Positions 1 through 33,856 of a stretch of DNA of 33,856 nucleotides are shown one piece after another. The notes beneath the pieces are model-generated. The model was given only the letters and a program-made list of their open reading frames with translations. It did not search any database and had not been told where the DNA came from. Positions within the stretch are counted from its first letter, which is position 1. Every line of letters begins with the position of its first letter. The stretch is taken from the IMG/VR virus record IMGVR_UViG_3300032334_000379, positions 1-33,856 of that record; one strand, 5' to 3'. Source of the stretch: a virus. A program made the translations under genes and the position numbers.

Positions 1-30
1 GACTACGATGACGAAGAAGACGAAGACTAA
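1..30 (+). CDS. C-terminal end of an acidic protein (partial)
   Basis: Only the last nine codons are inside the window. They read D-Y-D-D-E-E-D-E-D followed by TAA. The strongly acidic tail matches the style of the other small proteins that follow. No function can be assigned. The next promoter begins immediately after its stop codon. Confidence 0.6.
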   Translation, partial: DYDDEEDED

Positions 31-36
31 TCACAA

Positions 37-58
37 TGTCAGTGGTTAGGTTTATAAT
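37..58 (+). promoter_or_regulatory. Promoter with TGTCAGTGG box and TATAAT
   Basis: TATAAT lies at 53-58 and TGTCAGTGG at 37-45, with ten bases between TGTCAG and the -10 hexamer. No good TTGACA-like -35 hexamer is present at the 17-base position. The same box at the same spacing occurs before the genes at 1967 and 2326, which makes this a recognisable promoter class rather than chance. Confidence 0.65.
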
Positions 59-87
59 AGAGATACACTAAAAGAAAGAAGAAAACA

Positions 88-480
88 ATGGAAAGCAACC
101 ACCCTGTATTACAGCAACTAAAAGACAAGATTGTTGAACTAGAAGCAAAGTTAGAAGAGCAACGCAAAGCAAGTTCAACAAAGTTCTATGAGCAGTTGGC
201 AACAGAAGAAAAACTAAAAGAGATTTTAGTTGAAGCAGTAAGAGATAGCGACATCTCAACAGAGTTGGCTCAGTCAATAGCAGGACTATTTGAGATTGAA
301 CTAACCGAGTATGTTGAACTAGAACTGACTTTCAAGGTTCAAGCAAGTTTCAATGTTCCTATTGGAACTGATACTGACCTGTTGGCACAAGAAATTGGTA
401 TTGAAACTAGTTTTCACGGACTAGCAGAAGAATACTACAACAGCGATTACTATGAGTTAGATGATTGGAATGTTAGTTAG
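88..480 (+). CDS. Hypothetical protein with N-terminal coiled coil
   Basis: This is a 130-residue acidic protein. Residues about 5-35 form a heptad-like helix (LQQLKDKIVELEAKLEEQRK) that suggests a coiled coil. A charged beta-rich half follows (about 75-110), and the tail is rich in Tyr and Asp. A purine-rich AAAGAAAGAAG ribosome site precedes the ATG, about 24 bases after the predicted transcription start. I recognise no family. It is followed by the 516-538 stem-loop and tRNA-Glu. A structural or regulatory role in early infection is only a guess. Confidence 0.8.
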   Translation: MESNHPVLQQLKDKIVELEAKLEEQRKASSTKFYEQLATEEKLKEILVEAVRDSDISTELAQSIAGLFEIELTEYVELELTFKVQASFNVPIGTDTDLLAQEIGIETSFHGLAEEYYNSDYYELDDWNVS

Positions 481-515
481 GCGGTTCCCTTTCTTTCCGT
501 CTATAACACCACACC

Positions 516-538
516 TGAGCAAGTGTATAAACTGCTCA
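516..538 (+). repeat. Stem-loop of covarying family, copy 1
   Basis: Arms TGAGCA (516-521) and TGCTCA (533-538) enclose an 11-base loop AGTGTATAAAC. It lies between the stop codon of the gene ending at 480 and tRNA-Glu, and is preceded by CC. The stem pairs change in step with the other copies at 1788, 3729, 4288 and 17363, while the loop end TAAAC is nearly constant. This is the pattern expected for a conserved RNA structure. No strong U-tract follows, so a simple intrinsic terminator is unlikely. Confidence 0.7.
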
Positions 539-543
539 CTTTT

Positions 544-615
544 GGTCCCATCGTCTAGTGGTCAGGACATCAGGTTTTCATCCTGAAAGCGAGAGTTCGA
601 TTCTCTCTGGGACTA
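544..615 (+). tRNA. tRNA-Glu (anticodon TTC)
   Basis: The acceptor arm GGTCCCA pairs with TGGGACT (first pair G-U) and the discriminator is A. The anticodon arm TCAGG/CCTGA has loop TTTTCAT with TTC at positions 34-36, and the T-arm contains GTTCGATTC. No 3' CCA is encoded. It stands alone in the intergenic cassette between the genes at 88 and 763, away from the four-tRNA cluster at 22.1-22.5 kb. Confidence 0.95.
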
Positions 616-624
616 CTTTTCACC

Positions 625-643
625 GCACGTCATTTTACCGTGC
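625..643 (+). repeat. Inverted repeat GCACG...CGTGC, copy 1
   Basis: The 19-base sequence GCACGTCATTTTACCGTGC can form a five-pair stem. An almost identical copy (one base different) lies at 1843-1861. Both sit between the covarying stem-loop and the ATTACGAW-N13-CCCCGAA element, so the order of modules is conserved between the two intergenic regions. Confidence 0.6.
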
Positions 644-682
644 CCCGATTTGGTAACGATTAGGTTAAGAATGCAAAATTGT

Positions 683-710
683 TTTACGAAACACTTGACA
701 AATCCCCGAA
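683..710 (+). repeat. TTTACGAA-N13-CCCCGAA element
   Basis: TTTACGAA (683-690), thirteen bases, then CCCCGAA (704-710). The first base differs from the ATTACGAA of other copies. The -35 hexamer TTGACA of the next promoter lies inside the N13 spacer and CCCCGAA lies in the promoter spacer. A protein bound here would therefore compete directly with RNA polymerase. Confidence 0.6.
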
Positions 711-723
711 ATAATGGGATAAT
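695..723 (+). promoter_or_regulatory. Sigma-A-like promoter for the DUF932 gene
   Basis: TTGACA (695-700), a 17-base spacer and GATAAT (718-723), with ACTTGACAAA context shared by other strong -35 boxes in the window. The leader runs about 33 bases to ATG 763 and carries GAAAGGTG as ribosome site. It overlaps the dispersed element at 683-710, so repression or activation through that element is plausible. Confidence 0.75.
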
Positions 724-762
724 TGAGTATCAAATAAATCCAACAATGAAAGGTGTGTCCCT

Positions 763-1776
763 ATGGCTCACGAATTAGAAATCAACGAAGCAACTGGCGA
801 AGCGTCTTTTGCTTCTCTACGCCAACCTGCTTGGCACAATCTTGGAACTGTGTTTCAGGAAGAAGTATCAACTAGCGAAATGCTATCCTTAGCAAAACTA
901 GACAACTGGAATGTTCGTCTTGAAGATGTAGTTGTCCCTACTGGTTTTTCTAGTGATAGAAACTACTCATTCGTATCAAGAACTAATCCATTCAACGCAG
1001 AACAGACAGACATTCTTGGTGTCGTTGGTGAGCGTTATGTTCCATTACAGAACGAAGACTTGTTCTCGTTTGGTGATAACCTGCTAGATGGTGGTGGTCG
1101 TTGGGAAACTGCTGGTTCAATCAAGGGTGGCAGACAAGTATTCGGTTCAATCGCATTAGAGCGTGAGAGCGTTCTTGACCCTAATGGCGTTGGAGATGTT
1201 GTCAAGTCTTACCTATTGCTAAACACATCTCACGATGGTTCAATCGCAATTCAGGCTTCAATCACTCCTGTTCGTGTAGTTTGTGCTAACACTCTAAACC
1301 TTGCTCTATCTTCTCTAAAAGGTAAAAAGGGTATCAAGCAAACTTTCAAGATTAGACACACACAAACAGCAGAAGGTAAAATCGCAGTTGCTCGTGAAGC
1401 GTTGGGTCTTGCTAATCACTACCTAGACGAGTTTGACCTACTTGCTAAGTCTATGATTGAAACAGAAATCACTCAGGCTAAGTTTGACGAGATTGTTCTA
1501 AAAGCGTATCCAATGCCAACTAAGGACAGCAAGGGTTCTATGAAAAAGTGGAGCGACAAGGTTGAACTTATCCAATCTATCTACACTGGACAATACAACA
1601 ACACCATTGCTGGAACTGCTTGGGGAGCAATGAACGCTCTAACCGAACGCCTAGACTGGTATCGTAATGCTCGTGGTTCAAACAACGAAAGCATTTATGC
1701 TTCTGCTTCTGGTTTTGACCCTGTAATCAACGCTGAGAAAAATCGCATAATGAACTTGGTTCTCGCAAGCGTATAA
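763..1776 (+). CDS. TIGR03299/DUF932 phage-plasmid-like protein
   Basis: A 337-residue protein matching the DUF932 (TIGR03299) family found in phages and plasmids. It has the characteristic opening with PAWHNLGT (about residues 22-29), a central GGGRWETAGSI stretch (about 110-120), LLLNTSHDGS (151-160) and TPVRVVCANTLNLAL (169-183). The length is normal for the family. The biochemical role of the family is not established; some members act in recombination or are expressed early. It is the largest gene of the left arm and has its own strong promoter and a GAAAGGTG ribosome site. Confidence 0.88.
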   Translation: MAHELEINEATGEASFASLRQPAWHNLGTVFQEEVSTSEMLSLAKLDNWNVRLEDVVVPTGFSSDRNYSFVSRTNPFNAEQTDILGVVGERYVPLQNEDLFSFGDNLLDGGGRWETAGSIKGGRQVFGSIALERESVLDPNGVGDVVKSYLLLNTSHDGSIAIQASITPVRVVCANTLNLALSSLKGKKGIKQTFKIRHTQTAEGKIAVAREALGLANHYLDEFDLLAKSMIETEITQAKFDEIVLKAYPMPTKDSKGSMKKWSDKVELIQSIYTGQYNNTIAGTAWGAMNALTERLDWYRNARGSNNESIYASASGFDPVINAEKNRIMNLVLASV

Positions 1777-1787
1777 TCTCGCAGACC

Positions 1788-1809
1788 TGAGCAAGTCTAA
1801 AACTGCTCA
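1788..1809 (+). repeat. Stem-loop of covarying family, copy 2
   Basis: Arms TGAGCA (1788-1793) and TGCTCA (1804-1809) with a 10-base loop AGTCTAAAAC, preceded by CC. It starts 12 bases after the stop codon of the DUF932 gene. The stem is the same as copy 1 but the loop differs in sequence and by one base in length. Confidence 0.7.
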
Positions 1810-1842
1810 CCATTTCCTACTTGACAAAGTGGGCAAATCGGT

Positions 1843-1861
1843 GCACGTCATTTCACCGTGC
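1843..1861 (+). repeat. Inverted repeat GCACG...CGTGC, copy 2
   Basis: GCACGTCATTTCACCGTGC, one base different from the copy at 625-643. An alternative stem CGGTG (1839-1843) with CACCG (1854-1858) is also possible, so the element could switch between two folds. Confidence 0.55.
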
Positions 1862-1899
1862 GGCAAATCTGAAATAGTATAAGTAAATAAAAGAGTTCG

Positions 1900-1927
1900 A
1901 TTACGATAAGGTTACATTTTCCCCGAA
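1900..1927 (+). repeat. ATTACGAT-N13-CCCCGAA element
   Basis: ATTACGAT (1900-1907), N13 containing GGTTACATTTT, then CCCCGAA (1921-1927). It matches the copy at 4540-4567 at most positions. It lies just upstream of the promoter at 1932-1960. Confidence 0.65.
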
Positions 1928-1931
1928 CCTA

Positions 1932-1960
1932 TTGCTTTTGTCAGTGGTGGTCTGTATAAT
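1932..1960 (+). promoter_or_regulatory. Promoter with TGTCAGTGG box, leaderless start
   Basis: TTGCTT (1932-1937), a 17-base spacer and TATAAT (1955-1960). TGTCAGTGG at 1939-1947 has the same ten-base spacing to the -10 as at 37 and 2277. Six bases separate TATAAT from ATG 1967, so transcription should begin at or next to the start codon. Confidence 0.7.
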
Positions 1961-1966
1961 TGTAGT

Positions 1967-2275
1967 ATGAATGAAAACGAAACTATTATCCTTACCCCTG
2001 TTTATGATGAAGAAGATGCTCCTTACATCTACCCTGACGGAAATGACCTAGAAATCTACCAGCGTAGGCAGTTTTACGCTTGGGGGATAGAAGCATTAGA
2101 GAGACAACTATGGGATAGTGCCGAACGAGGTTGGCACGATACCAGTGGTCCAGAGTTCCAGTCCTACCTAAAAATGCTTAGAAGTATAAAGATGAGTATG
2201 GAAGACAAACTAGCCTATGACAATTCTAAGATACTAGATGACGAGATGCTTGAAAAAGCGTCTATGATGTCCTAG
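1967..2275 (+). CDS. Hypothetical acidic protein, leaderless mRNA
   Basis: A 102-residue protein with an acidic N-terminus (PVYDEEDAPYIYPDGND) and a helical middle and C-terminus rich in Arg, Trp, Met and Lys. I recognise no domain. The start is fixed by the promoter: TATAAT ends at 1960 and the ATG begins six bases later, so the message is predicted to be leaderless, which actinobacteria translate well. Its stop is followed within two bases by the TGTCAGTGG box of the next promoter. Confidence 0.8.
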   Translation: MNENETIILTPVYDEEDAPYIYPDGNDLEIYQRRQFYAWGIEALERQLWDSAERGWHDTSGPEFQSYLKMLRSIKMSMEDKLAYDNSKILDDEMLEKASMMS

Positions 2276-2276
2276 A

Positions 2277-2298
2277 TGTCAGTGGTATCCCCTATAAT
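2277..2298 (+). promoter_or_regulatory. Promoter with TGTCAGTGG box and TATAAT
   Basis: TGTCAGTGG at 2277-2285 and TATAAT at 2293-2298, with ten bases between TGTCAG and the -10. The -35 region has no clear hexamer. It drives the gene at 2326 and probably the overlapping genes to 3339. Confidence 0.65.
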
Positions 2299-2325
2299 AG
2301 AAACCTAACAGAAAGAGAAAACCCT

Positions 2326-2559
2326 ATGAAAAGATACTATGTAGAAATCCAAGTAAATTACTGTGGAGACATTGAAGCAGAAAGCCCAGAGCAAGCAGAA
2401 GAAATGGCTTGGCATTCTTACTATGGCGATAACGCTACTCTACAATACGATAGCGTAGAAGACATTAGAGTTGATGAGTATGATGTCTGCGATACCTGTG
2501 GTAATGATGAGCAGGAATACTGTGAATGCGAACCAGAAGAAGAAGAAGATAATGAGTGA
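2326..2559 (+). CDS. Small acidic Cys-rich protein
   Basis: 77 residues. The N-terminal half (MKRYYVEIQVNYCGDIEAES) resembles the short beta-strand plus helix modules seen in many phage proteins that begin K-x-Y-x-V. C55-x2-C58 and C66-x-C68 could bind one zinc, and the tail is almost all Glu and Asp. GAAAGAGAAAA provides a ribosome site. It begins a run of four overlapping genes and its stop codon overlaps the next start. Function unknown. Confidence 0.8.
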   Translation: MKRYYVEIQVNYCGDIEAESPEQAEEMAWHSYYGDNATLQYDSVEDIRVDEYDVCDTCGNDEQEYCECEPEEEEDNE

Positions 2560-2902
2560 TTGTGATTGCGAAAGAGTAGAGTGTCCTAAACACGAAGGCA
2601 ATTTTGATTGTAATTCATTCTGCGACATCTGCGAAGGTAATCAAGATTACTGCCCTACCCACGATGAATGGGAAGCAGAACAAGCAAACATTTATCTAAC
2701 TATGTATAAGGAAAGAGAAGAAGATATGGAAAAAACTATGTTGGAAGAACACAGAGAAGAACTAGCAATGCTAGAACACGAACTACACACTAAAGCATTG
2801 AGCAGATTTGCTATTGCGTGTATTGAAGGTCGCATTAGCGATTTGGATAGTATGATTGCTCAGGACGAATACTGGGAGAAGCAGGAGAAGAAGTATGCTT
2901 GA
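2552..2902 (+). CDS. Cys/His-rich small protein with helical C-terminus
   Basis: Chosen start ATG 2552 overlaps the upstream stop (ATGAGTGA). It gives 116 residues and removes an unlikely N-terminal extension that would be a frame-shifted copy of the upstream gene. Cys and His residues cluster at C4, C6, C11, H14, C20, C24, C27, C34 and H37, which suggests one or two zinc sites. Residues about 45-116 are a long charged helix with heptads. The layout suggests nucleic-acid or protein binding; no family is recognised. Confidence 0.8.
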   Translation: MSDCDCERVECPKHEGNFDCNSFCDICEGNQDYCPTHDEWEAEQANIYLTMYKEREEDMEKTMLEEHREELAMLEHELHTKALSRFAIACIEGRISDLDSMIAQDEYWEKQEKKYA

Positions 2903-3167
2903 ACTAACTGACGAACACTACGAAACTAAGAGAATGGTTTCAGCAACAATTACATACCTGATTGATGTCAATAAAGATAACATCTTCATCAGCGAAGTAG
3001 AAGACTTTGATACCGAAGACGGAACCGAAGAAGACTACGAAGATTTGAAGAGAACTGACGAAGAACTAGAGCGTTCAGCAATCAACGAATTAGCAGAAAT
3101 CATTTATAATTCTGTCAAGTATAATGACCTGACAGATATGATTAGTGTGGAGTTCCATAATGTCTGA
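2895..3167 (+). CDS. Hypothetical acidic protein
   Basis: Start ATG 2895 has a good ribosome site (AGGAGAAGAAG) and overlaps the preceding stop by eight bases; the longer frame from 2856 is not supported. The 90 residues contain a beta-like segment (TITYLIDVNKDNIFISEVED) followed by an acidic helix. This looks like a small alpha/beta phage protein of unknown function, co-translated with its neighbours. Confidence 0.78.
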   Translation: MLELTDEHYETKRMVSATITYLIDVNKDNIFISEVEDFDTEDGTEEDYEDLKRTDEELERSAINELAEIIYNSVKYNDLTDMISVEFHNV

Positions 3168-3339
3168 GATGACAGATAAAGAAATCGTCCTGTCTATGAT
3201 TGATGGCTTCAAGAAAGTCAAGGGTATAAATCAAATGCCTACTCTAGAAGTATTGAAACTAATAGAGATGAGACTAAAGCGTGAAGATGAGTTCAATGAA
3301 TTTGTTAATCATGCTAGAGAAGTTTTGGCTGACATATAG
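3160..3339 (+). CDS. Hypothetical 59-residue helical protein
   Basis: Start ATG 3160 overlaps the stop codon of the preceding gene, typical of translational coupling. The 59 residues (opening MSEMTDKEIVLSMIDGFKKV) are nearly all helix, with a charged C-terminal half. It is the last gene of this operon, followed by a hairpin at 3352-3391. Unknown function. Confidence 0.72.
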   Translation: MSEMTDKEIVLSMIDGFKKVKGINQMPTLEVLKLIEMRLKREDEFNEFVNHAREVLADI

Positions 3340-3351
3340 GGATAATAGGGG

Positions 3352-3391
3352 ACCAGGGTGGTTGGATTAATTTCTGACTGCCCTGGTTTTG
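3352..3391 (+). terminator. Possible terminator after the 2326-3339 operon
   Basis: ACCAGGG (3352-3358) pairs with CCCTGGT (3381-3387) around a 22-base loop, followed by a short T run (TTTT, 3387-3390). The long loop and short T run make it a weak intrinsic terminator. It is the only structure between the operon end and the next promoter. Confidence 0.5.
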
Positions 3392-3449
3392 ACGCACGCC
3401 CCCAAAGATAACGGAATGATAACGATAGAAAAAACTTTGCCGAATACCC

Positions 3450-3478
3450 TTGACTTATAGATGGTTATGCCTTATACT
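3450..3478 (+). promoter_or_regulatory. Sigma-A-like promoter
   Basis: TTGACT (3450-3455), a 17-base spacer and TATACT (3473-3478). The predicted start near 3485 coincides with the hairpin at 3484-3501. A degenerate ATAACGAT...GCCGAA motif (3419-3444) lies just upstream and resembles the dispersed element. Confidence 0.7.
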
Positions 3479-3483
3479 TGTAG

Positions 3484-3501
3484 TATCAACAAAAGTTGAT
3501 A
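3484..3501 (+). promoter_or_regulatory. Hairpin at the predicted 5' end of the transcript
   Basis: TATCAAC (3484-3490), loop AAAA, GTTGATA (3495-3501): a perfect seven-pair stem with a tetraloop. It falls at the expected first bases of the mRNA for the gene at 3541. Such 5'-terminal stem-loops are known to slow 5'-end-dependent decay of mRNA; that role here is inference. Confidence 0.55.
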
Positions 3502-3540
3502 ATCAAGCAACAATTACCCTTCGGGAGAAAAGAGATACAA

Positions 3541-3702
3541 ATGCCAGAAATCAAGGTAGGCGACCGCTACGAAACCAAGACTAACAAGTTTGTTGGTGTA
3601 GTTCAGGAAATCGCCCAGAACAAGAACGGCTCATTCCGTATTCGTTTGGACATTGACGGAAAGTCCCACTGGACATCTGCTCAGGGAACAGTCCTAGCAT
3701 AA
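3541..3702 (+). CDS. Small basic/beta protein, possibly nucleic-acid binding
   Basis: 53 residues from ATG 3541. An in-frame ATG at 3496 lies almost at the transcription start and inside a hairpin, so it is rejected. The sequence (VGDRYETKTNKFVGVVQEIA, then GSFRIRLDIDGKSHWTSA) reads as five short beta strands and resembles small barrel folds of the SH3 or Tudor type. No named family is recognised. It is expressed from its own promoter. Confidence 0.72.
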   Translation: MPEIKVGDRYETKTNKFVGVVQEIAQNKNGSFRIRLDIDGKSHWTSAQGTVLA

Positions 3703-3728
3703 TTCATTCATAACAGAATGATAACATC

Positions 3729-3751
3729 TAGGCAAATGTCTAAACTGCCTA
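3729..3751 (+). repeat. Stem-loop of covarying family, copy 3
   Basis: Arms TAGGCA (3729-3734) and TGCCTA (3746-3751) with loop AATGTCTAAAC (11 bases). Compared with copy 1 the second and third stem pairs have changed to A-T and G-C, with both sides changing. It lies between the stop at 3702 and the next -35 hexamer, which overlaps its last base by none but begins immediately after. Confidence 0.7.
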
Positions 3752-3790
3752 TTTACAAATCCCCCTAAATCCTGTATAATTGTATTATAC
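3752..3790 (+). promoter_or_regulatory. Promoter with dyad over the -10 region
   Basis: TTTACA (3752-3757), a 17-base spacer and TATAAT (3775-3780). A perfect dyad GTATAAT-TGT-ATTATAC (3774-3790) covers the -10 and the expected start site. It could be an operator, or it could give divergent -10 boxes. The spacer contains ATCCCCCTAAAT, similar to the CCCCGAA half of the dispersed element. Confidence 0.7.
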
Positions 3791-3822
3791 AAAAAACAAC
3801 CCTAATAGAAAGTAGATACAAA

Positions 3823-4263
3823 ATGGCAAGAGCCTTATCAGTAAAAGTTCCAACATCAAGCCTAATCGCATTGCTGGAAGACAAAATCGCAACAATCAAG
3901 TCTGCTATCGCAGATTACCCAAGAGCAAAAGAGCAATACAAGGCTGACCTAAAAGCATACAAGCGTTCTGTCCTTGACCTTGCTATTGCTAAGATTACTA
4001 GCAACCCAGAAGTCTTGTTTGATAACGATAGCCTAGAAGTTGGCACATCTTATCGCAATGATGTTCAAATCACTTTGGATAAGGATTTGTTTGAGTTGCC
4101 AGAAATGCCACAGCAACCAGAAGACCCAAGCGTAAAGACTTGGATTGGTAGAGACCACACAACTAAGTTGTCTGTTTTGGAAAAGACTTTGGCTGTTCTA
4201 AAACTAACAACTCAGGAAGAAGTTTCTGCTTCCACATACAACTCTGTAATGGAGTTGCTATAA
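3823..4263 (+). CDS. Hypothetical 146-residue protein
   Basis: It has an N-terminal helical region with a likely coiled coil (LIALLEDKIATIKSAIADYP, about residues 15-34) and further charged helix to about 60. An acidic linker rich in Pro (LPEMPQQPEDPS) follows, with a short helical C-terminus. AGAAAG precedes the ATG by about ten bases. Proteins with this outline are common in actinophage early regions, but I cannot name a family. It is transcribed from the promoter at 3752-3780 and followed by two hairpins and a terminator. Confidence 0.8.
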   Translation: MARALSVKVPTSSLIALLEDKIATIKSAIADYPRAKEQYKADLKAYKRSVLDLAIAKITSNPEVLFDNDSLEVGTSYRNDVQITLDKDLFELPEMPQQPEDPSVKTWIGRDHTTKLSVLEKTLAVLKLTTQEEVSASTYNSVMELL

Positions 4264-4287
4264 ACCATAGGCTTACGCCTAAACACC

Positions 4288-4310
4288 TAAGCAAGTGTCT
4301 AAACTGCTTA
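4288..4310 (+). repeat. Stem-loop of covarying family, copy 4
   Basis: Arms TAAGCA (4288-4293) and TGCTTA (4305-4310), loop AGTGTCTAAAC, preceded by CC. The stem again differs from copies 1 and 3 by paired changes. A small separate hairpin TAGGC-TTAC-GCCTA (4268-4281) sits just before it. Confidence 0.7.
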
Positions 4311-4386
4311 CCCTATTAGGTTAGTTATCCATAATTGAAGCCCATAGTAGAGATAACCGAACTGAACGCTTCACCCTAATAAATTT

Positions 4387-4437
4387 TCCCCCTGTGAAGT
4401 CTGGACACAATCCCGAAAGTAGCAGGGGGATTTTTTT
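4387..4437 (+). terminator. Intrinsic terminator
   Basis: TCCCCCTG (4387-4394) pairs perfectly with CAGGGGGA (4423-4430) and is followed by seven T (4431-4437). The loop is long (28 bases) but the GC-rich stem plus T-tract is convincing. It ends the unit of the gene at 3823. Confidence 0.75.
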
Positions 4438-4482
4438 GGCGTGCGGCAAAATAGTTATGTAAACTAATAATCATTACAATGT

Positions 4483-4507
4483 ATTACGATGTTATAACAA
4501 TTTCCCC
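4483..4507 (+). repeat. ATTACGAT-N13-CCCC element
   Basis: ATTACGAT (4483-4490), thirteen bases, CCCC (4504-4507); the final GAA is replaced by ATG. It is the first of two copies in tandem upstream of the promoter at 4572. Confidence 0.55.
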
Positions 4508-4539
4508 ATGATTATGTAAACCTGTAGACATTGTGTTTG

Positions 4540-4567
4540 ATTACGAAGTGGTAACATTTTCCCCGAA
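4540..4567 (+). repeat. ATTACGAA-N13-CCCCGAA element
   Basis: ATTACGAA (4540-4547), N13 containing GGTAACATTTT, CCCCGAA (4561-4567). It ends four bases before the -35 hexamer. The spacer closely resembles that of the 1900-1927 copy, so the whole 28 bases, not just the ends, are conserved between these two. Confidence 0.65.
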
Positions 4568-4571
4568 AGTC

Positions 4572-4600
4572 TTGTCTTTACGAACGGTATCCTGTATCAT
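4572..4600 (+). promoter_or_regulatory. Sigma-A-like promoter
   Basis: TTGTCT (4572-4577), a 17-base spacer and TATCAT (4595-4600). The start site should be near 4607. That excludes the ATG at 4603 and supports ATG 4636 as the start of the next gene. Confidence 0.65.
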
Positions 4601-4635
4601 AGATGTATACAACCTTTACAGAAAGAGATGACCCT

Positions 4636-5184
4636 ATGCATACTATGCAGTATCTAGCAACAGAACTAGAACTTGATTTAGATGAGCAACACACAGACGA
4701 AGAACTTAGAGCCTTAGCACAAGAGCAAGTAGGCAGTTGGCTAGAGAGTGAAGCAGATGGCTTTGGCTTTGTTGGTGGCTGGTCAGACTGGTATCAGGTT
4801 GGTGGCAGGTATGAAGATGTCCCTATCCTTATCTACAACGATGAGAATGCTTGTTCATTCTTAGAAGCATTAGATATCATTGACCAGAAGCAGTTGGCTC
4901 AGTTCAACGAATACTTTACTGAGTTTGATTTTCCTACTATCAATACTGTTATGACTAAGTATTCTAATGGTGAGAATGTTGACTACCGTGAGATTTACGA
5001 AGCCAACATAACTAGTTTGTCATCTGCATTGAAGATTATGCGTGGCTACTGGAACTGGGATAGTGGTTTCTTTGACACAGAAGACTGCACAATAAAGACA
5101 TCAGCCCTACGCAAAAAACTGGGTATTGACAAGACAGCGTATCGTAGTGTATACTGTTTAGTGCCAGTAGATTTCCACTTCTAA
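4636..5184 (+). CDS. Hypothetical protein with DWYQVGGRYED motif
   Basis: 182 residues from ATG 4636, preceded by AGAAAGAG. It contains GGWSDWYQVGGRYEDVPIL (about 45-63). This is close to the D-W-[FY]-x-[VI]-G-G-R-[WY] motif I associate with a widespread uncharacterised phage protein group. Trp- and Tyr-rich stretches recur (RGYWNWDSGFFD). No enzymatic motif is visible. It is the first gene of a coupled run to 6326. Confidence 0.8.
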   Translation: MHTMQYLATELELDLDEQHTDEELRALAQEQVGSWLESEADGFGFVGGWSDWYQVGGRYEDVPILIYNDENACSFLEALDIIDQKQLAQFNEYFTEFDFPTINTVMTKYSNGENVDYREIYEANITSLSSALKIMRGYWNWDSGFFDTEDCTIKTSALRKKLGIDKTAYRSVYCLVPVDFHF

Positions 5185-5201
5185 GAGAGAGAGTAAACCC
5201 T

Positions 5202-5384
5202 ATGGAAAAGATAACAGCAACAGTTCGCTTTTGGTATTCACAAGAGTTTGAAGTTGAGATAGAAGACCCTAACGATGACAATGACATCCACGATAAGGTG
5301 GCTGAACTTGCCAACGAGATAAAGGTATGGGATGGCAACAACTCATACACAGTTGAGTTTGATGACTACGAGATTGAGTTCTGA
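5202..5384 (+). CDS. Hypothetical 60-residue acidic protein
   Basis: Opens MEKITATVRFWYSQEFEVEI, a beta hairpin, followed by an acidic helix and a final strand rich in Asp and Glu. This beta-alpha-beta layout is shared with the small proteins at 2326 and 2895. GAGAGAG precedes the ATG. Its stop overlaps the next start (TGATG). Confidence 0.75.
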   Translation: MEKITATVRFWYSQEFEVEIEDPNDDNDIHDKVAELANEIKVWDGNNSYTVEFDDYEIEF

Positions 5385-5749
5385 TGACTGAGATGACTGA
5401 AACACAATGGTCTGCTAAATATAGACCTATCAAAAACCATTTAGTTAAAGATGATACTACATCCTTTGAGACCTATGGTGAAGAACTAGACTTTGTATGT
5501 CAGCAACCACACTCTACCGTATGGACTGAGATGGATGGTGACGAAGGTGTTTACATTGTACAAGGTTACCATTTGGCTAATCGTATTCAATACTACATCA
5601 CTGAGATACCGTGGACAGATGACGATGACATCTTTATAACCATTTGTAAGTTTGTTGAGTGCGAATGTATAAATGAAGATGGCGAAGGTAAACAAGATTG
5701 TGAAACATGTTATGGAGATGGGACCTATACTGAATGGAGCATGGACTAA
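5384..5749 (+). CDS. Hypothetical protein with C-terminal zinc-ribbon-like cysteines
   Basis: 121 residues. The N-terminal three quarters lack recognised motifs. The C-terminus has CECINEDGEGKQDCETCYGDG, a C-x-C...C-x2-C-x-G-x-G pattern recalling one repeat of the DnaJ zinc centre but without the J domain. It probably binds one zinc ion. It is translationally coupled on both sides (TGATG and TAATG overlaps). Confidence 0.77.
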   Translation: MTEMTETQWSAKYRPIKNHLVKDDTTSFETYGEELDFVCQQPHSTVWTEMDGDEGVYIVQGYHLANRIQYYITEIPWTDDDDIFITICKFVECECINEDGEGKQDCETCYGDGTYTEWSMD

Positions 5750-5922
5750 TGGAAGATAAAATTAATAAGTATAACAACAACCCTGACTACGATGCAGGGT
5801 ACGAAGAAGGCTGGACAAACGCTATCAACAATGTTCTTGACATCTCACAGCAGATGCGGTATAATGATAACCTTAGTTGGAATAATGAAACCCTAGAAGA
5901 ACTGGAGCAACGAATAGTATGA
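5749..5922 (+). CDS. Small GYxxGW-motif protein
   Basis: 57 residues from ATG 5749, which overlaps the previous stop (TAATG). It carries YDAGYEEGWTNAINNVLD, a Gly-aromatic motif spaced every four residues before a helix. The same pattern is present in the proteins at 8351-8590 and 15104-15355, so the three appear to be paralogues or share a repeat module. Function unknown. Confidence 0.72.
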   Translation: MEDKINKYNNNPDYDAGYEEGWTNAINNVLDISQQMRYNDNLSWNNETLEELEQRIV

Positions 5923-6326
5923 TTTTATGGGACCTGAACGTTTGGTTCAAAGAGAACATCGTAGATGATGAAGTAGTAGTAGAAGATACAATCACTATCA
6001 ATCCTGCGATATATATAGCAAATGATGAGTATGACGTGTATGGTGGTGTTCAAAAAGTCTATACAGGAATCCTTTATAAAACTAATAGTGATGAGACTGC
6101 AAAGATACGAGCATTCCGTAGTGAACAGGAATACGGTAACGATTGGTTTGACTTTGCGGACGAACTGTATGCATTGGATATCAGCAATGGTATCCAGGAA
6201 TTCATTGACTCACTAGGGGACCCTACTACCATCCCTATCCATGACGTAGATGATTTGTATCACATAGATAGTATAGATAAACTTAGTGGGTTGAGAACAC
6301 TCCCTACTAATGGTCAGAGCAGTTAG
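5919..6326 (+). CDS. Hypothetical acidic protein
   Basis: 135 residues, start ATG overlapping the preceding stop by four bases. Rich in Asp, Glu, Tyr and Ile, with no basic patches; it reads as alternating strands and loops. No motif recognised. It is the last gene before the terminator at 6348. Confidence 0.75.
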   Translation: MILWDLNVWFKENIVDDEVVVEDTITINPAIYIANDEYDVYGGVQKVYTGILYKTNSDETAKIRAFRSEQEYGNDWFDFADELYALDISNGIQEFIDSLGDPTTIPIHDVDDLYHIDSIDKLSGLRTLPTNGQSS

Positions 6327-6347
6327 GGGTTTCTGTGTCTGACTAAA

Positions 6348-6395
6348 GGGGAAGCATGAGCGGCATTTTGCTACTTGTGCTTCCCCAACATTTTT
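6348..6395 (+). terminator. Intrinsic terminator overlapping the next promoter
   Basis: GGGGAAGCA (6348-6356) pairs with TGCTTCCCC (6378-6386), nine perfect pairs, with AACATTTTT downstream. The 3' arm contains the -35 hexamer of the following promoter, so termination and initiation signals are interlocked. Confidence 0.72.
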
Positions 6396-6403
6396 GGTAT
6401 AAT
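6375..6403 (+). promoter_or_regulatory. Sigma-A-like promoter within a terminator
   Basis: TTGTGC (6375-6380), a 17-base spacer and TATAAT (6398-6403), with GG just before the -10. It drives the two genes at 6430 and 6614. Confidence 0.65.
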
Positions 6404-6429
6404 GATATGATAAGAGAATAGAGAAAGCA

Positions 6430-6639
6430 ATGAGAAGACAAACAAGAACAAAAGAAGAAAAGTTTGCTGATATAATTAGTAATTGGATAGCAGACTTAAG
6501 ATTTGATTTAGAGTTTGCTGGGCGGTATTTAGCAATGACCTTATCAAATGTAGCATATAGACGATTACTGATTGTCTTAGAAGCAATGAAACACGAAAGA
6601 GAAGAGAATAAGAATGACAGAAACTACATTTCAGAATAA
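6430..6639 (+). CDS. Hypothetical small basic helical protein
   Basis: 69 residues, opening MRRQTRTKEEKFADIISNWI, basic and almost entirely helical. AGAGAAAG precedes the start. Its 3' end overlaps the next gene by 26 bases in another frame. It may bind nucleic acid, but this rests only on charge. Confidence 0.72.
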   Translation: MRRQTRTKEEKFADIISNWIADLRFDLEFAGRYLAMTLSNVAYRRLLIVLEAMKHEREENKNDRNYISE

Positions 6640-6877
6640 ATGTAACATCCTATCAGAACTGTGGATGAACTACCGTAACGACCCTAACTTTGAGGATTTC
6701 ATTTCCTACAGTGACTTAGGGCTTCCTCTAGCATATGCCTTTGCAAATGGTCTAGCAACGCCTACAGGAGCATCAGAGAAGTTTGTAGGGGAAACATTCT
6801 ACCTTCTTCTAAACAGCCTTGAGGTAACCGATACAGGCTTTAATGACCTAGATGAGATATTCGTTGCAGCAGGTTAA
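6614..6877 (+). CDS. Hypothetical 87-residue protein
   Basis: A ribosome site AGAGAAGAG lies inside the preceding gene. The protein (MTETTFQNKCNILSELWMNY, then DLGLPLAYAFANGLATPTGA) has a helical, mostly neutral to acidic composition. The pattern recalls small actinophage proteins with a 'YaDlGlPLAyala' segment, but no function is known to me. It is the last gene on this strand before a strong terminator. Confidence 0.75.
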   Translation: MTETTFQNKCNILSELWMNYRNDPNFEDFISYSDLGLPLAYAFANGLATPTGASEKFVGETFYLLLNSLEVTDTGFNDLDEIFVAAG

Positions 6878-6896
6878 TTAAATAGTATTATTAAAT

Positions 6897-6929
6897 ATAC
6901 TCCTATCTTATGGTAGGGGTATTTTTTTA
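6897..6929 (+). terminator. Strong intrinsic terminator
   Basis: ATACTCCTATC (6897-6907), loop TTAT, GGTAGGGGTAT (6912-6922): eleven pairs including two G-U, followed by a run of T to 6928. It closes the plus-strand left arm. Confidence 0.85.
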
Positions 6930-7012
6930 TACCATCGCAGTGCTGCAAAATAAAACTATTACACATTATTTATAACAAATATGTAACGCAGCAAAATTAA
7001 ACTAAGAATCAT

Positions 7013-7231
7013 ATTACGAACCCTCCAAATTTTTTCCCAGAAGTTTTGTAACTTTTAGGTTACATTTTATTTTGTAACTTTTAGGTTACATTATATAAAT
7101 TAAAATAAATAGATATTACGAAGGGCATATATTTTTCCCAGGGTATTACGAACATGTCCTAATTCCCCTAGTATAAGTATAAACACATAGGCTCTATATA
7201 TGTATTACGAACGTGTATATTTTTTCCCTGA
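7013..7231 (+). repeat. Cluster of four ATTACGAA-N12-15-CCC elements
   Basis: ATTACGAA occurs at 7013-7020, 7115-7122, 7145-7152 and 7204-7211. CCC(C) follows after 15, 14, 12 and 14 bases. The spacers are T-rich before the C-tract, as in the isolated copies upstream of promoters. All copies have the same orientation. Confidence 0.65.
7044..7092 (+). repeat. Perfect 23-base tandem repeat with internal dyad
   Basis: Bases 7044-7066 and 7070-7092 are identical, a period of 26. Each copy contains GTAAC-TTTTAG-GTTAC, an inverted repeat that could be a dimeric protein site. The half AGGTTACATTTT also appears inside the dispersed element at 1900-1927. Confidence 0.8.
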
Positions 7232-7495
7232 TTTTATATATGTTTTATATATATTTGTTTTGTTTTATATATTTTTTATAACAAAATCGTTAAAATACTT
7301 GACAAATTGCACAAAATATGCTATGTGAATTTGGTAGCATAGGATATGTGAAAATGGTATGATAGTGGGCTATGGGGATAAATGATTACGAGGCTTATTA
7401 TACATTTGCACCATTACACATATCTTTTATCTCCACTTTGCTCCACTATGATATCTAAGATATACAGTAAGATGTTTTACACATATTTCTATGTA

Positions 7496-7538
7496 TTTAC
7501 ATGTAAAATTCAAGGGTATTTATGTAAACTTTTACATA
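7496..7538. repeat. Two palindromes built on ATGTAAA
   Basis: TTTACATGTAAA (7496-7507) is a perfect 12-base palindrome. TATGTAAA-CT-TTTACATA (7521-7538) is a perfect eight-base inverted repeat around CT. Both lie just beyond the 3' end of the minus-strand gene at 7546, so they could be operators or part of the origin. No T-tract suggests a terminator. Confidence 0.6.
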
Positions 7539-7545
7539 TTTTTGT

Positions 7546-7752
7546 CTATGCTTTTGGATATTTTCTTTTGAATGCATCTGACTTGACATCAGGGACATTT
7601 CGTTTGTCTGTGATAGCAAATCCACCTAGAGTTTTCTTTGTTTCATAGGTAAAACCAAAGCCCCATAGCCACAACTTGATTCTGATAGGGCTATATCGTC
7701 TTGTGCCATTAGTTAGTTTGTTATATTTGAATGTGTGGACATATCTGCTCAT
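7546..7752 (-). CDS. Small basic hypothetical protein
   Basis: 68 residues, opening MSRYVHTFKYNKLTNGTRRY, strongly basic with aromatic residues and likely beta strands; the C-terminus is KRKYPKA. An AGAAAG ribosome site lies upstream. A -10-like TATAAG follows the ATTACGAA element at 7790-7817 in the direction of transcription. A reading frame on the other strand through this segment is less protein-like. It could be a small DNA-binding protein; no family recognised. Confidence 0.6.
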   Translation of the reverse strand: MSRYVHTFKYNKLTNGTRRYSPIRIKLWLWGFGFTYETKKTLGGFAITDKRNVPDVKSDAFKRKYPKA

Positions 7753-7789
7753 GTGTTATTCTTTCTACTAGGTTTAACTTATACTAGGT

Positions 7790-7817
7790 ATTACGAAGGT
7801 TTCTTTTATTCCCCGAA
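7790..7817 (+). repeat. ATTACGAA-N13-CCCCGAA element, isolated copy
   Basis: ATTACGAA (7790-7797), thirteen bases, CCCCGAA (7811-7817), a perfect match to the consensus ends. Unlike the left-arm copies, the gene it precedes (7546-7752) is on the opposite strand, so orientation relative to transcription is not fixed. The surrounding stretch 7753-7872 contains no gene. Confidence 0.65.
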
Positions 7818-7872
7818 GTTTTAATGCGACCAAGCACAGCATACTATATACTGCACTTAGCCACATATTTTG

Positions 7873-8118
7873 TTATTTAGTCTTTCTCTTAGAGATAGCA
7901 ATACCTAAATCAAAAAGACCTAGAGTAATAGCAACTAGCAAAAGTGGCAAACTATAAGCAGCAACAAACATCATAACCCTCGCAGCATCACTAACTGCTG
8001 CGTGAGAGTTGACATTGAAACCTACTAAAACATAGACTGTGCTAATTGCTACTAGTGGAATTAGTCCTAAAACAATTCCAGTCTTGCGTATTACTTTTTG
8101 TAACTTATCTGTATTCAT
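7873..8118 (-). CDS. Two-transmembrane small membrane protein
   Basis: 81 residues with hydrophobic segments at about 13-34 (IVLGLIPLVAISTVYVLVGF) and 50-72 (MFVAAYSLPLLLVAITLGLF), separated by a short polar loop and ending in basic KRKTK. A GGAG ribosome site precedes it. The topology suits a phage inner-membrane protein such as an exclusion factor or holin-like protein. It is far from the lysin gene, so no lysis role is claimed. Confidence 0.78.
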   Translation of the reverse strand: MNTDKLQKVIRKTGIVLGLIPLVAISTVYVLVGFNVNSHAAVSDAARVMMFVAAYSLPLLLVAITLGLFDLGIAISKRKTK

Positions 8119-8153
8119 TTGTTTCTCCTATTTTTATTTGATTCCAAGGCTTT

Positions 8154-8363
8154 TTATTGCCCCGAATTTTTTACGATTTCAATGATATCCAACATAAACA
8201 GATATCTTGTGCGTGATGCTTCATCATCTAAAGAAACATCCTTCTCTAACTCCAAACCTTTGTTATAAAGAATGTTTAGGATACGTTCTCTCTCTGACCG
8301 AATACCTTTCTCATAGTCAGGTAACTCATGCAGTTCTGCATCTATCTCTGCTAATCTTCCCAT
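8154..8363 (-). CDS. Hypothetical 69-residue helical protein
   Basis: Opens MGRLAEIDAELHELPDYEKG; charged helices with likely coiled-coil character (ERERILNILYNKGLELEKD). Overlaps the end of the upstream gene by 13 bases. No function recognised. Confidence 0.75.
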   Translation of the reverse strand: MGRLAEIDAELHELPDYEKGIRSERERILNILYNKGLELEKDVSLDDEASRTRYLFMLDIIEIVKNSGQ

Positions 8364-8590
8364 CCCACTAACTCCTTATCTTCTTCGTGGTTCTTTACGA
8401 TAGGCAAAATATCTTTCACTTCTATCGGTGTTTCCTGTAGCCAGTCAATCTTCTCAATATGACTAGACAACAAATCTATAATCTGATTCTTCTGCTCAAC
8501 CATACCTGCTTCATAGCCATGCTCCCAGCCTTTATCATATCCATGCTGAACTAGATTAACTCGCCATCTGAAAATTTTTGGTAATTTCAT
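8351..8590 (-). CDS. GYxxGW-motif protein
   Basis: Start chosen at 8590 because AAGGAGGACC sits directly before that ATG; upstream ATGs lack a ribosome site. 79 residues. HGYDKGWEHGYEAGMVEQKN repeats the Gly-aromatic pattern every four residues, then a helix (QIIDLLSSHIEKI). It is related in pattern to 5749-5922 and 15104-15355. It lies downstream of, and overlaps, the DNA glycosylase gene. Confidence 0.78.
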   Translation of the reverse strand: MKLPKIFRWRVNLVQHGYDKGWEHGYEAGMVEQKNQIIDLLSSHIEKIDWLQETPIEVKDILPIVKNHEEDKELVGWED

Positions 8591-9086
8591 GGTCCTCCTT
8601 AAATAGTGGGTCATGTGCAACCCAGTAATACTTACAAGGTTCTTTACGCTCAGGGCAACAAGGGTTGCTATCTTCTAGCGAACTAAAGAACTCAAAGTAA
8701 TAGATAGGGTCTTTAGTATATAGATTAGCCTTATGGCTAGTAGTAAGTCTACTTAATGCAAATGGATTCTTATACCACCGAGGAATTGAATACCCCCAGT
8801 TATCCCCAGCAACAGCCTTAAGATTAGTAAGATTCTCCATGTTTTTATCAGTCTTAATGCCACGTTTATCTGCTTCTTTAACCATAGCCATAGTATATAG
8901 CCATAGTTGACCTTCGTGGTTACGCCACATCTTAACAGCAGGATGATTACGCCAAGCAGCATGTGGGTCATCACTAGACAACACCTTAAGAATCTGGTAA
9001 GACTCTAATATCTGTTTATTTAATCTCTTATTGTCTAGGGCTTGTGCAGACTTATCGAACTGCTTAAATGGTAAAAAGGTTTGCAT
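8556..9086 (-). CDS. Pyrimidine-dimer DNA glycosylase (endonuclease V-type)
   Basis: 176 residues. The N-terminus matches the Pyr_excise family (PF03013): MQTFLPFKQFDKSAQALDNK, then RLNKQILESYQIL and AAWRNHPAVKMW (about 43-54), with Y-x-MAM-VKEADKRG further on. Family members excise UV-induced pyrimidine dimers and nick the abasic site, in the cytoplasm. The C-terminal third has two Cys pairs (NPCCPERKEPC) not essential to the family. It is the first gene of a minus-strand unit with a strong promoter at 9120-9148, so it is probably made early. Confidence 0.82.
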   Translation of the reverse strand: MQTFLPFKQFDKSAQALDNKRLNKQILESYQILKVLSSDDPHAAWRNHPAVKMWRNHEGQLWLYTMAMVKEADKRGIKTDKNMENLTNLKAVAGDNWGYSIPRWYKNPFALSRLTTSHKANLYTKDPIYYFEFFSSLEDSNPCCPERKEPCKYYWVAHDPLFKEDHEITKNFQMAS

Positions 9087-9119
9087 ACGTTCCTATCGTT
9101 TAATGGACCTTATACATCA

Positions 9120-9148
9120 ATTGTACAGGATAATCGCTTGTTTGTCAA
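9120..9148 (-). promoter_or_regulatory. Sigma-A-like promoter for the glycosylase unit
   Basis: On the minus strand: TTGACA (9148-9143), a 17-base spacer and TACAAT (9125-9120). The -35 is embedded in GCTTG-TTTGT-CAAGC (9136-9150), a five-base inverted repeat that might be an operator. It fires divergently from the promoter at 9184. Confidence 0.75.
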
Positions 9149-9183
9149 GCGTAAAGACCTCATATTTCCGCCCGATTTACATA

Positions 9184-9212
9184 TTTACAAACCGAACTTT
9201 TAGTGGTATAAT
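9184..9212 (+). promoter_or_regulatory. Promoter giving a leaderless mRNA
   Basis: TTTACA (9184-9189), a 17-base spacer and TATAAT (9207-9212), with GG just upstream of the -10. ATG 9219 follows six bases after TATAAT. Confidence 0.75.
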
Positions 9213-9218
9213 GTTCTT

Positions 9219-9410
9219 ATGCCTAATAAAACACGCTTTGTAATTGACCCTGACCGCACCTATGTGGTTAAGTTAGACGATGGCGATGAGGTAGAGGTTA
9301 CTGGTCTTGACATTATCCAGATGGGATATCAAGTTAGAAAGACTCAGATGATTATTAAAACTTTTAGAGATTTAGAAGAAAACGAAGAAAACGAATGGAG
9401 TTGGTGGTAA
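9219..9410 (+). CDS. Hypothetical 63-residue protein, leaderless
   Basis: Opens MPNKTRFVIDPDRTYVVKLD; two or three beta strands followed by a helix (QMGYQVRKTQMIIKTFRDLE) and a tail of Glu, Asn and Trp. The promoter geometry fixes the start. Its stop overlaps the next ATG (TAATG). No family recognised. Confidence 0.75.
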   Translation: MPNKTRFVIDPDRTYVVKLDDGDEVEVTGLDIIQMGYQVRKTQMIIKTFRDLEENEENEWSWW

Positions 9411-9622
9411 TGGCTAGACAAAGATTAACATTTATTATTACATGGGGAATGCTATTTCTTAGTTCCCAGATATTGTTACTTATTTTATTTAGTGCAATAG
9501 GCTATGACCCAACTGCTGTTGCTATCAGCGAAACTGTTGCTGGAATATTTACTGCAATGATGACAGCCATGATGATGGTTAGAGAGGATATTGATGGCAA
9601 AGAAATCTTCCGAAAGGAATAG
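9410..9622 (+). CDS. Two-transmembrane small membrane protein
   Basis: 70 residues from ATG 9410, coupled to the upstream stop. Hydrophobic segments run at about 7-29 (FIITWGMLFLSSQILLLILF) and 37-58 (a Met-rich segment). A short charged tail lies on the cytoplasmic side. It could be holin-like, but similar proteins occur throughout actinophage genomes without known function. Confidence 0.72.
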   Translation: MARQRLTFIITWGMLFLSSQILLLILFSAIGYDPTAVAISETVAGIFTAMMTAMMMVREDIDGKEIFRKE

Positions 9623-9704
9623 CAACAGACCAAATGGTAAGGCTTCCAAGAAGCACCCACTAAAGTTTGACCCAATCAAACGTAAGTTAGTTAAGATTAA
9701 TTAA
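9594..9704 (+). CDS. Very small basic protein (36 residues)
   Basis: Starts inside the preceding gene (ATG 9594) and reads MAKKSSERNSNRPNGKASKK, then HPLKFDPIKRKLVKIN. The composition is dominated by Lys, Arg, Ser and Asn. Its stop overlaps the ATG of the next gene (TAATG), supporting a real coupled gene. It could be a nucleic-acid-binding peptide. Confidence 0.55.
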   Translation: MAKKSSERNSNRPNGKASKKHPLKFDPIKRKLVKIN

Positions 9705-9862
9705 TGTCTATTCGTATCTGTGGCTTTTGCATGACAGGACATCACTGGAACTGTAAAAAGACTATTACTTATTATGAGAAAACTTGGGTGTGTGAGTGTC
9801 CCCATCCAGACGATACTCTTCCTGACAAGGAATACAAAAATGAGTTGGAGCAAGAGGTCTAG
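9704..9862 (+). CDS. Small zinc-binding protein (52 residues)
   Basis: C6-x2-C9, H13/H14, C17, then C30-x-C32-x-H34 (motif CECPH) give enough ligands for one or two zincs. Start ATG 9704 overlaps the upstream stop. The last 98 bases overlap, on the opposite strand, the zinc protein gene 9765-9971. Unknown function. Confidence 0.65.
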   Translation: MSIRICGFCMTGHHWNCKKTITYYEKTWVCECPHPDDTLPDKEYKNELEQEV

Positions 9863-9971
9863 GTAATCCACCTAAAACAATCTTATCTTCTTTAGCAGTC
9901 ATTATCTGCTCGTAGGTTGGAAATCCGTAAACAACTGGAACTAAAAGTTCCTGGCACAATGAACAATTCAT
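9765..9971 (-). CDS. Zinc-ribbon protein with LVPVVYGFP motif
   Basis: 68 residues. C3-x2-C6 and C46-x2-C49 form a classic zinc ribbon around ELLVPVVYGFPTYEQ and IVLGGLPRP. The combination C-x2-C...P-[IV]-V-Y-G-x-P...GG...C-x2-C is a recurring actinobacterial and actinophage small-protein type of unknown role. A TATACT hexamer lies six bases upstream of the ATG, suggesting a leaderless mRNA, with only 53 bases to the divergent start at 10025. Confidence 0.7.
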   Translation of the reverse strand: MNCSLCQELLVPVVYGFPTYEQIMTAKEDKIVLGGLPRPLAPTHFCIPCQEEYRLDGDTHTPKFSHNK

Positions 9972-9989
9972 AATATAAGTATAACATCC

Positions 9990-10018
9990 TTTACTTTTAT
10001 TTGGTTATAGGGTATAAT
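9990..10018 (+). promoter_or_regulatory. Promoter giving a leaderless mRNA for the sugar cluster
   Basis: TTTACT (9990-9995), a 17-base spacer, GG then TATAAT (10013-10018). ATG 10025 follows after six bases. It likely transcribes the coupled genes 10025-12604. Confidence 0.75.
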
Positions 10019-10024
10019 AGATAT

Positions 10025-10411
10025 ATGATTATTACTGACATTGACGATACCGTCCTAGAACACATGAGTTCTACCCCCATTAAAAAAACCATTGACTACA
10101 TCAACTCACTAAATACTAAGGTAGTTGTGATTAGTGGAAGAAGCCGAAGCATGAGAGCAGAGACAGAGAAGGCTCTCAGGGATGCTGGACTAAAGTATAG
10201 TAGTCTTCTTCTTAATCCATATAACTATAAATTTACTAACAAGTGGAAGGCTGAGTGTGCCGAAAAACTTTCTGATGCTACCCTTGCCATTGACGATAAC
10301 ACAGGAGCCAGGAACGTTTACGAGAAGGCTGGTATCAAGGCTATCCATCCCAAAGATGTGCCAGACATGGATAAGTTCTGGTCATTGTTTGAAATAGAAA
10401 GCGGATACTAA
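10025..10411 (+). CDS. HAD-superfamily phosphatase/hydrolase
   Basis: 128 residues from ATG 10025 (the longer frame starts upstream of the -10 box). Motif I is D5-I-D7-D8-T9 (TDIDDTVLEH), motif II is the Ser of VVVISGRSR (about 37-45), and motif IV is the DD of LAIDDN (about 90-95). It matches small phage HAD enzymes related to polynucleotide 3'-phosphatases, without the kinase domain. The substrate is unknown. Being first in a cluster of sugar genes, it might act on a sugar phosphate instead. Coupled to the next gene by a TAATG overlap. Confidence 0.8.
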   Translation: MIITDIDDTVLEHMSSTPIKKTIDYINSLNTKVVVISGRSRSMRAETEKALRDAGLKYSSLLLNPYNYKFTNKWKAECAEKLSDATLAIDDNTGARNVYEKAGIKAIHPKDVPDMDKFWSLFEIESGY

Positions 10412-11103
10412 TGGAAAATAAAATAGCAATTGTTCTACCAGTTAGAAACTTTGGAACAGAAAGATACGAAAGACTGCCAAGATGTCTAGACTCTTTCTTT
10501 GATATGACAGAAGACCTGGCTGATGTCTTTGTACTACACGATGATGATGAATGTGACATTTATGACCCTATTCTTGCAAAATACCCTTCAGTAAATAATC
10601 TATGTATTAAGTCTGGTCTAAACCTAATGGAAAAGATAAATGTTCCAGCAATTGATATTGCAAACAAATATAGATATGTTGGTTTTATTGGTGATGACAT
10701 TCTATTTAAAACAAAATGGGAATCTGAATTTATTTCTTTTTTGTCAAGTAGAAAGTTTGCCTTGGCATTTGCAAACGAAAATTCTGAATACGCTGGTGCT
10801 CTAGCAGCCCATCCATTTATCACTAGTAATATGATTAAGGCTGTTGGATTCTTTGGATGCCCTGCAGTAACTCACCAATACTTTGACAACTACTGGCATG
10901 AAATGGCTTTGACAGTTGGTGAAGTTAAATACTTTGAAAACATAATTATGGAGCATAGACACCCAATGATGTTTAAAGATATAAAGGATAAACTTTACGA
11001 CAAGATTGAAAGTCAGTTCGAAGTTAACAGACACAACTACGCAGTCTATAAGCAAGTAGAAATGCTTAATGATGTTAAGAAAATCTTGAGGTATCAGGAA
11101 TGA
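10411..11103 (+). CDS. Glycosyltransferase-like protein (GT-A fold)
   Basis: 230 residues. It starts with KIAIVLPVRNFG, a typical GT-A first strand, followed by RCLDSFFDM, and has a DDDECD cluster near 50 and FIGDDILF (about 90-97) as a possible DxD-type metal site. The C-terminus is helical. I place it in the GT2-like superfamily but cannot give donor or acceptor. The ATG overlaps the HAD stop and the end overlaps the methyltransferase start by four bases. Confidence 0.7.
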   Translation: MENKIAIVLPVRNFGTERYERLPRCLDSFFDMTEDLADVFVLHDDDECDIYDPILAKYPSVNNLCIKSGLNLMEKINVPAIDIANKYRYVGFIGDDILFKTKWESEFISFLSSRKFALAFANENSEYAGALAAHPFITSNMIKAVGFFGCPAVTHQYFDNYWHEMALTVGEVKYFENIIMEHRHPMMFKDIKDKLYDKIESQFEVNRHNYAVYKQVEMLNDVKKILRYQE

Positions 11104-11600
11104 AGACCCTAGACCTAGGTTGTGGAGTTTTTCCTAGAAACCCTTTTAACGCTGAAGAAGTTTATGGCATAGACATAGCAGACCTAGAAGAAACAGAATA
11201 CTTTAAATCTGTTGATTTAAATATTAATCCAATCCCTTTTCCAGATAACTATTTTGATTATGTAACAGCAGTTGATTTTCTAGAACATGTTCCTAGGATA
11301 ATTTATATAGATGGAAAAATAAGAAATTCTTTTATAGAAGTTATGAATGAAATCTGGAGAGTCTTAAAACCAGGGGGAACATTCCTAGCCTTTACCCCAC
11401 ACTCAGAACACCCTGACGCTGCTTGGGGAGACCCAACACATGTTAATATTATTACAAAAGGAACTGTTGCATATTTTACAACCAATGCAGAACCTTTGGG
11501 AAGACTTTACGGATTCAATGGTGACTTTGAATTGGTAAAACAATATGAACATCCTACAATCAAATATTGGTTAGTTTGGGAATTGAGGGCTACTAAATGA
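11100..11600 (+). CDS. SAM-dependent methyltransferase (class I)
   Basis: 166 residues. Motif I is TLDLGCGVFPRNPF (D5-L-G-C-G9), followed by YGIDIAD (motif II acidic residue) and FDYVTAVDFLEHVPR (about 57-71), with LKPGG (about 97-101). This is the Methyltransf_11/25 type that acts on small molecules or sugars. It lies between a glycosyltransferase and an epimerase, so a methylated sugar is a plausible product. Overlaps both neighbours by four bases. Confidence 0.85.
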   Translation: MKTLDLGCGVFPRNPFNAEEVYGIDIADLEETEYFKSVDLNINPIPFPDNYFDYVTAVDFLEHVPRIIYIDGKIRNSFIEVMNEIWRVLKPGGTFLAFTPHSEHPDAAWGDPTHVNIITKGTVAYFTTNAEPLGRLYGFNGDFELVKQYEHPTIKYWLVWELRATK

Positions 11601-12604
11601 ATAAAGTATTGGTAACTGGTGTAGCAGGATTTATGGGAAGCCATCTTGCGGATGAATTTTTGAAGCGTGGATATCATGTTGTTGGTATTGACAATCTTAT
11701 TGGAGGATACAAGGAGAACGTTCCCGAAGGTGTAGAGTTCTGGGAACTTGACCTTAATGATTTAGATTCTCTTCACGAACCATTTGCAGGTGTTGACCTA
11801 GTTGTTCATACTGCTTGTACTGCTTATGAAGGGTTGTCTGTATTCTCTCCTGCTCTTATTACTCGTAATACCTCGCAAATTATTGCAACTGTTATGAGTG
11901 CCAGCATCAAGGCTGGTGTTAAAAAGATTGTTCACATGTCTTCTATGGCTCGCTATGGAACGCAAGAGGTTGTTCCATTTACAGAAGACCTTTTACCTTT
12001 ACCACAAGACCCATATGGTATTGCTAAGTATGCTGGAGAACTTTTGATTAAGAACCTTGCAGAAACTCATGGTATGAATTATGTAATCCTTGTTCCACAC
12101 AACATCATTGGACCAAGACAAAAATATGATGACCCATTTAGAAACGTTGCATCCATTATGATTAACAGAATGCTTCAGGGCAAGCAGCCTATCATTTATG
12201 GTGATGGAACGCAGATGAGGTGTTTCTCATTTATGCAAGATGTAATTAATCCATTAATGATTGCTTGTGAAACAAATGTAGCAAATGGAATGACTATTAA
12301 TATTGGTCCAGATGAAGAGTTTGTAACAATCGTTGAACTTGCTGAAAAACTTGCAAAGATTTTAGACTTTAAATTAGACCCAATCTTTATGGCTGGAAGA
12401 CCACAGGAAGTGAAACATGCAAACTGTTCTGCTGATAAAGCCAGAGAGATTTTAGGATACAAAACCTCTACCACTTTAGAAGAGGGATTGACAGAACTTG
12501 TTAATTGGATTAAAGAAAAAGGAACTAAGCCATTTGACTACCACTTGCCTATTGAATTTATTACAGATAAAACTCCTAAAACCTGGACTCAAAAGTTAAT
12601 GTAA
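11597..12604 (+). CDS. NAD-dependent epimerase/dehydratase (extended SDR)
   Basis: 335 residues, normal for the family. The N-terminal Rossmann motif is VTGVAGFMGSH (G8-x2-G11-x2-G14), catalytic S115/S116 is in HMSSMARY, and Y140-x3-K144 is in YGIAKYAG. It resembles UDP-glucose 4-epimerase or dTDP-sugar enzymes. PHNIIGPRQKYDDPF and FSFMQDVINPLM are characteristic substrate-domain segments. It should interconvert nucleotide sugars for the neighbouring transferases. Its stop is one base from the stop of the convergent gene at 12606, with no terminator visible. Confidence 0.9.
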   Translation: MNKVLVTGVAGFMGSHLADEFLKRGYHVVGIDNLIGGYKENVPEGVEFWELDLNDLDSLHEPFAGVDLVVHTACTAYEGLSVFSPALITRNTSQIIATVMSASIKAGVKKIVHMSSMARYGTQEVVPFTEDLLPLPQDPYGIAKYAGELLIKNLAETHGMNYVILVPHNIIGPRQKYDDPFRNVASIMINRMLQGKQPIIYGDGTQMRCFSFMQDVINPLMIACETNVANGMTINIGPDEEFVTIVELAEKLAKILDFKLDPIFMAGRPQEVKHANCSADKAREILGYKTSTTLEEGLTELVNWIKEKGTKPFDYHLPIEFITDKTPKTWTQKLM

Positions 12605-12605
12605 C

Positions 12606-13289
12606 TTATTCATCTTTAGTTTTTTGCTTGACCAGAGATAGCATTCGTTCTGGTGTTGATGCAGAATAATATAACCAATAAAGTTCTATATTACGAAGAT
12701 GATTAAAATTAAATCCTGGGTCATGTATTTGAACATCATGTCCCAAACAATAAATATATCCATCATGTTTAATTAATTTGCTACCCTTAATGATTGTGTG
12801 TGCCAATTCAAATGCTGAATCTTCTCCGCCCCATTGAACAAACTTTTCATCCATGCCCCCAACAGACCACCATGCTTCTGGTGTACAAACATAAATGCCA
12901 CCATTGGCTTCTGTATATAATGTATGTTTAAGTAATTTAATATCTGAGCCATCAAAAAACTTTTGAGTCATTTCTTTATCAAAATATTTACAAAGTCTGT
13001 AAGGATTATGAATCATACCATCTTCTTGGCATTGTTTTATTGCTTCCAATAAAGGCTCAATTTCGGGTAGTGTATCTGCATCATTAATAATAATAACGTC
13101 ACAGTGAGCCTCCTGTGCCTTTTTTACACCATCATTACGACTGGCTGAAGCATTCCAGAATTCCCCTGGTCTATCGCTATAGAATATCTCAATGTCTGCT
13201 AAATTAGTTTTATACCAAAAAAGAACAGCCTCTAAAGGTTTTATCCTAGAAGGCTGCTCTCTCCATGGTATTACTAATCCTAGTTTCAT
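12606..13289 (-). CDS. Family 2-like glycosyltransferase
   Basis: 227 residues. KLGLVIPWREQ at the N-terminus, SASRNDGVKKAQ (about 48-59), then VIIINDADTLPE with the D-x-D metal motif (about 66-77), and VGGMDEKFVQWGGEDSAFEL (about 143-162), typical of the GalNAc-transferase/chondroitin synthase-type GT2 group. It transfers an activated sugar; the acceptor is unknown. Although on the other strand, it adjoins the sugar cluster tail to tail. The start overlaps the stop of the GroES-like gene. Confidence 0.85.
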   Translation of the reverse strand: MKLGLVIPWREQPSRIKPLEAVLFWYKTNLADIEIFYSDRPGEFWNASASRNDGVKKAQEAHCDVIIINDADTLPEIEPLLEAIKQCQEDGMIHNPYRLCKYFDKEMTQKFFDGSDIKLLKHTLYTEANGGIYVCTPEAWWSVGGMDEKFVQWGGEDSAFELAHTIIKGSKLIKHDGYIYCLGHDVQIHDPGFNFNHLRNIELYWLYYSASTPERMLSLVKQKTKDE

Positions 13290-13591
13290 TCCTCTTCATC
13301 ACCAAGGATTGCCAAAACACTAGCACTATATAAAGATAGATAGTCATTTCCATCATGCTTAAATTTCATAACATTATTAGGATTAAACATGATTTTGTCT
13401 CCTACTTTTACATCCATTGGTACACGGACACCATTCTTTAGTTGTCTACCCTCGCCTACAGCAAAGGCAACCCCAATGTTTTTTGGTTCGTCTGATGGAC
13501 CCACAGAAAGCAATAGACCAGATGCAGTCTTTTCTGGTTCTGTTTTCTTTTCTACTTTGATAATAATAATATCTTCTGGTGCTTTAATCAT
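13286..13591 (-). CDS. GroES-like co-chaperonin (Cpn10)
   Basis: 101 residues, the normal Cpn10 length. It starts IKAPEDIIIIKVEKKTEPEK like the 'P-L-x-D-R-V' first strand, has a mobile-loop region (KTASGLLL), then VAFAVGEGRQLKNG, VGDKIMFNP and YLSLYSASVLAIL at the C-terminus. Cpn10 caps GroEL and is a heptamer. Phage versions (for example T4 Gp31) can adapt host GroEL to fold capsid protein. No GroEL is in the window. Confidence 0.82.
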   Translation of the reverse strand: MIKAPEDIIIIKVEKKTEPEKTASGLLLSVGPSDEPKNIGVAFAVGEGRQLKNGVRVPMDVKVGDKIMFNPNNVMKFKHDGNDYLSLYSASVLAILGDEEE

Positions 13592-13592
13592 G

Positions 13593-14123
13593 CTATTCCT
13601 TATCGAATGCTAGTCTTGTAATTTCTTCAGATGCAAGCAGAACTGCGATAGGTGCTAGTGCTGTAATGACAACACCAATCCAGGCACGAAAGTCTACCAA
13701 TGAACCATTCCAGAAACTAAGTGTGTGAGCAACGTTAGCAATAACCGATACAATGGCAAAGCCTGTTAGTCCTGCTAGTGTTCTCCATGTGGATTCGCCA
13801 CGAGCCTTAAAGACTACAAGTGAAATAGTATATGCAAGAATAGCAGCATCAATGAACAATGCTGGTAACCATTGCAAGAATGCTGGCAAGCCTGTCCATG
13901 CAGACACCTCGTAGATACCACTAAATGAAACGGTAAAAGATGTAATCATAAGCAGCGATACCAAAGCAACAGCAGTATACAACACTGGAAGTGAGTCTGG
14001 ATTAATACGTTTAGACTTCTTCTTTACTACTGGAGACTGTGGCTCCTGTGTAATTGTTTCAGGGAACTCTACACGCTTGTTAAAGTTACCACCTTGGATA
14101 TCCCATTCTGTTAGATTACTCAT
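13593..14123 (-). CDS. DUF2637/SpdB-like membrane protein
   Basis: 176 residues. A polar basic N-terminus (to about 45) is followed by four hydrophobic segments (about 48-70, 80-102, 113-135, 143-163). The pattern 'FSGIYEVSAWTGLPAFLQWL', 'PALFIDAAILAYT', 'SVIANVAHTLSF' and a final 'APIAVLLASEE' matches the DUF2637 family found on actinobacterial plasmids and phages, where SpdB-like proteins are linked to plasmid spread. GGTATAAT, six bases, ATG gives a leaderless mRNA. Confidence 0.82.
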   Translation of the reverse strand: MSNLTEWDIQGGNFNKRVEFPETITQEPQSPVVKKKSKRINPDSLPVLYTAVALVSLLMITSFTVSFSGIYEVSAWTGLPAFLQWLPALFIDAAILAYTISLVVFKARGESTWRTLAGLTGFAIVSVIANVAHTLSFWNGSLVDFRAWIGVVITALAPIAVLLASEEITRLAFDKE

Positions 14124-14129
14124 AATTCT

Positions 14130-14157
14130 ATTATACCTTATTTATCCCATTTGTCAT
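14130..14157 (-). promoter_or_regulatory. Promoter giving a leaderless mRNA
   Basis: On the minus strand GG then TATAAT (14135-14130), six bases before ATG 14123. A possible -35 ATGACA (14157-14152) lies 16 bases upstream and inside the end of the preceding gene. Confidence 0.65.
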
Positions 14158-14425
14158 CTAATACCAGCATTGCGATAATTGCGTAGTTTGCCATATCAAT
14201 AAAAGAATCCCTAAGACTTTCATTTTCGGGGGTAGCACCAGAATCATAAAGATGGTTAATGCGAGCCAACTTGTCGTGCATTCTAACCCTAAGTCCATTT
14301 AACGCTCCTCCTGGACTACCAGAAATATTCTTCGGTCCATAGTCTTTGTGCTTTTTAAGAAGCAGTTGTTCTGCTTCATCATAGGTAATGCCAACTGCTT
14401 TTACAAATTCTTCATTTAAATCCAT
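14138..14425 (-). CDS. DUF1599-like nucleotide-modification-associated protein
   Basis: 95 residues from ATG 14425, chosen because GAGGAG lies just upstream; the longer frame has no ribosome site. LLLKKHKDYGPKNISGSPGG (about 23-42) and RVRMHDKLARINHL (about 47-60) match the DUF1599 family, also called nucleotide modification associated domain 1, proposed to act with enzymes that make or handle modified nucleotides in phages. It should be cytoplasmic. It lies downstream of two small membrane proteins. Confidence 0.78.
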   Translation of the reverse strand: MDLNEEFVKAVGITYDEAEQLLLKKHKDYGPKNISGSPGGALNGLRVRMHDKLARINHLYDSGATPENESLRDSFIDMANYAIIAMLVLDDKWDK

Positions 14426-14426
14426 T

Positions 14427-14597
14427 TTAATACTCCTCGTGATTAATTCCGTGTTTACTATCCACATACTTATGAATCTTGCGTAGTGTTCTAGCCTTTG
14501 CAAATCCGTATACCGCTAATGCGAATACAGCATTCCAAAAGAATTCAGCGATGATGTGGTTAATGCCAAATACTACTTCTAGTAGGTCGTGTTCCAT
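14427..14597 (-). CDS. Small membrane protein (56 residues)
   Basis: Begins MEHDLLEVVFGINHIIAEFF, then WNAVFALAVYGFAKA, giving one hydrophobic helix at about 16-34 and a basic cytoplasmic tail (RTLRKIHKYVDSK). The ATG overlaps the upstream stop (TAATG) and the stop lies one base before the next gene. Unknown function. Confidence 0.7.
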   Translation of the reverse strand: MEHDLLEVVFGINHIIAEFFWNAVFALAVYGFAKARTLRKIHKYVDSKHGINHEEY

Positions 14598-14746
14598 TAT
14601 TCTTTTCCTTCACAATTTAGTATTGCTTGAACTTCATTATTAGGATACTTATCCCAACAGTTTTCTTTAGGCAGGTTTGCTTGAATAATCATTGTTAATA
14701 CTATTGCAATAATAAAAAAGCCAGATATAAATATTAGCCATGTCAT
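14597..14746 (-). CDS. Small single-TM protein with two Cys (49 residues)
   Basis: N-terminal hydrophobic helix (MTWLIFISGFFIIAIVLTMI) then a polar domain with C30 and C46 that would face outside and could form a disulphide. It might be a signal anchor. Coupled to the next gene by TAATG. No family recognised. Confidence 0.65.
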   Translation of the reverse strand: MTWLIFISGFFIIAIVLTMIIQANLPKENCWDKYPNNEVQAILNCEGKE

Positions 14747-14753
14747 ACCATCA

Positions 14754-15104
14754 TCACTTATTTGTTGTTTGGTCATTCGTTAGCCATTCTACTAGTTTTG
14801 GATTGTCTTTTAATACTGCCAATAGTCCAACTTCATACATGGCAATAAAGTAATGCTCCCATGATTCAAAGTCATCTTCTTTAGTTGGTCTAGGCATACC
14901 CTCGTAGTTCATACGAACAGCGTGTAGGACTTCGTGTAGCAGTGTAACCTGCTTCTTGCCATTACCCAAACCAGATGCAACAACAATTAGATTCTTGCCA
15001 TCCAGGGTATAGCCATAAGCACCATCACTCAGCATACCATCTTCGCCAGTATCACGCTCAATAACATTGAATTTTTGTGGACCAACTTTAATTGATTTAA
15101 TCAT
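14754..15104 (-). CDS. HExxH putative zinc metalloprotease
   Basis: 116 residues. TLLHEVLHAVRMNYEG contains H57-E58-x2-H61, the zinc protease signature, and a downstream helix (SWEHYFIAMYEVGLLAVL) can supply the third ligand Glu, as in ImmA/IrrE-type and phage-borne minimal metalloproteases. DNPKLVEWL near the end is also typical of these. It could cleave a regulator, but no helix-turn-helix partner is adjacent. The start overlaps the stop of the GYxxGW gene by one base. Confidence 0.75.
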   Translation of the reverse strand: MIKSIKVGPQKFNVIERDTGEDGMLSDGAYGYTLDGKNLIVVASGLGNGKKQVTLLHEVLHAVRMNYEGMPRPTKEDDFESWEHYFIAMYEVGLLAVLKDNPKLVEWLTNDQTTNK

Positions 15105-15355
15105 TATCTAATCTTTCTAATCATACTGATAGCGGAATGAACTCCAGCAATAATTCCTGGGTTGTAGTGTTGACCATTGTTCTTTAGGTCTTTCTCAATA
15201 GCAGCAATGATTACTTTACGCTGTTCTGCAACTGCTTTCTTCCTGCCAGTCTCAAAGCCTTCGCTCCAACCCTTATTATAGCCATCTTCATAGCCCTTAT
15301 CATATTTACGTTTAAATGTATTTTGTAGGCGTGTAGCCCAATCTGGTTTACTCAT
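15104..15355 (-). CDS. GYxxGW-motif protein, leaderless
   Basis: 83 residues. KYDKGYEDGYNKGWSEGFET (about 17-36) shows five Gly-aromatic units, the longest run among the three related proteins, followed by a basic helix (GRKKAVAEQRKVIIAAIEKD). The repeats probably form one amphipathic helix. The promoter at 15362-15390 places the start six bases before the ATG. Confidence 0.78.
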   Translation of the reverse strand: MSKPDWATRLQNTFKRKYDKGYEDGYNKGWSEGFETGRKKAVAEQRKVIIAAIEKDLKNNGQHYNPGIIAGVHSAISMIRKIR

Positions 15356-15361
15356 ATATAT

Positions 15362-15390
15362 ATTTTACCGTATTTAGCGGTGTTTGTCAA
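15362..15390 (-). promoter_or_regulatory. Sigma-A-like promoter, leaderless start
   Basis: On the minus strand TTGACA (15390-15385), a 17-base spacer and TAAAAT (15367-15362), then six bases and ATG 15355. The -35 overlaps the 3' end of the thioredoxin gene. The context GCTTGACAAAC is shared with the 9148 promoter. Confidence 0.78.
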
Positions 15391-15635
15391 GCAAATAATG
15401 AGATAAGTCTGGCTTCTGTGGCTGTTCCCTTGTGGAAAATTTCTTTACCATCTACCTTGCCAATAAAGGCAGGAACTCCTCTAATGCCATGTTCCTGGAA
15501 AACGCTTACATCTTCATCAGCATCATACTTAATATAAACAATGTCAGGATTATCATTAAGAAACTTATCAATGATTGGTTGCATTTGTTTGCATGGCTGA
15601 CACCATGTAGCACTAAAATGAATTAGTTCTTTCAT
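15387..15635 (-). CDS. Thioredoxin-like protein
   Basis: 82 residues, shorter than host thioredoxins (about 105) because the first beta-alpha unit is missing. The active site W11-C12-Q-P-C15 is intact, with cis-Pro region GIRGVPAFIG (about 50-59). It should reduce or exchange disulphides in the cytoplasm and might feed electrons to ribonucleotide reductase. Its ATG overlaps the stop of the multidomain gene by one base. Confidence 0.88.
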   Translation of the reverse strand: MKELIHFSATWCQPCKQMQPIIDKFLNDNPDIVYIKYDADEDVSVFQEHGIRGVPAFIGKVDGKEIFHKGTATEARLISLFA

Positions 15636-16882
15636 TAATTACCCCTAAGAGACTTGAGTTTGTGCCCAACTAATGTATCTGTTGGCTTACCATCTTTGTA
15701 CACTCTAACAACTGCAGCAGGGTCTTCTGGTGTTCCTGTTACTGAGAAATCTGAGTTAGGAACATTGTACTTACCATTTCTAATAATTCTAACAATCTTA
15801 CCTGTTGCTGTACCGCCAGAAGAATTCCAAGAAACCATGCTACCAACACTACCAGCCTTAGATAGTTGTCCCTGGTCTGAATAATCTTTACCAAAATCAG
15901 CAAACAAAGCCTTATCTGCTTCTCTAGTTGCAATAGCACGACTCCAAGAATACCCAGAGTCACCGCCCCAAGCGTCCCACATAATTCTTCCGTTGCTTGG
16001 ATTGCTTGTGTTATTGAAATCTTTACCCTTTTTGTCTACCTCGTGACGAGAGAAGAATGAATACATGCGTTTGACCACACTAAGAGACATTGAGCGACCT
16101 GCTACGATATCTCTTGCTCTACCCCAGCCAACAGGAGTTCCTGCACCATTAGCCTTGCCCTCTTCCTTCCAACGGATAGCACGAGCAGCAGCAGACTTCA
16201 TACCAGCAGTTGGAGAATATCCGTCAGCCTTGTACATTTCTTCCATGTCCATTTCTGGCATACCGTCTTCTGGCTCCTGAACCTCTACATCAAGGTCTGC
16301 AATTTTATGTGCATCAGACATAAGCATTCCAATTGAGTATGCTGTTGGACACCAGTTATCTTCGTCTTCCTCATATTCATAAATTCTAACAGCCATTGCT
16401 GGATTTTCTGGTGTAGACTGAATAGCGTATTCTGTTCCTGCAACTCCATAAACTCCACCCTCAGTCATAACATGTTCAACAAGACCAACAACTGCACCTT
16501 CTGTTGTTAGCCCCATTACATAGTCACCCTCAACAATTCTTTCTGCTTTATACATAGCACTAATAGATGTTCCACCGCTAGAAACTGCACCAGAAGCATC
16601 CGAACCATTTCCTGGTTGAATTTTTGGTTTACGAATCTTAACTTTTTTACCACCACGCATAGATGTTGGTGTCTTTACTCCAACATTTGGGTATGTTGGG
16701 TTTGCGGTAGACGATGGATTAACACCATTATCTGCCTTATCTGCTTCGGCAGCATAGAGAGCACGAACTTGTGCTGTTGCATCTGCTTCTGTCTTGTGGC
16801 ATCCCATTACTTCGCCACCTTCTTTTACTACTGGATACCCTGAGCATCCATTTGAACCCTGTGCTCCTACTGAATAAGGCAT
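15635..16882 (-). CDS. Multidomain phage protein with DUF2945-like C-terminus
   Basis: 415 residues. The N-terminal module CSGYPVVKEGGEVMGCHKTE (13-32) is a short Cys-containing unit common on phage head-region proteins. A disordered basic linker (about 70-100) follows, then a beta domain (MYKAERIVEGDYVMGLTTEG). Next is a helical module with AAARAIRWKEEGKANGAGTP and MWDAWGGDSGYSWSRAI, seen in XkdF-like or protease-associated phage proteins. The DUF2945-like end (GSMVSWNSSGGTATGKIVRI) repeats the beta domain. It is probably a virion or maturation protein; no protease residues can be assigned. Confidence 0.65.
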   Translation of the reverse strand: MPYSVGAQGSNGCSGYPVVKEGGEVMGCHKTEADATAQVRALYAAEADKADNGVNPSSTANPTYPNVGVKTPTSMRGGKKVKIRKPKIQPGNGSDASGAVSSGGTSISAMYKAERIVEGDYVMGLTTEGAVVGLVEHVMTEGGVYGVAGTEYAIQSTPENPAMAVRIYEYEEDEDNWCPTAYSIGMLMSDAHKIADLDVEVQEPEDGMPEMDMEEMYKADGYSPTAGMKSAAARAIRWKEEGKANGAGTPVGWGRARDIVAGRSMSLSVVKRMYSFFSRHEVDKKGKDFNNTSNPSNGRIMWDAWGGDSGYSWSRAIATREADKALFADFGKDYSDQGQLSKAGSVGSMVSWNSSGGTATGKIVRIIRNGKYNVPNSDFSVTGTPEDPAAVVRVYKDGKPTDTLVGHKLKSLRGN

Positions 16883-17337
16883 TAGTTTTCCATCTCCATT
16901 TCATTTTCCATGCTGACACGAATCTGCCAGCAAAACTTTTGTGATGCAGTCTGACGGTCAGCAAAGAAATTTGCTAGACCATACTGCTTGGCTTCGTTAG
17001 CAAGGTCACTTGCTACAACCAATGCCTCAATGTGTGCCTCAATAGAAAGATAAAGGTCATTCAACATAGGCTGTGGGTCACCAACAATAACTGGCTCTGG
17101 AACTGTTGACATGTCAAAGAAATCTGTTAGTCTATATGGTGCATACTGTCTTAGTGCACGAAGCCACTCTGCATAAGTATCTGTTGCTGCATCATAGTTT
17201 AAATAAATGTCTTCAAAAAATTCGTGGAACTGCTGGAAGTCATCTCCCTCTACATTCCAGTGGTATCCATGTGCTTTAAATTTAAGGGCAACGTTATCTG
17301 CCAGTAGCGTTCTTAGTTGTGCTAGTAAATTTTCCAT
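16882..17337 (-). CDS. dps: Dps/ferritin-like DNA protection protein
   Basis: 151 residues, the size of Dps. The inter-subunit ferroxidase ligands are present in the family spacing: H26 (GYHWNVEG), H38, D53 and E57 (DTYAEWLRAL). Family members assemble into dodecamers that oxidise iron with peroxide and protect DNA. The C-terminus is acidic (MENEMEMEN), not the basic DNA-binding tail. It is leaderless: GGTATAAT, six bases, ATG 17337. It sits next to Hsp20, separated by a copy of the covarying stem-loop. Confidence 0.88.
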   Translation of the reverse strand: MENLLAQLRTLLADNVALKFKAHGYHWNVEGDDFQQFHEFFEDIYLNYDAATDTYAEWLRALRQYAPYRLTDFFDMSTVPEPVIVGDPQPMLNDLYLSIEAHIEALVVASDLANEAKQYGLANFFADRQTASQKFCWQIRVSMENEMEMEN

Positions 17338-17343
17338 TGTCTT

Positions 17344-17349
17344 ATTATA
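17344..17349 (-). promoter_or_regulatory. -10 box for dps, leaderless
   Basis: On the minus strand TATAAT (17349-17344) preceded by GG and followed by six bases and the dps ATG. No convincing -35 hexamer is present; instead the covarying stem-loop (17385-17363) occupies the area just upstream. Confidence 0.6.
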
Positions 17350-17362
17350 CCATATCTGTTAG

Positions 17363-17385
17363 TGGGCAGTTTACCGTCATACCCA
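17363..17385 (-). repeat. Stem-loop of covarying family, copy 5 (minus strand)
   Basis: Reading the minus strand: CC, then TGGGTA (17385-17380), 11-base loop TGACGGTAAAC, TGCCCA (17368-17363). One pair is T-G, the others are Watson-Crick and differ from the four left-arm copies. It lies between the hsp20 stop and the dps -10, the same stop-to-promoter position as the others. Confidence 0.65.
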
Positions 17386-17396
17386 GGACTTCCGAC

Positions 17397-17813
17397 TTAC
17401 TTAATAGTAATAGTCTTAGGTTTCTTTTCCTCTGGAACATTGATAACTAAATCAATAGTCAGAATACCATGCTTCAATTCAGCCTTAGCGACTTCAGCAT
17501 ATTCTGGTAGAGTGAAAGAACGAGTGAACTTGCGACCAGCAATGCCCTTGTAAACATAACGGATATCCTCTGGTAGTTCTTTATCTTCTTTTGTTTCACC
17601 AGCAACAGTCAAAATGTTCTTGTCTGTTGTGATTGTAACGTCATCCTTCTCAAATCCAGCAAGAGCAAATTCAAGATACCATTCGTTCTTGTCCTTTGAG
17701 TGAATTACGTTGTAGGGTGGGTATGTGGAGCCAACTCTGTTGATTCCTGGTGTTGCAAGCATCTTATCAAATTCCTGACTAAGTGCTGCGAATGGGTCTG
17801 TATAGATTACCAT
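17397..17813 (-). CDS. Hsp20-family small heat-shock protein
   Basis: 138 residues from ATG 17813, chosen because AAGGAG lies nine bases upstream; the ATG at 17822 has no spacing. The alpha-crystallin domain runs from about YNVIHSKDKNEWYLEFALAG to FTRSFTLPEYAEVAKAELKHGILTIDL, with the final KTITIK close to the usual I-x-I C-terminal motif. It should bind unfolding proteins without ATP. The N-terminus (DPFAALSQEFDKML) resembles IbpA. Its -35 lies within the terminator of the upstream gene. Confidence 0.9.
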   Translation of the reverse strand: MVIYTDPFAALSQEFDKMLATPGINRVGSTYPPYNVIHSKDKNEWYLEFALAGFEKDDVTITTDKNILTVAGETKEDKELPEDIRYVYKGIAGRKFTRSFTLPEYAEVAKAELKHGILTIDLVINVPEEKKPKTITIK

Positions 17814-17872
17814 TTGTATCATCTCCTTTTAAGCGAGTTATTTTTGTACCCCCAATTGGCAGGTACATATCT

Positions 17873-17901
17873 ATTATAGCAAAAAAGGACAGGCTTTGCA
17901 A
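17873..17901 (-). promoter_or_regulatory. Promoter for hsp20 overlapping a terminator
   Basis: Minus strand TTGCAA (17901-17896), a 17-base spacer and TATAAT (17878-17873). The -35 lies in the loop of the terminator hairpin at 17881-17908. The leader of about 55 bases carries GTACC...GGTAC (17866-17846), a five-pair inverted repeat ahead of AAGGAG. Confidence 0.65.
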
Positions 17902-17908
17902 CCTGCCC
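17881..17908 (-). terminator. Intrinsic terminator
   Basis: On the minus strand GGGCAGG (17908-17902), loop TTGCAAAG, CCTGTCC (17893-17887) with one G-U pair, followed by six T (17886-17881). It follows the membrane protein gene 17926-18234. Confidence 0.8.
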
Positions 17909-17925
17909 CTTAATGCTTGTCAAGA

Positions 17926-18234
17926 CTACTTCTTTGTGGTGGTCTTCTTAACTGGTGTTGTCTTTGTAACTGTCTTTACAACAGTCTTCTTAACTGGTGC
18001 CTTGGTAACCTTGACATCCTTAAGAGCATCTGCAACAACTGCAGCAGATGGAACAATGCCAAATGCCTTGTCCTTTGGATTTACTGCTCTAGTTGCAACT
18101 GGTAGCAATGCAGCAACCAATGACCAAGCAAGGGTCTTTGGGTCTGTAACGCCAGCCAAGTATAATGCGGCTACAGCAGATAGGATGCTACGCAAATATG
18201 ATGCGAACAGAGCCTTTAGTTGAGTTGTACTCAT
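17926..18234 (-). CDS. Holin-like membrane protein with Lys-rich tail
   Basis: 102 residues. Two hydrophobic segments (about 15-30, SILSAVAALYLAGV, and 36-50, AWSLVAALLPVATRAV), then NPKDKAFGI, a phrase frequent in actinophage two-TM proteins often annotated as holins. The tail is rich in Val, Thr and Lys (about 72-102, KKTVVKTVTKTTPVKKTTTK). Charged tails are common in holins. It lies about 3.3 kb downstream of the M23 lysin in the same direction. A holin role is plausible but unproven. Confidence 0.65.
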   Translation of the reverse strand: MSTTQLKALFASYLRSILSAVAALYLAGVTDPKTLAWSLVAALLPVATRAVNPKDKAFGIVPSAAVVADALKDVKVTKAPVKKTVVKTVTKTTPVKKTTTKK

Positions 18235-18257
18235 TTTTGTTTCTCCTTATTTAGTGC

Positions 18258-18695
18258 CTAGTTATTAGGCGTTTCATCATTCTTTGGCAATACTGATTTT
18301 AATTTATTGTATGCCTCAGAAACTACTTTTACTGTGTTTGTATGAACTGTTTCGCCACCAAGTCTTCCATAGGTATTAGCCCATTCAAGTTGTGGTGCTA
18401 CTTCTTTATCAAACTCAGCCAATGCTTTTTGTACTTCTTCGATGTATTCAAAAGCCCAGTCACGAGAATCTGAAATAAATTTTATAAACCCATCCGATTC
18501 TGTAAGTTTATTATTCTCTATTTCTTTTAGTGCATCTTTTAATCTGTTCTCCAACACGCTGTAATCAATCAGCAGTTGCATGTGTAGTTGTCCAGCAACA
18601 TTAAAAACACTTTTTAATTTAAAGTTTTTATACACAAAGTAAAACAATGCAATAGTTAAAACAGAAAAAATTGAGATTGCAACAATGTTATTCAT
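18258..18695 (-). CDS. Membrane-anchored helical protein
   Basis: 145 residues from ATG 18695, which overlaps the upstream stop. One N-terminal TM helix (IVAISIFSVLTIALFYFVYK, about 3-22) is followed by a long polar helical domain with coiled-coil-like stretches (LENRLKDALKEIENNK). No motif recognised. It could be a spanin-like or envelope-associated protein, but that is weak. Confidence 0.72.
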   Translation of the reverse strand: MNNIVAISIFSVLTIALFYFVYKNFKLKSVFNVAGQLHMQLLIDYSVLENRLKDALKEIENNKLTESDGFIKFISDSRDWAFEYIEEVQKALAEFDKEVAPQLEWANTYGRLGGETVHTNTVKVVSEAYNKLKSVLPKNDETPNN

Positions 18696-18921
18696 TTGGC
18701 GAGTTCCTGACCACCAAAACAATTGCACCATGGTCCTCTAAAGTTTTCTTAACATTATTTATATACTTAACAATCTCTTCAGCCTGGTCATTGTCCAAGT
18801 TCTCAAGGTCTTTTGGTTCTATCATAATGGTCAAGAAATCATCTGCATCATATATCATTACACCAAAATTTTGTGGTGGAACAATGCTCTTGAATGCTGT
18901 TGCCATTTCTACTGTATACAT
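18688..18921 (-). CDS. Hypothetical 77-residue protein
   Basis: Reads MYTVEMATAFKSIVPPQNFG, then beta strand and helix, ending with KKTLEDHGAIVLVVRNSPNE. It looks like a small alpha/beta protein, with PKDLENLDNDQAEEI as a helical acidic segment. Overlaps neighbours at both ends (one base with the WhiB gene). Unknown. Confidence 0.75.
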   Translation of the reverse strand: MYTVEMATAFKSIVPPQNFGVMIYDADDFLTIMIEPKDLENLDNDQAEEIVKYINNVKKTLEDHGAIVLVVRNSPNE

Positions 18922-19211
18922 TAAAATTCCTTATCTATTGTTAAATCAGTCCAGGTGTTAGCCCAGTCTTCTTTTGTTTTGTGCTTGTTGAATTCCCTTG
19001 AAATTTTTCCTTTTTCCAAGTATACTCCACCCCAGACACCATATTCTTTTTTACTAATACCATTAGCAAAACAAATTCTAGCAACTGGACAAATTGAGCA
19101 TAACGAGTCTGTAGTCTTTCTGACCTCAATATCTTCTTCGTATTTCTCAAAGAATAGATTGACATCATCTCCCCTGCAGAGACCTTCATCTTTCCAGTTT
19201 TCATTTGACAT
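18921..19211 (-). CDS. WhiB-like [4Fe-4S] transcription factor
   Basis: 96 residues from ATG 19211; the upstream extension reads as a frame-shifted version of the neighbouring gene. Four cluster cysteines are present, C12 (GLCRGDD), C38, C41 and C47 (C-x2-C-x5-C), with the GVWGG turn at 58-62. The region after the turn is the basic segment that contacts DNA in the family (YLEKGKISREF). WhiB-type proteins are confined to actinobacteria and their phages and bind sigma factor region 4. It may redirect host sigma-A to phage promoters. Confidence 0.93.
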   Translation of the reverse strand: MSNENWKDEGLCRGDDVNLFFEKYEEDIEVRKTTDSLCSICPVARICFANGISKKEYGVWGGVYLEKGKISREFNKHKTKEDWANTWTDLTIDKEF

Positions 19212-19422
19212 TCTTCTTTGCCAAACTAGCAGGTATATTCCAGCCATCCTCATTTGCATTAAAACGGTTAGCAGTGAACCACTCACCGTTGATGAACTTG
19301 GCATTTGGTTTCATCCAAGCCATAGCAGACTTTCTCAGTTCTACAACTGTCCAGCCATCCCACGATAGAAACTTATTGTTATCTACAATTGTTTCCATCT
19401 TCTCTAGTGATTTAATTAACAT
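19201..19422 (-). CDS. Hypothetical 73-residue protein
   Basis: Start ATG 19422 with AAAGG six bases upstream. Sequence MLIKSLEKMETIVDNNKFLS, then WDGWTVVELRKSAMAWMKPN and FINGEWFTANRF. The last part looks like a compact Trp-rich beta unit. Overlaps the WhiB start by 11 bases, suggesting coupled translation with the regulator. Unknown function. Confidence 0.75.
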   Translation of the reverse strand: MLIKSLEKMETIVDNNKFLSWDGWTVVELRKSAMAWMKPNAKFINGEWFTANRFNANEDGWNIPASLAKKNVK

Positions 19423-19436
19423 AATCACCCTTTCGT

Positions 19437-19790
19437 CTAGTAACGATATACTCCAACTTCAACATCTTTGGCTTCTGCCAAATCTACGAGTTCAGAGACT
19501 GATTCTTTTGGCTTACTGAAGTAAGCAAAGTAACCAATATTATGAATATTATTTTTAATCCAAGTAGGTGGAACTTTAATAAGTTTTGCTTTAATTCCCC
19601 TAGCCTTTAGACTACGTTCGGATATGTTTACGAACTCCAGTCCCATTTGATTAATCCTTAGTGGACCAGCAGACGCAACCGTGAATTCTGTATCTCCTTC
19701 GGGTAGGCTCGATAAGGCAACTCCCATTGCCCTAAGAAACACATTGTAATCATTAAAATTACTTGTTCCCTGTATTGCTACTATCATCAT
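19437..19790 (-). CDS. SLOG/Rossmann-like small protein
   Basis: 117 residues from the ATGATG at 19790/19787, with AAAGG upstream. MMIVAIQGTSNFNDYNVFLR resembles the start of SLOG-type nucleotide-binding proteins (strand, glycine turn, then F-x-D-Y helix), followed by TEFTVASAGPLRINQMGLEF. The family binds nucleotides or related ligands and can act in signalling or in DprA-like roles. The glycine-rich second motif is weaker than usual, so the assignment is tentative. Confidence 0.6.
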   Translation of the reverse strand: MMIVAIQGTSNFNDYNVFLRAMGVALSSLPEGDTEFTVASAGPLRINQMGLEFVNISERSLKARGIKAKLIKVPPTWIKNNIHNIGYFAYFSKPKESVSELVDLAEAKDVEVGVYRY

Positions 19791-20169
19791 TACCTTTCGT
19801 AAGTCTGTCAACGATAAATACTATCTTATCTAATTCTACACCATCTATGGTATGTGTGTCAACCTTTTTCTTTGTTTCTTGAATAATATTTCTATTAATT
19901 ATTTCTGCTTGATAAAGAGCATTCTCTTCAATCCAATAAGCCAAGCCATCAATAGTAATGACTTTAAGCATATTGTTTTGTCTAAAGTCCTCGGATGACT
20001 GTGTTATTTTTTTAATACTTTTGACAAAATCATATCGATTGTTTATTTGATTAGTCCTGCTTTGACTATAAACAACAGGTAGCACTCTTGTTACCTTTGT
20101 TTGTTTCATAATTCTACCAAAAAATAGTAACACAATCAGCATAAAGATTGCACCAAACATAAATTCCAT
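19759..20169 (-). CDS. Membrane-anchored hypothetical protein
   Basis: 136 residues. An N-terminal TM helix (FMFGAIFMLIVLLFFGRI, about 3-20) leads to a basic, then mixed, cytoplasmic domain with YWIEENALYQAEIINRNIIQ. AGGAG six bases before the ATG is a strong ribosome site. The 3' end overlaps the SLOG-like gene start by 32 bases. No known family. Confidence 0.75.
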   Translation of the reverse strand: MEFMFGAIFMLIVLLFFGRIMKQTKVTRVLPVVYSQSRTNQINNRYDFVKSIKKITQSSEDFRQNNMLKVITIDGLAYWIEENALYQAEIINRNIIQETKKKVDTHTIDGVELDKIVFIVDRLTKGNDDSSNTGNK

Positions 20170-20192
20170 TTTGTTCTCCTAGTATAATTATA

Positions 20193-21113
20193 CTAAATTA
20201 ATTTATCTAAGGCAAGCCAATTTTGTTTTGCAATATCCCAAGTAAAATTATTATAAATATCTTCTACCTGATTAGTATAATCATATCCATTTTGTTTAAT
20301 TGTTTTAATACTTTTGGTTAGTTCTTCGGCATATCGTTCTGCAGTTAGTTCATTGAAAGGAATCATTATCCCATACCCCAAGGAAGTTTCTGGCAATGCC
20401 CCCAAGTCTGTGTGGACTGTGTAGCATCCAGCAGACAAGGCTTCCATCTGTGTAAGACATGATGTCTCTGGGTAAGTAGATGGATAGGCATGAATATGGG
20501 CATCTGCAAAAAATTTATAAACTGTTTTTCTTGGAGTCTGTCCATAAAAAATAATCCTATCATCATTTAATAAAGTAGAATCAATGTGACTAGGCAAATC
20601 TGGATAAAAATTATTAAAAATATTTAACTCAAAATCTTCCTCTACCAATGAAATTGCTTGTAGCAACAACTCCAATCCACGGTCTTTATTGGAGGCATGA
20701 ATAATCTTTACCTTATTAATATTATTAAACTTATCTACATTGCCTGTAATTGGATAAATTGCATTTGGAATAACAATAATTTTATCTAAATCAAAATCTA
20801 ATTCTCTGGCTATTTCTTTTTTAGCATACTCAGAAACACTAACAATATATTTAATGCTATTTTTAATTAATTTATTTGTAAGTGTTTGTTTTAGTTCGGG
20901 TCTGAATTGACTAATAGTGTTGTGCACCCATAAAATAGTTTCTTTGCCATCTGTTCCCCATGTAGCCAAATCTGGAAATTGTCCTGGCAAAATTACACAA
21001 TGGTACTTCTGTATATTTTTCATTTCTGGCAATATCTTTTCGATAAAGCCCCTAGCCATCGATTCAGTTCCTCCATAAAAATTTTCATTATAAGGAAATA
21101 TTCTATCACTCAT
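20193..21113 (-). CDS. Family 4-like glycosyltransferase (GT-B fold)
   Basis: 306 residues from ATG 21113, overlapping the upstream stop. It begins with MSDRIFPYNENFYGGTESMA, a GGxE-like N-terminal donor/acceptor loop. KYIVSVSEYAKKEI (about 99-112) and KIIVIPNAIYP follow, with KVKIIHASNKDRGLELLLQA, a typical GT4 phosphate-binding region. PETSCLTQMEALSAGCYTVH contains the E-x7-E motif. It retains a nucleotide sugar site but is shorter than most GT4 enzymes (about 350-400). Together with the genes at 10.4-13.3 kb this gives three transferases. Confidence 0.85.
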   Translation of the reverse strand: MSDRIFPYNENFYGGTESMARGFIEKILPEMKNIQKYHCVILPGQFPDLATWGTDGKETILWVHNTISQFRPELKQTLTNKLIKNSIKYIVSVSEYAKKEIARELDFDLDKIIVIPNAIYPITGNVDKFNNINKVKIIHASNKDRGLELLLQAISLVEEDFELNIFNNFYPDLPSHIDSTLLNDDRIIFYGQTPRKTVYKFFADAHIHAYPSTYPETSCLTQMEALSAGCYTVHTDLGALPETSLGYGIMIPFNELTAERYAEELTKSIKTIKQNGYDYTNQVEDIYNNFTWDIAKQNWLALDKLI

Positions 21114-21336
21114 TATTAAGTCTTTCTCTTTCATCAATAATCTGATAAGCAAATCTGGTCATTGCTTCCTGTGCCTTCTCATTATTCAGAATACCATCGT
21201 AGTGATGGGCACAGAAAAGCAAATCCCCTGTTGTCCCAATAGTTTGAACATAAGCCTGAGAGCCACACACATCACAACGATGCGATGTATCTAGTGTCCA
21301 TCTCTTATCTATTTGTTCTATTAGACTATTTGTCAT
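21106..21336 (-). CDS. Zinc-binding DUF7455-like protein
   Basis: 76 residues from ATG 21336, which overlaps the FmdB-like gene upstream; the longer frame would begin inside that gene. C21-x2-C24 (CDVCGSQAYV) and C42-x2-H45 (LLFCAHHYDG) are the ligands of a small zinc fold common in actinobacteria and their phages. The C-terminus is helical (AMTRFAYQIIDERERL). Function unknown. Confidence 0.78.
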   Translation of the reverse strand: MTNSLIEQIDKRWTLDTSHRCDVCGSQAYVQTIGTTGDLLFCAHHYDGILNNEKAQEAMTRFAYQIIDERERLNNE

Positions 21337-21502
21337 TTGAGTAAAATCCTCCACCATTAAATTTAATTGCTCCTACTGAGTATACCTTATGCATTGCAGT
21401 ATTGCAAGCGTCACAAAGTAATTCTTTGTCAGCATCTTCAAAAGTTCTTACCTCTTGTGCTGTCTTCTCGCAGTCTGGACATTTAAAATTATATGTTGGC
21501 AT
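21326..21502 (-). CDS. FmdB-type zinc ribbon protein (58 residues)
   Basis: Start ATG 21502 with AAAGGA upstream. MPTYNFKCPDCEKTAQEVRT opens like the FmdB family (PTY-x-[FY]-x-C-x2-C), with C8, C11, C30 and C33 as zinc ligands, then MHKVYSVGAIKFNGGGFYSN, the characteristic FNGGGFY end. Host FmdB proteins are regulatory or of unknown function. It overlaps the next gene by 11 bases. Confidence 0.85.
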   Translation of the reverse strand: MPTYNFKCPDCEKTAQEVRTFEDADKELLCDACNTAMHKVYSVGAIKFNGGGFYSNDK

Positions 21503-21519
21503 GATTTTCCTTTTGTTAC

Positions 21520-22011
21520 CTACGCCTTTTTGGTAGGCACAACTTTCTTTACTGCTGTAACAACCTTGGCTGCAACAGACTTTTTAGGTGCTGCATCAAG
21601 TACCGCAAACAAATCATTTAGTTTGCTAATATCGGCAGTGATTAGGTTCTTTACAGTTCCATAGGTAACGTGCAAATGATTTCCAGTTGATGCGGTACCT
21701 GTTGTTCCAACTAGACCAACGATTGTCTTACCTGCTTCTACCTTGTCACCCTGCTTTAGTGTTGATGGAACCTGGAAGTGTGCGTAAAGAATAAAGTGTC
21801 CGTCATAGGTTGACTGAATTAGGTAGTTACCCAACACCTTTGTCTCTCCTACTTCCATTACTGTTCCTCCTGTGATAGCCTTAATCTTGCTACCGCCAGC
21901 AACTGACCAGTCAACGCCACGGTGTGGATTTGTTCTGTAAGATGCCATGTTCTTAAATCCATCTCCACGCTTATTCTTCGGGAATGGTTCTACATAAATT
22001 GCTTCTGTCAT
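21520..22011 (-). CDS. M23 metallopeptidase endolysin with cationic tail
   Basis: 163 residues from ATG 22011 (GAAAGGAAG upstream). Zinc site: H30-x3-D34 (HRGVDWS), H78 (YAHF) and H112-L-H114 (NHLHV), complete for a lysostaphin-type endopeptidase that cuts peptide cross-links in peptidoglycan. GDKVEAGKTIVGLVGTTG is the typical beta-barrel segment. The last 25 residues are Ala, Val and Lys-rich (KKVVPTKKA), a cationic tail instead of a wall-binding domain. No signal peptide, so it would need a holin. A TATAAT (22066-22061) lies upstream. Confidence 0.9.
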   Translation of the reverse strand: MTEAIYVEPFPKNKRGDGFKNMASYRTNPHRGVDWSVAGGSKIKAITGGTVMEVGETKVLGNYLIQSTYDGHFILYAHFQVPSTLKQGDKVEAGKTIVGLVGTTGTASTGNHLHVTYGTVKNLITADISKLNDLFAVLDAAPKKSVAAKVVTAVKKVVPTKKA

Positions 22012-22077
22012 ATTAATACTTCCTTTCAAGATGTATTCTACGATTGCTCATAGTAATACTATTATAGCATTCATCAG

Positions 22078-22149
22078 AGCCACCTAACAGATTTGAACTG
22101 TTGACCTCCATATTACAAGTATGGCACTCTACCGCTGAGTTAAGGTGGC
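22078..22149 (-). tRNA. tRNA-Thr (anticodon TGT)
   Basis: Acceptor GCCACCT/AGGTGGC; anticodon stem CCATA/TATGG with loop CTTGTAA giving TGT; T-arm AACAGTTCAAATCTGTT. The discriminator is T and CCA is not encoded. Last tRNA of the four-gene cluster in the direction of transcription. Confidence 0.93.
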
Positions 22150-22150
22150 G

Positions 22151-22222
22151 TAGCGATAGCAGGACTCGAACCTACAACATCTTGCTTCGTAGGCAAGCAC
22201 TCTTCCATTGAGTTATATCGCT
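22151..22222 (-). tRNA. tRNA-Arg (anticodon ACG)
   Basis: Acceptor AGCGATA/TATCGCT with discriminator A; anticodon stem CTTGC/GCAAG, loop CTACGAA giving ACG; T-arm with GGTTCGAGTCC. A34 would need deamination to inosine by host TadA. One base separates it from tRNA-Thr. Confidence 0.93.
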
Positions 22223-22223
22223 G

Positions 22224-22297
22224 CGATTCCGATGGGACTTGAACCCACGACCTCTACCGTGACAGGGTAGCGTTCTAACCAACTGAACTACGAAATC
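22224..22297 (-). tRNA. tRNA-Asp (anticodon GTC)
   Basis: Acceptor GATTTCG/CGGAATC (one T-G pair), discriminator G; anticodon stem CTACC/GGTAG, loop CTGTCAC giving GTC; T-arm GTGGGTTCAAGTCCCAT. Its 5' end overlaps the stop codon of the small reading frame at 22296-22475 by two bases. Confidence 0.95.
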
Positions 22298-22475
22298 AAA
22301 CGTAATGCATTTCAAGCAATTCTTCGAAGTTATCGCTGGGCTTCCCTGCAATAAACTGCCTTAGTGCATTACTTGACAGAGAGAGGCATTGGAGGGCTTT
22401 ATGCCCAGTACTCTGGGTAACTCCATAGTATGCATCTTCTATCCGCTGGGCATCCTGGGTTCGAACCAGGGACAT
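22296..22475 (-). CDS. Small reading frame between and overlapping two tRNA genes
   Basis: A 59-codon frame starts with ATG 22475 inside tRNA-Asn and stops TGA in the first bases of tRNA-Asp. The part outside the tRNAs reads like real protein: GVTQSTGHKALQCLSLSSNA, then LRQFIAGKPSDNFEELLEMH. The first nine or so residues are a translation of tRNA sequence and no ribosome site precedes the ATG. No other ATG, GTG or TTG start lies in frame downstream. It is either a gene whose 5' end was replaced when the tRNA was acquired, or a gene with an unusual start. Confidence 0.5.
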   Translation of the reverse strand: MSLVRTQDAQRIEDAYYGVTQSTGHKALQCLSLSSNALRQFIAGKPSDNFEELLEMHYV

Positions 22476-22518
22476 TTCGATTAACAGTCGAACACTCTGC
22501 CAACTGAGTTAATGCCCA
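22446..22518 (-). tRNA. tRNA-Asn (anticodon GTT)
   Basis: Acceptor TGGGCAT/ATGCCCA with discriminator G; anticodon stem TTCGA/TCGAA, loop CTGTTAA giving GTT; T-arm CCTGGTTCGAACCCAGG. It is separated from the other three tRNAs by the 148-base segment that holds the small reading frame. Confidence 0.95.
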
Positions 22519-22529
22519 TCATTATTTAA

Positions 22530-22772
22530 TTATACAGTGTAACCACTGTTTGTTGCTCGCCATACAGATGGAGCATGATTCTCTTCGACAGCCAACTTAG
22601 TTTCTTTATCTTGATAGAGTCTTAGAACATGAATGCAATCATCTGCACCCTGCTCCCAGCCAGCATCTTCTTCTGCAGTTGTTGGTAAGCCATCGTGGAT
22701 AGCACATACAGCAGGACCAACCCAGCCTTGTGTTAAGCCATGTTGTAGCCATTCGTCAAAAATCATTGACAT
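22530..22772 (-). CDS. Conserved actinophage-type hypothetical protein
   Basis: 80 residues. The pattern WLQHGLTQGWVGPAVCAIHD, GLPTTAEEDAGWEQGADDCI and HVLRLYQD...AVEENHAPS-x-WR is one I recognise from many actinophage and actinobacterial small proteins without known function. Cys, His and Asp residues are suggestive of metal binding but not proven. The ribosome site GAAAGGGG is one arm of an inverted repeat (see 22777-22823). Confidence 0.8.
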   Translation of the reverse strand: MSMIFDEWLQHGLTQGWVGPAVCAIHDGLPTTAEEDAGWEQGADDCIHVLRLYQDKETKLAVEENHAPSVWRATNSGYTV

Positions 22773-22776
22773 AGAA

Positions 22777-22823
22777 AAACCCCTTTCAGGTCTATATCTA
22801 TTATAAACTACCGAAAGGGGTTT
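22777..22823 (-). repeat. Inverted repeat linking promoter spacer and ribosome site
   Basis: AAACCCCTTTC (22777-22787) and GAAAGGGGTTT (22813-22823) are perfect 11-base complements 25 bases apart. On the minus strand the first arm met lies in the promoter spacer and the second contains the GAAAGGGG ribosome site of the gene at 22530-22772. Confidence 0.7.
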
Positions 22824-22828
22824 GTCAA
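22800..22828 (-). promoter_or_regulatory. Strong sigma-A-like promoter
   Basis: Minus strand TTGACA (22828-22823), a 17-base spacer and TATAAT (22805-22800): consensus hexamers at consensus spacing. It drives the gene 22530-22772 and probably the tRNA cluster and lysin beyond. Confidence 0.85.
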
Positions 22829-22829
22829 G

Positions 22830-23123
22830 TTATTTCTTAGGCTTAGATGTCTCTTCGTCTTGTGCTACATCTTTAAGAGCAATAGTCTGACGGAAAGCAG
22901 CATTAATCTCATTACGAGATAGTTTGCCATCTTCAAGGAATGCCAAGGCTAGTAACTCTACTACCTTTGCTACTGCTAAGATACCGCCCATTACAGCACT
23001 AAACCAAATAGGAATCTCGATACCGCTAATACCGCTTGCTACGCTACCAGCACCAACTACACCAAGTGCAGAAGCAACGAAGGTAGCAACAATACGCATA
23101 AATACATTACCAAATAGTCTCAT
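22830..23123 (-). CDS. Holin-like two-TM protein
   Basis: 97 residues. Two hydrophobic segments (about 8-30, MRIVATFVASALGVVGAGSV, and 36-62, IPIWFSAVMGGILAVAKVVE) and a charged C-terminal region (LEDGKLSRNEINAAFRQT) ending SKPKK. The 'dgklsrneinaaF' tail resembles actinophage holin-type proteins next to lysis genes. It is coupled (TAATG) to another small membrane protein upstream, and the pair could be holin and partner. Confidence 0.72.
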   Translation of the reverse strand: MRLFGNVFMRIVATFVASALGVVGAGSVASGISGIEIPIWFSAVMGGILAVAKVVELLALAFLEDGKLSRNEINAAFRQTIALKDVAQDEETSKPKK

Positions 23124-23302
23124 TATTCTTCCTCCTTGTCTTTTGGATTTCTAAGTGGATAAGTAATCATCCATAGAACAGATGTTCCAACGATTGCATA
23201 TCCCACAACTTCTTTTGCTGAACCCTCAAGGACGAGCCATGCGACAAACATACCAAGAAGTGTCCATGCTTGACCCAATAGGTCATTTAAAAAATTCTTC
23301 AT
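23123..23302 (-). CDS. Small two-TM membrane protein (59 residues)
   Basis: MKNFLNDLLGQAWTLLGMFV, AWLVLEGSAKEVVGYAIVGT and SVLWMITYPLRNPKDKEEE give two hydrophobic helices (about 10-25 and 31-48) and a charged C-terminus. AGGAGGAAAGA precedes the ATG. It overlaps its neighbours by one to three bases, so these three genes form a translationally coupled block. It is a typical second membrane protein in a phage lysis cassette. Confidence 0.72.
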   Translation of the reverse strand: MKNFLNDLLGQAWTLLGMFVAWLVLEGSAKEVVGYAIVGTSVLWMITYPLRNPKDKEEE

Positions 23303-25242
23303 TAATCTTTCCTCCTTGTACTTGATGTTCCACCTGAGCCACCTGCTGATGCAGATGCTGCCGCTGATGGTGCTGCTGCAGATAATGCTGCTCCTGTTGC
23401 TGCGTTGACTGCTGCTCCAACAGCAACAACTGCTGTTACAACAATCTTTTTAGATTCTTCTCTTACCTTTGGAGACATGTCAGAACCAACGTTACCCATA
23501 AAGTTAATTGCACCAACCAAAGCCGCTGCTCCTGGAATGGCTGCAAGTTCTTCAGAAATTACAATGTCATCTGCTTGTGCTGCTACAAATAGAGCGTCAA
23601 GAGCCTGTTCATATTCTGGTGAGCCTTGTTCTGAATTATTTAGGATTTCATTTGCTACAGATATAAGTTCTGCTACTTGTTCATTTGAAAGTGATTGTGG
23701 GTCTACCGTGGCTACATCTACTGGTAACTCAGGTTGATTGGGTTCGGGGGACACTGGCGGCTCTGGTTCTGGTAGCGGTTCTGGGATAACTTCTGTTGGC
23801 TTTTCAACAGGTTCCTCGGTCTCCGTAGGTGTAGGTGCTGGCTCTTCATAAGGTGGAATGGAGTCAAGTTCTTGTTGGACTGCAACTAATTCCTCCTGTT
23901 TTGTTATTACATCTTGAGATGCTACTTCAATTATACTTGCTTTTTCTGTTTGAACTAACAAAGATGACTCATAGTTTTCCTGCAACACATCTCTATTTGA
24001 TATTGCAAATAACAAAGTAGATTGTTTTTCATCTAAGTTATTTTGTGCTATGCCAACAACCAACAGCAATCCTGGGTCATTGATTAGTGGGGCAGTAGCA
24101 TCCTCATCTGGAACAATAATAATGATATCTTCTTTTCTATATCTAGTTTCTTCTCTATAAAAAGTTATTTCATCATAGACAACTACCTCATCGTAAACTG
24201 TTTCTTCTGTGTAATAAGTTACCTCATAGTACTTTACAACTGGTTGATACACTATCTCTGTTACTGTTCTTTCTCCAAACCATGATGCAGGAACAATTTG
24301 CATATTACCACCAGAAATTTTTGAATAAAGTTGTACCCATGCTCCACCACCATTTTCATAATAGTATAGTGTAGTTGGATAGAAAATACCTGCTCTAATC
24401 CATACTTCTTGTGAGGTAGTGCCACCTCCACCTTTGTCACGCCAATCATTGATAAGGCTCATGCCAGCAATTGTTAACTTAACTCCGTCATCTCCTGGAG
24501 CGTAAAAACTATACCACCCATCTTGTGGAACCATGAGATTGCCTTCAAACTTTACTAAAACATCTTCAGCCTTTCCAGAGTTTAAAACTAAACCACTGCC
24601 CCATTGGAAATCAATGTTAGGAACATTCTTAGTTGATAGTGGTGTTTCTGTTTCTGTTGGTAGTGGTGGGGCATTGTTGTACCCCTGTCTGTTGTAAGAG
24701 GTTGCTGTAAGTCCACCTGGAACTAGAGTTGTGACTTCCACTGGCTCATAATCTAAATAAGACTCCATCCTTGTATTAGGAACTAGGATTGTTCTCGGTA
24801 CAAGTTCTGTTCTTGGAACTAACTCTGTATATGGAACTTGAACTGTATATGGAACATCAATGGTTTGTGTGACTTCTTTGTCAGGTCTAATCCAGTTAGG
24901 GTCTGAGATTAATTTTGTGTTGTAATTTTCCTTAGCCAAGTCTAAGGCTACCTGTGCTTTATCTACTAGCAATTGTTTGCTTTGAACATCTAAGATTGCA
25001 TTATCTAAAACTGTTTTCTTTGACTCTACCGTGGAATCTATTGTAGCCTTTTCATTTAAGGCTGTCTGGTATGCTTCTTGAGCAACTGTCAAAGCAGTTT
25101 TGGTAGCATCAACTTTAGCCTGTGCTTCTGCCACAACTGCATCGTATTCAGCCCTTGTTTCTGCAGAGGCTGTTGATGGAAAGAATAGACAAGAAAAGGC
25201 TAAGAATATTGCTAGTATAAATCTTGGGGTTTTTTTATTAAT
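23302..25242 (-). CDS. Secreted PA14-domain protein with hexapeptide repeats, ATT start
   Basis: 646 residues if initiated at ATT 25242, seven bases after AGGAG. No ATG, GTG or TTG lies in frame upstream before a stop; the GTG at 25134 would cut off the signal peptide. Residues 1-27 form a signal peptide (KKTPRF, then AIFLAFSCLFFP, cut after ASA). Coiled coil lies at about 30-115. Six-residue repeats (VPYTEL, VPRTEL, VPRTIL) occupy 129-157, a PA14/GLEYA-like domain about 200-325 (WYSFYAPGDDGVKLTI), and a second repeat set (VYDEVV-VYDEIT) 327-373. A second coiled coil, a Pro/Glu-rich linker and an Ala-rich hydrophobic tail follow. Probably surface-located and carbohydrate-binding. Confidence 0.75.
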   Translation of the reverse strand: MNKKTPRFILAIFLAFSCLFFPSTASAETRAEYDAVVAEAQAKVDATKTALTVAQEAYQTALNEKATIDSTVESKKTVLDNAILDVQSKQLLVDKAQVALDLAKENYNTKLISDPNWIRPDKEVTQTIDVPYTVQVPYTELVPRTELVPRTILVPNTRMESYLDYEPVEVTTLVPGGLTATSYNRQGYNNAPPLPTETETPLSTKNVPNIDFQWGSGLVLNSGKAEDVLVKFEGNLMVPQDGWYSFYAPGDDGVKLTIAGMSLINDWRDKGGGGTTSQEVWIRAGIFYPTTLYYYENGGGAWVQLYSKISGGNMQIVPASWFGERTVTEIVYQPVVKYYEVTYYTEETVYDEVVVYDEITFYREETRYRKEDIIIIVPDEDATAPLINDPGLLLVVGIAQNNLDEKQSTLLFAISNRDVLQENYESSLLVQTEKASIIEVASQDVITKQEELVAVQQELDSIPPYEEPAPTPTETEEPVEKPTEVIPEPLPEPEPPVSPEPNQPELPVDVATVDPQSLSNEQVAELISVANEILNNSEQGSPEYEQALDALFVAAQADDIVISEELAAIPGAAALVGAINFMGNVGSDMSPKVREESKKIVVTAVVAVGAAVNAATGAALSAAAPSAAASASAGGSGGTSSTRRKD

Positions 25243-25277
25243 TTGTAATCTCCTAGTTGGAAGTGTCCAACAAGAAT

Positions 25278-25306
25278 ATTATACCACTAGATTACATTAA
25301 TGTTAA
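25278..25306 (-). promoter_or_regulatory. Promoter for the PA14 gene
   Basis: Minus strand TTAACA (25306-25301), a 17-base spacer and TATAAT (25283-25278) preceded by GG. It lies across the 3' end of terL. Transcription should start near 25271, about 30 bases before the AGGAG and ATT start. Confidence 0.7.
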
Positions 25307-27077
25307 ACTGTTTAAAGTATGAATCTAGTTCTTTTTGGTCTGGTTTGTTGCGTTCAATAATGCTACGCTTGTCAAACTCATGCATCTCTTCGGTCTTCTT
25401 CCTGTCACGGAAAGTGTGAATCTCTACCATCTGATTTAAGTCTCTGGGGGTATGAGAGATAGCACCAAAGATAGCACCACAAACAGCATCCGCCAAGTCC
25501 TTAGAAGACTTACGAGGGTGGTCTACACGATTACCTTTCATAATCTTCAACTCAGTCAGTTCTTCGAACAATAAGTCAATGGCTGGCATGGCAAGTCTTT
25601 CTTCATACACAAGCATAGCCATATCCTCGTAGTGCTTCTTAGCAACAGAAACAGTTTCAGTACGAATACCAACAGCCTTTAATTCATTCTGGATATCAAA
25701 CGATTGCCAGCGGTCAAAAGAAACCATTCCTAAATCAAAACCTAGTCTGCGTAGATTCTGAATCCATTGTTTAACCTCGGATAGGTTTACAGGACCTTCG
25801 ATGCGTGGTTCCCAATAGACTACTGCATCTACCACTACGATAGGCATTACTTGTGCGTAGTCTTTAACTACCTGGACATTTACCCACTTTTCAACGTGAG
25901 CAATCGCAACAGCACACTTGTCATGCTTTTGTGCAAGGTCAGCATGAACAAAATATTTCTTATCTGGGTCTGGTTTAAATGATTCCATAAAACGTTTGTT
26001 AGAGTCTATTGGATTAACTATTGTCATGGTTGCACGAACTTTTTCTTGCTGCTTAAAGAACGCATCTGAAGCATAGGTTGGGATACAAGCAAAACGTTGC
26101 ATAGCATCTCCAAGGTCTGTGTAGAACGCTAACTTAAAATCGTCAATTTTTCTAGTGGGATTGACTACCCAAGTTGGTCTTTTAATAGCAAACATTCCAG
26201 GAAATTTGTAAGATAAAATAGTATCCTCTTCCCACTCAATCTCAAGACTGTTGCCTTCTGCATCTTCTGGTAGGTCAGGGTTCATAATGAAAGTATGTTT
26301 CTTTACGACCACTTCTTTGTCTGCAATTACTGAATCATATTTCTGACTAATAAAGTCTCCAGGATAGCGTGGAAAGGATAGCAGGGCTACCTTGCCTAAG
26401 TCTGGGAAGCGGCTGTCTACAGAGGCACGGAAGGCTTTATAGATGTTGTCTGCAGTCTTTCCTTGTTCATTACCAGTGCCAACTTCATTAGCAAAACCAG
26501 AAATCTCATCCAATACTGCTAGAAGAAGGTTCAGACCTTCGTGAGACTCACGCTCAGAGTGACCAGAGTAAACAGTAATAGCATTATTAAACTCAATACT
26601 ATCTACCTTTGCATAGTATTTGCCAGCAAACCAAGGCGAACGTTCAATTTTATTTTTAAAACCTTTAAAGAAAACATTTTTAGCCTGTTGTGCGTTAATC
26701 GCAATGTTGATAATATCAATAGCGTCACCAGTAGGTTTACCAAAATAACGAGCAGGGTCTTTAAGACAAAGTAATTTATAAACGATGTAGCAACAAGCAA
26801 CTGTAGAAACAAAGTCTTTACCAGAACCCTTTCCTAGTTGTAGGATTACTTCATTCTTAGTATACTTATTGTAGTATCTACGACCTTCTTCTTCACCAAG
26901 TAATTCAACAACTTCTTCTAGCCTATAGATTTGAGACATTGCTTCAACAATATCGTACTGTATTTGAGATAGCGATGGCTGACCTAGATAGTCTTCACCT
27001 TCAACAAATGTTTTTACATCTACTGGATTCTCTGCAAATACATTACTCTTTAGGACTTCAAAGAAATCATTGAACAT
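25287..27077 (-). CDS. terL: Terminase large subunit
   Basis: 596 residues from ATG 27077. Walker A is LQLGKGSGKDF (G82-K-G-S-G-K-D88), Walker B is LLLAVLDE (184-191), with a coupling-motif region SFPRYPGDF. The nuclease domain starts at YFVHADLAQKHDKCAV (D380) and ends with KDLADAVCGAIFGA containing a catalytic Asp. It is the motor that cleaves and packages DNA into proheads. Size and motifs are complete. The start overlaps terS by 11 bases. The adjacent genes are recombination genes, not head genes. Confidence 0.95.
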   Translation of the reverse strand: MFNDFFEVLKSNVFAENPVDVKTFVEGEDYLGQPSLSQIQYDIVEAMSQIYRLEEVVELLGEEEGRRYYNKYTKNEVILQLGKGSGKDFVSTVACCYIVYKLLCLKDPARYFGKPTGDAIDIINIAINAQQAKNVFFKGFKNKIERSPWFAGKYYAKVDSIEFNNAITVYSGHSERESHEGLNLLLAVLDEISGFANEVGTGNEQGKTADNIYKAFRASVDSRFPDLGKVALLSFPRYPGDFISQKYDSVIADKEVVVKKHTFIMNPDLPEDAEGNSLEIEWEEDTILSYKFPGMFAIKRPTWVVNPTRKIDDFKLAFYTDLGDAMQRFACIPTYASDAFFKQQEKVRATMTIVNPIDSNKRFMESFKPDPDKKYFVHADLAQKHDKCAVAIAHVEKWVNVQVVKDYAQVMPIVVVDAVVYWEPRIEGPVNLSEVKQWIQNLRRLGFDLGMVSFDRWQSFDIQNELKAVGIRTETVSVAKKHYEDMAMLVYEERLAMPAIDLLFEELTELKIMKGNRVDHPRKSSKDLADAVCGAIFGAISHTPRDLNQMVEIHTFRDRKKTEEMHEFDKRSIIERNKPDQKELDSYFKQFNINVI

Positions 27078-27600
27078 TGACAATTGTAATTACCTCTTGT
27101 TCTTTAGATACCTGTGATAGTCTTCGCATAATCTCATCTCGTACCTGCGGATATTCGCTTGCAATATCTCTAAGAATACCAACAAGGATATCTTGTTTAC
27201 GTTCAATTTCTAGCATCTCTTCTGCCAGTTCTTTATTCTCAAGTAGACCAGCCTTTTGTAGCATGTCTATACGCTTGCTTTCAATATCCATAACAAGTTT
27301 AATTGCAGCAGTCTTGGCACCGAGATTAGCAACAGTGGTAGCATCATCCATAACTTCGTATGCTTTACTAATTAATTTATTATAATGTGTATCTGCACCC
27401 ACCAATGCTTCTTTGGCACGAGCACGAATAGCAGCATTGTCAGAAGCCATTACACGCCATTGATTAATGTGAGCAACTACCTTTTGTCTTGGCATTGCAA
27501 GTTCTTTAGAGATTTGGGTAGGCTCTTCACCCTGGAGATACTTCTCCACAACTTTATTCATCTCATCGAGATGTTCAACTGTTAAATCTTCAATCGACAT
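27067..27600 (-). CDS. terS: Terminase small subunit (putative)
   Basis: 177 residues. An N-terminal helix-turn-helix (EPTQISKELAMPRQKVVAHI, about 26-45) is followed by helical oligomerisation segments and an acidic coiled coil (KELAEEMLEIERKQDILVGI). This is the usual order of a TerS: DNA recognition, ring-forming core, TerL-binding tail. Assignment rests mainly on position directly before and overlapping terL and on fold pattern. Confidence 0.82.
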   Translation of the reverse strand: MSIEDLTVEHLDEMNKVVEKYLQGEEPTQISKELAMPRQKVVAHINQWRVMASDNAAIRARAKEALVGADTHYNKLISKAYEVMDDATTVANLGAKTAAIKLVMDIESKRIDMLQKAGLLENKELAEEMLEIERKQDILVGILRDIASEYPQVRDEIMRRLSQVSKEQEVITIVNVQ

Positions 27601-27877
27601 TTTTCTTTCGCTTTACTCGCTTTGTTGGAATACGCTTTACTCTTTCAGGGTCAAACGAACGCCATGCAGTAGCAGTTGACTTCTGCATTTCAAAACAGTC
27701 TACCCAGACTTTACCATTTTCAGTATTAGTCACAACAGCATCAAACTTAAATTTGACACCATGTTCTCCCTCTATTTTAATGATATCACCTTTAGCAATA
27801 GTAAAATTGCCAATTTGCAATTCACTCTCCCTGCTAAACTTTGTTTCTTGTAGTTTAACTGACCTTACTTTTTTCAT
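27590..27877 (-). CDS. DUF7246-like hypothetical protein
   Basis: 95 residues, basic. Strands ELQIGNFTIAKGDIIKIEGE and GVKFKFDAVVTNTENGKVWV suggest a small beta barrel, with a Trp and Arg-rich end (AWRSFDPERVKRIPTKRVKR). Similar proteins lie before terminase genes in actinophages. It could bind DNA or RNA. Overlaps both neighbours. Confidence 0.72.
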   Translation of the reverse strand: MKKVRSVKLQETKFSRESELQIGNFTIAKGDIIKIEGEHGVKFKFDAVVTNTENGKVWVDCFEMQKSTATAWRSFDPERVKRIPTKRVKRKKNVD

Positions 27878-28029
27878 CTCTTTGACTTCCTTAGTTTAAA
27901 CTTGGCTAGATAAACATATATAGTTTCTACGCTAGTGCCACACTCTAAAGCAATCTGCTCTGGAGTTTTCTTATCTACATGGAATCGTTTGCGTAACCAT
28001 GCTTCATTTGTATAAAACTTATTAGCCAT
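27874..28029 (-). CDS. Small helix-turn-helix protein (51 residues)
   Basis: MANKFYTNEAWLRKRFHVDK, KTPEQIALECGTSVETIYVY, LAKFKLRKSKR: a clear HTH (T-P-E-Q-I-A-x-E-C-G-T-S-V-E-T-I) with a basic recognition helix. It overlaps the downstream ATG (ATGA) and shares a base with the resolvase stop. It might be a second packaging-site recognition protein or a transcription regulator of the replication unit. Confidence 0.8.
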   Translation of the reverse strand: MANKFYTNEAWLRKRFHVDKKTPEQIALECGTSVETIYVYLAKFKLRKSKR

Positions 28030-28604
28030 TAGTATCCAAACGCCTTATCCCAATTCTTCAAAGCCCAGTGTCCAATTGCACAAGCATCTGCAACATCGTC
28101 ATCTTCTAACTGCTTATCATAATTTATATTAACAAAGTTAATTGTTCTTTGCTTTCGAATATTTCGTTCCTCATTCTTGAACCAGGAAACTGACTTGCCT
28201 GGATTCTTCTTCTGAACTTCATGCTTTTCTTCTTTAGTTAGTTTTTTATTACCAATAAAGTTTTGCCAAGTCATAGGAGATACGGAACCAATCTTCTTTA
28301 CCCCAGACATAGAAGCAGCCCCAAGCAATGCTCCTTGCACCATAGCAAGTTGTGCAGCAGTCTTAGGGCTGTTCATAAATACTGTGTGTTCAATGATGAT
28401 GGTATCAAAATCAAACTTATCGAAGAAGGCTTTGGTCTTCTTGGCAGCATCCATAACCTTGTCATAGGTAGATACGCCCTCAAATTTAATCTTTCCACAA
28501 GCAATGATTTTATTATCTTCAAAGATAGCGAATGCTAAACTATTTGTACTAGCATCAATAGCACAGAAACGTTTTGGCTTTTTAGTCAAATTTAATTTTA
28601 CCAT
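28029..28604 (-). CDS. RuvC-like Holliday-junction resolvase
   Basis: 191 residues. RNase H-fold acidic residues are D17 (AIDASTNSLAFAI), E72 (IIIEHTVF) and D170/D173 (DDDVADACAIGHWA), the RuvC arrangement. VQGALLGAASMSGV and SPMTWQNFIGNKKLTK are typical of phage RuvC-like nucleases. It should resolve branched DNA before packaging, and lies just upstream of the terminase genes. Overlaps the zinc protein gene by 23 bases. Confidence 0.88.
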   Translation of the reverse strand: MVKLNLTKKPKRFCAIDASTNSLAFAIFEDNKIIACGKIKFEGVSTYDKVMDAAKKTKAFFDKFDFDTIIIEHTVFMNSPKTAAQLAMVQGALLGAASMSGVKKIGSVSPMTWQNFIGNKKLTKEEKHEVQKKNPGKSVSWFKNEERNIRKQRTINFVNINYDKQLEDDDVADACAIGHWALKNWDKAFGY

Positions 28605-28881
28605 TTAGGATATCCTTAATCTCTTTGAGAGCATCTTTAACATCATCTGGATTAATATCGCATGCTTGACAAATAACTTCTTCTGTATACATTGATAATT
28701 GTTTGCCACAATTTTTGCATGGTCTAATCTTACCAGCACGTTTTTTAACCTTATCCTTCAGATATTTTTGAGCAATCTTTTCTTTAGTTGCTGACTGTCT
28801 ACATTCTGGCGAACAGTATATCTGATAAGATAATTTAGTTTGGAATAGATTGTCACACCAATCACAATGTTTGTTCTTCAT
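28582..28881 (-). CDS. Double zinc-finger protein
   Basis: 99 residues. C6-x2-C9...C23-x3-C27 (YCSPECRQ) and C55-x2-C58...C71-x2-C74 form two zinc fingers joined by a very basic helix (KYLKDKVKKRAGKIR). The first finger resembles HNH-associated or 'YCSxxCR' fingers, but no HNH residues follow. It probably binds DNA or RNA; it lies between the exonuclease and resolvase genes. Confidence 0.78.
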   Translation of the reverse strand: MKNKHCDWCDNLFQTKLSYQIYCSPECRQSATKEKIAQKYLKDKVKKRAGKIRPCKNCGKQLSMYTEEVICQACDINPDDVKDALKEIKDILNGKIKFD

Positions 28882-29671
28882 TTAAAGGCTCCAGAGATTT
28901 AATTTTTATCTCTCCAGAACCTGCAGAAGCACAAGCCGCTTGTATAGGGCATGTCTTGCATATCTTTGAATTAGAACGATAGTTTTTCTCTGGCAGGGTT
29001 TTGTCTTCCCAAGCCTTACGAACAGTTCTCATCCATTCAAAAGTGTTCTCTACCCACTCGTACATGTACTGATTTAATTCTACAGGAAAAATCAACAGTT
29101 CGTGATTGTTCTTGTTCTCATAAATCAGAATTGCTTTGCTTCTATTAAGAATCTTCATGTAGATAAGCAACTGAATCATATGACCCAACTTTGGCTTACC
29201 TGTATTTTTACGATACTCAAAGCCTTCATTAGGCATTGTCTTAATTTCGCCAAGCAATTCTTTGTCTTCCCAATTCAAAATAACGTCACCGTAACCAAAG
29301 ATTGGTGGGTCGTTGTATGTTACCTTGAACTCTGAATCTACAAGAAGTCCTGGAACGTTGCCCATAGCCTCTTGAATTCTTTCGTGTGCTTTTGTACCAG
29401 CAGTCATGTTGGCACCACCATAAGCATCTGCATTGTCCACAAAGTTTGCACCCTCAAAGGCTAGATACCAATAGCGTGGACATTCTCCATGAGAGAATGC
29501 AATTGTACTAGGTGCAAATGTTTTCTTTGTCTGAAACTTGTCTACACGATTTACAGTATAGCCAGAGTTAATCTTATCAATGAGTGCTTGTTTGTCTAGG
29601 AATGATGGCTTAGAGTTTGGATTGCTTTCTACCTTTTTAATCATTACCTGACTTAATAAATTTTTTGCCAT
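28862..29671 (-). CDS. Cas4/RecB-like PD-(D/E)XK exonuclease with Fe-S cluster
   Basis: 269 residues from ATG 29671 (a GTG nine bases upstream is the alternative). Nuclease core: D129 (GYGDVILNW), E142-I-K144 (LLGEIKTM) and Q167 (MIQLLIYM). Four cysteines, C64 and C238, C241, C247 (CKTCPIQAAC), match the Fe-S clamp of Cas4 and AddB nucleases. It should resect DNA ends to give single strands for the RecA encoded 0.8 kb upstream. No CRISPR array or other cas gene is present, so a recombination role is preferred. Confidence 0.88.
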   Translation of the reverse strand: MAKNLLSQVMIKKVESNPNSKPSFLDKQALIDKINSGYTVNRVDKFQTKKTFAPSTIAFSHGECPRYWYLAFEGANFVDNADAYGGANMTAGTKAHERIQEAMGNVPGLLVDSEFKVTYNDPPIFGYGDVILNWEDKELLGEIKTMPNEGFEYRKNTGKPKLGHMIQLLIYMKILNRSKAILIYENKNNHELLIFPVELNQYMYEWVENTFEWMRTVRKAWEDKTLPEKNYRSNSKICKTCPIQAACASAGSGEIKIKSLEPLNEEQTL

Positions 29672-29679
29672 AATAAACA

Positions 29680-29979
29680 CTAGCGAGTGATATATTTAAG
29701 AGCCGAAACGAGGTTGTTGATAGCCTCAGCAGCGGTATAATAAATATTCTTTTTCGCTCTGTCTCCTTTATCTACGTTAGTTAGCCATGTGGCTTTGAAA
29801 GACATCTTCGCAGCAATTGCTTGTAAGCGAACGATTTCTACTTGTGCAACGTTAAGAGGAATATCTGGCTTAAGGATTACCTTAGCAATAAAAGTAAGAG
29901 CAGTAGTCAGTTCTTCATCATCCATAAAGTCAGCAATCTCTGTAAGACCATTGACCTGTTCAATTGTTGTTTGTTCCAT
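29680..29979 (-). CDS. Hypothetical 99-residue helical protein
   Basis: Reads EQTTIEQVNGLTEIADFMDD and then helices with LQAIAAKMSFKATWLTNVDK and YYTAAEAINNLVSALKYITR. All-helical, acidic at the N-terminus and basic later. Similar proteins accompany phage exonucleases; its role could be a helper of the nuclease downstream, but only position supports this. It has its own promoter with TTGACC. Confidence 0.72.
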   Translation of the reverse strand: MEQTTIEQVNGLTEIADFMDDEELTTALTFIAKVILKPDIPLNVAQVEIVRLQAIAAKMSFKATWLTNVDKGDRAKKNIYYTAAEAINNLVSALKYITR

Positions 29980-30005
29980 TTTAATATCCTTAATGTTGTA
30001 ATTCT

Positions 30006-30035
30006 ATTATACACTATTAGGCGGTAATAGGTCAA
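30006..30035 (-). promoter_or_regulatory. Promoter for the exonuclease-resolvase-terminase unit
   Basis: Minus strand TTGACC (30035-30030), an 18-base spacer and TATAAT (30011-30006). It overlaps the 3' end of the preceding gene. AAGGATATT is the ribosome site for ATG 29979. Confidence 0.6.
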
Positions 30036-30306
30036 GTATCATTTCTAGTAGAGAGAGTTCAATGACTGCTAATCTTGTTTTAATACCCTCTTCGCCAAGG
30101 ACAACTACGATTGCTGGATTATTGTTATTCCTGATAGCATCCGTAGTTGCCTTAGCCCAGACCTCTTTATTGAGGGTAAAGGACTTTCCCACTTCTTTGA
30201 AATCAACAGTGAAGTTCTCCCAAGAAGCATCTCCCTTGTGGGTGCCCCTACCAGAGTTCTTATGCTGCTTCGCCCCAAGGCGTTTGCTTTCACTTCTCTC
30301 GCTCAA
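30007..30306 (-). CDS. Small PD-(D/E)XK nuclease-like protein
   Basis: 99 residues from TTG 30306; no ATG lies nearby in frame, and AGGA is just upstream. The pattern SGRGTHKGDASWENFTVDFK gives D26 and D35-x-K37, the core of Hjc-type Holliday-junction or related nucleases, followed by KSFTLNKEVWAKATTDAIRN and AIVVVLGEEG. The fold is smaller than full resolvases. With the RuvC-like protein it would give two junction or branch nucleases. Confidence 0.7.
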   Translation of the reverse strand: MSERSESKRLGAKQHKNSGRGTHKGDASWENFTVDFKEVGKSFTLNKEVWAKATTDAIRNNNNPAIVVVLGEEGIKTRLAVIELSLLEMILDLLPPNSV

Positions 30307-30469
30307 AGTCCTGCTTCTTCTTCTTAGTTTGCAAACTAACTTCGTTCAAATGTTTTTCAGGGCACATCCAAGTAATTAGTTTTTCAATTGCATATAATCT
30401 AACTGATTTAACTTCTACCCTGCAAGTATGGCAAGGAAATCTGCCTGGATAAACTGTGTACTTACCCAT
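30290..30469 (-). CDS. Small zinc-finger protein (59 residues)
   Basis: MGKYTVYPGRFPCHTCRVEV has C13-x2-C16, and C36-x3-H40 (MCPEKH) completes a zinc site; the tail is basic (LQTKKKKQDFEREK). It overlaps the stop of recA by eight bases and the next gene by 17 bases, so it is part of a continuous coupled operon. Confidence 0.78.
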   Translation of the reverse strand: MGKYTVYPGRFPCHTCRVEVKSVRLYAIEKLITWMCPEKHLNEVSLQTKKKKQDFEREK

Positions 30470-31469
30470 TCATAACCTTAGCCTTGATATCGTCTTGTAG
30501 GTCTAGGTCTTCACGAACACGAGCCACGAACTTATCTCTACCCTGCAACTTGCTTCCGTCTGGTAGAATATACCAAGCACCTGTACGCTCTACAATACCC
30601 ATCATCTCTGCAGTATCAACCAAATCACCGATGCTGTCAATGCCAACATCACCTCGGAAATAAAAATCGTATTCTCCAGATTGGAAGGCTGGCGATGTCT
30701 TGCTAAATTGGATTTCCCAACGAATCTTCCTACCAACCTTTTCCTCAATGAGTTTATCCCCAACTGCAATCTTGCCTTTAATTGCTTGATTGTCTGATTC
30801 GGAAGAGAATAACTTGATAACCGTTGATGAATAAAACTTAGTAGCCTGACCACCTGAAGGCTGTTGACTAGTATACATAGCAGAAATATTGTTACGAGAT
30901 TGCGAAATAAGAACCAAAAGGGTTGGCTTAACTTTATTATTAGCATAATTAAGCATCTTCCAAGCGTTGCTAAAATCTCTAGACTCCGCACCAATCTGTT
31001 TAGTATTTTCCAATTGTTTAAGTTCATCTGTATCCTTTTCAAAATAGATTGCAGGTAGTAGAGATGTAATTGAATCAACTACGATTATATCTACTCCAGC
31101 ATTCATTAGGTTAGTTCCCACATCTACCATCTCGTTAATTGTTCTGGCTTGTGATACGATAAGGTTATCTGTATCTACCCCAAGCCTTTTAGCCCAATCT
31201 TCTGAGTAAGACATCTCAGCATCAATCCAAGCACACAACTTACCCTCTTCCTGTGCCTGAGCAATCATCTGCAAGCATAGTGAAGACTTAGCAGAAGATT
31301 TGCTTCCCCAAACCAATACCTGTCTACCCATAGGAAGACCACCATTTAGAGCACGATTAAGACCAAAACTAGGAGTTCCCTGGTACTCAGTTTTAAACCC
31401 AACACCGTTAGTCAAACGCTTACGGATGCGTGGGTCTAATTGAGCCATTGCTTCTTCAATAGTAGTCAT
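30462..31469 (-). CDS. recA: RecA-like recombinase
   Basis: 335 residues, close to bacterial RecA. The P-loop is WGSKSSAKSSLCLQ, where the usual GPESSGKT has changed at Pro, Gly and Thr but the Lys and following Ser remain. Walker B is VDIIVVDSITSLLP (about 104-117), with KQIGAESRDFSNAWKMLN and LLVLISQSRNNISAM as later core motifs (the Gln of motif 'SQ'). It should form filaments on single-stranded DNA for recombination-dependent replication. Coupled to the MazG-like gene upstream by a one-base overlap. Confidence 0.92.
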   Translation of the reverse strand: MTTIEEAMAQLDPRIRKRLTNGVGFKTEYQGTPSFGLNRALNGGLPMGRQVLVWGSKSSAKSSLCLQMIAQAQEEGKLCAWIDAEMSYSEDWAKRLGVDTDNLIVSQARTINEMVDVGTNLMNAGVDIIVVDSITSLLPAIYFEKDTDELKQLENTKQIGAESRDFSNAWKMLNYANNKVKPTLLVLISQSRNNISAMYTSQQPSGGQATKFYSSTVIKLFSSESDNQAIKGKIAVGDKLIEEKVGRKIRWEIQFSKTSPAFQSGEYDFYFRGDVGIDSIGDLVDTAEMMGIVERTGAWYILPDGSKLQGRDKFVARVREDLDLQDDIKAKVMNG

Positions 31470-31807
31470 TAGAAACGAACCCCATGTCTTTCTGGTCTAG
31501 ACTTGTTGTAGCCAGTCTTCTTTTCAAAAGCATCATCAAGACTTCCATTGACATATTCAAACTCACGCAAACCTGCATACAGGTCAAGAGTACGAATAAT
31601 AATATCTGCCATCTCATCTGCTACTTCTTCTGGACCTTTGGACTTACGAATTGCTTCCATAACCTCAACCGCTTCTGACACAATCATCATTAGTTGTTTA
31701 GTCATAAATATATCCAAGGATTCCTTGTCATCATTGTTATAGGCAATGCCCCAGAAACCTTTTTCTACTGCTGTTTCGTGCAGGTCTTTTGCTACTTCAT
31801 CAAACAT
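31469..31807 (-). CDS. MazG-like nucleotide pyrophosphohydrolase
   Basis: 112 residues from ATG 31807 (GGAGG nine bases upstream). VSEAVEVMEAIRKSKGPEEV (about 44-63) and DEMADIIIRTLDLYAGL (about 65-81) carry the E-x2-E...E-x3-D metal motif of the all-alpha NTP pyrophosphatase superfamily. Family members hydrolyse dNTPs or alarmone-like nucleotides; phage MazG may alter host nucleotide or ppGpp pools. It overlaps the polymerase stop. Confidence 0.85.
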   Translation of the reverse strand: MFDEVAKDLHETAVEKGFWGIAYNNDDKESLDIFMTKQLMMIVSEAVEVMEAIRKSKGPEEVADEMADIIIRTLDLYAGLREFEYVNGSLDDAFEKKTGYNKSRPERHGVRF

Positions 31808-33856
31808 TGAACACATCCTCCATAATTATTGTTCCATCTTTAGTTTTACCCAAAGAGAATTTGTATACATTTCCTTCATCAATCTTCATGTACGCTTTAG
31901 AGAAAGACGTAGGAAATACTGTAACGCTATGCATCTCACGACTAGCATCTGCTAGAACTAGAGAAGCCATCTTCTTGCCAGCCTTAGTTACTCTAGGCTT
32001 AAATGATACTACAAATAGTTCATCTTCTTTGTAAGGCAACTGACGGAAGTTAAGAATCTTAATCAATCCAGACGGATTGCCTTTAATCTCGTCTGCTGGA
32101 ATTGCTGTAACAATTCTATTATCACTTGCCAAAACAATGTAAGTTCTACCTGCTTCGATAGTGGTATTCTCGTCATCAAAGATTCCAGTACTACCAGTTC
32201 TATCTAGCAGTTCTACTCTTGACCAGCCCTTGCCACGCTTGATGTTCTTAATCATACCCATCAAAATGTATGCACCCTTTTCTTCGTACTCTTCCACGTC
32301 ATTAATAAATGCGTGGTAGTGTTGTGGAATAGATGTATTAAATTCTGGTAAGTTGAGATACTCGTAAAGATTCTCACGAACTTCTTCATCGTTTCTAGGT
32401 TGGTCAGTAAATGTTGCAGCACCCACAAGGCGTAAAGCCTGTAATGCACGACTGTTCACCCCATTACCTTTACCAAATGTAAACTCTTCTAGTTCTTTGT
32501 ATGAAGCAAATGGTCTAGCAGCAATATATTTGTTAGCAATGTTATCACTAATAAACTTAATAGATGATAGTCCGAAGCGAATACCTTTACCTTCGATTTT
32601 AAAGTCAACATCTGATTCATTGATGTGTGGCAAACGAACAGGGATACCCATACGCTTTGCTTCAATCAAGTATTCAGTACGAGCATCTTTGTCACTTTCA
32701 TTCTTAAGTAATGAATACATAAACTCGATAGGATAGTGATACTTTAGCCATGCTGTCCAGTATGAAACTGTTGAGTAAGCCACAGCATGAGACTTGTTGA
32801 ACGAGTATCCAGCGTGTGCTTCAAAGTCTGTCCACAGGTCTTCAGAAGCGTTAGGTGTTAGGAATCTAGAAGCACCCTTAACGAACTTGTCTTTAAAGAC
32901 ATCGAACTCTTTAGCATCTTTCTTCTTACCAATAATCTTACGAACCTTATCCGCTTCAGCCATTGTCATACCACCAAGTTCCACACAGGCAAGCATAACC
33001 TGTTCCTGATATAGAATACATCCATAGGTCTCTTGTGTGAATGCTTTAAGCACTTGGTGTTTGTAATCAATGTTTTGCTTACCATGCTTACGAGCAACAT
33101 AGTCTTTACCAATTGTGTTCATAGCACCTGGACGAACCAAAGCGTTAGAAGCAGCAAGTTCTGCAAAGTTTTTGATACCCATCTTCACAAGCAAGTTTGT
33201 ATAAGGTGTTGCTTCACACTGGAACACACCCTTAGTAAAACCATCTGAAAGCATACGATAAACGTTAGCATCTTCCATATTTAGTTTATACAAATCAACA
33301 CTAGTTCCAGAACGTTCCTTGATAATGGAAAGCGTATCTTGAATAACAGATAGGGTCTTTAGACCCAGAGCATCAATCTTAATCAGACCAATGCGTTCTG
33401 CTTCTTCCATGTCTACTGCTACTACTGGAATACGTTCCTTGCTACCTGGAGTTGTTCTGGTCTCAAGTGGTGCATACTTAAAGATAGGTTCTTTAGCAGT
33501 AACCACACCAGCAGCATGAATACCAGTACCACGAATACGACCACGAAGTTGTTCACCATAAAGTTCAATCTCTGGATACTTCTCACGGAATTCCTGAGTA
33601 GACTTAGCCCTTAAGTAATCATCCCAGTCATCAACAAGTTTAAGAACCTTGTTCACATCTGCTAGTGGAATGTTTAGCACACGAGCAATATCTCTAATCA
33701 TACCTTTGCCCTTGAACTCAAGGAACGTGGCAATGGAAGCAACGTGTCTATACTGTCTAACTAGATAATCTTTAACATCTTCACGTCTTGAATCTTGGAT
33801 GTCAGTATCGATATCTGGAAAGTCATTACGTTCTGGATTAATAAAACGGAAGAACA
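31800..33856 (-). CDS. dnaE: DNA polymerase III alpha subunit (5' end outside window)
   Basis: The frame is open to the window edge; 684 C-terminal residues are visible. FRFINPERNDFPDIDTDIQD contains the catalytic D-x-D of the palm, and RIGLIKIDALGLKTLSVIQD the third Asp. GCILYQEQVML and HAGYSFNKSHAVAYSTVSYW are finger and tower motifs. The C-terminus has an OB-fold (GAYILMGMIKNIKRGKGWSR) but is short after it. This is a C-family replicase; a phage-encoded one makes replication independent of host Pol III alpha. The N-terminal PHP domain is not in the window. Confidence 0.95.
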   Translation of the reverse strand, partial: FFRFINPERNDFPDIDTDIQDSRREDVKDYLVRQYRHVASIATFLEFKGKGMIRDIARVLNIPLADVNKVLKLVDDWDDYLRAKSTQEFREKYPEIELYGEQLRGRIRGTGIHAAGVVTAKEPIFKYAPLETRTTPGSKERIPVVAVDMEEAERIGLIKIDALGLKTLSVIQDTLSIIKERSGTSVDLYKLNMEDANVYRMLSDGFTKGVFQCEATPYTNLLVKMGIKNFAELAASNALVRPGAMNTIGKDYVARKHGKQNIDYKHQVLKAFTQETYGCILYQEQVMLACVELGGMTMAEADKVRKIIGKKKDAKEFDVFKDKFVKGASRFLTPNASEDLWTDFEAHAGYSFNKSHAVAYSTVSYWTAWLKYHYPIEFMYSLLKNESDKDARTEYLIEAKRMGIPVRLPHINESDVDFKIEGKGIRFGLSSIKFISDNIANKYIAARPFASYKELEEFTFGKGNGVNSRALQALRLVGAATFTDQPRNDEEVRENLYEYLNLPEFNTSIPQHYHAFINDVEEYEEKGAYILMGMIKNIKRGKGWSRVELLDRTGSTGIFDDENTTIEAGRTYIVLASDNRIVTAIPADEIKGNPSGLIKILNFRQLPYKEDELFVVSFKPRVTKAGKKMASLVLADASREMHSVTVFPTSFSKAYMKIDEGNVYKFSLGKTKDGTIIMEDVFNV

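Follow-up and report, generated by a model that had tools for sequence, protein, structure and literature searches.

A 28-nt pseudoknot positioned by upstream stop codons in phage genomes, with a possible role as an mRNA 3'-end cap

RESULTS

Five related RNA elements in a 33,856-nt stretch of viral DNA (positions 1 to 33,856 of IMG/VR record IMGVR_UViG_3300032334_000379, the whole of which is referred to here as the window) are each a compact H-type pseudoknot rather than a simple stem-loop, and belong to an RNA family that has strong covariation and matches nothing in the libraries searched (Rfam 15). What fixes the element's position is the stop codon upstream of it, rather than the promoter or start codon that comes next. 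We give about even chances to the reading in which this 28-nt knot in phage mRNA is a 3'-end cap that would protect the upstream message from 3'-to-5' exonucleases.

All five six-pair stems described in the initial annotation are present in the window at the positions and with the sequences it gave. The bases preceding each stem (ACAC, AGAC, ACAT, ACAC, and GTC in copies 1 to 5) pair with bases of the presumed loop (GTGT, GTCT, ATGT, GTGT, and GAC, respectively), and each copy is therefore a pseudoknot. The element spans 28 nt (copy 2 has a shorter L3) and starts 5 bases 5' of the stem reported earlier; its design is an S1 helix of 3 to 4 bp, an L1 that is C, an S2 helix of 6 bp, an L2 of one base, and an L3 ending AAAC (Table 1). 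Copy 5 has only 3 bp in S1, with the outer A.G unpaired, and one G-U in S2, and its hairpin, taken by itself, is no more stable than shuffled sequences (z 0.02).

Table 1. Pseudoknot copies and nearby features in the window
Feature	Coordinates	Strand	Composition	Context
Pseudoknot copy 1	511..538	+	S1 511-514/523-526, L1 515, S2 516-521/533-538, L2 522, L3 527-532	Stop of ORF 88-480 30 nt upstream; tRNA-Glu 544-616 5 nt downstream
Pseudoknot copy 2	1783..1809	+	S1 1783-1786/1795-1798, L1 1787, S2 1788-1793/1804-1809, L2 1794, L3 1799-1803 (5 nt)	Stop of ORF 763-1776 (phrog_1221) 6 nt upstream
Pseudoknot copy 3	3724..3751	+	S1 3724-3727/3736-3739, L1 3728, S2 3729-3734/3746-3751, L2 3735, L3 3740-3745	Stop of ORF 3496-3702 21 nt upstream; promoter match (11/12) 3752-3780 immediately 3', its first base, 3752, adjoining the copy's end
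Pseudoknot copy 4	4283..4310	+	S1 4283-4286/4295-4298, L1 4287, S2 4288-4293/4305-4310, L2 4294, L3 4299-4304	Stop of ORF 3823-4263 19 nt upstream
Pseudoknot copy 5	17363..17390	-	S1 17389-17387/17378-17376, L1 17386, S2 17385-17380/17368-17363, L2 17379, L3 17374-17369	Stop of ORF 17397-17822 (minus) 6 nt upstream
5-bp hairpin	4268..4281	+	TAGGC-TTAC-GCCTA	Fills the gap between stop and copy 4; read by eye
Probable intrinsic terminator	4388..4437	+	CCCCCTG ... CAGGGGG, then A and seven T	3' of copy 4; read by eye

As expected of an H-type RNA pseudoknot, loop bases pair outside the hairpin and both helices covary. The inner three S1 pairs are all kept in 110/110 distinct copies of an independent pattern set and are present in 122/124 pattern-selected copies, in both cases among the matches listed. 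When copies are aligned without regard to structure, 99.1% of 771 cells are paired, versus 87.6% after shuffling, with both sides changed in 80 cells, and L1 is C in 173 of 178 copies when left free. The proposed stem covariation is thus strong, and neither of the outcomes named in advance as fatal to the proposal (no further copies, or unsupported covariation) occurred, with many copies present in relatives. The conserved, covarying RNA element stands; its description as a simple stem-loop, which had missed S1, was dropped, covariation in S1 being no less strict than in S2.

With its filters off, a sequence-only model recovers the five window copies (E from 9e-9 to 2.9e-4, with the next match at E = 1.9), and because it was partly built from these same copies its matches are not independent evidence; independent support comes from the spread and covariation of the element outside the window. 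At least 436 distinct copies were pooled, nearly all on viral contigs, a set that includes orthologs and a few chance descriptor matches (e.g., L128 4700). The named phages in which copies were read infect roseobacters, cyanobacteria, Arthrobacter, Bacillus, Lactobacillus, and others, the naming being limited to copies read by eye since some low-scoring phage matches are due to chance. Carriers include Arthrobacter phage Amigo, Bacillus megaterium phage Page, and roseophage SIO1. The element is thus common to phages of Actinobacteria, roseobacters, cyanobacteria, and Bacillota, extending beyond the actinophages named at the outset. An Rfam gathering search of the window returned tRNAs only, and no copy matched Rfam 15 in 7 loci searched to E = 1 or in the surroundings of copies 1 and 4 searched to E = 10; Rfam models do not score pseudoknots.

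The knot starts 5 to 9 nt after a stop codon in 195/436 listed copies, compared with 52/2180 random positions and 14/436 listed copies in the antisense control. Gaps of 0 to 4 nt occur in 3/436 listed copies, and the onset at 5 nt is sharp across unrelated gene families, the proteins upstream of listed copies falling into 121 families. The distance from the knot to the next gene is broad, and for 57/436 listed copies the 80 nt upstream contain the end of no open frame of 45 codons or more. Calling genes by length alone gave false antisense genes, and later counts relied on codon scoring or on open frames reaching 45 codons; a comparison of convergent with divergent genes was set aside for its few cases and unreliable gene calls. 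Placement between a gene end and the next promoter or tRNA, as originally described, is therefore right as to the gene end, whereas the next promoter does not set the position. UAA is preferred and UGA is rare before knots (5/85 and 0/117, against 265/1082 and 316/2058 in all called genes), and hairpins like the one before copy 4 are enriched in relatives, occupying 60/108 of the longer stop-to-knot gaps (14 to 60 nt), versus 25 ± 3 after shuffling. Among 20 upstream proteins compared with PHROGs (one per family tested), 11 had no match and the others gave phrog_1221 (function unknown; two proteins), Hsp20, anti-restriction, DnaB-like, and weak or unknown families; with so few names, we claim no functional theme.

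Downstream, a tRNA lies within 60 nt of 31 listed copies and starts 1 to 11 nt after the knot in 29 of them, whereas a tRNA within 60 nt on the upstream side is seen for only two listed knots. A knot is found within 120 nt upstream of 20/51 first-of-cluster tRNAs versus 95/3308 CDS, the tRNA-adjacent cases being partly orthologous. In Arthrobacter phage Amigo, the order is SSB stop, 8 nt, knot, 2 nt, tRNA-Gly. A tRNA-like CCA tail was considered and dropped: CCA comes next in 38/436 listed copies, with about 30 expected by composition.

DISCUSSION

If the knot is a 3'-end cap, 3' ends would arise near it, through RNase P at tRNAs and through endonuclease cuts or 3'-to-5' trimming elsewhere, and the knot would halt PNPase- or RNase R-type enzymes so that the upstream coding part survives. 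Its placement as near the stop codon as a terminating ribosome permits would leave little bare RNA to cut. What points this way, at the level of sequence, is the covarying knot, the stop anchoring behind unrelated genes, the near-contact with tRNAs, and the hairpin-filled gaps. Stability was among the roles listed earlier, beside RNA processing and protein binding, and agrees with the cap, a function that we infer. We note that several observations run counter to it: copies within gene arrays, where the next start codon is near (as at the roseophage RNR-glutaredoxin genes), and copies before Bacillota scaffold or capsid genes make a role for the downstream gene equally natural; the T-run directly 3' of some knots (TTTTT within 12 nt in 45/436 listed copies) is terminator-like; and the tRNA cases are partly orthologous, some listed copies (the 57 noted above) lack an upstream frame, and S2 is short, forming a hairpin of modest stability.

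A 5-nt gap puts the knot just ahead of the mRNA helicase site of a ribosome with the stop codon in its A site, and the sharp onset of gaps at 5 nt across unrelated gene families could mean that the knot abuts the terminating ribosome, where it would slow recycling or block post-termination sliding, reinitiation, or coupling with the gene that follows. We regard this as rather unlikely, since it does not predict tRNAs 1 to 11 nt downstream, and gaps of at least 15 nt are common, including in three of the five window copies. The same tRNAs weigh against a knot that, akin to viral xrRNAs, guards the RNA beyond it against RNase J or a similar 5'-to-3' exonuclease, there being little sense in guarding a tRNA that RNase P excises. 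Such a shield would suit the knots that precede scaffold or capsid genes in Lactobacillus, Staphylococcus, and Bacillus phages and those immediately 5' of a ribosome-binding site, yet position tracks the upstream stop and not the downstream start, and we consider the shield improbable. A similarly low probability attaches to a transcription terminator or pause site, with the knot standing in for the usual hairpin. TTTTT falls in the first 12 nt 3' of the knot in 23/124 pattern-selected copies among those listed (1 to 6 in other 12-nt bins) and in 8/130 copies in relatives (0 to 4 in other bins), so that the reported absence of a U-tract holds for the window copies while a minority elsewhere have one; a promoter-like site also lies within 150 nt downstream in 52/130 relatives versus 16 after shuffling. 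Most copies, however, have no T-run, the promoter excess is missing at pattern-selected loci (27/124 of those listed, versus 22), tRNAs 1 to 11 nt downstream would be lost, and a separate probable terminator lies 3' of copy 4, missing from the automated listing, whose loop limit is 8. Overall, the U-tract right after the stem that marks an intrinsic terminator is lacking in most copies, and a subset may qualify.

Readthrough and frameshift pseudoknots lie a few nucleotides 3' of a stop codon or slippery site, and a gap of 5 to 9 nt would fit a stimulator of this kind, as in murine leukaemia virus or phage structural genes. The gene frame after the stop has a median of 19 codons versus 10 after shuffling, it reaches 40 codons in 19/113 versus 8/113 shuffled, and it has fewer stops across gap and knot (78/183) than the other frames (121 and 107). 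Past the knot, however, the three frames are equally open (medians of 12, 10, and 10 codons), and the difference therefore stems from the knot's own letters and the gap classes; over the knot, the gene frame does stay more open, with no open extension frame continuing beyond the knot. Together with the strong stop codons (UAA preferred, UGA rare) and the tRNA directly downstream in 29 listed cases, this leaves the reading disfavored and highly improbable. A site at which a phage protein binds to regulate several messages, comparable to the gp32 site in the gene 32 pseudoknot, would accord with the conserved loop letters (L1 above all) and has a phage precedent in the account of PMC3014915; that precedent is a 5' operator, whereas the element here follows the stops of many genes that are unrelated to one another, as are the hosts of its phages, and we think this role very unlikely. 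We give least credence, and very little, to a decoy antitoxin RNA against type III toxin-antitoxin systems: ToxI, as described in PMC5772629, is a pseudoknot made of repeats of 36 nt, and sequences resembling it can be acquired by phages, but the Rfam searches (window, 7 loci, and around copies 1 and 4) gave no match, the window copies are single and not tandem, and a decoy has no need of stop-codon anchoring.

Among known systems, REP elements and terminator hairpins protect upstream mRNA from intercistronic or 3'-UTR positions; they are hairpins and are not known to be anchored 5 to 9 nt past stops, whereas the element here is a covarying pseudoknot. The gene 32 pseudoknot has an L1 of one base. 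In the account of PMC3014915, this gp32 operator of T2/T4 mRNA is small and H-type, with two coaxially stacked helices, a likeness to the small H-type knot in phage mRNA described here. It lies 67 nt upstream of one gene's start codon, in the leader of the gene that it regulates, and binds gp32, in contrast to an element that is anchored to the upstream stops of many genes at a broad distance from the next start. STAXI, judged by its description (Weinberg 2010; PMC2864571), is a pseudoknot near genes of DNA-handling proteins with two or three tandem repeats and often UUCG tetraloops, whereas the element here is mostly single, lies at stops, and has other loops, with an L3 ending AAAC. ToxI, as described, is likewise a short pseudoknot RNA tied to phage biology, but its 36-nt repeats are tandem and adjoin the toxin gene.

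A broader proposal, for which we put the chances somewhat below even, is that the knot is a phage-wide device, one 28-nt module that phages infecting several bacterial phyla have repeatedly recruited behind the stops of unrelated genes, giving whichever message lies upstream a nuclease-proof, ribosome-abutting 3' end, also at RNase P-cut tRNAs. It would then be a bacterial-virus counterpart of exonuclease-resistant RNAs, oriented to the 3' side. A cap would account for short messages staying intact in compact phage genomes and for tRNAs being placed directly behind genes at no cost to the upstream mRNA. The element would also serve annotators as a marker of gene 3' ends in uncultured phages and would offer a small module to stabilize transcripts. 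A bacterial CRISPR array carries five spacers that fall on the element, which suggests that hosts meet it often.

Structure and covariation of the element

The initial annotation described five stems, each closing a simple loop. All five stems are present, but the loop bases pair with bases just 5' of the stem, and each copy is therefore an H-type pseudoknot (here, the knot) of 27 to 28 nt. It consists of a helix S1 of 3 to 4 bp, a loop L1 of one C, a 6-bp helix S2, a one-base loop L2, and a loop L3 of 5 to 6 nt with AAAC at its end. A sequence-only model search of the window, with the five copies included in building the model, finds these five; the sixth-ranked match is at E = 1.9. Folded by itself, the S2 hairpin is of modest stability (-5.7 to -8.3 kcal/mol in a folding program without knots), with z scores against shuffles of -1.9 to -2.7 in four copies and 0.02 in copy 5.

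Positions of knot copies and other features
Feature	Sequence	Position	S1 pairing or motif
Copy 1	window, plus	511..538	ACAC/GTGT
Copy 2	window, plus	1783..1809	AGAC/GTCT
Copy 3	window, plus	3724..3751	ACAT/ATGT
Copy 4	window, plus	4283..4310	ACAC/GTGT
Copy 5	window, minus	17363..17390	GTC/GAC
Hairpin 3' of copy 1 and its tRNA	window	625-643	GCACGTCATTTTACCGTGC
Hairpin 3' of copy 2	window	1843-1861	GCACGTCATTTCACCGTGC
Promoter-like motif	window	38-58, 1940-1960, 2279-2298	GTCAGTGG then TATAAT
Intergenic repeat	window	1899-1927, 4539-4567	GATTACGA...GTTACATTTTCCCCGAA or close
Variant copies	L132	6034, 6119	
	L133	4193	
	L134	544	
	L135	1323	
	L138	8868	
	L145	2880	
	L146	7562	
	L148	890	
	L151	940	
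	L177	7054	
	L232 (CHOED)		
Copies 48 nt apart	L261	6471, 6519	
Copies 85 nt apart	L132	6034, 6119	
Copies in head-gene blocks	L226, L227, L228, L233	near 1500	
CRISPR array	CP054675 (L355/L356)	about 1029056-1038719	

A pattern search of viral contigs with letters in part of both helices left free gave at least 119 stretches; among the matches listed, 124 instances with flanks (98 distinct) form the two free S2 pairs in 114 cases and the three inner S1 pairs in 122. A second pattern gave at least 120 stretches and at least 110 distinct instances, and among the matches listed the three inner S1 pairs form in 110/110 and the outer S1 pair in 97/110, with one S1 position occupied by GC (52), CG (43), AT (11), TA (3), and GT (1). 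When the sequence-only model is run against the window together with 79 related loci, 218 matches reach E of 1 or lower. Of these, 214 are on the plus strand; the loci had been oriented to this strand by the query gene. The model's own alignment of the best 150 of these 218 has 93 distinct rows, and pairing holds in 99.1% of 771 cells, compared with 87.6% when shuffled and 19 to 30% with partners slid, and 80 cells are changed on both sides versus 21 (0/500 shuffles as high). Two measures on the same alignment are weaker: pairs changed on both sides (6 versus 4.5 shuffled, a level reached by 37/500 shuffles) and the number of further pair types (9 versus 9.9). With a descriptor, 178 copies are recovered from the window and relatives; simulated sequence for the 79 relatives, scanned in two passes, averages 4.

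Distribution among phages

Pooling all loci analysed, a descriptor gives 436 distinct copies. It demands pairing, C at L1, T at the start of S2, and AAC, and these are therefore invariant in the pooled set; with L1 left free, it is C in 173 of the 178 copies from the window and relatives. There are 245 distinct 28-mers with a 6-nt L3, representing 18 inner-S1 types and at least 25 S2 types. By eye, regular copies are present in phages SIO1, ICBM1, ICBM2, CRP-6, CRP-13, Ma-LMM01, PaV-LD, cr7_1, Amigo, S-H35, and S-RIM4, and copies whose S2 has one or two imperfect pairs in P12053L, A-HIS1, Mcat1, ort11, Lj771, KC5a, StB12, and Page. In a variant form, carried by Vibrio phage CHOED among others, the 3' part is TAAAAGGCTCA in place of TAAACTGCTCA, and the S2 pair beside L2 is lost or replaced. 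In two places, copies lie 48 and 85 nt apart without a long gene between them. A stricter pattern gave 7 stretches and 8 matches in a bacterial and archaeal genome set, 3 of the 8 matches being from one CRISPR array, and the contrast with viral sequences is only indicative because the strict patterns are not identical between the collections.

The window probably comes from an actinophage, judging from the gene at 763-1776, for which 441 of 534 phage record matches (each below 60% identity) are from Mycobacterium, Streptomyces, Microbacterium, Arthrobacter, or Gordonia phages.

Rfam searches gave no match at the copies, and a literature search by titles and abstract openings, with subscription journals mostly outside it, gave no description of the element; works compared were PMC2864571, PMC3014915, PMC5772629, and PMC10654107. 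An earlier description is possible, for example in a 2017 survey of 224 candidate RNAs or in a subscription journal.

Genomic position and possible role

Upstream, an open frame of 45 or more codons ends no further than 80 nt from the knot at 379/436 copies, versus 155/436 antisense and 688/2,180 random positions. The distance from stop codon to knot (the gap) is 5 to 9 nt at 195/436 copies (random, 52/2,180; antisense, 14/436) and 0 to 4 nt at only 3/436 (random, 43/2,180; antisense, 15/436). By blastp, the upstream proteins with a gap of no more than 60 nt group into 121 families; the commonest family medians are 5 (29 families), 6 (15), 7 (14), and 8 nt (10). Distances to the next gene are broad. 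Where the gap is 14 to 60 nt, 60/108 contain a hairpin of 5 bp or more (25 ± 3 when shuffled), 29 of the 60 ending within 2 nt of the knot. Over the 12 nt that follow the knot, G makes up 9 to 10%, versus about 20% further on; its scarcity at the first of these positions avoids pairing with the L1 C.

A same-strand tRNA starts within 60 nt downstream of 31/436 copies, 29 of these at 1 to 11 nt, versus 2/436 with a tRNA within 60 nt upstream. In an earlier set, a knot lies within 120 nt upstream of 20/51 first-of-cluster tRNAs versus 95/3,308 coding sequences; taken by itself, the second pattern set shows a weaker association (3/110 among the matches listed). Orthology accounts for several cases (tRNA-Asp behind one shared gene), and there are thus fewer independent events; tRNAs for Glu, Gln, Ser, Arg, Gly, and Cys are also represented.

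With a gap of 5 nt and the stop codon in the A site, the first paired base would sit just ahead of the ribosome's mRNA helicase site. Readthrough at the stop codon is a serious alternative. The upstream gene's frame is indeed more open across the knot, but it is not more open beyond it, and UGA is rare among the stops. We prefer to regard the knot as a 3'-end shield of the upstream message. There is little room for a promoter between knot and tRNA, and the tRNA is therefore probably transcribed together with the preceding gene; RNase P cleavage would then leave a 3' end immediately behind the knot, which would block exonucleases. Such a predicted end, together with the tight packing behind stop codons and the sealing of longer gaps, fits a structure that both ends and protects the upstream message.

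In roseophages, a copy follows the ribonucleotide reductase gene and precedes a glutaredoxin or phoH-like gene, and in ICBM2 it falls within the start of glutaredoxin as annotated. In phages of Lactobacillus, Staphylococcus, and Bacillus it is the head-gene block that carries the element, upstream of a scaffold gene or (Page) of the gene preceding the major head protein, whereas the window copies accompany early-type genes.

CRISPR spacers and other motifs

The Ignavibacteria chromosome CP054675 carries a CRISPR array of 141 repeats and 140 spacers, five of which contain the element in a single orientation (three whole, two cut inside the first S1 strand). Nearby genes code for Cas1, Csx1, two Card1-like proteins, and Csm5, and this is thus a type III system. 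The repeat end, we presume, points to reading from the cas-gene strand, in which case the crRNAs would be antisense to the knot RNA.

Within the window, the two hairpins 3' of copies 1 and 2 are near identical. The GTCAGTGG motif and TATAAT have promoter-like spacing and may represent a phage-specific promoter class; the intergenic repeat, with similar strings in relatives, may be an operator.

Follow-up and report, generated by a model that had tools for sequence, protein, structure and literature searches.

A repeat-rich intergenic gap as a candidate DnaA-assisted replication origin in a clade of uncultured phages

We propose that a gene-free, repeat-rich gap in the window (the whole 33.9-kb IMG/VR fragment analysed here) corresponds to a replication origin which, in its phage clade, would open with assistance from host DnaA. 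No other single reading suits the clade as well, and we hold this one with about even confidence; an injection-stop region and a transcription-control hub are serious rivals. What was observed directly is the set of sequence elements and how they are conserved, phased, oriented and positioned. The initial annotation had called the gap a candidate origin from its repeats and A+T-rich DNA, and this stands in part: array, A+T-rich tract, DnaA boxes and DnaA-trios occupy the orthologous regions of the clade, and the window itself is without DnaA boxes. For phages equipped with a polymerase, helicase and primase of their own, the choice of a start site is often not understood, and a phased, conserved trio/box module gives a direct test of whether host DnaA opens these phage genomes.

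Layout of the gap

The gap (6930-7540, ∼ 620 bases, A+T-rich, Table 1) has convergent flanks: a left arm of small genes, the last of which ends on the plus strand at 6877, and a minus-strand ORF (7546-7752). It had been described as more than 600 bases without a believable gene, separating a plus-strand left arm from a minus-strand unit, and both statements hold; the only long ORF inside (7382-7648, +) loses its frame in relatives and was rejected as a gene. One intrinsic terminator was found near the gap, versus 0.3 expected. The 400-base stretch with the lowest GC content of the window (24.5%) is centred at 7147. No nucleotide matches of the region to named phages were found.

All of the repeats reported earlier were recovered, namely four ATTACGAA iterons, a 23-base tandem repeat, TATAT-rich tracts at 7231-7280 and paired ATGTAAA palindromes at 7496-7538. 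The tandem repeat was rightly called perfect over 23 bases, but its period is 26: the unit, TTTTGTAACTTTTAGGTTACATTTTA, lies at 7044-7069 and 7070-7095, and the first 23 bases are identical. This repeat is absent from the nearest relatives aligned. The promoter-like TTGACA-N17-TATGTG of Table 1 was not among the predictions of a promoter scan of the window. In relatives L266 and L269 the ATTACGA half-element sits within the spacer of a TTGACA-N17 promoter-like sequence. Runs of GGGG, e.g. GGGGTATTTGGGGATATAAATGTTTGGGGATAAGGGG, lie just left of the half-element in L266 and other relatives and could form G-quadruplexes.

Two further readings of such a gap were considered. A structured non-coding RNA would suit window positions 7350-7460, which can fold into a long hairpin (DNA z -2.0; RNA z -2.9); over 40 loci, however, the mean RNA z was -0.47 with 7% below -2, there was no Rfam match, and RNAalifold returned no structure from a 60-sequence alignment whose gappiness makes the result uninformative. 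We regard this RNA as very improbable. Less credible still is a centromere-like or partition site, which the initial annotation had offered beside an origin and for which we found no support. The tandem and inverted repeats are all that it would account for; adjoining the gap, no partition gene was recognised, and an unwinding-type module such as that described below is not a partition feature.

Table 1. Features of the gap and copies of the bipartite repeat in the window.
Feature	Position	Strand	Basis
Bipartite repeat, preceding ORF 1967-2275 by 67 bp	1900..1923	+	pattern scan
Bipartite repeat, upstream of ORF 4603-5184	4483..4506	+	pattern scan
Bipartite repeat, immediately before the promoter-like pair TTGTCT-N17-TATCAT and ORF 4603-5184	4540..4563	+	scans
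Intrinsic terminator at end of plus-strand left arm	6897..6922	+	11-pair stem, 4-nt loop, T run
Bipartite repeat copy 1, ATTACGAA-N15-CCC	7013..7038	+	pattern scan
26-bp tandem repeat with GTAAC/GTTAC dyads	7044..7095	.	repeat analysis, alignment
Bipartite repeat copy 2	7115..7139	+	pattern scan
Bipartite repeat copy 3, ATTACGAA-N12-CCCC, then TAGTATAAG	7145..7168	+	pattern scan
Bipartite repeat copy 4	7204..7228	+	pattern scan
A+T-rich tract with TATAT runs, also A+T-rich in relatives; candidate melting region	7229..7286	.	composition, alignment
Promoter-like TTGACA-N17-TATGTG; TTGACA kept in most relatives	7299..7327	+	read in sequence and alignment
ATTACGA half-element	7385..7391	+	pattern scan, alignment
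Two CTCCACT units, 10-bp period (relatives commonly three)	7431..7447	+	sequence comparison
CAGTAAGAT, three NAN trinucleotides (CAG TAA GAT)	7465..7473	+	comparison with 12 related loci
TTTACAY/ATGTAAA cluster where relatives have tandem TGTGGATAA boxes	7475..7538	.	alignment, pattern scan
Bipartite repeat, right of ORF 7546-7752, kept in relatives	7790..7814	+	pattern scan, alignment

A bipartite repeat confined to one strand

ATTACGAA proved to belong to a larger, bipartite element, ATTACGA[AT]-N9-16-YCCC, of which it forms the left half. The window holds seven exact matches (1.0 expected; seven was reached in 0/100 shuffles), four of them in the gap (7013, 7115, 7145 and 7204, all +) and the others at 4540, 7790 and 12690. 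The extended form ATTACGAA-N8-20-TTTTCCC occurs 4 times versus 0.00 expected, and ATTACGAG lies at 7385. Across 13 genomes including the window (∼ 0.9 Mb) the bipartite repeat is found 79 times on one strand and 0 times on the other, with a single occurrence of the reversed control pattern; 49 of the 79 copies lie within 900 bases left of CAGTAAG. Another 41 loci, picked by a different pattern, gave 100 same-strand copies within 1.2 kb and 0 reversed. A sigma-factor promoter reading of ATTACGA-CCC was rejected, since the strand is constant whatever the direction of the neighbouring gene and the spacing in the window varies from 12 to 15.

Theta origins of the iteron and DnaA-box type (phage P1 oriR, iteron plasmids) combine same-strand repeats, an A+T-rich tract and DnaA boxes. 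Here, a same-strand repeat array likewise lies with A+T-rich DNA. Unlike these origins, no adjacent initiator gene was recognised among the ORFs scanned (Pfam/PHROGs; small ORFs remain), the repeats also precede other genes, and trios are present.

Copies left of the array lie mostly ∼ 60–150 bp upstream of plus-strand left-arm ORFs, a placement expected if the region were a transcription-control hub, with a phage regulator on the ATTACGA-CCC repeats, DnaA acting as a transcription factor or being titrated, and no origin. Promoter-like sequences do occur throughout the region, and in some relatives DnaA boxes precede left-arm promoters, so that the boxes could be regulatory. However, in the window the region comes at the end of the left arm and has no gene that it could drive rightwards, and neither regulation nor titration needs in-frame trios 5′ of boxes at a fixed short distance. 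We consider the hub unlikely.

DnaA-trios and DnaA boxes in relatives

In relatives, the order of elements right of the array is the A+T-rich tract, a CTTGACA element, often CTCCACT units (10-bp period), CAGTAAG and, a short distance on, TGTGGATAA, whose reverse complement is TTATCCACA, a strong DnaA box. A second TGTGGATAA box usually follows ∼ 12 bases beyond the first. At all 12 related loci examined, which were reached via the phage's DNA polymerase and not via the boxes, CAGTAAG stands beside the array and is followed within 150 bp by one to three perfect TGTGGATAA boxes, on one strand only and never reversed. The two-box pattern is present in at least 120 viral contigs and had one match in ∼ 85 000 bacterial and archaeal species genomes. 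This sole match (L452, CANGYR010000020.1) lies in a contig binned to a Chitinophagaceae MAG; its flanks are of phage type, and it is probably a misbinned phage contig.

During bacterial unwinding, DnaA first occupies a box and then spreads over NAN trios located 5′ of TGTGGATAA on the same strand; the published search for B. subtilis-type systems asks for three or more such trios no further than 16 bp from a DnaA box (PMC8287927). The strand orientation of the trios used here is our interpretation of that description (consensus 3′-GAT-5′, 5′-tail with trios). At least three consecutive NAN trios (CAG TAA GAT) stand beside the box site in the right orientation in the window and in relatives; in relatives, boxes within two mismatches of TTATCCACA lie near them. 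The four trinucleotides left of the searched motif have A as the middle base in 92, 93, 82 and 64% of 74 dereplicated loci (predicted frame), where the pattern search had fixed the nine bases CAG-TAA-GAT except one and had imposed no phase further left. The mean NAN run at these loci is 2.95 trinucleotides in the predicted frame versus 0.58 and 1.01 in the others, and it is this contrast between frames that constitutes the evidence, not the absolute NAN value, because the A+T-rich stretch raises all frames.

The module of the relatives thus resembles the basal origin unwinding system (BUS) of bacterial oriC (B. subtilis type) in its trios, short spacer and one to three boxes, in their order and orientation and in the adjoining A+T-rich DNA. 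It differs in lying on a phage genome, next to the phage's own repeat array and CTCCACT units of 10-bp period, and in that the window's version is without DnaA boxes. We found no report of DnaA-trios in a phage in the open-access literature.

DnaA-box-like sites were also seen elsewhere in this group. Relatives G030 (38–44 kb), G034 (85–90 kb) and G041 (11–15 kb) carry repeated AGTTATCCACAGG sites in the spaces separating small genes of the left arm, shortly ahead of promoter-like sequences and roughly 9–20 kb left of the array.

The box-less version in the window

No perfect TGTGGATAA accompanies CAGTAAGAT in the window. The place of the boxes is taken by the TTTACAY cluster: TTTACA[CT] occurs 13 times in the 33.9 kb on both strands, with five copies starting within 7476-7531, and a near relative (G012) has three perfect boxes at this very place. 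The closest 9-mer to a DnaA box in the window, TTTTACACA, has two mismatches and the opposite orientation, and no box of the BUS type with the right orientation was found there. Because the window lacks the boxes, the initial annotation could not have seen them, and for this phage the origin call draws on position, array, A+T-rich tract and CAGTAAGAT only. Exact scans revealed no other viral contigs with the TTTACAY version; those returned by a looser TTTACAY scan all lack the repeat array, resemble chance matches and were set aside.

Either another box or protein is in use in the window's phage, or the module is defective or recently changed. The box-less version may be a working alternative, a change following another host, or decay. 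Lacking the boxes but keeping the rest, the window offers a natural variant in which to look for a substitute for DnaA.

Comparison with T5 and NootNoot

The left terminal repeat of phage T5 (AY543070) extends from 1 to 10219. Its plus-strand genes end at 9157, with a terminator next, the annotated injection stop signal spans 9140-10149, and minus-strand genes lie beyond the repeat end at 10219. CAGTAGGAT is found at 9424; two 9-mers resembling degenerate boxes come next, and TGTGGATAA occurs in perfect form at 9510. The stop signal has been described with repeats, palindromes and DnaA boxes (PMC13250531, 2026). The T5 stop region is thus like the region studied here in the end of the plus-strand arm, the terminator, the repeats and palindromes, CAGTAGGAT, the 12-bp-spaced boxes and the minus-strand genes, and unlike it in its repeat families. 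Relatives of the window share this layout of repeats, palindromes and DnaA boxes in the gap; the window has it without the boxes. Since in T5 the same layout carries another annotated function, injection stop and not origin, an origin is only a candidate function here. The similar module also raises the question of whether the unexplained DnaA boxes of T5 are a strand-opening element.

A T5-type boundary of this kind, at which repeats, palindromes and boxes pause entry after the left-arm (pre-early) genes and have no replication role, is suggested by the shared layout and by the DnaA boxes placed within the T5 stop signal (PMC13250531). By analogy only, the corresponding gap of the related Streptomyces phage NootNoot (Stanwilliamsviridae) contains the terminal-repeat boundary and two copies of the bipartite repeat, matching in place and strand. 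It occupies the same convergent position beside a DUF932 arm and, unlike the gaps of the relatives, has no TTATCCACA-type DnaA boxes nearby. Contig ends also pile up on the array side: among 119 CAGTAA/DnaA-box contigs, ends are several times denser within 1.5 kb there than on the other side (27 left versus 7 right), for which repeats, strain variation or a genome end could be the cause. On the other hand, the phasing of the trios is hard to account for by a stop signal alone. We know of no two-step injection in the window's phage group, and the one left-arm protein pair tested, T5.011 versus the DUF932 protein, showed no homology. An injection stop without a replication role appears to us quite unlikely.

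Among other phages, the T5 relative Salmonella phage bombadil (L453) has CAGTAGGAT with three perfect boxes. Both bombadil and Microbacterium phage Squash (L455) carry tandem 12-bp-spaced TGTGGATAA boxes in gaps near the ends of their records, which suggests that the module or its box pair is more widespread.

Replication genes and proposed mechanism

Judged by its DNA polymerase, the window is closest, among named phages, to Streptomyces phages of the family Stanwilliamsviridae (∼ 56% identity). All eight checked pattern-bearing records of at least 94 kb have the same polymerase (77–81% identity), so the pattern carriers represent one phage clade; no copy of the region could be recognised in G038, a 94.8-kb record whose polymerase is related. 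In the nearest near-complete relative, DnaB, DnaG, a DnaE-type polymerase and RecA/UvsX were all matched. The matches listed for it included neither a DnaA nor a Rep-type initiator (Pfam/PHROGs, best 25 families per table, ORFs of at least 110 aa in part of the genome), and as most genes are without assigned function, a phage initiator could have been missed. A replisome of its own with no recognised initiator would fit the use of host DnaA.

For the origin reading we envisage the following sequence of events. Host DnaA would bind the tandem TGTGGATAA boxes of the relatives and extend leftwards onto the NAN trinucleotides that end with CAG-TAA-GAT. The adjacent A+T-rich DNA would then open, allowing the helicase (DnaB), primase (DnaG) and DnaE-type polymerase encoded by the phage itself to load. 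The ATTACGA-N-CCC repeats would be the target of a putative phage protein; since copies of this repeat also precede left-arm genes, the protein probably regulates those genes as well. More tentatively, and with confidence that falls somewhat short of even, we speculate that a large uncultured freshwater phage clade, probably with actinobacterial hosts, shares with T5-like phages a DnaA-trio/box module at the left-arm/terminal-repeat gap, through which host DnaA would open the genomes despite their own replisome, and that the window's phage has swapped the DnaA boxes for another box.

GC skew

A minimum of cumulative GC skew at the gap had been proposed as a check of the origin. It was not seen, which by this check counts against an origin: the minimum lies 18–35 kb from the locus in 10/10 genomes, and instead the maximum of the detrended cumulative skew falls within 1 kb of the locus in six of the ten, the others being 3–14 kb away. 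A maximum at the locus would suit a terminus, though it tracks gene direction. In the window the skew changes sign largely where gene direction switches; it therefore mostly reports transcription, and the test decides little.

Outside the gap, the window encodes a GroES-like co-chaperonin (13286-13591, minus; PHROG match) and, by reading only, a thioredoxin-like ORF (15387-15635, minus).
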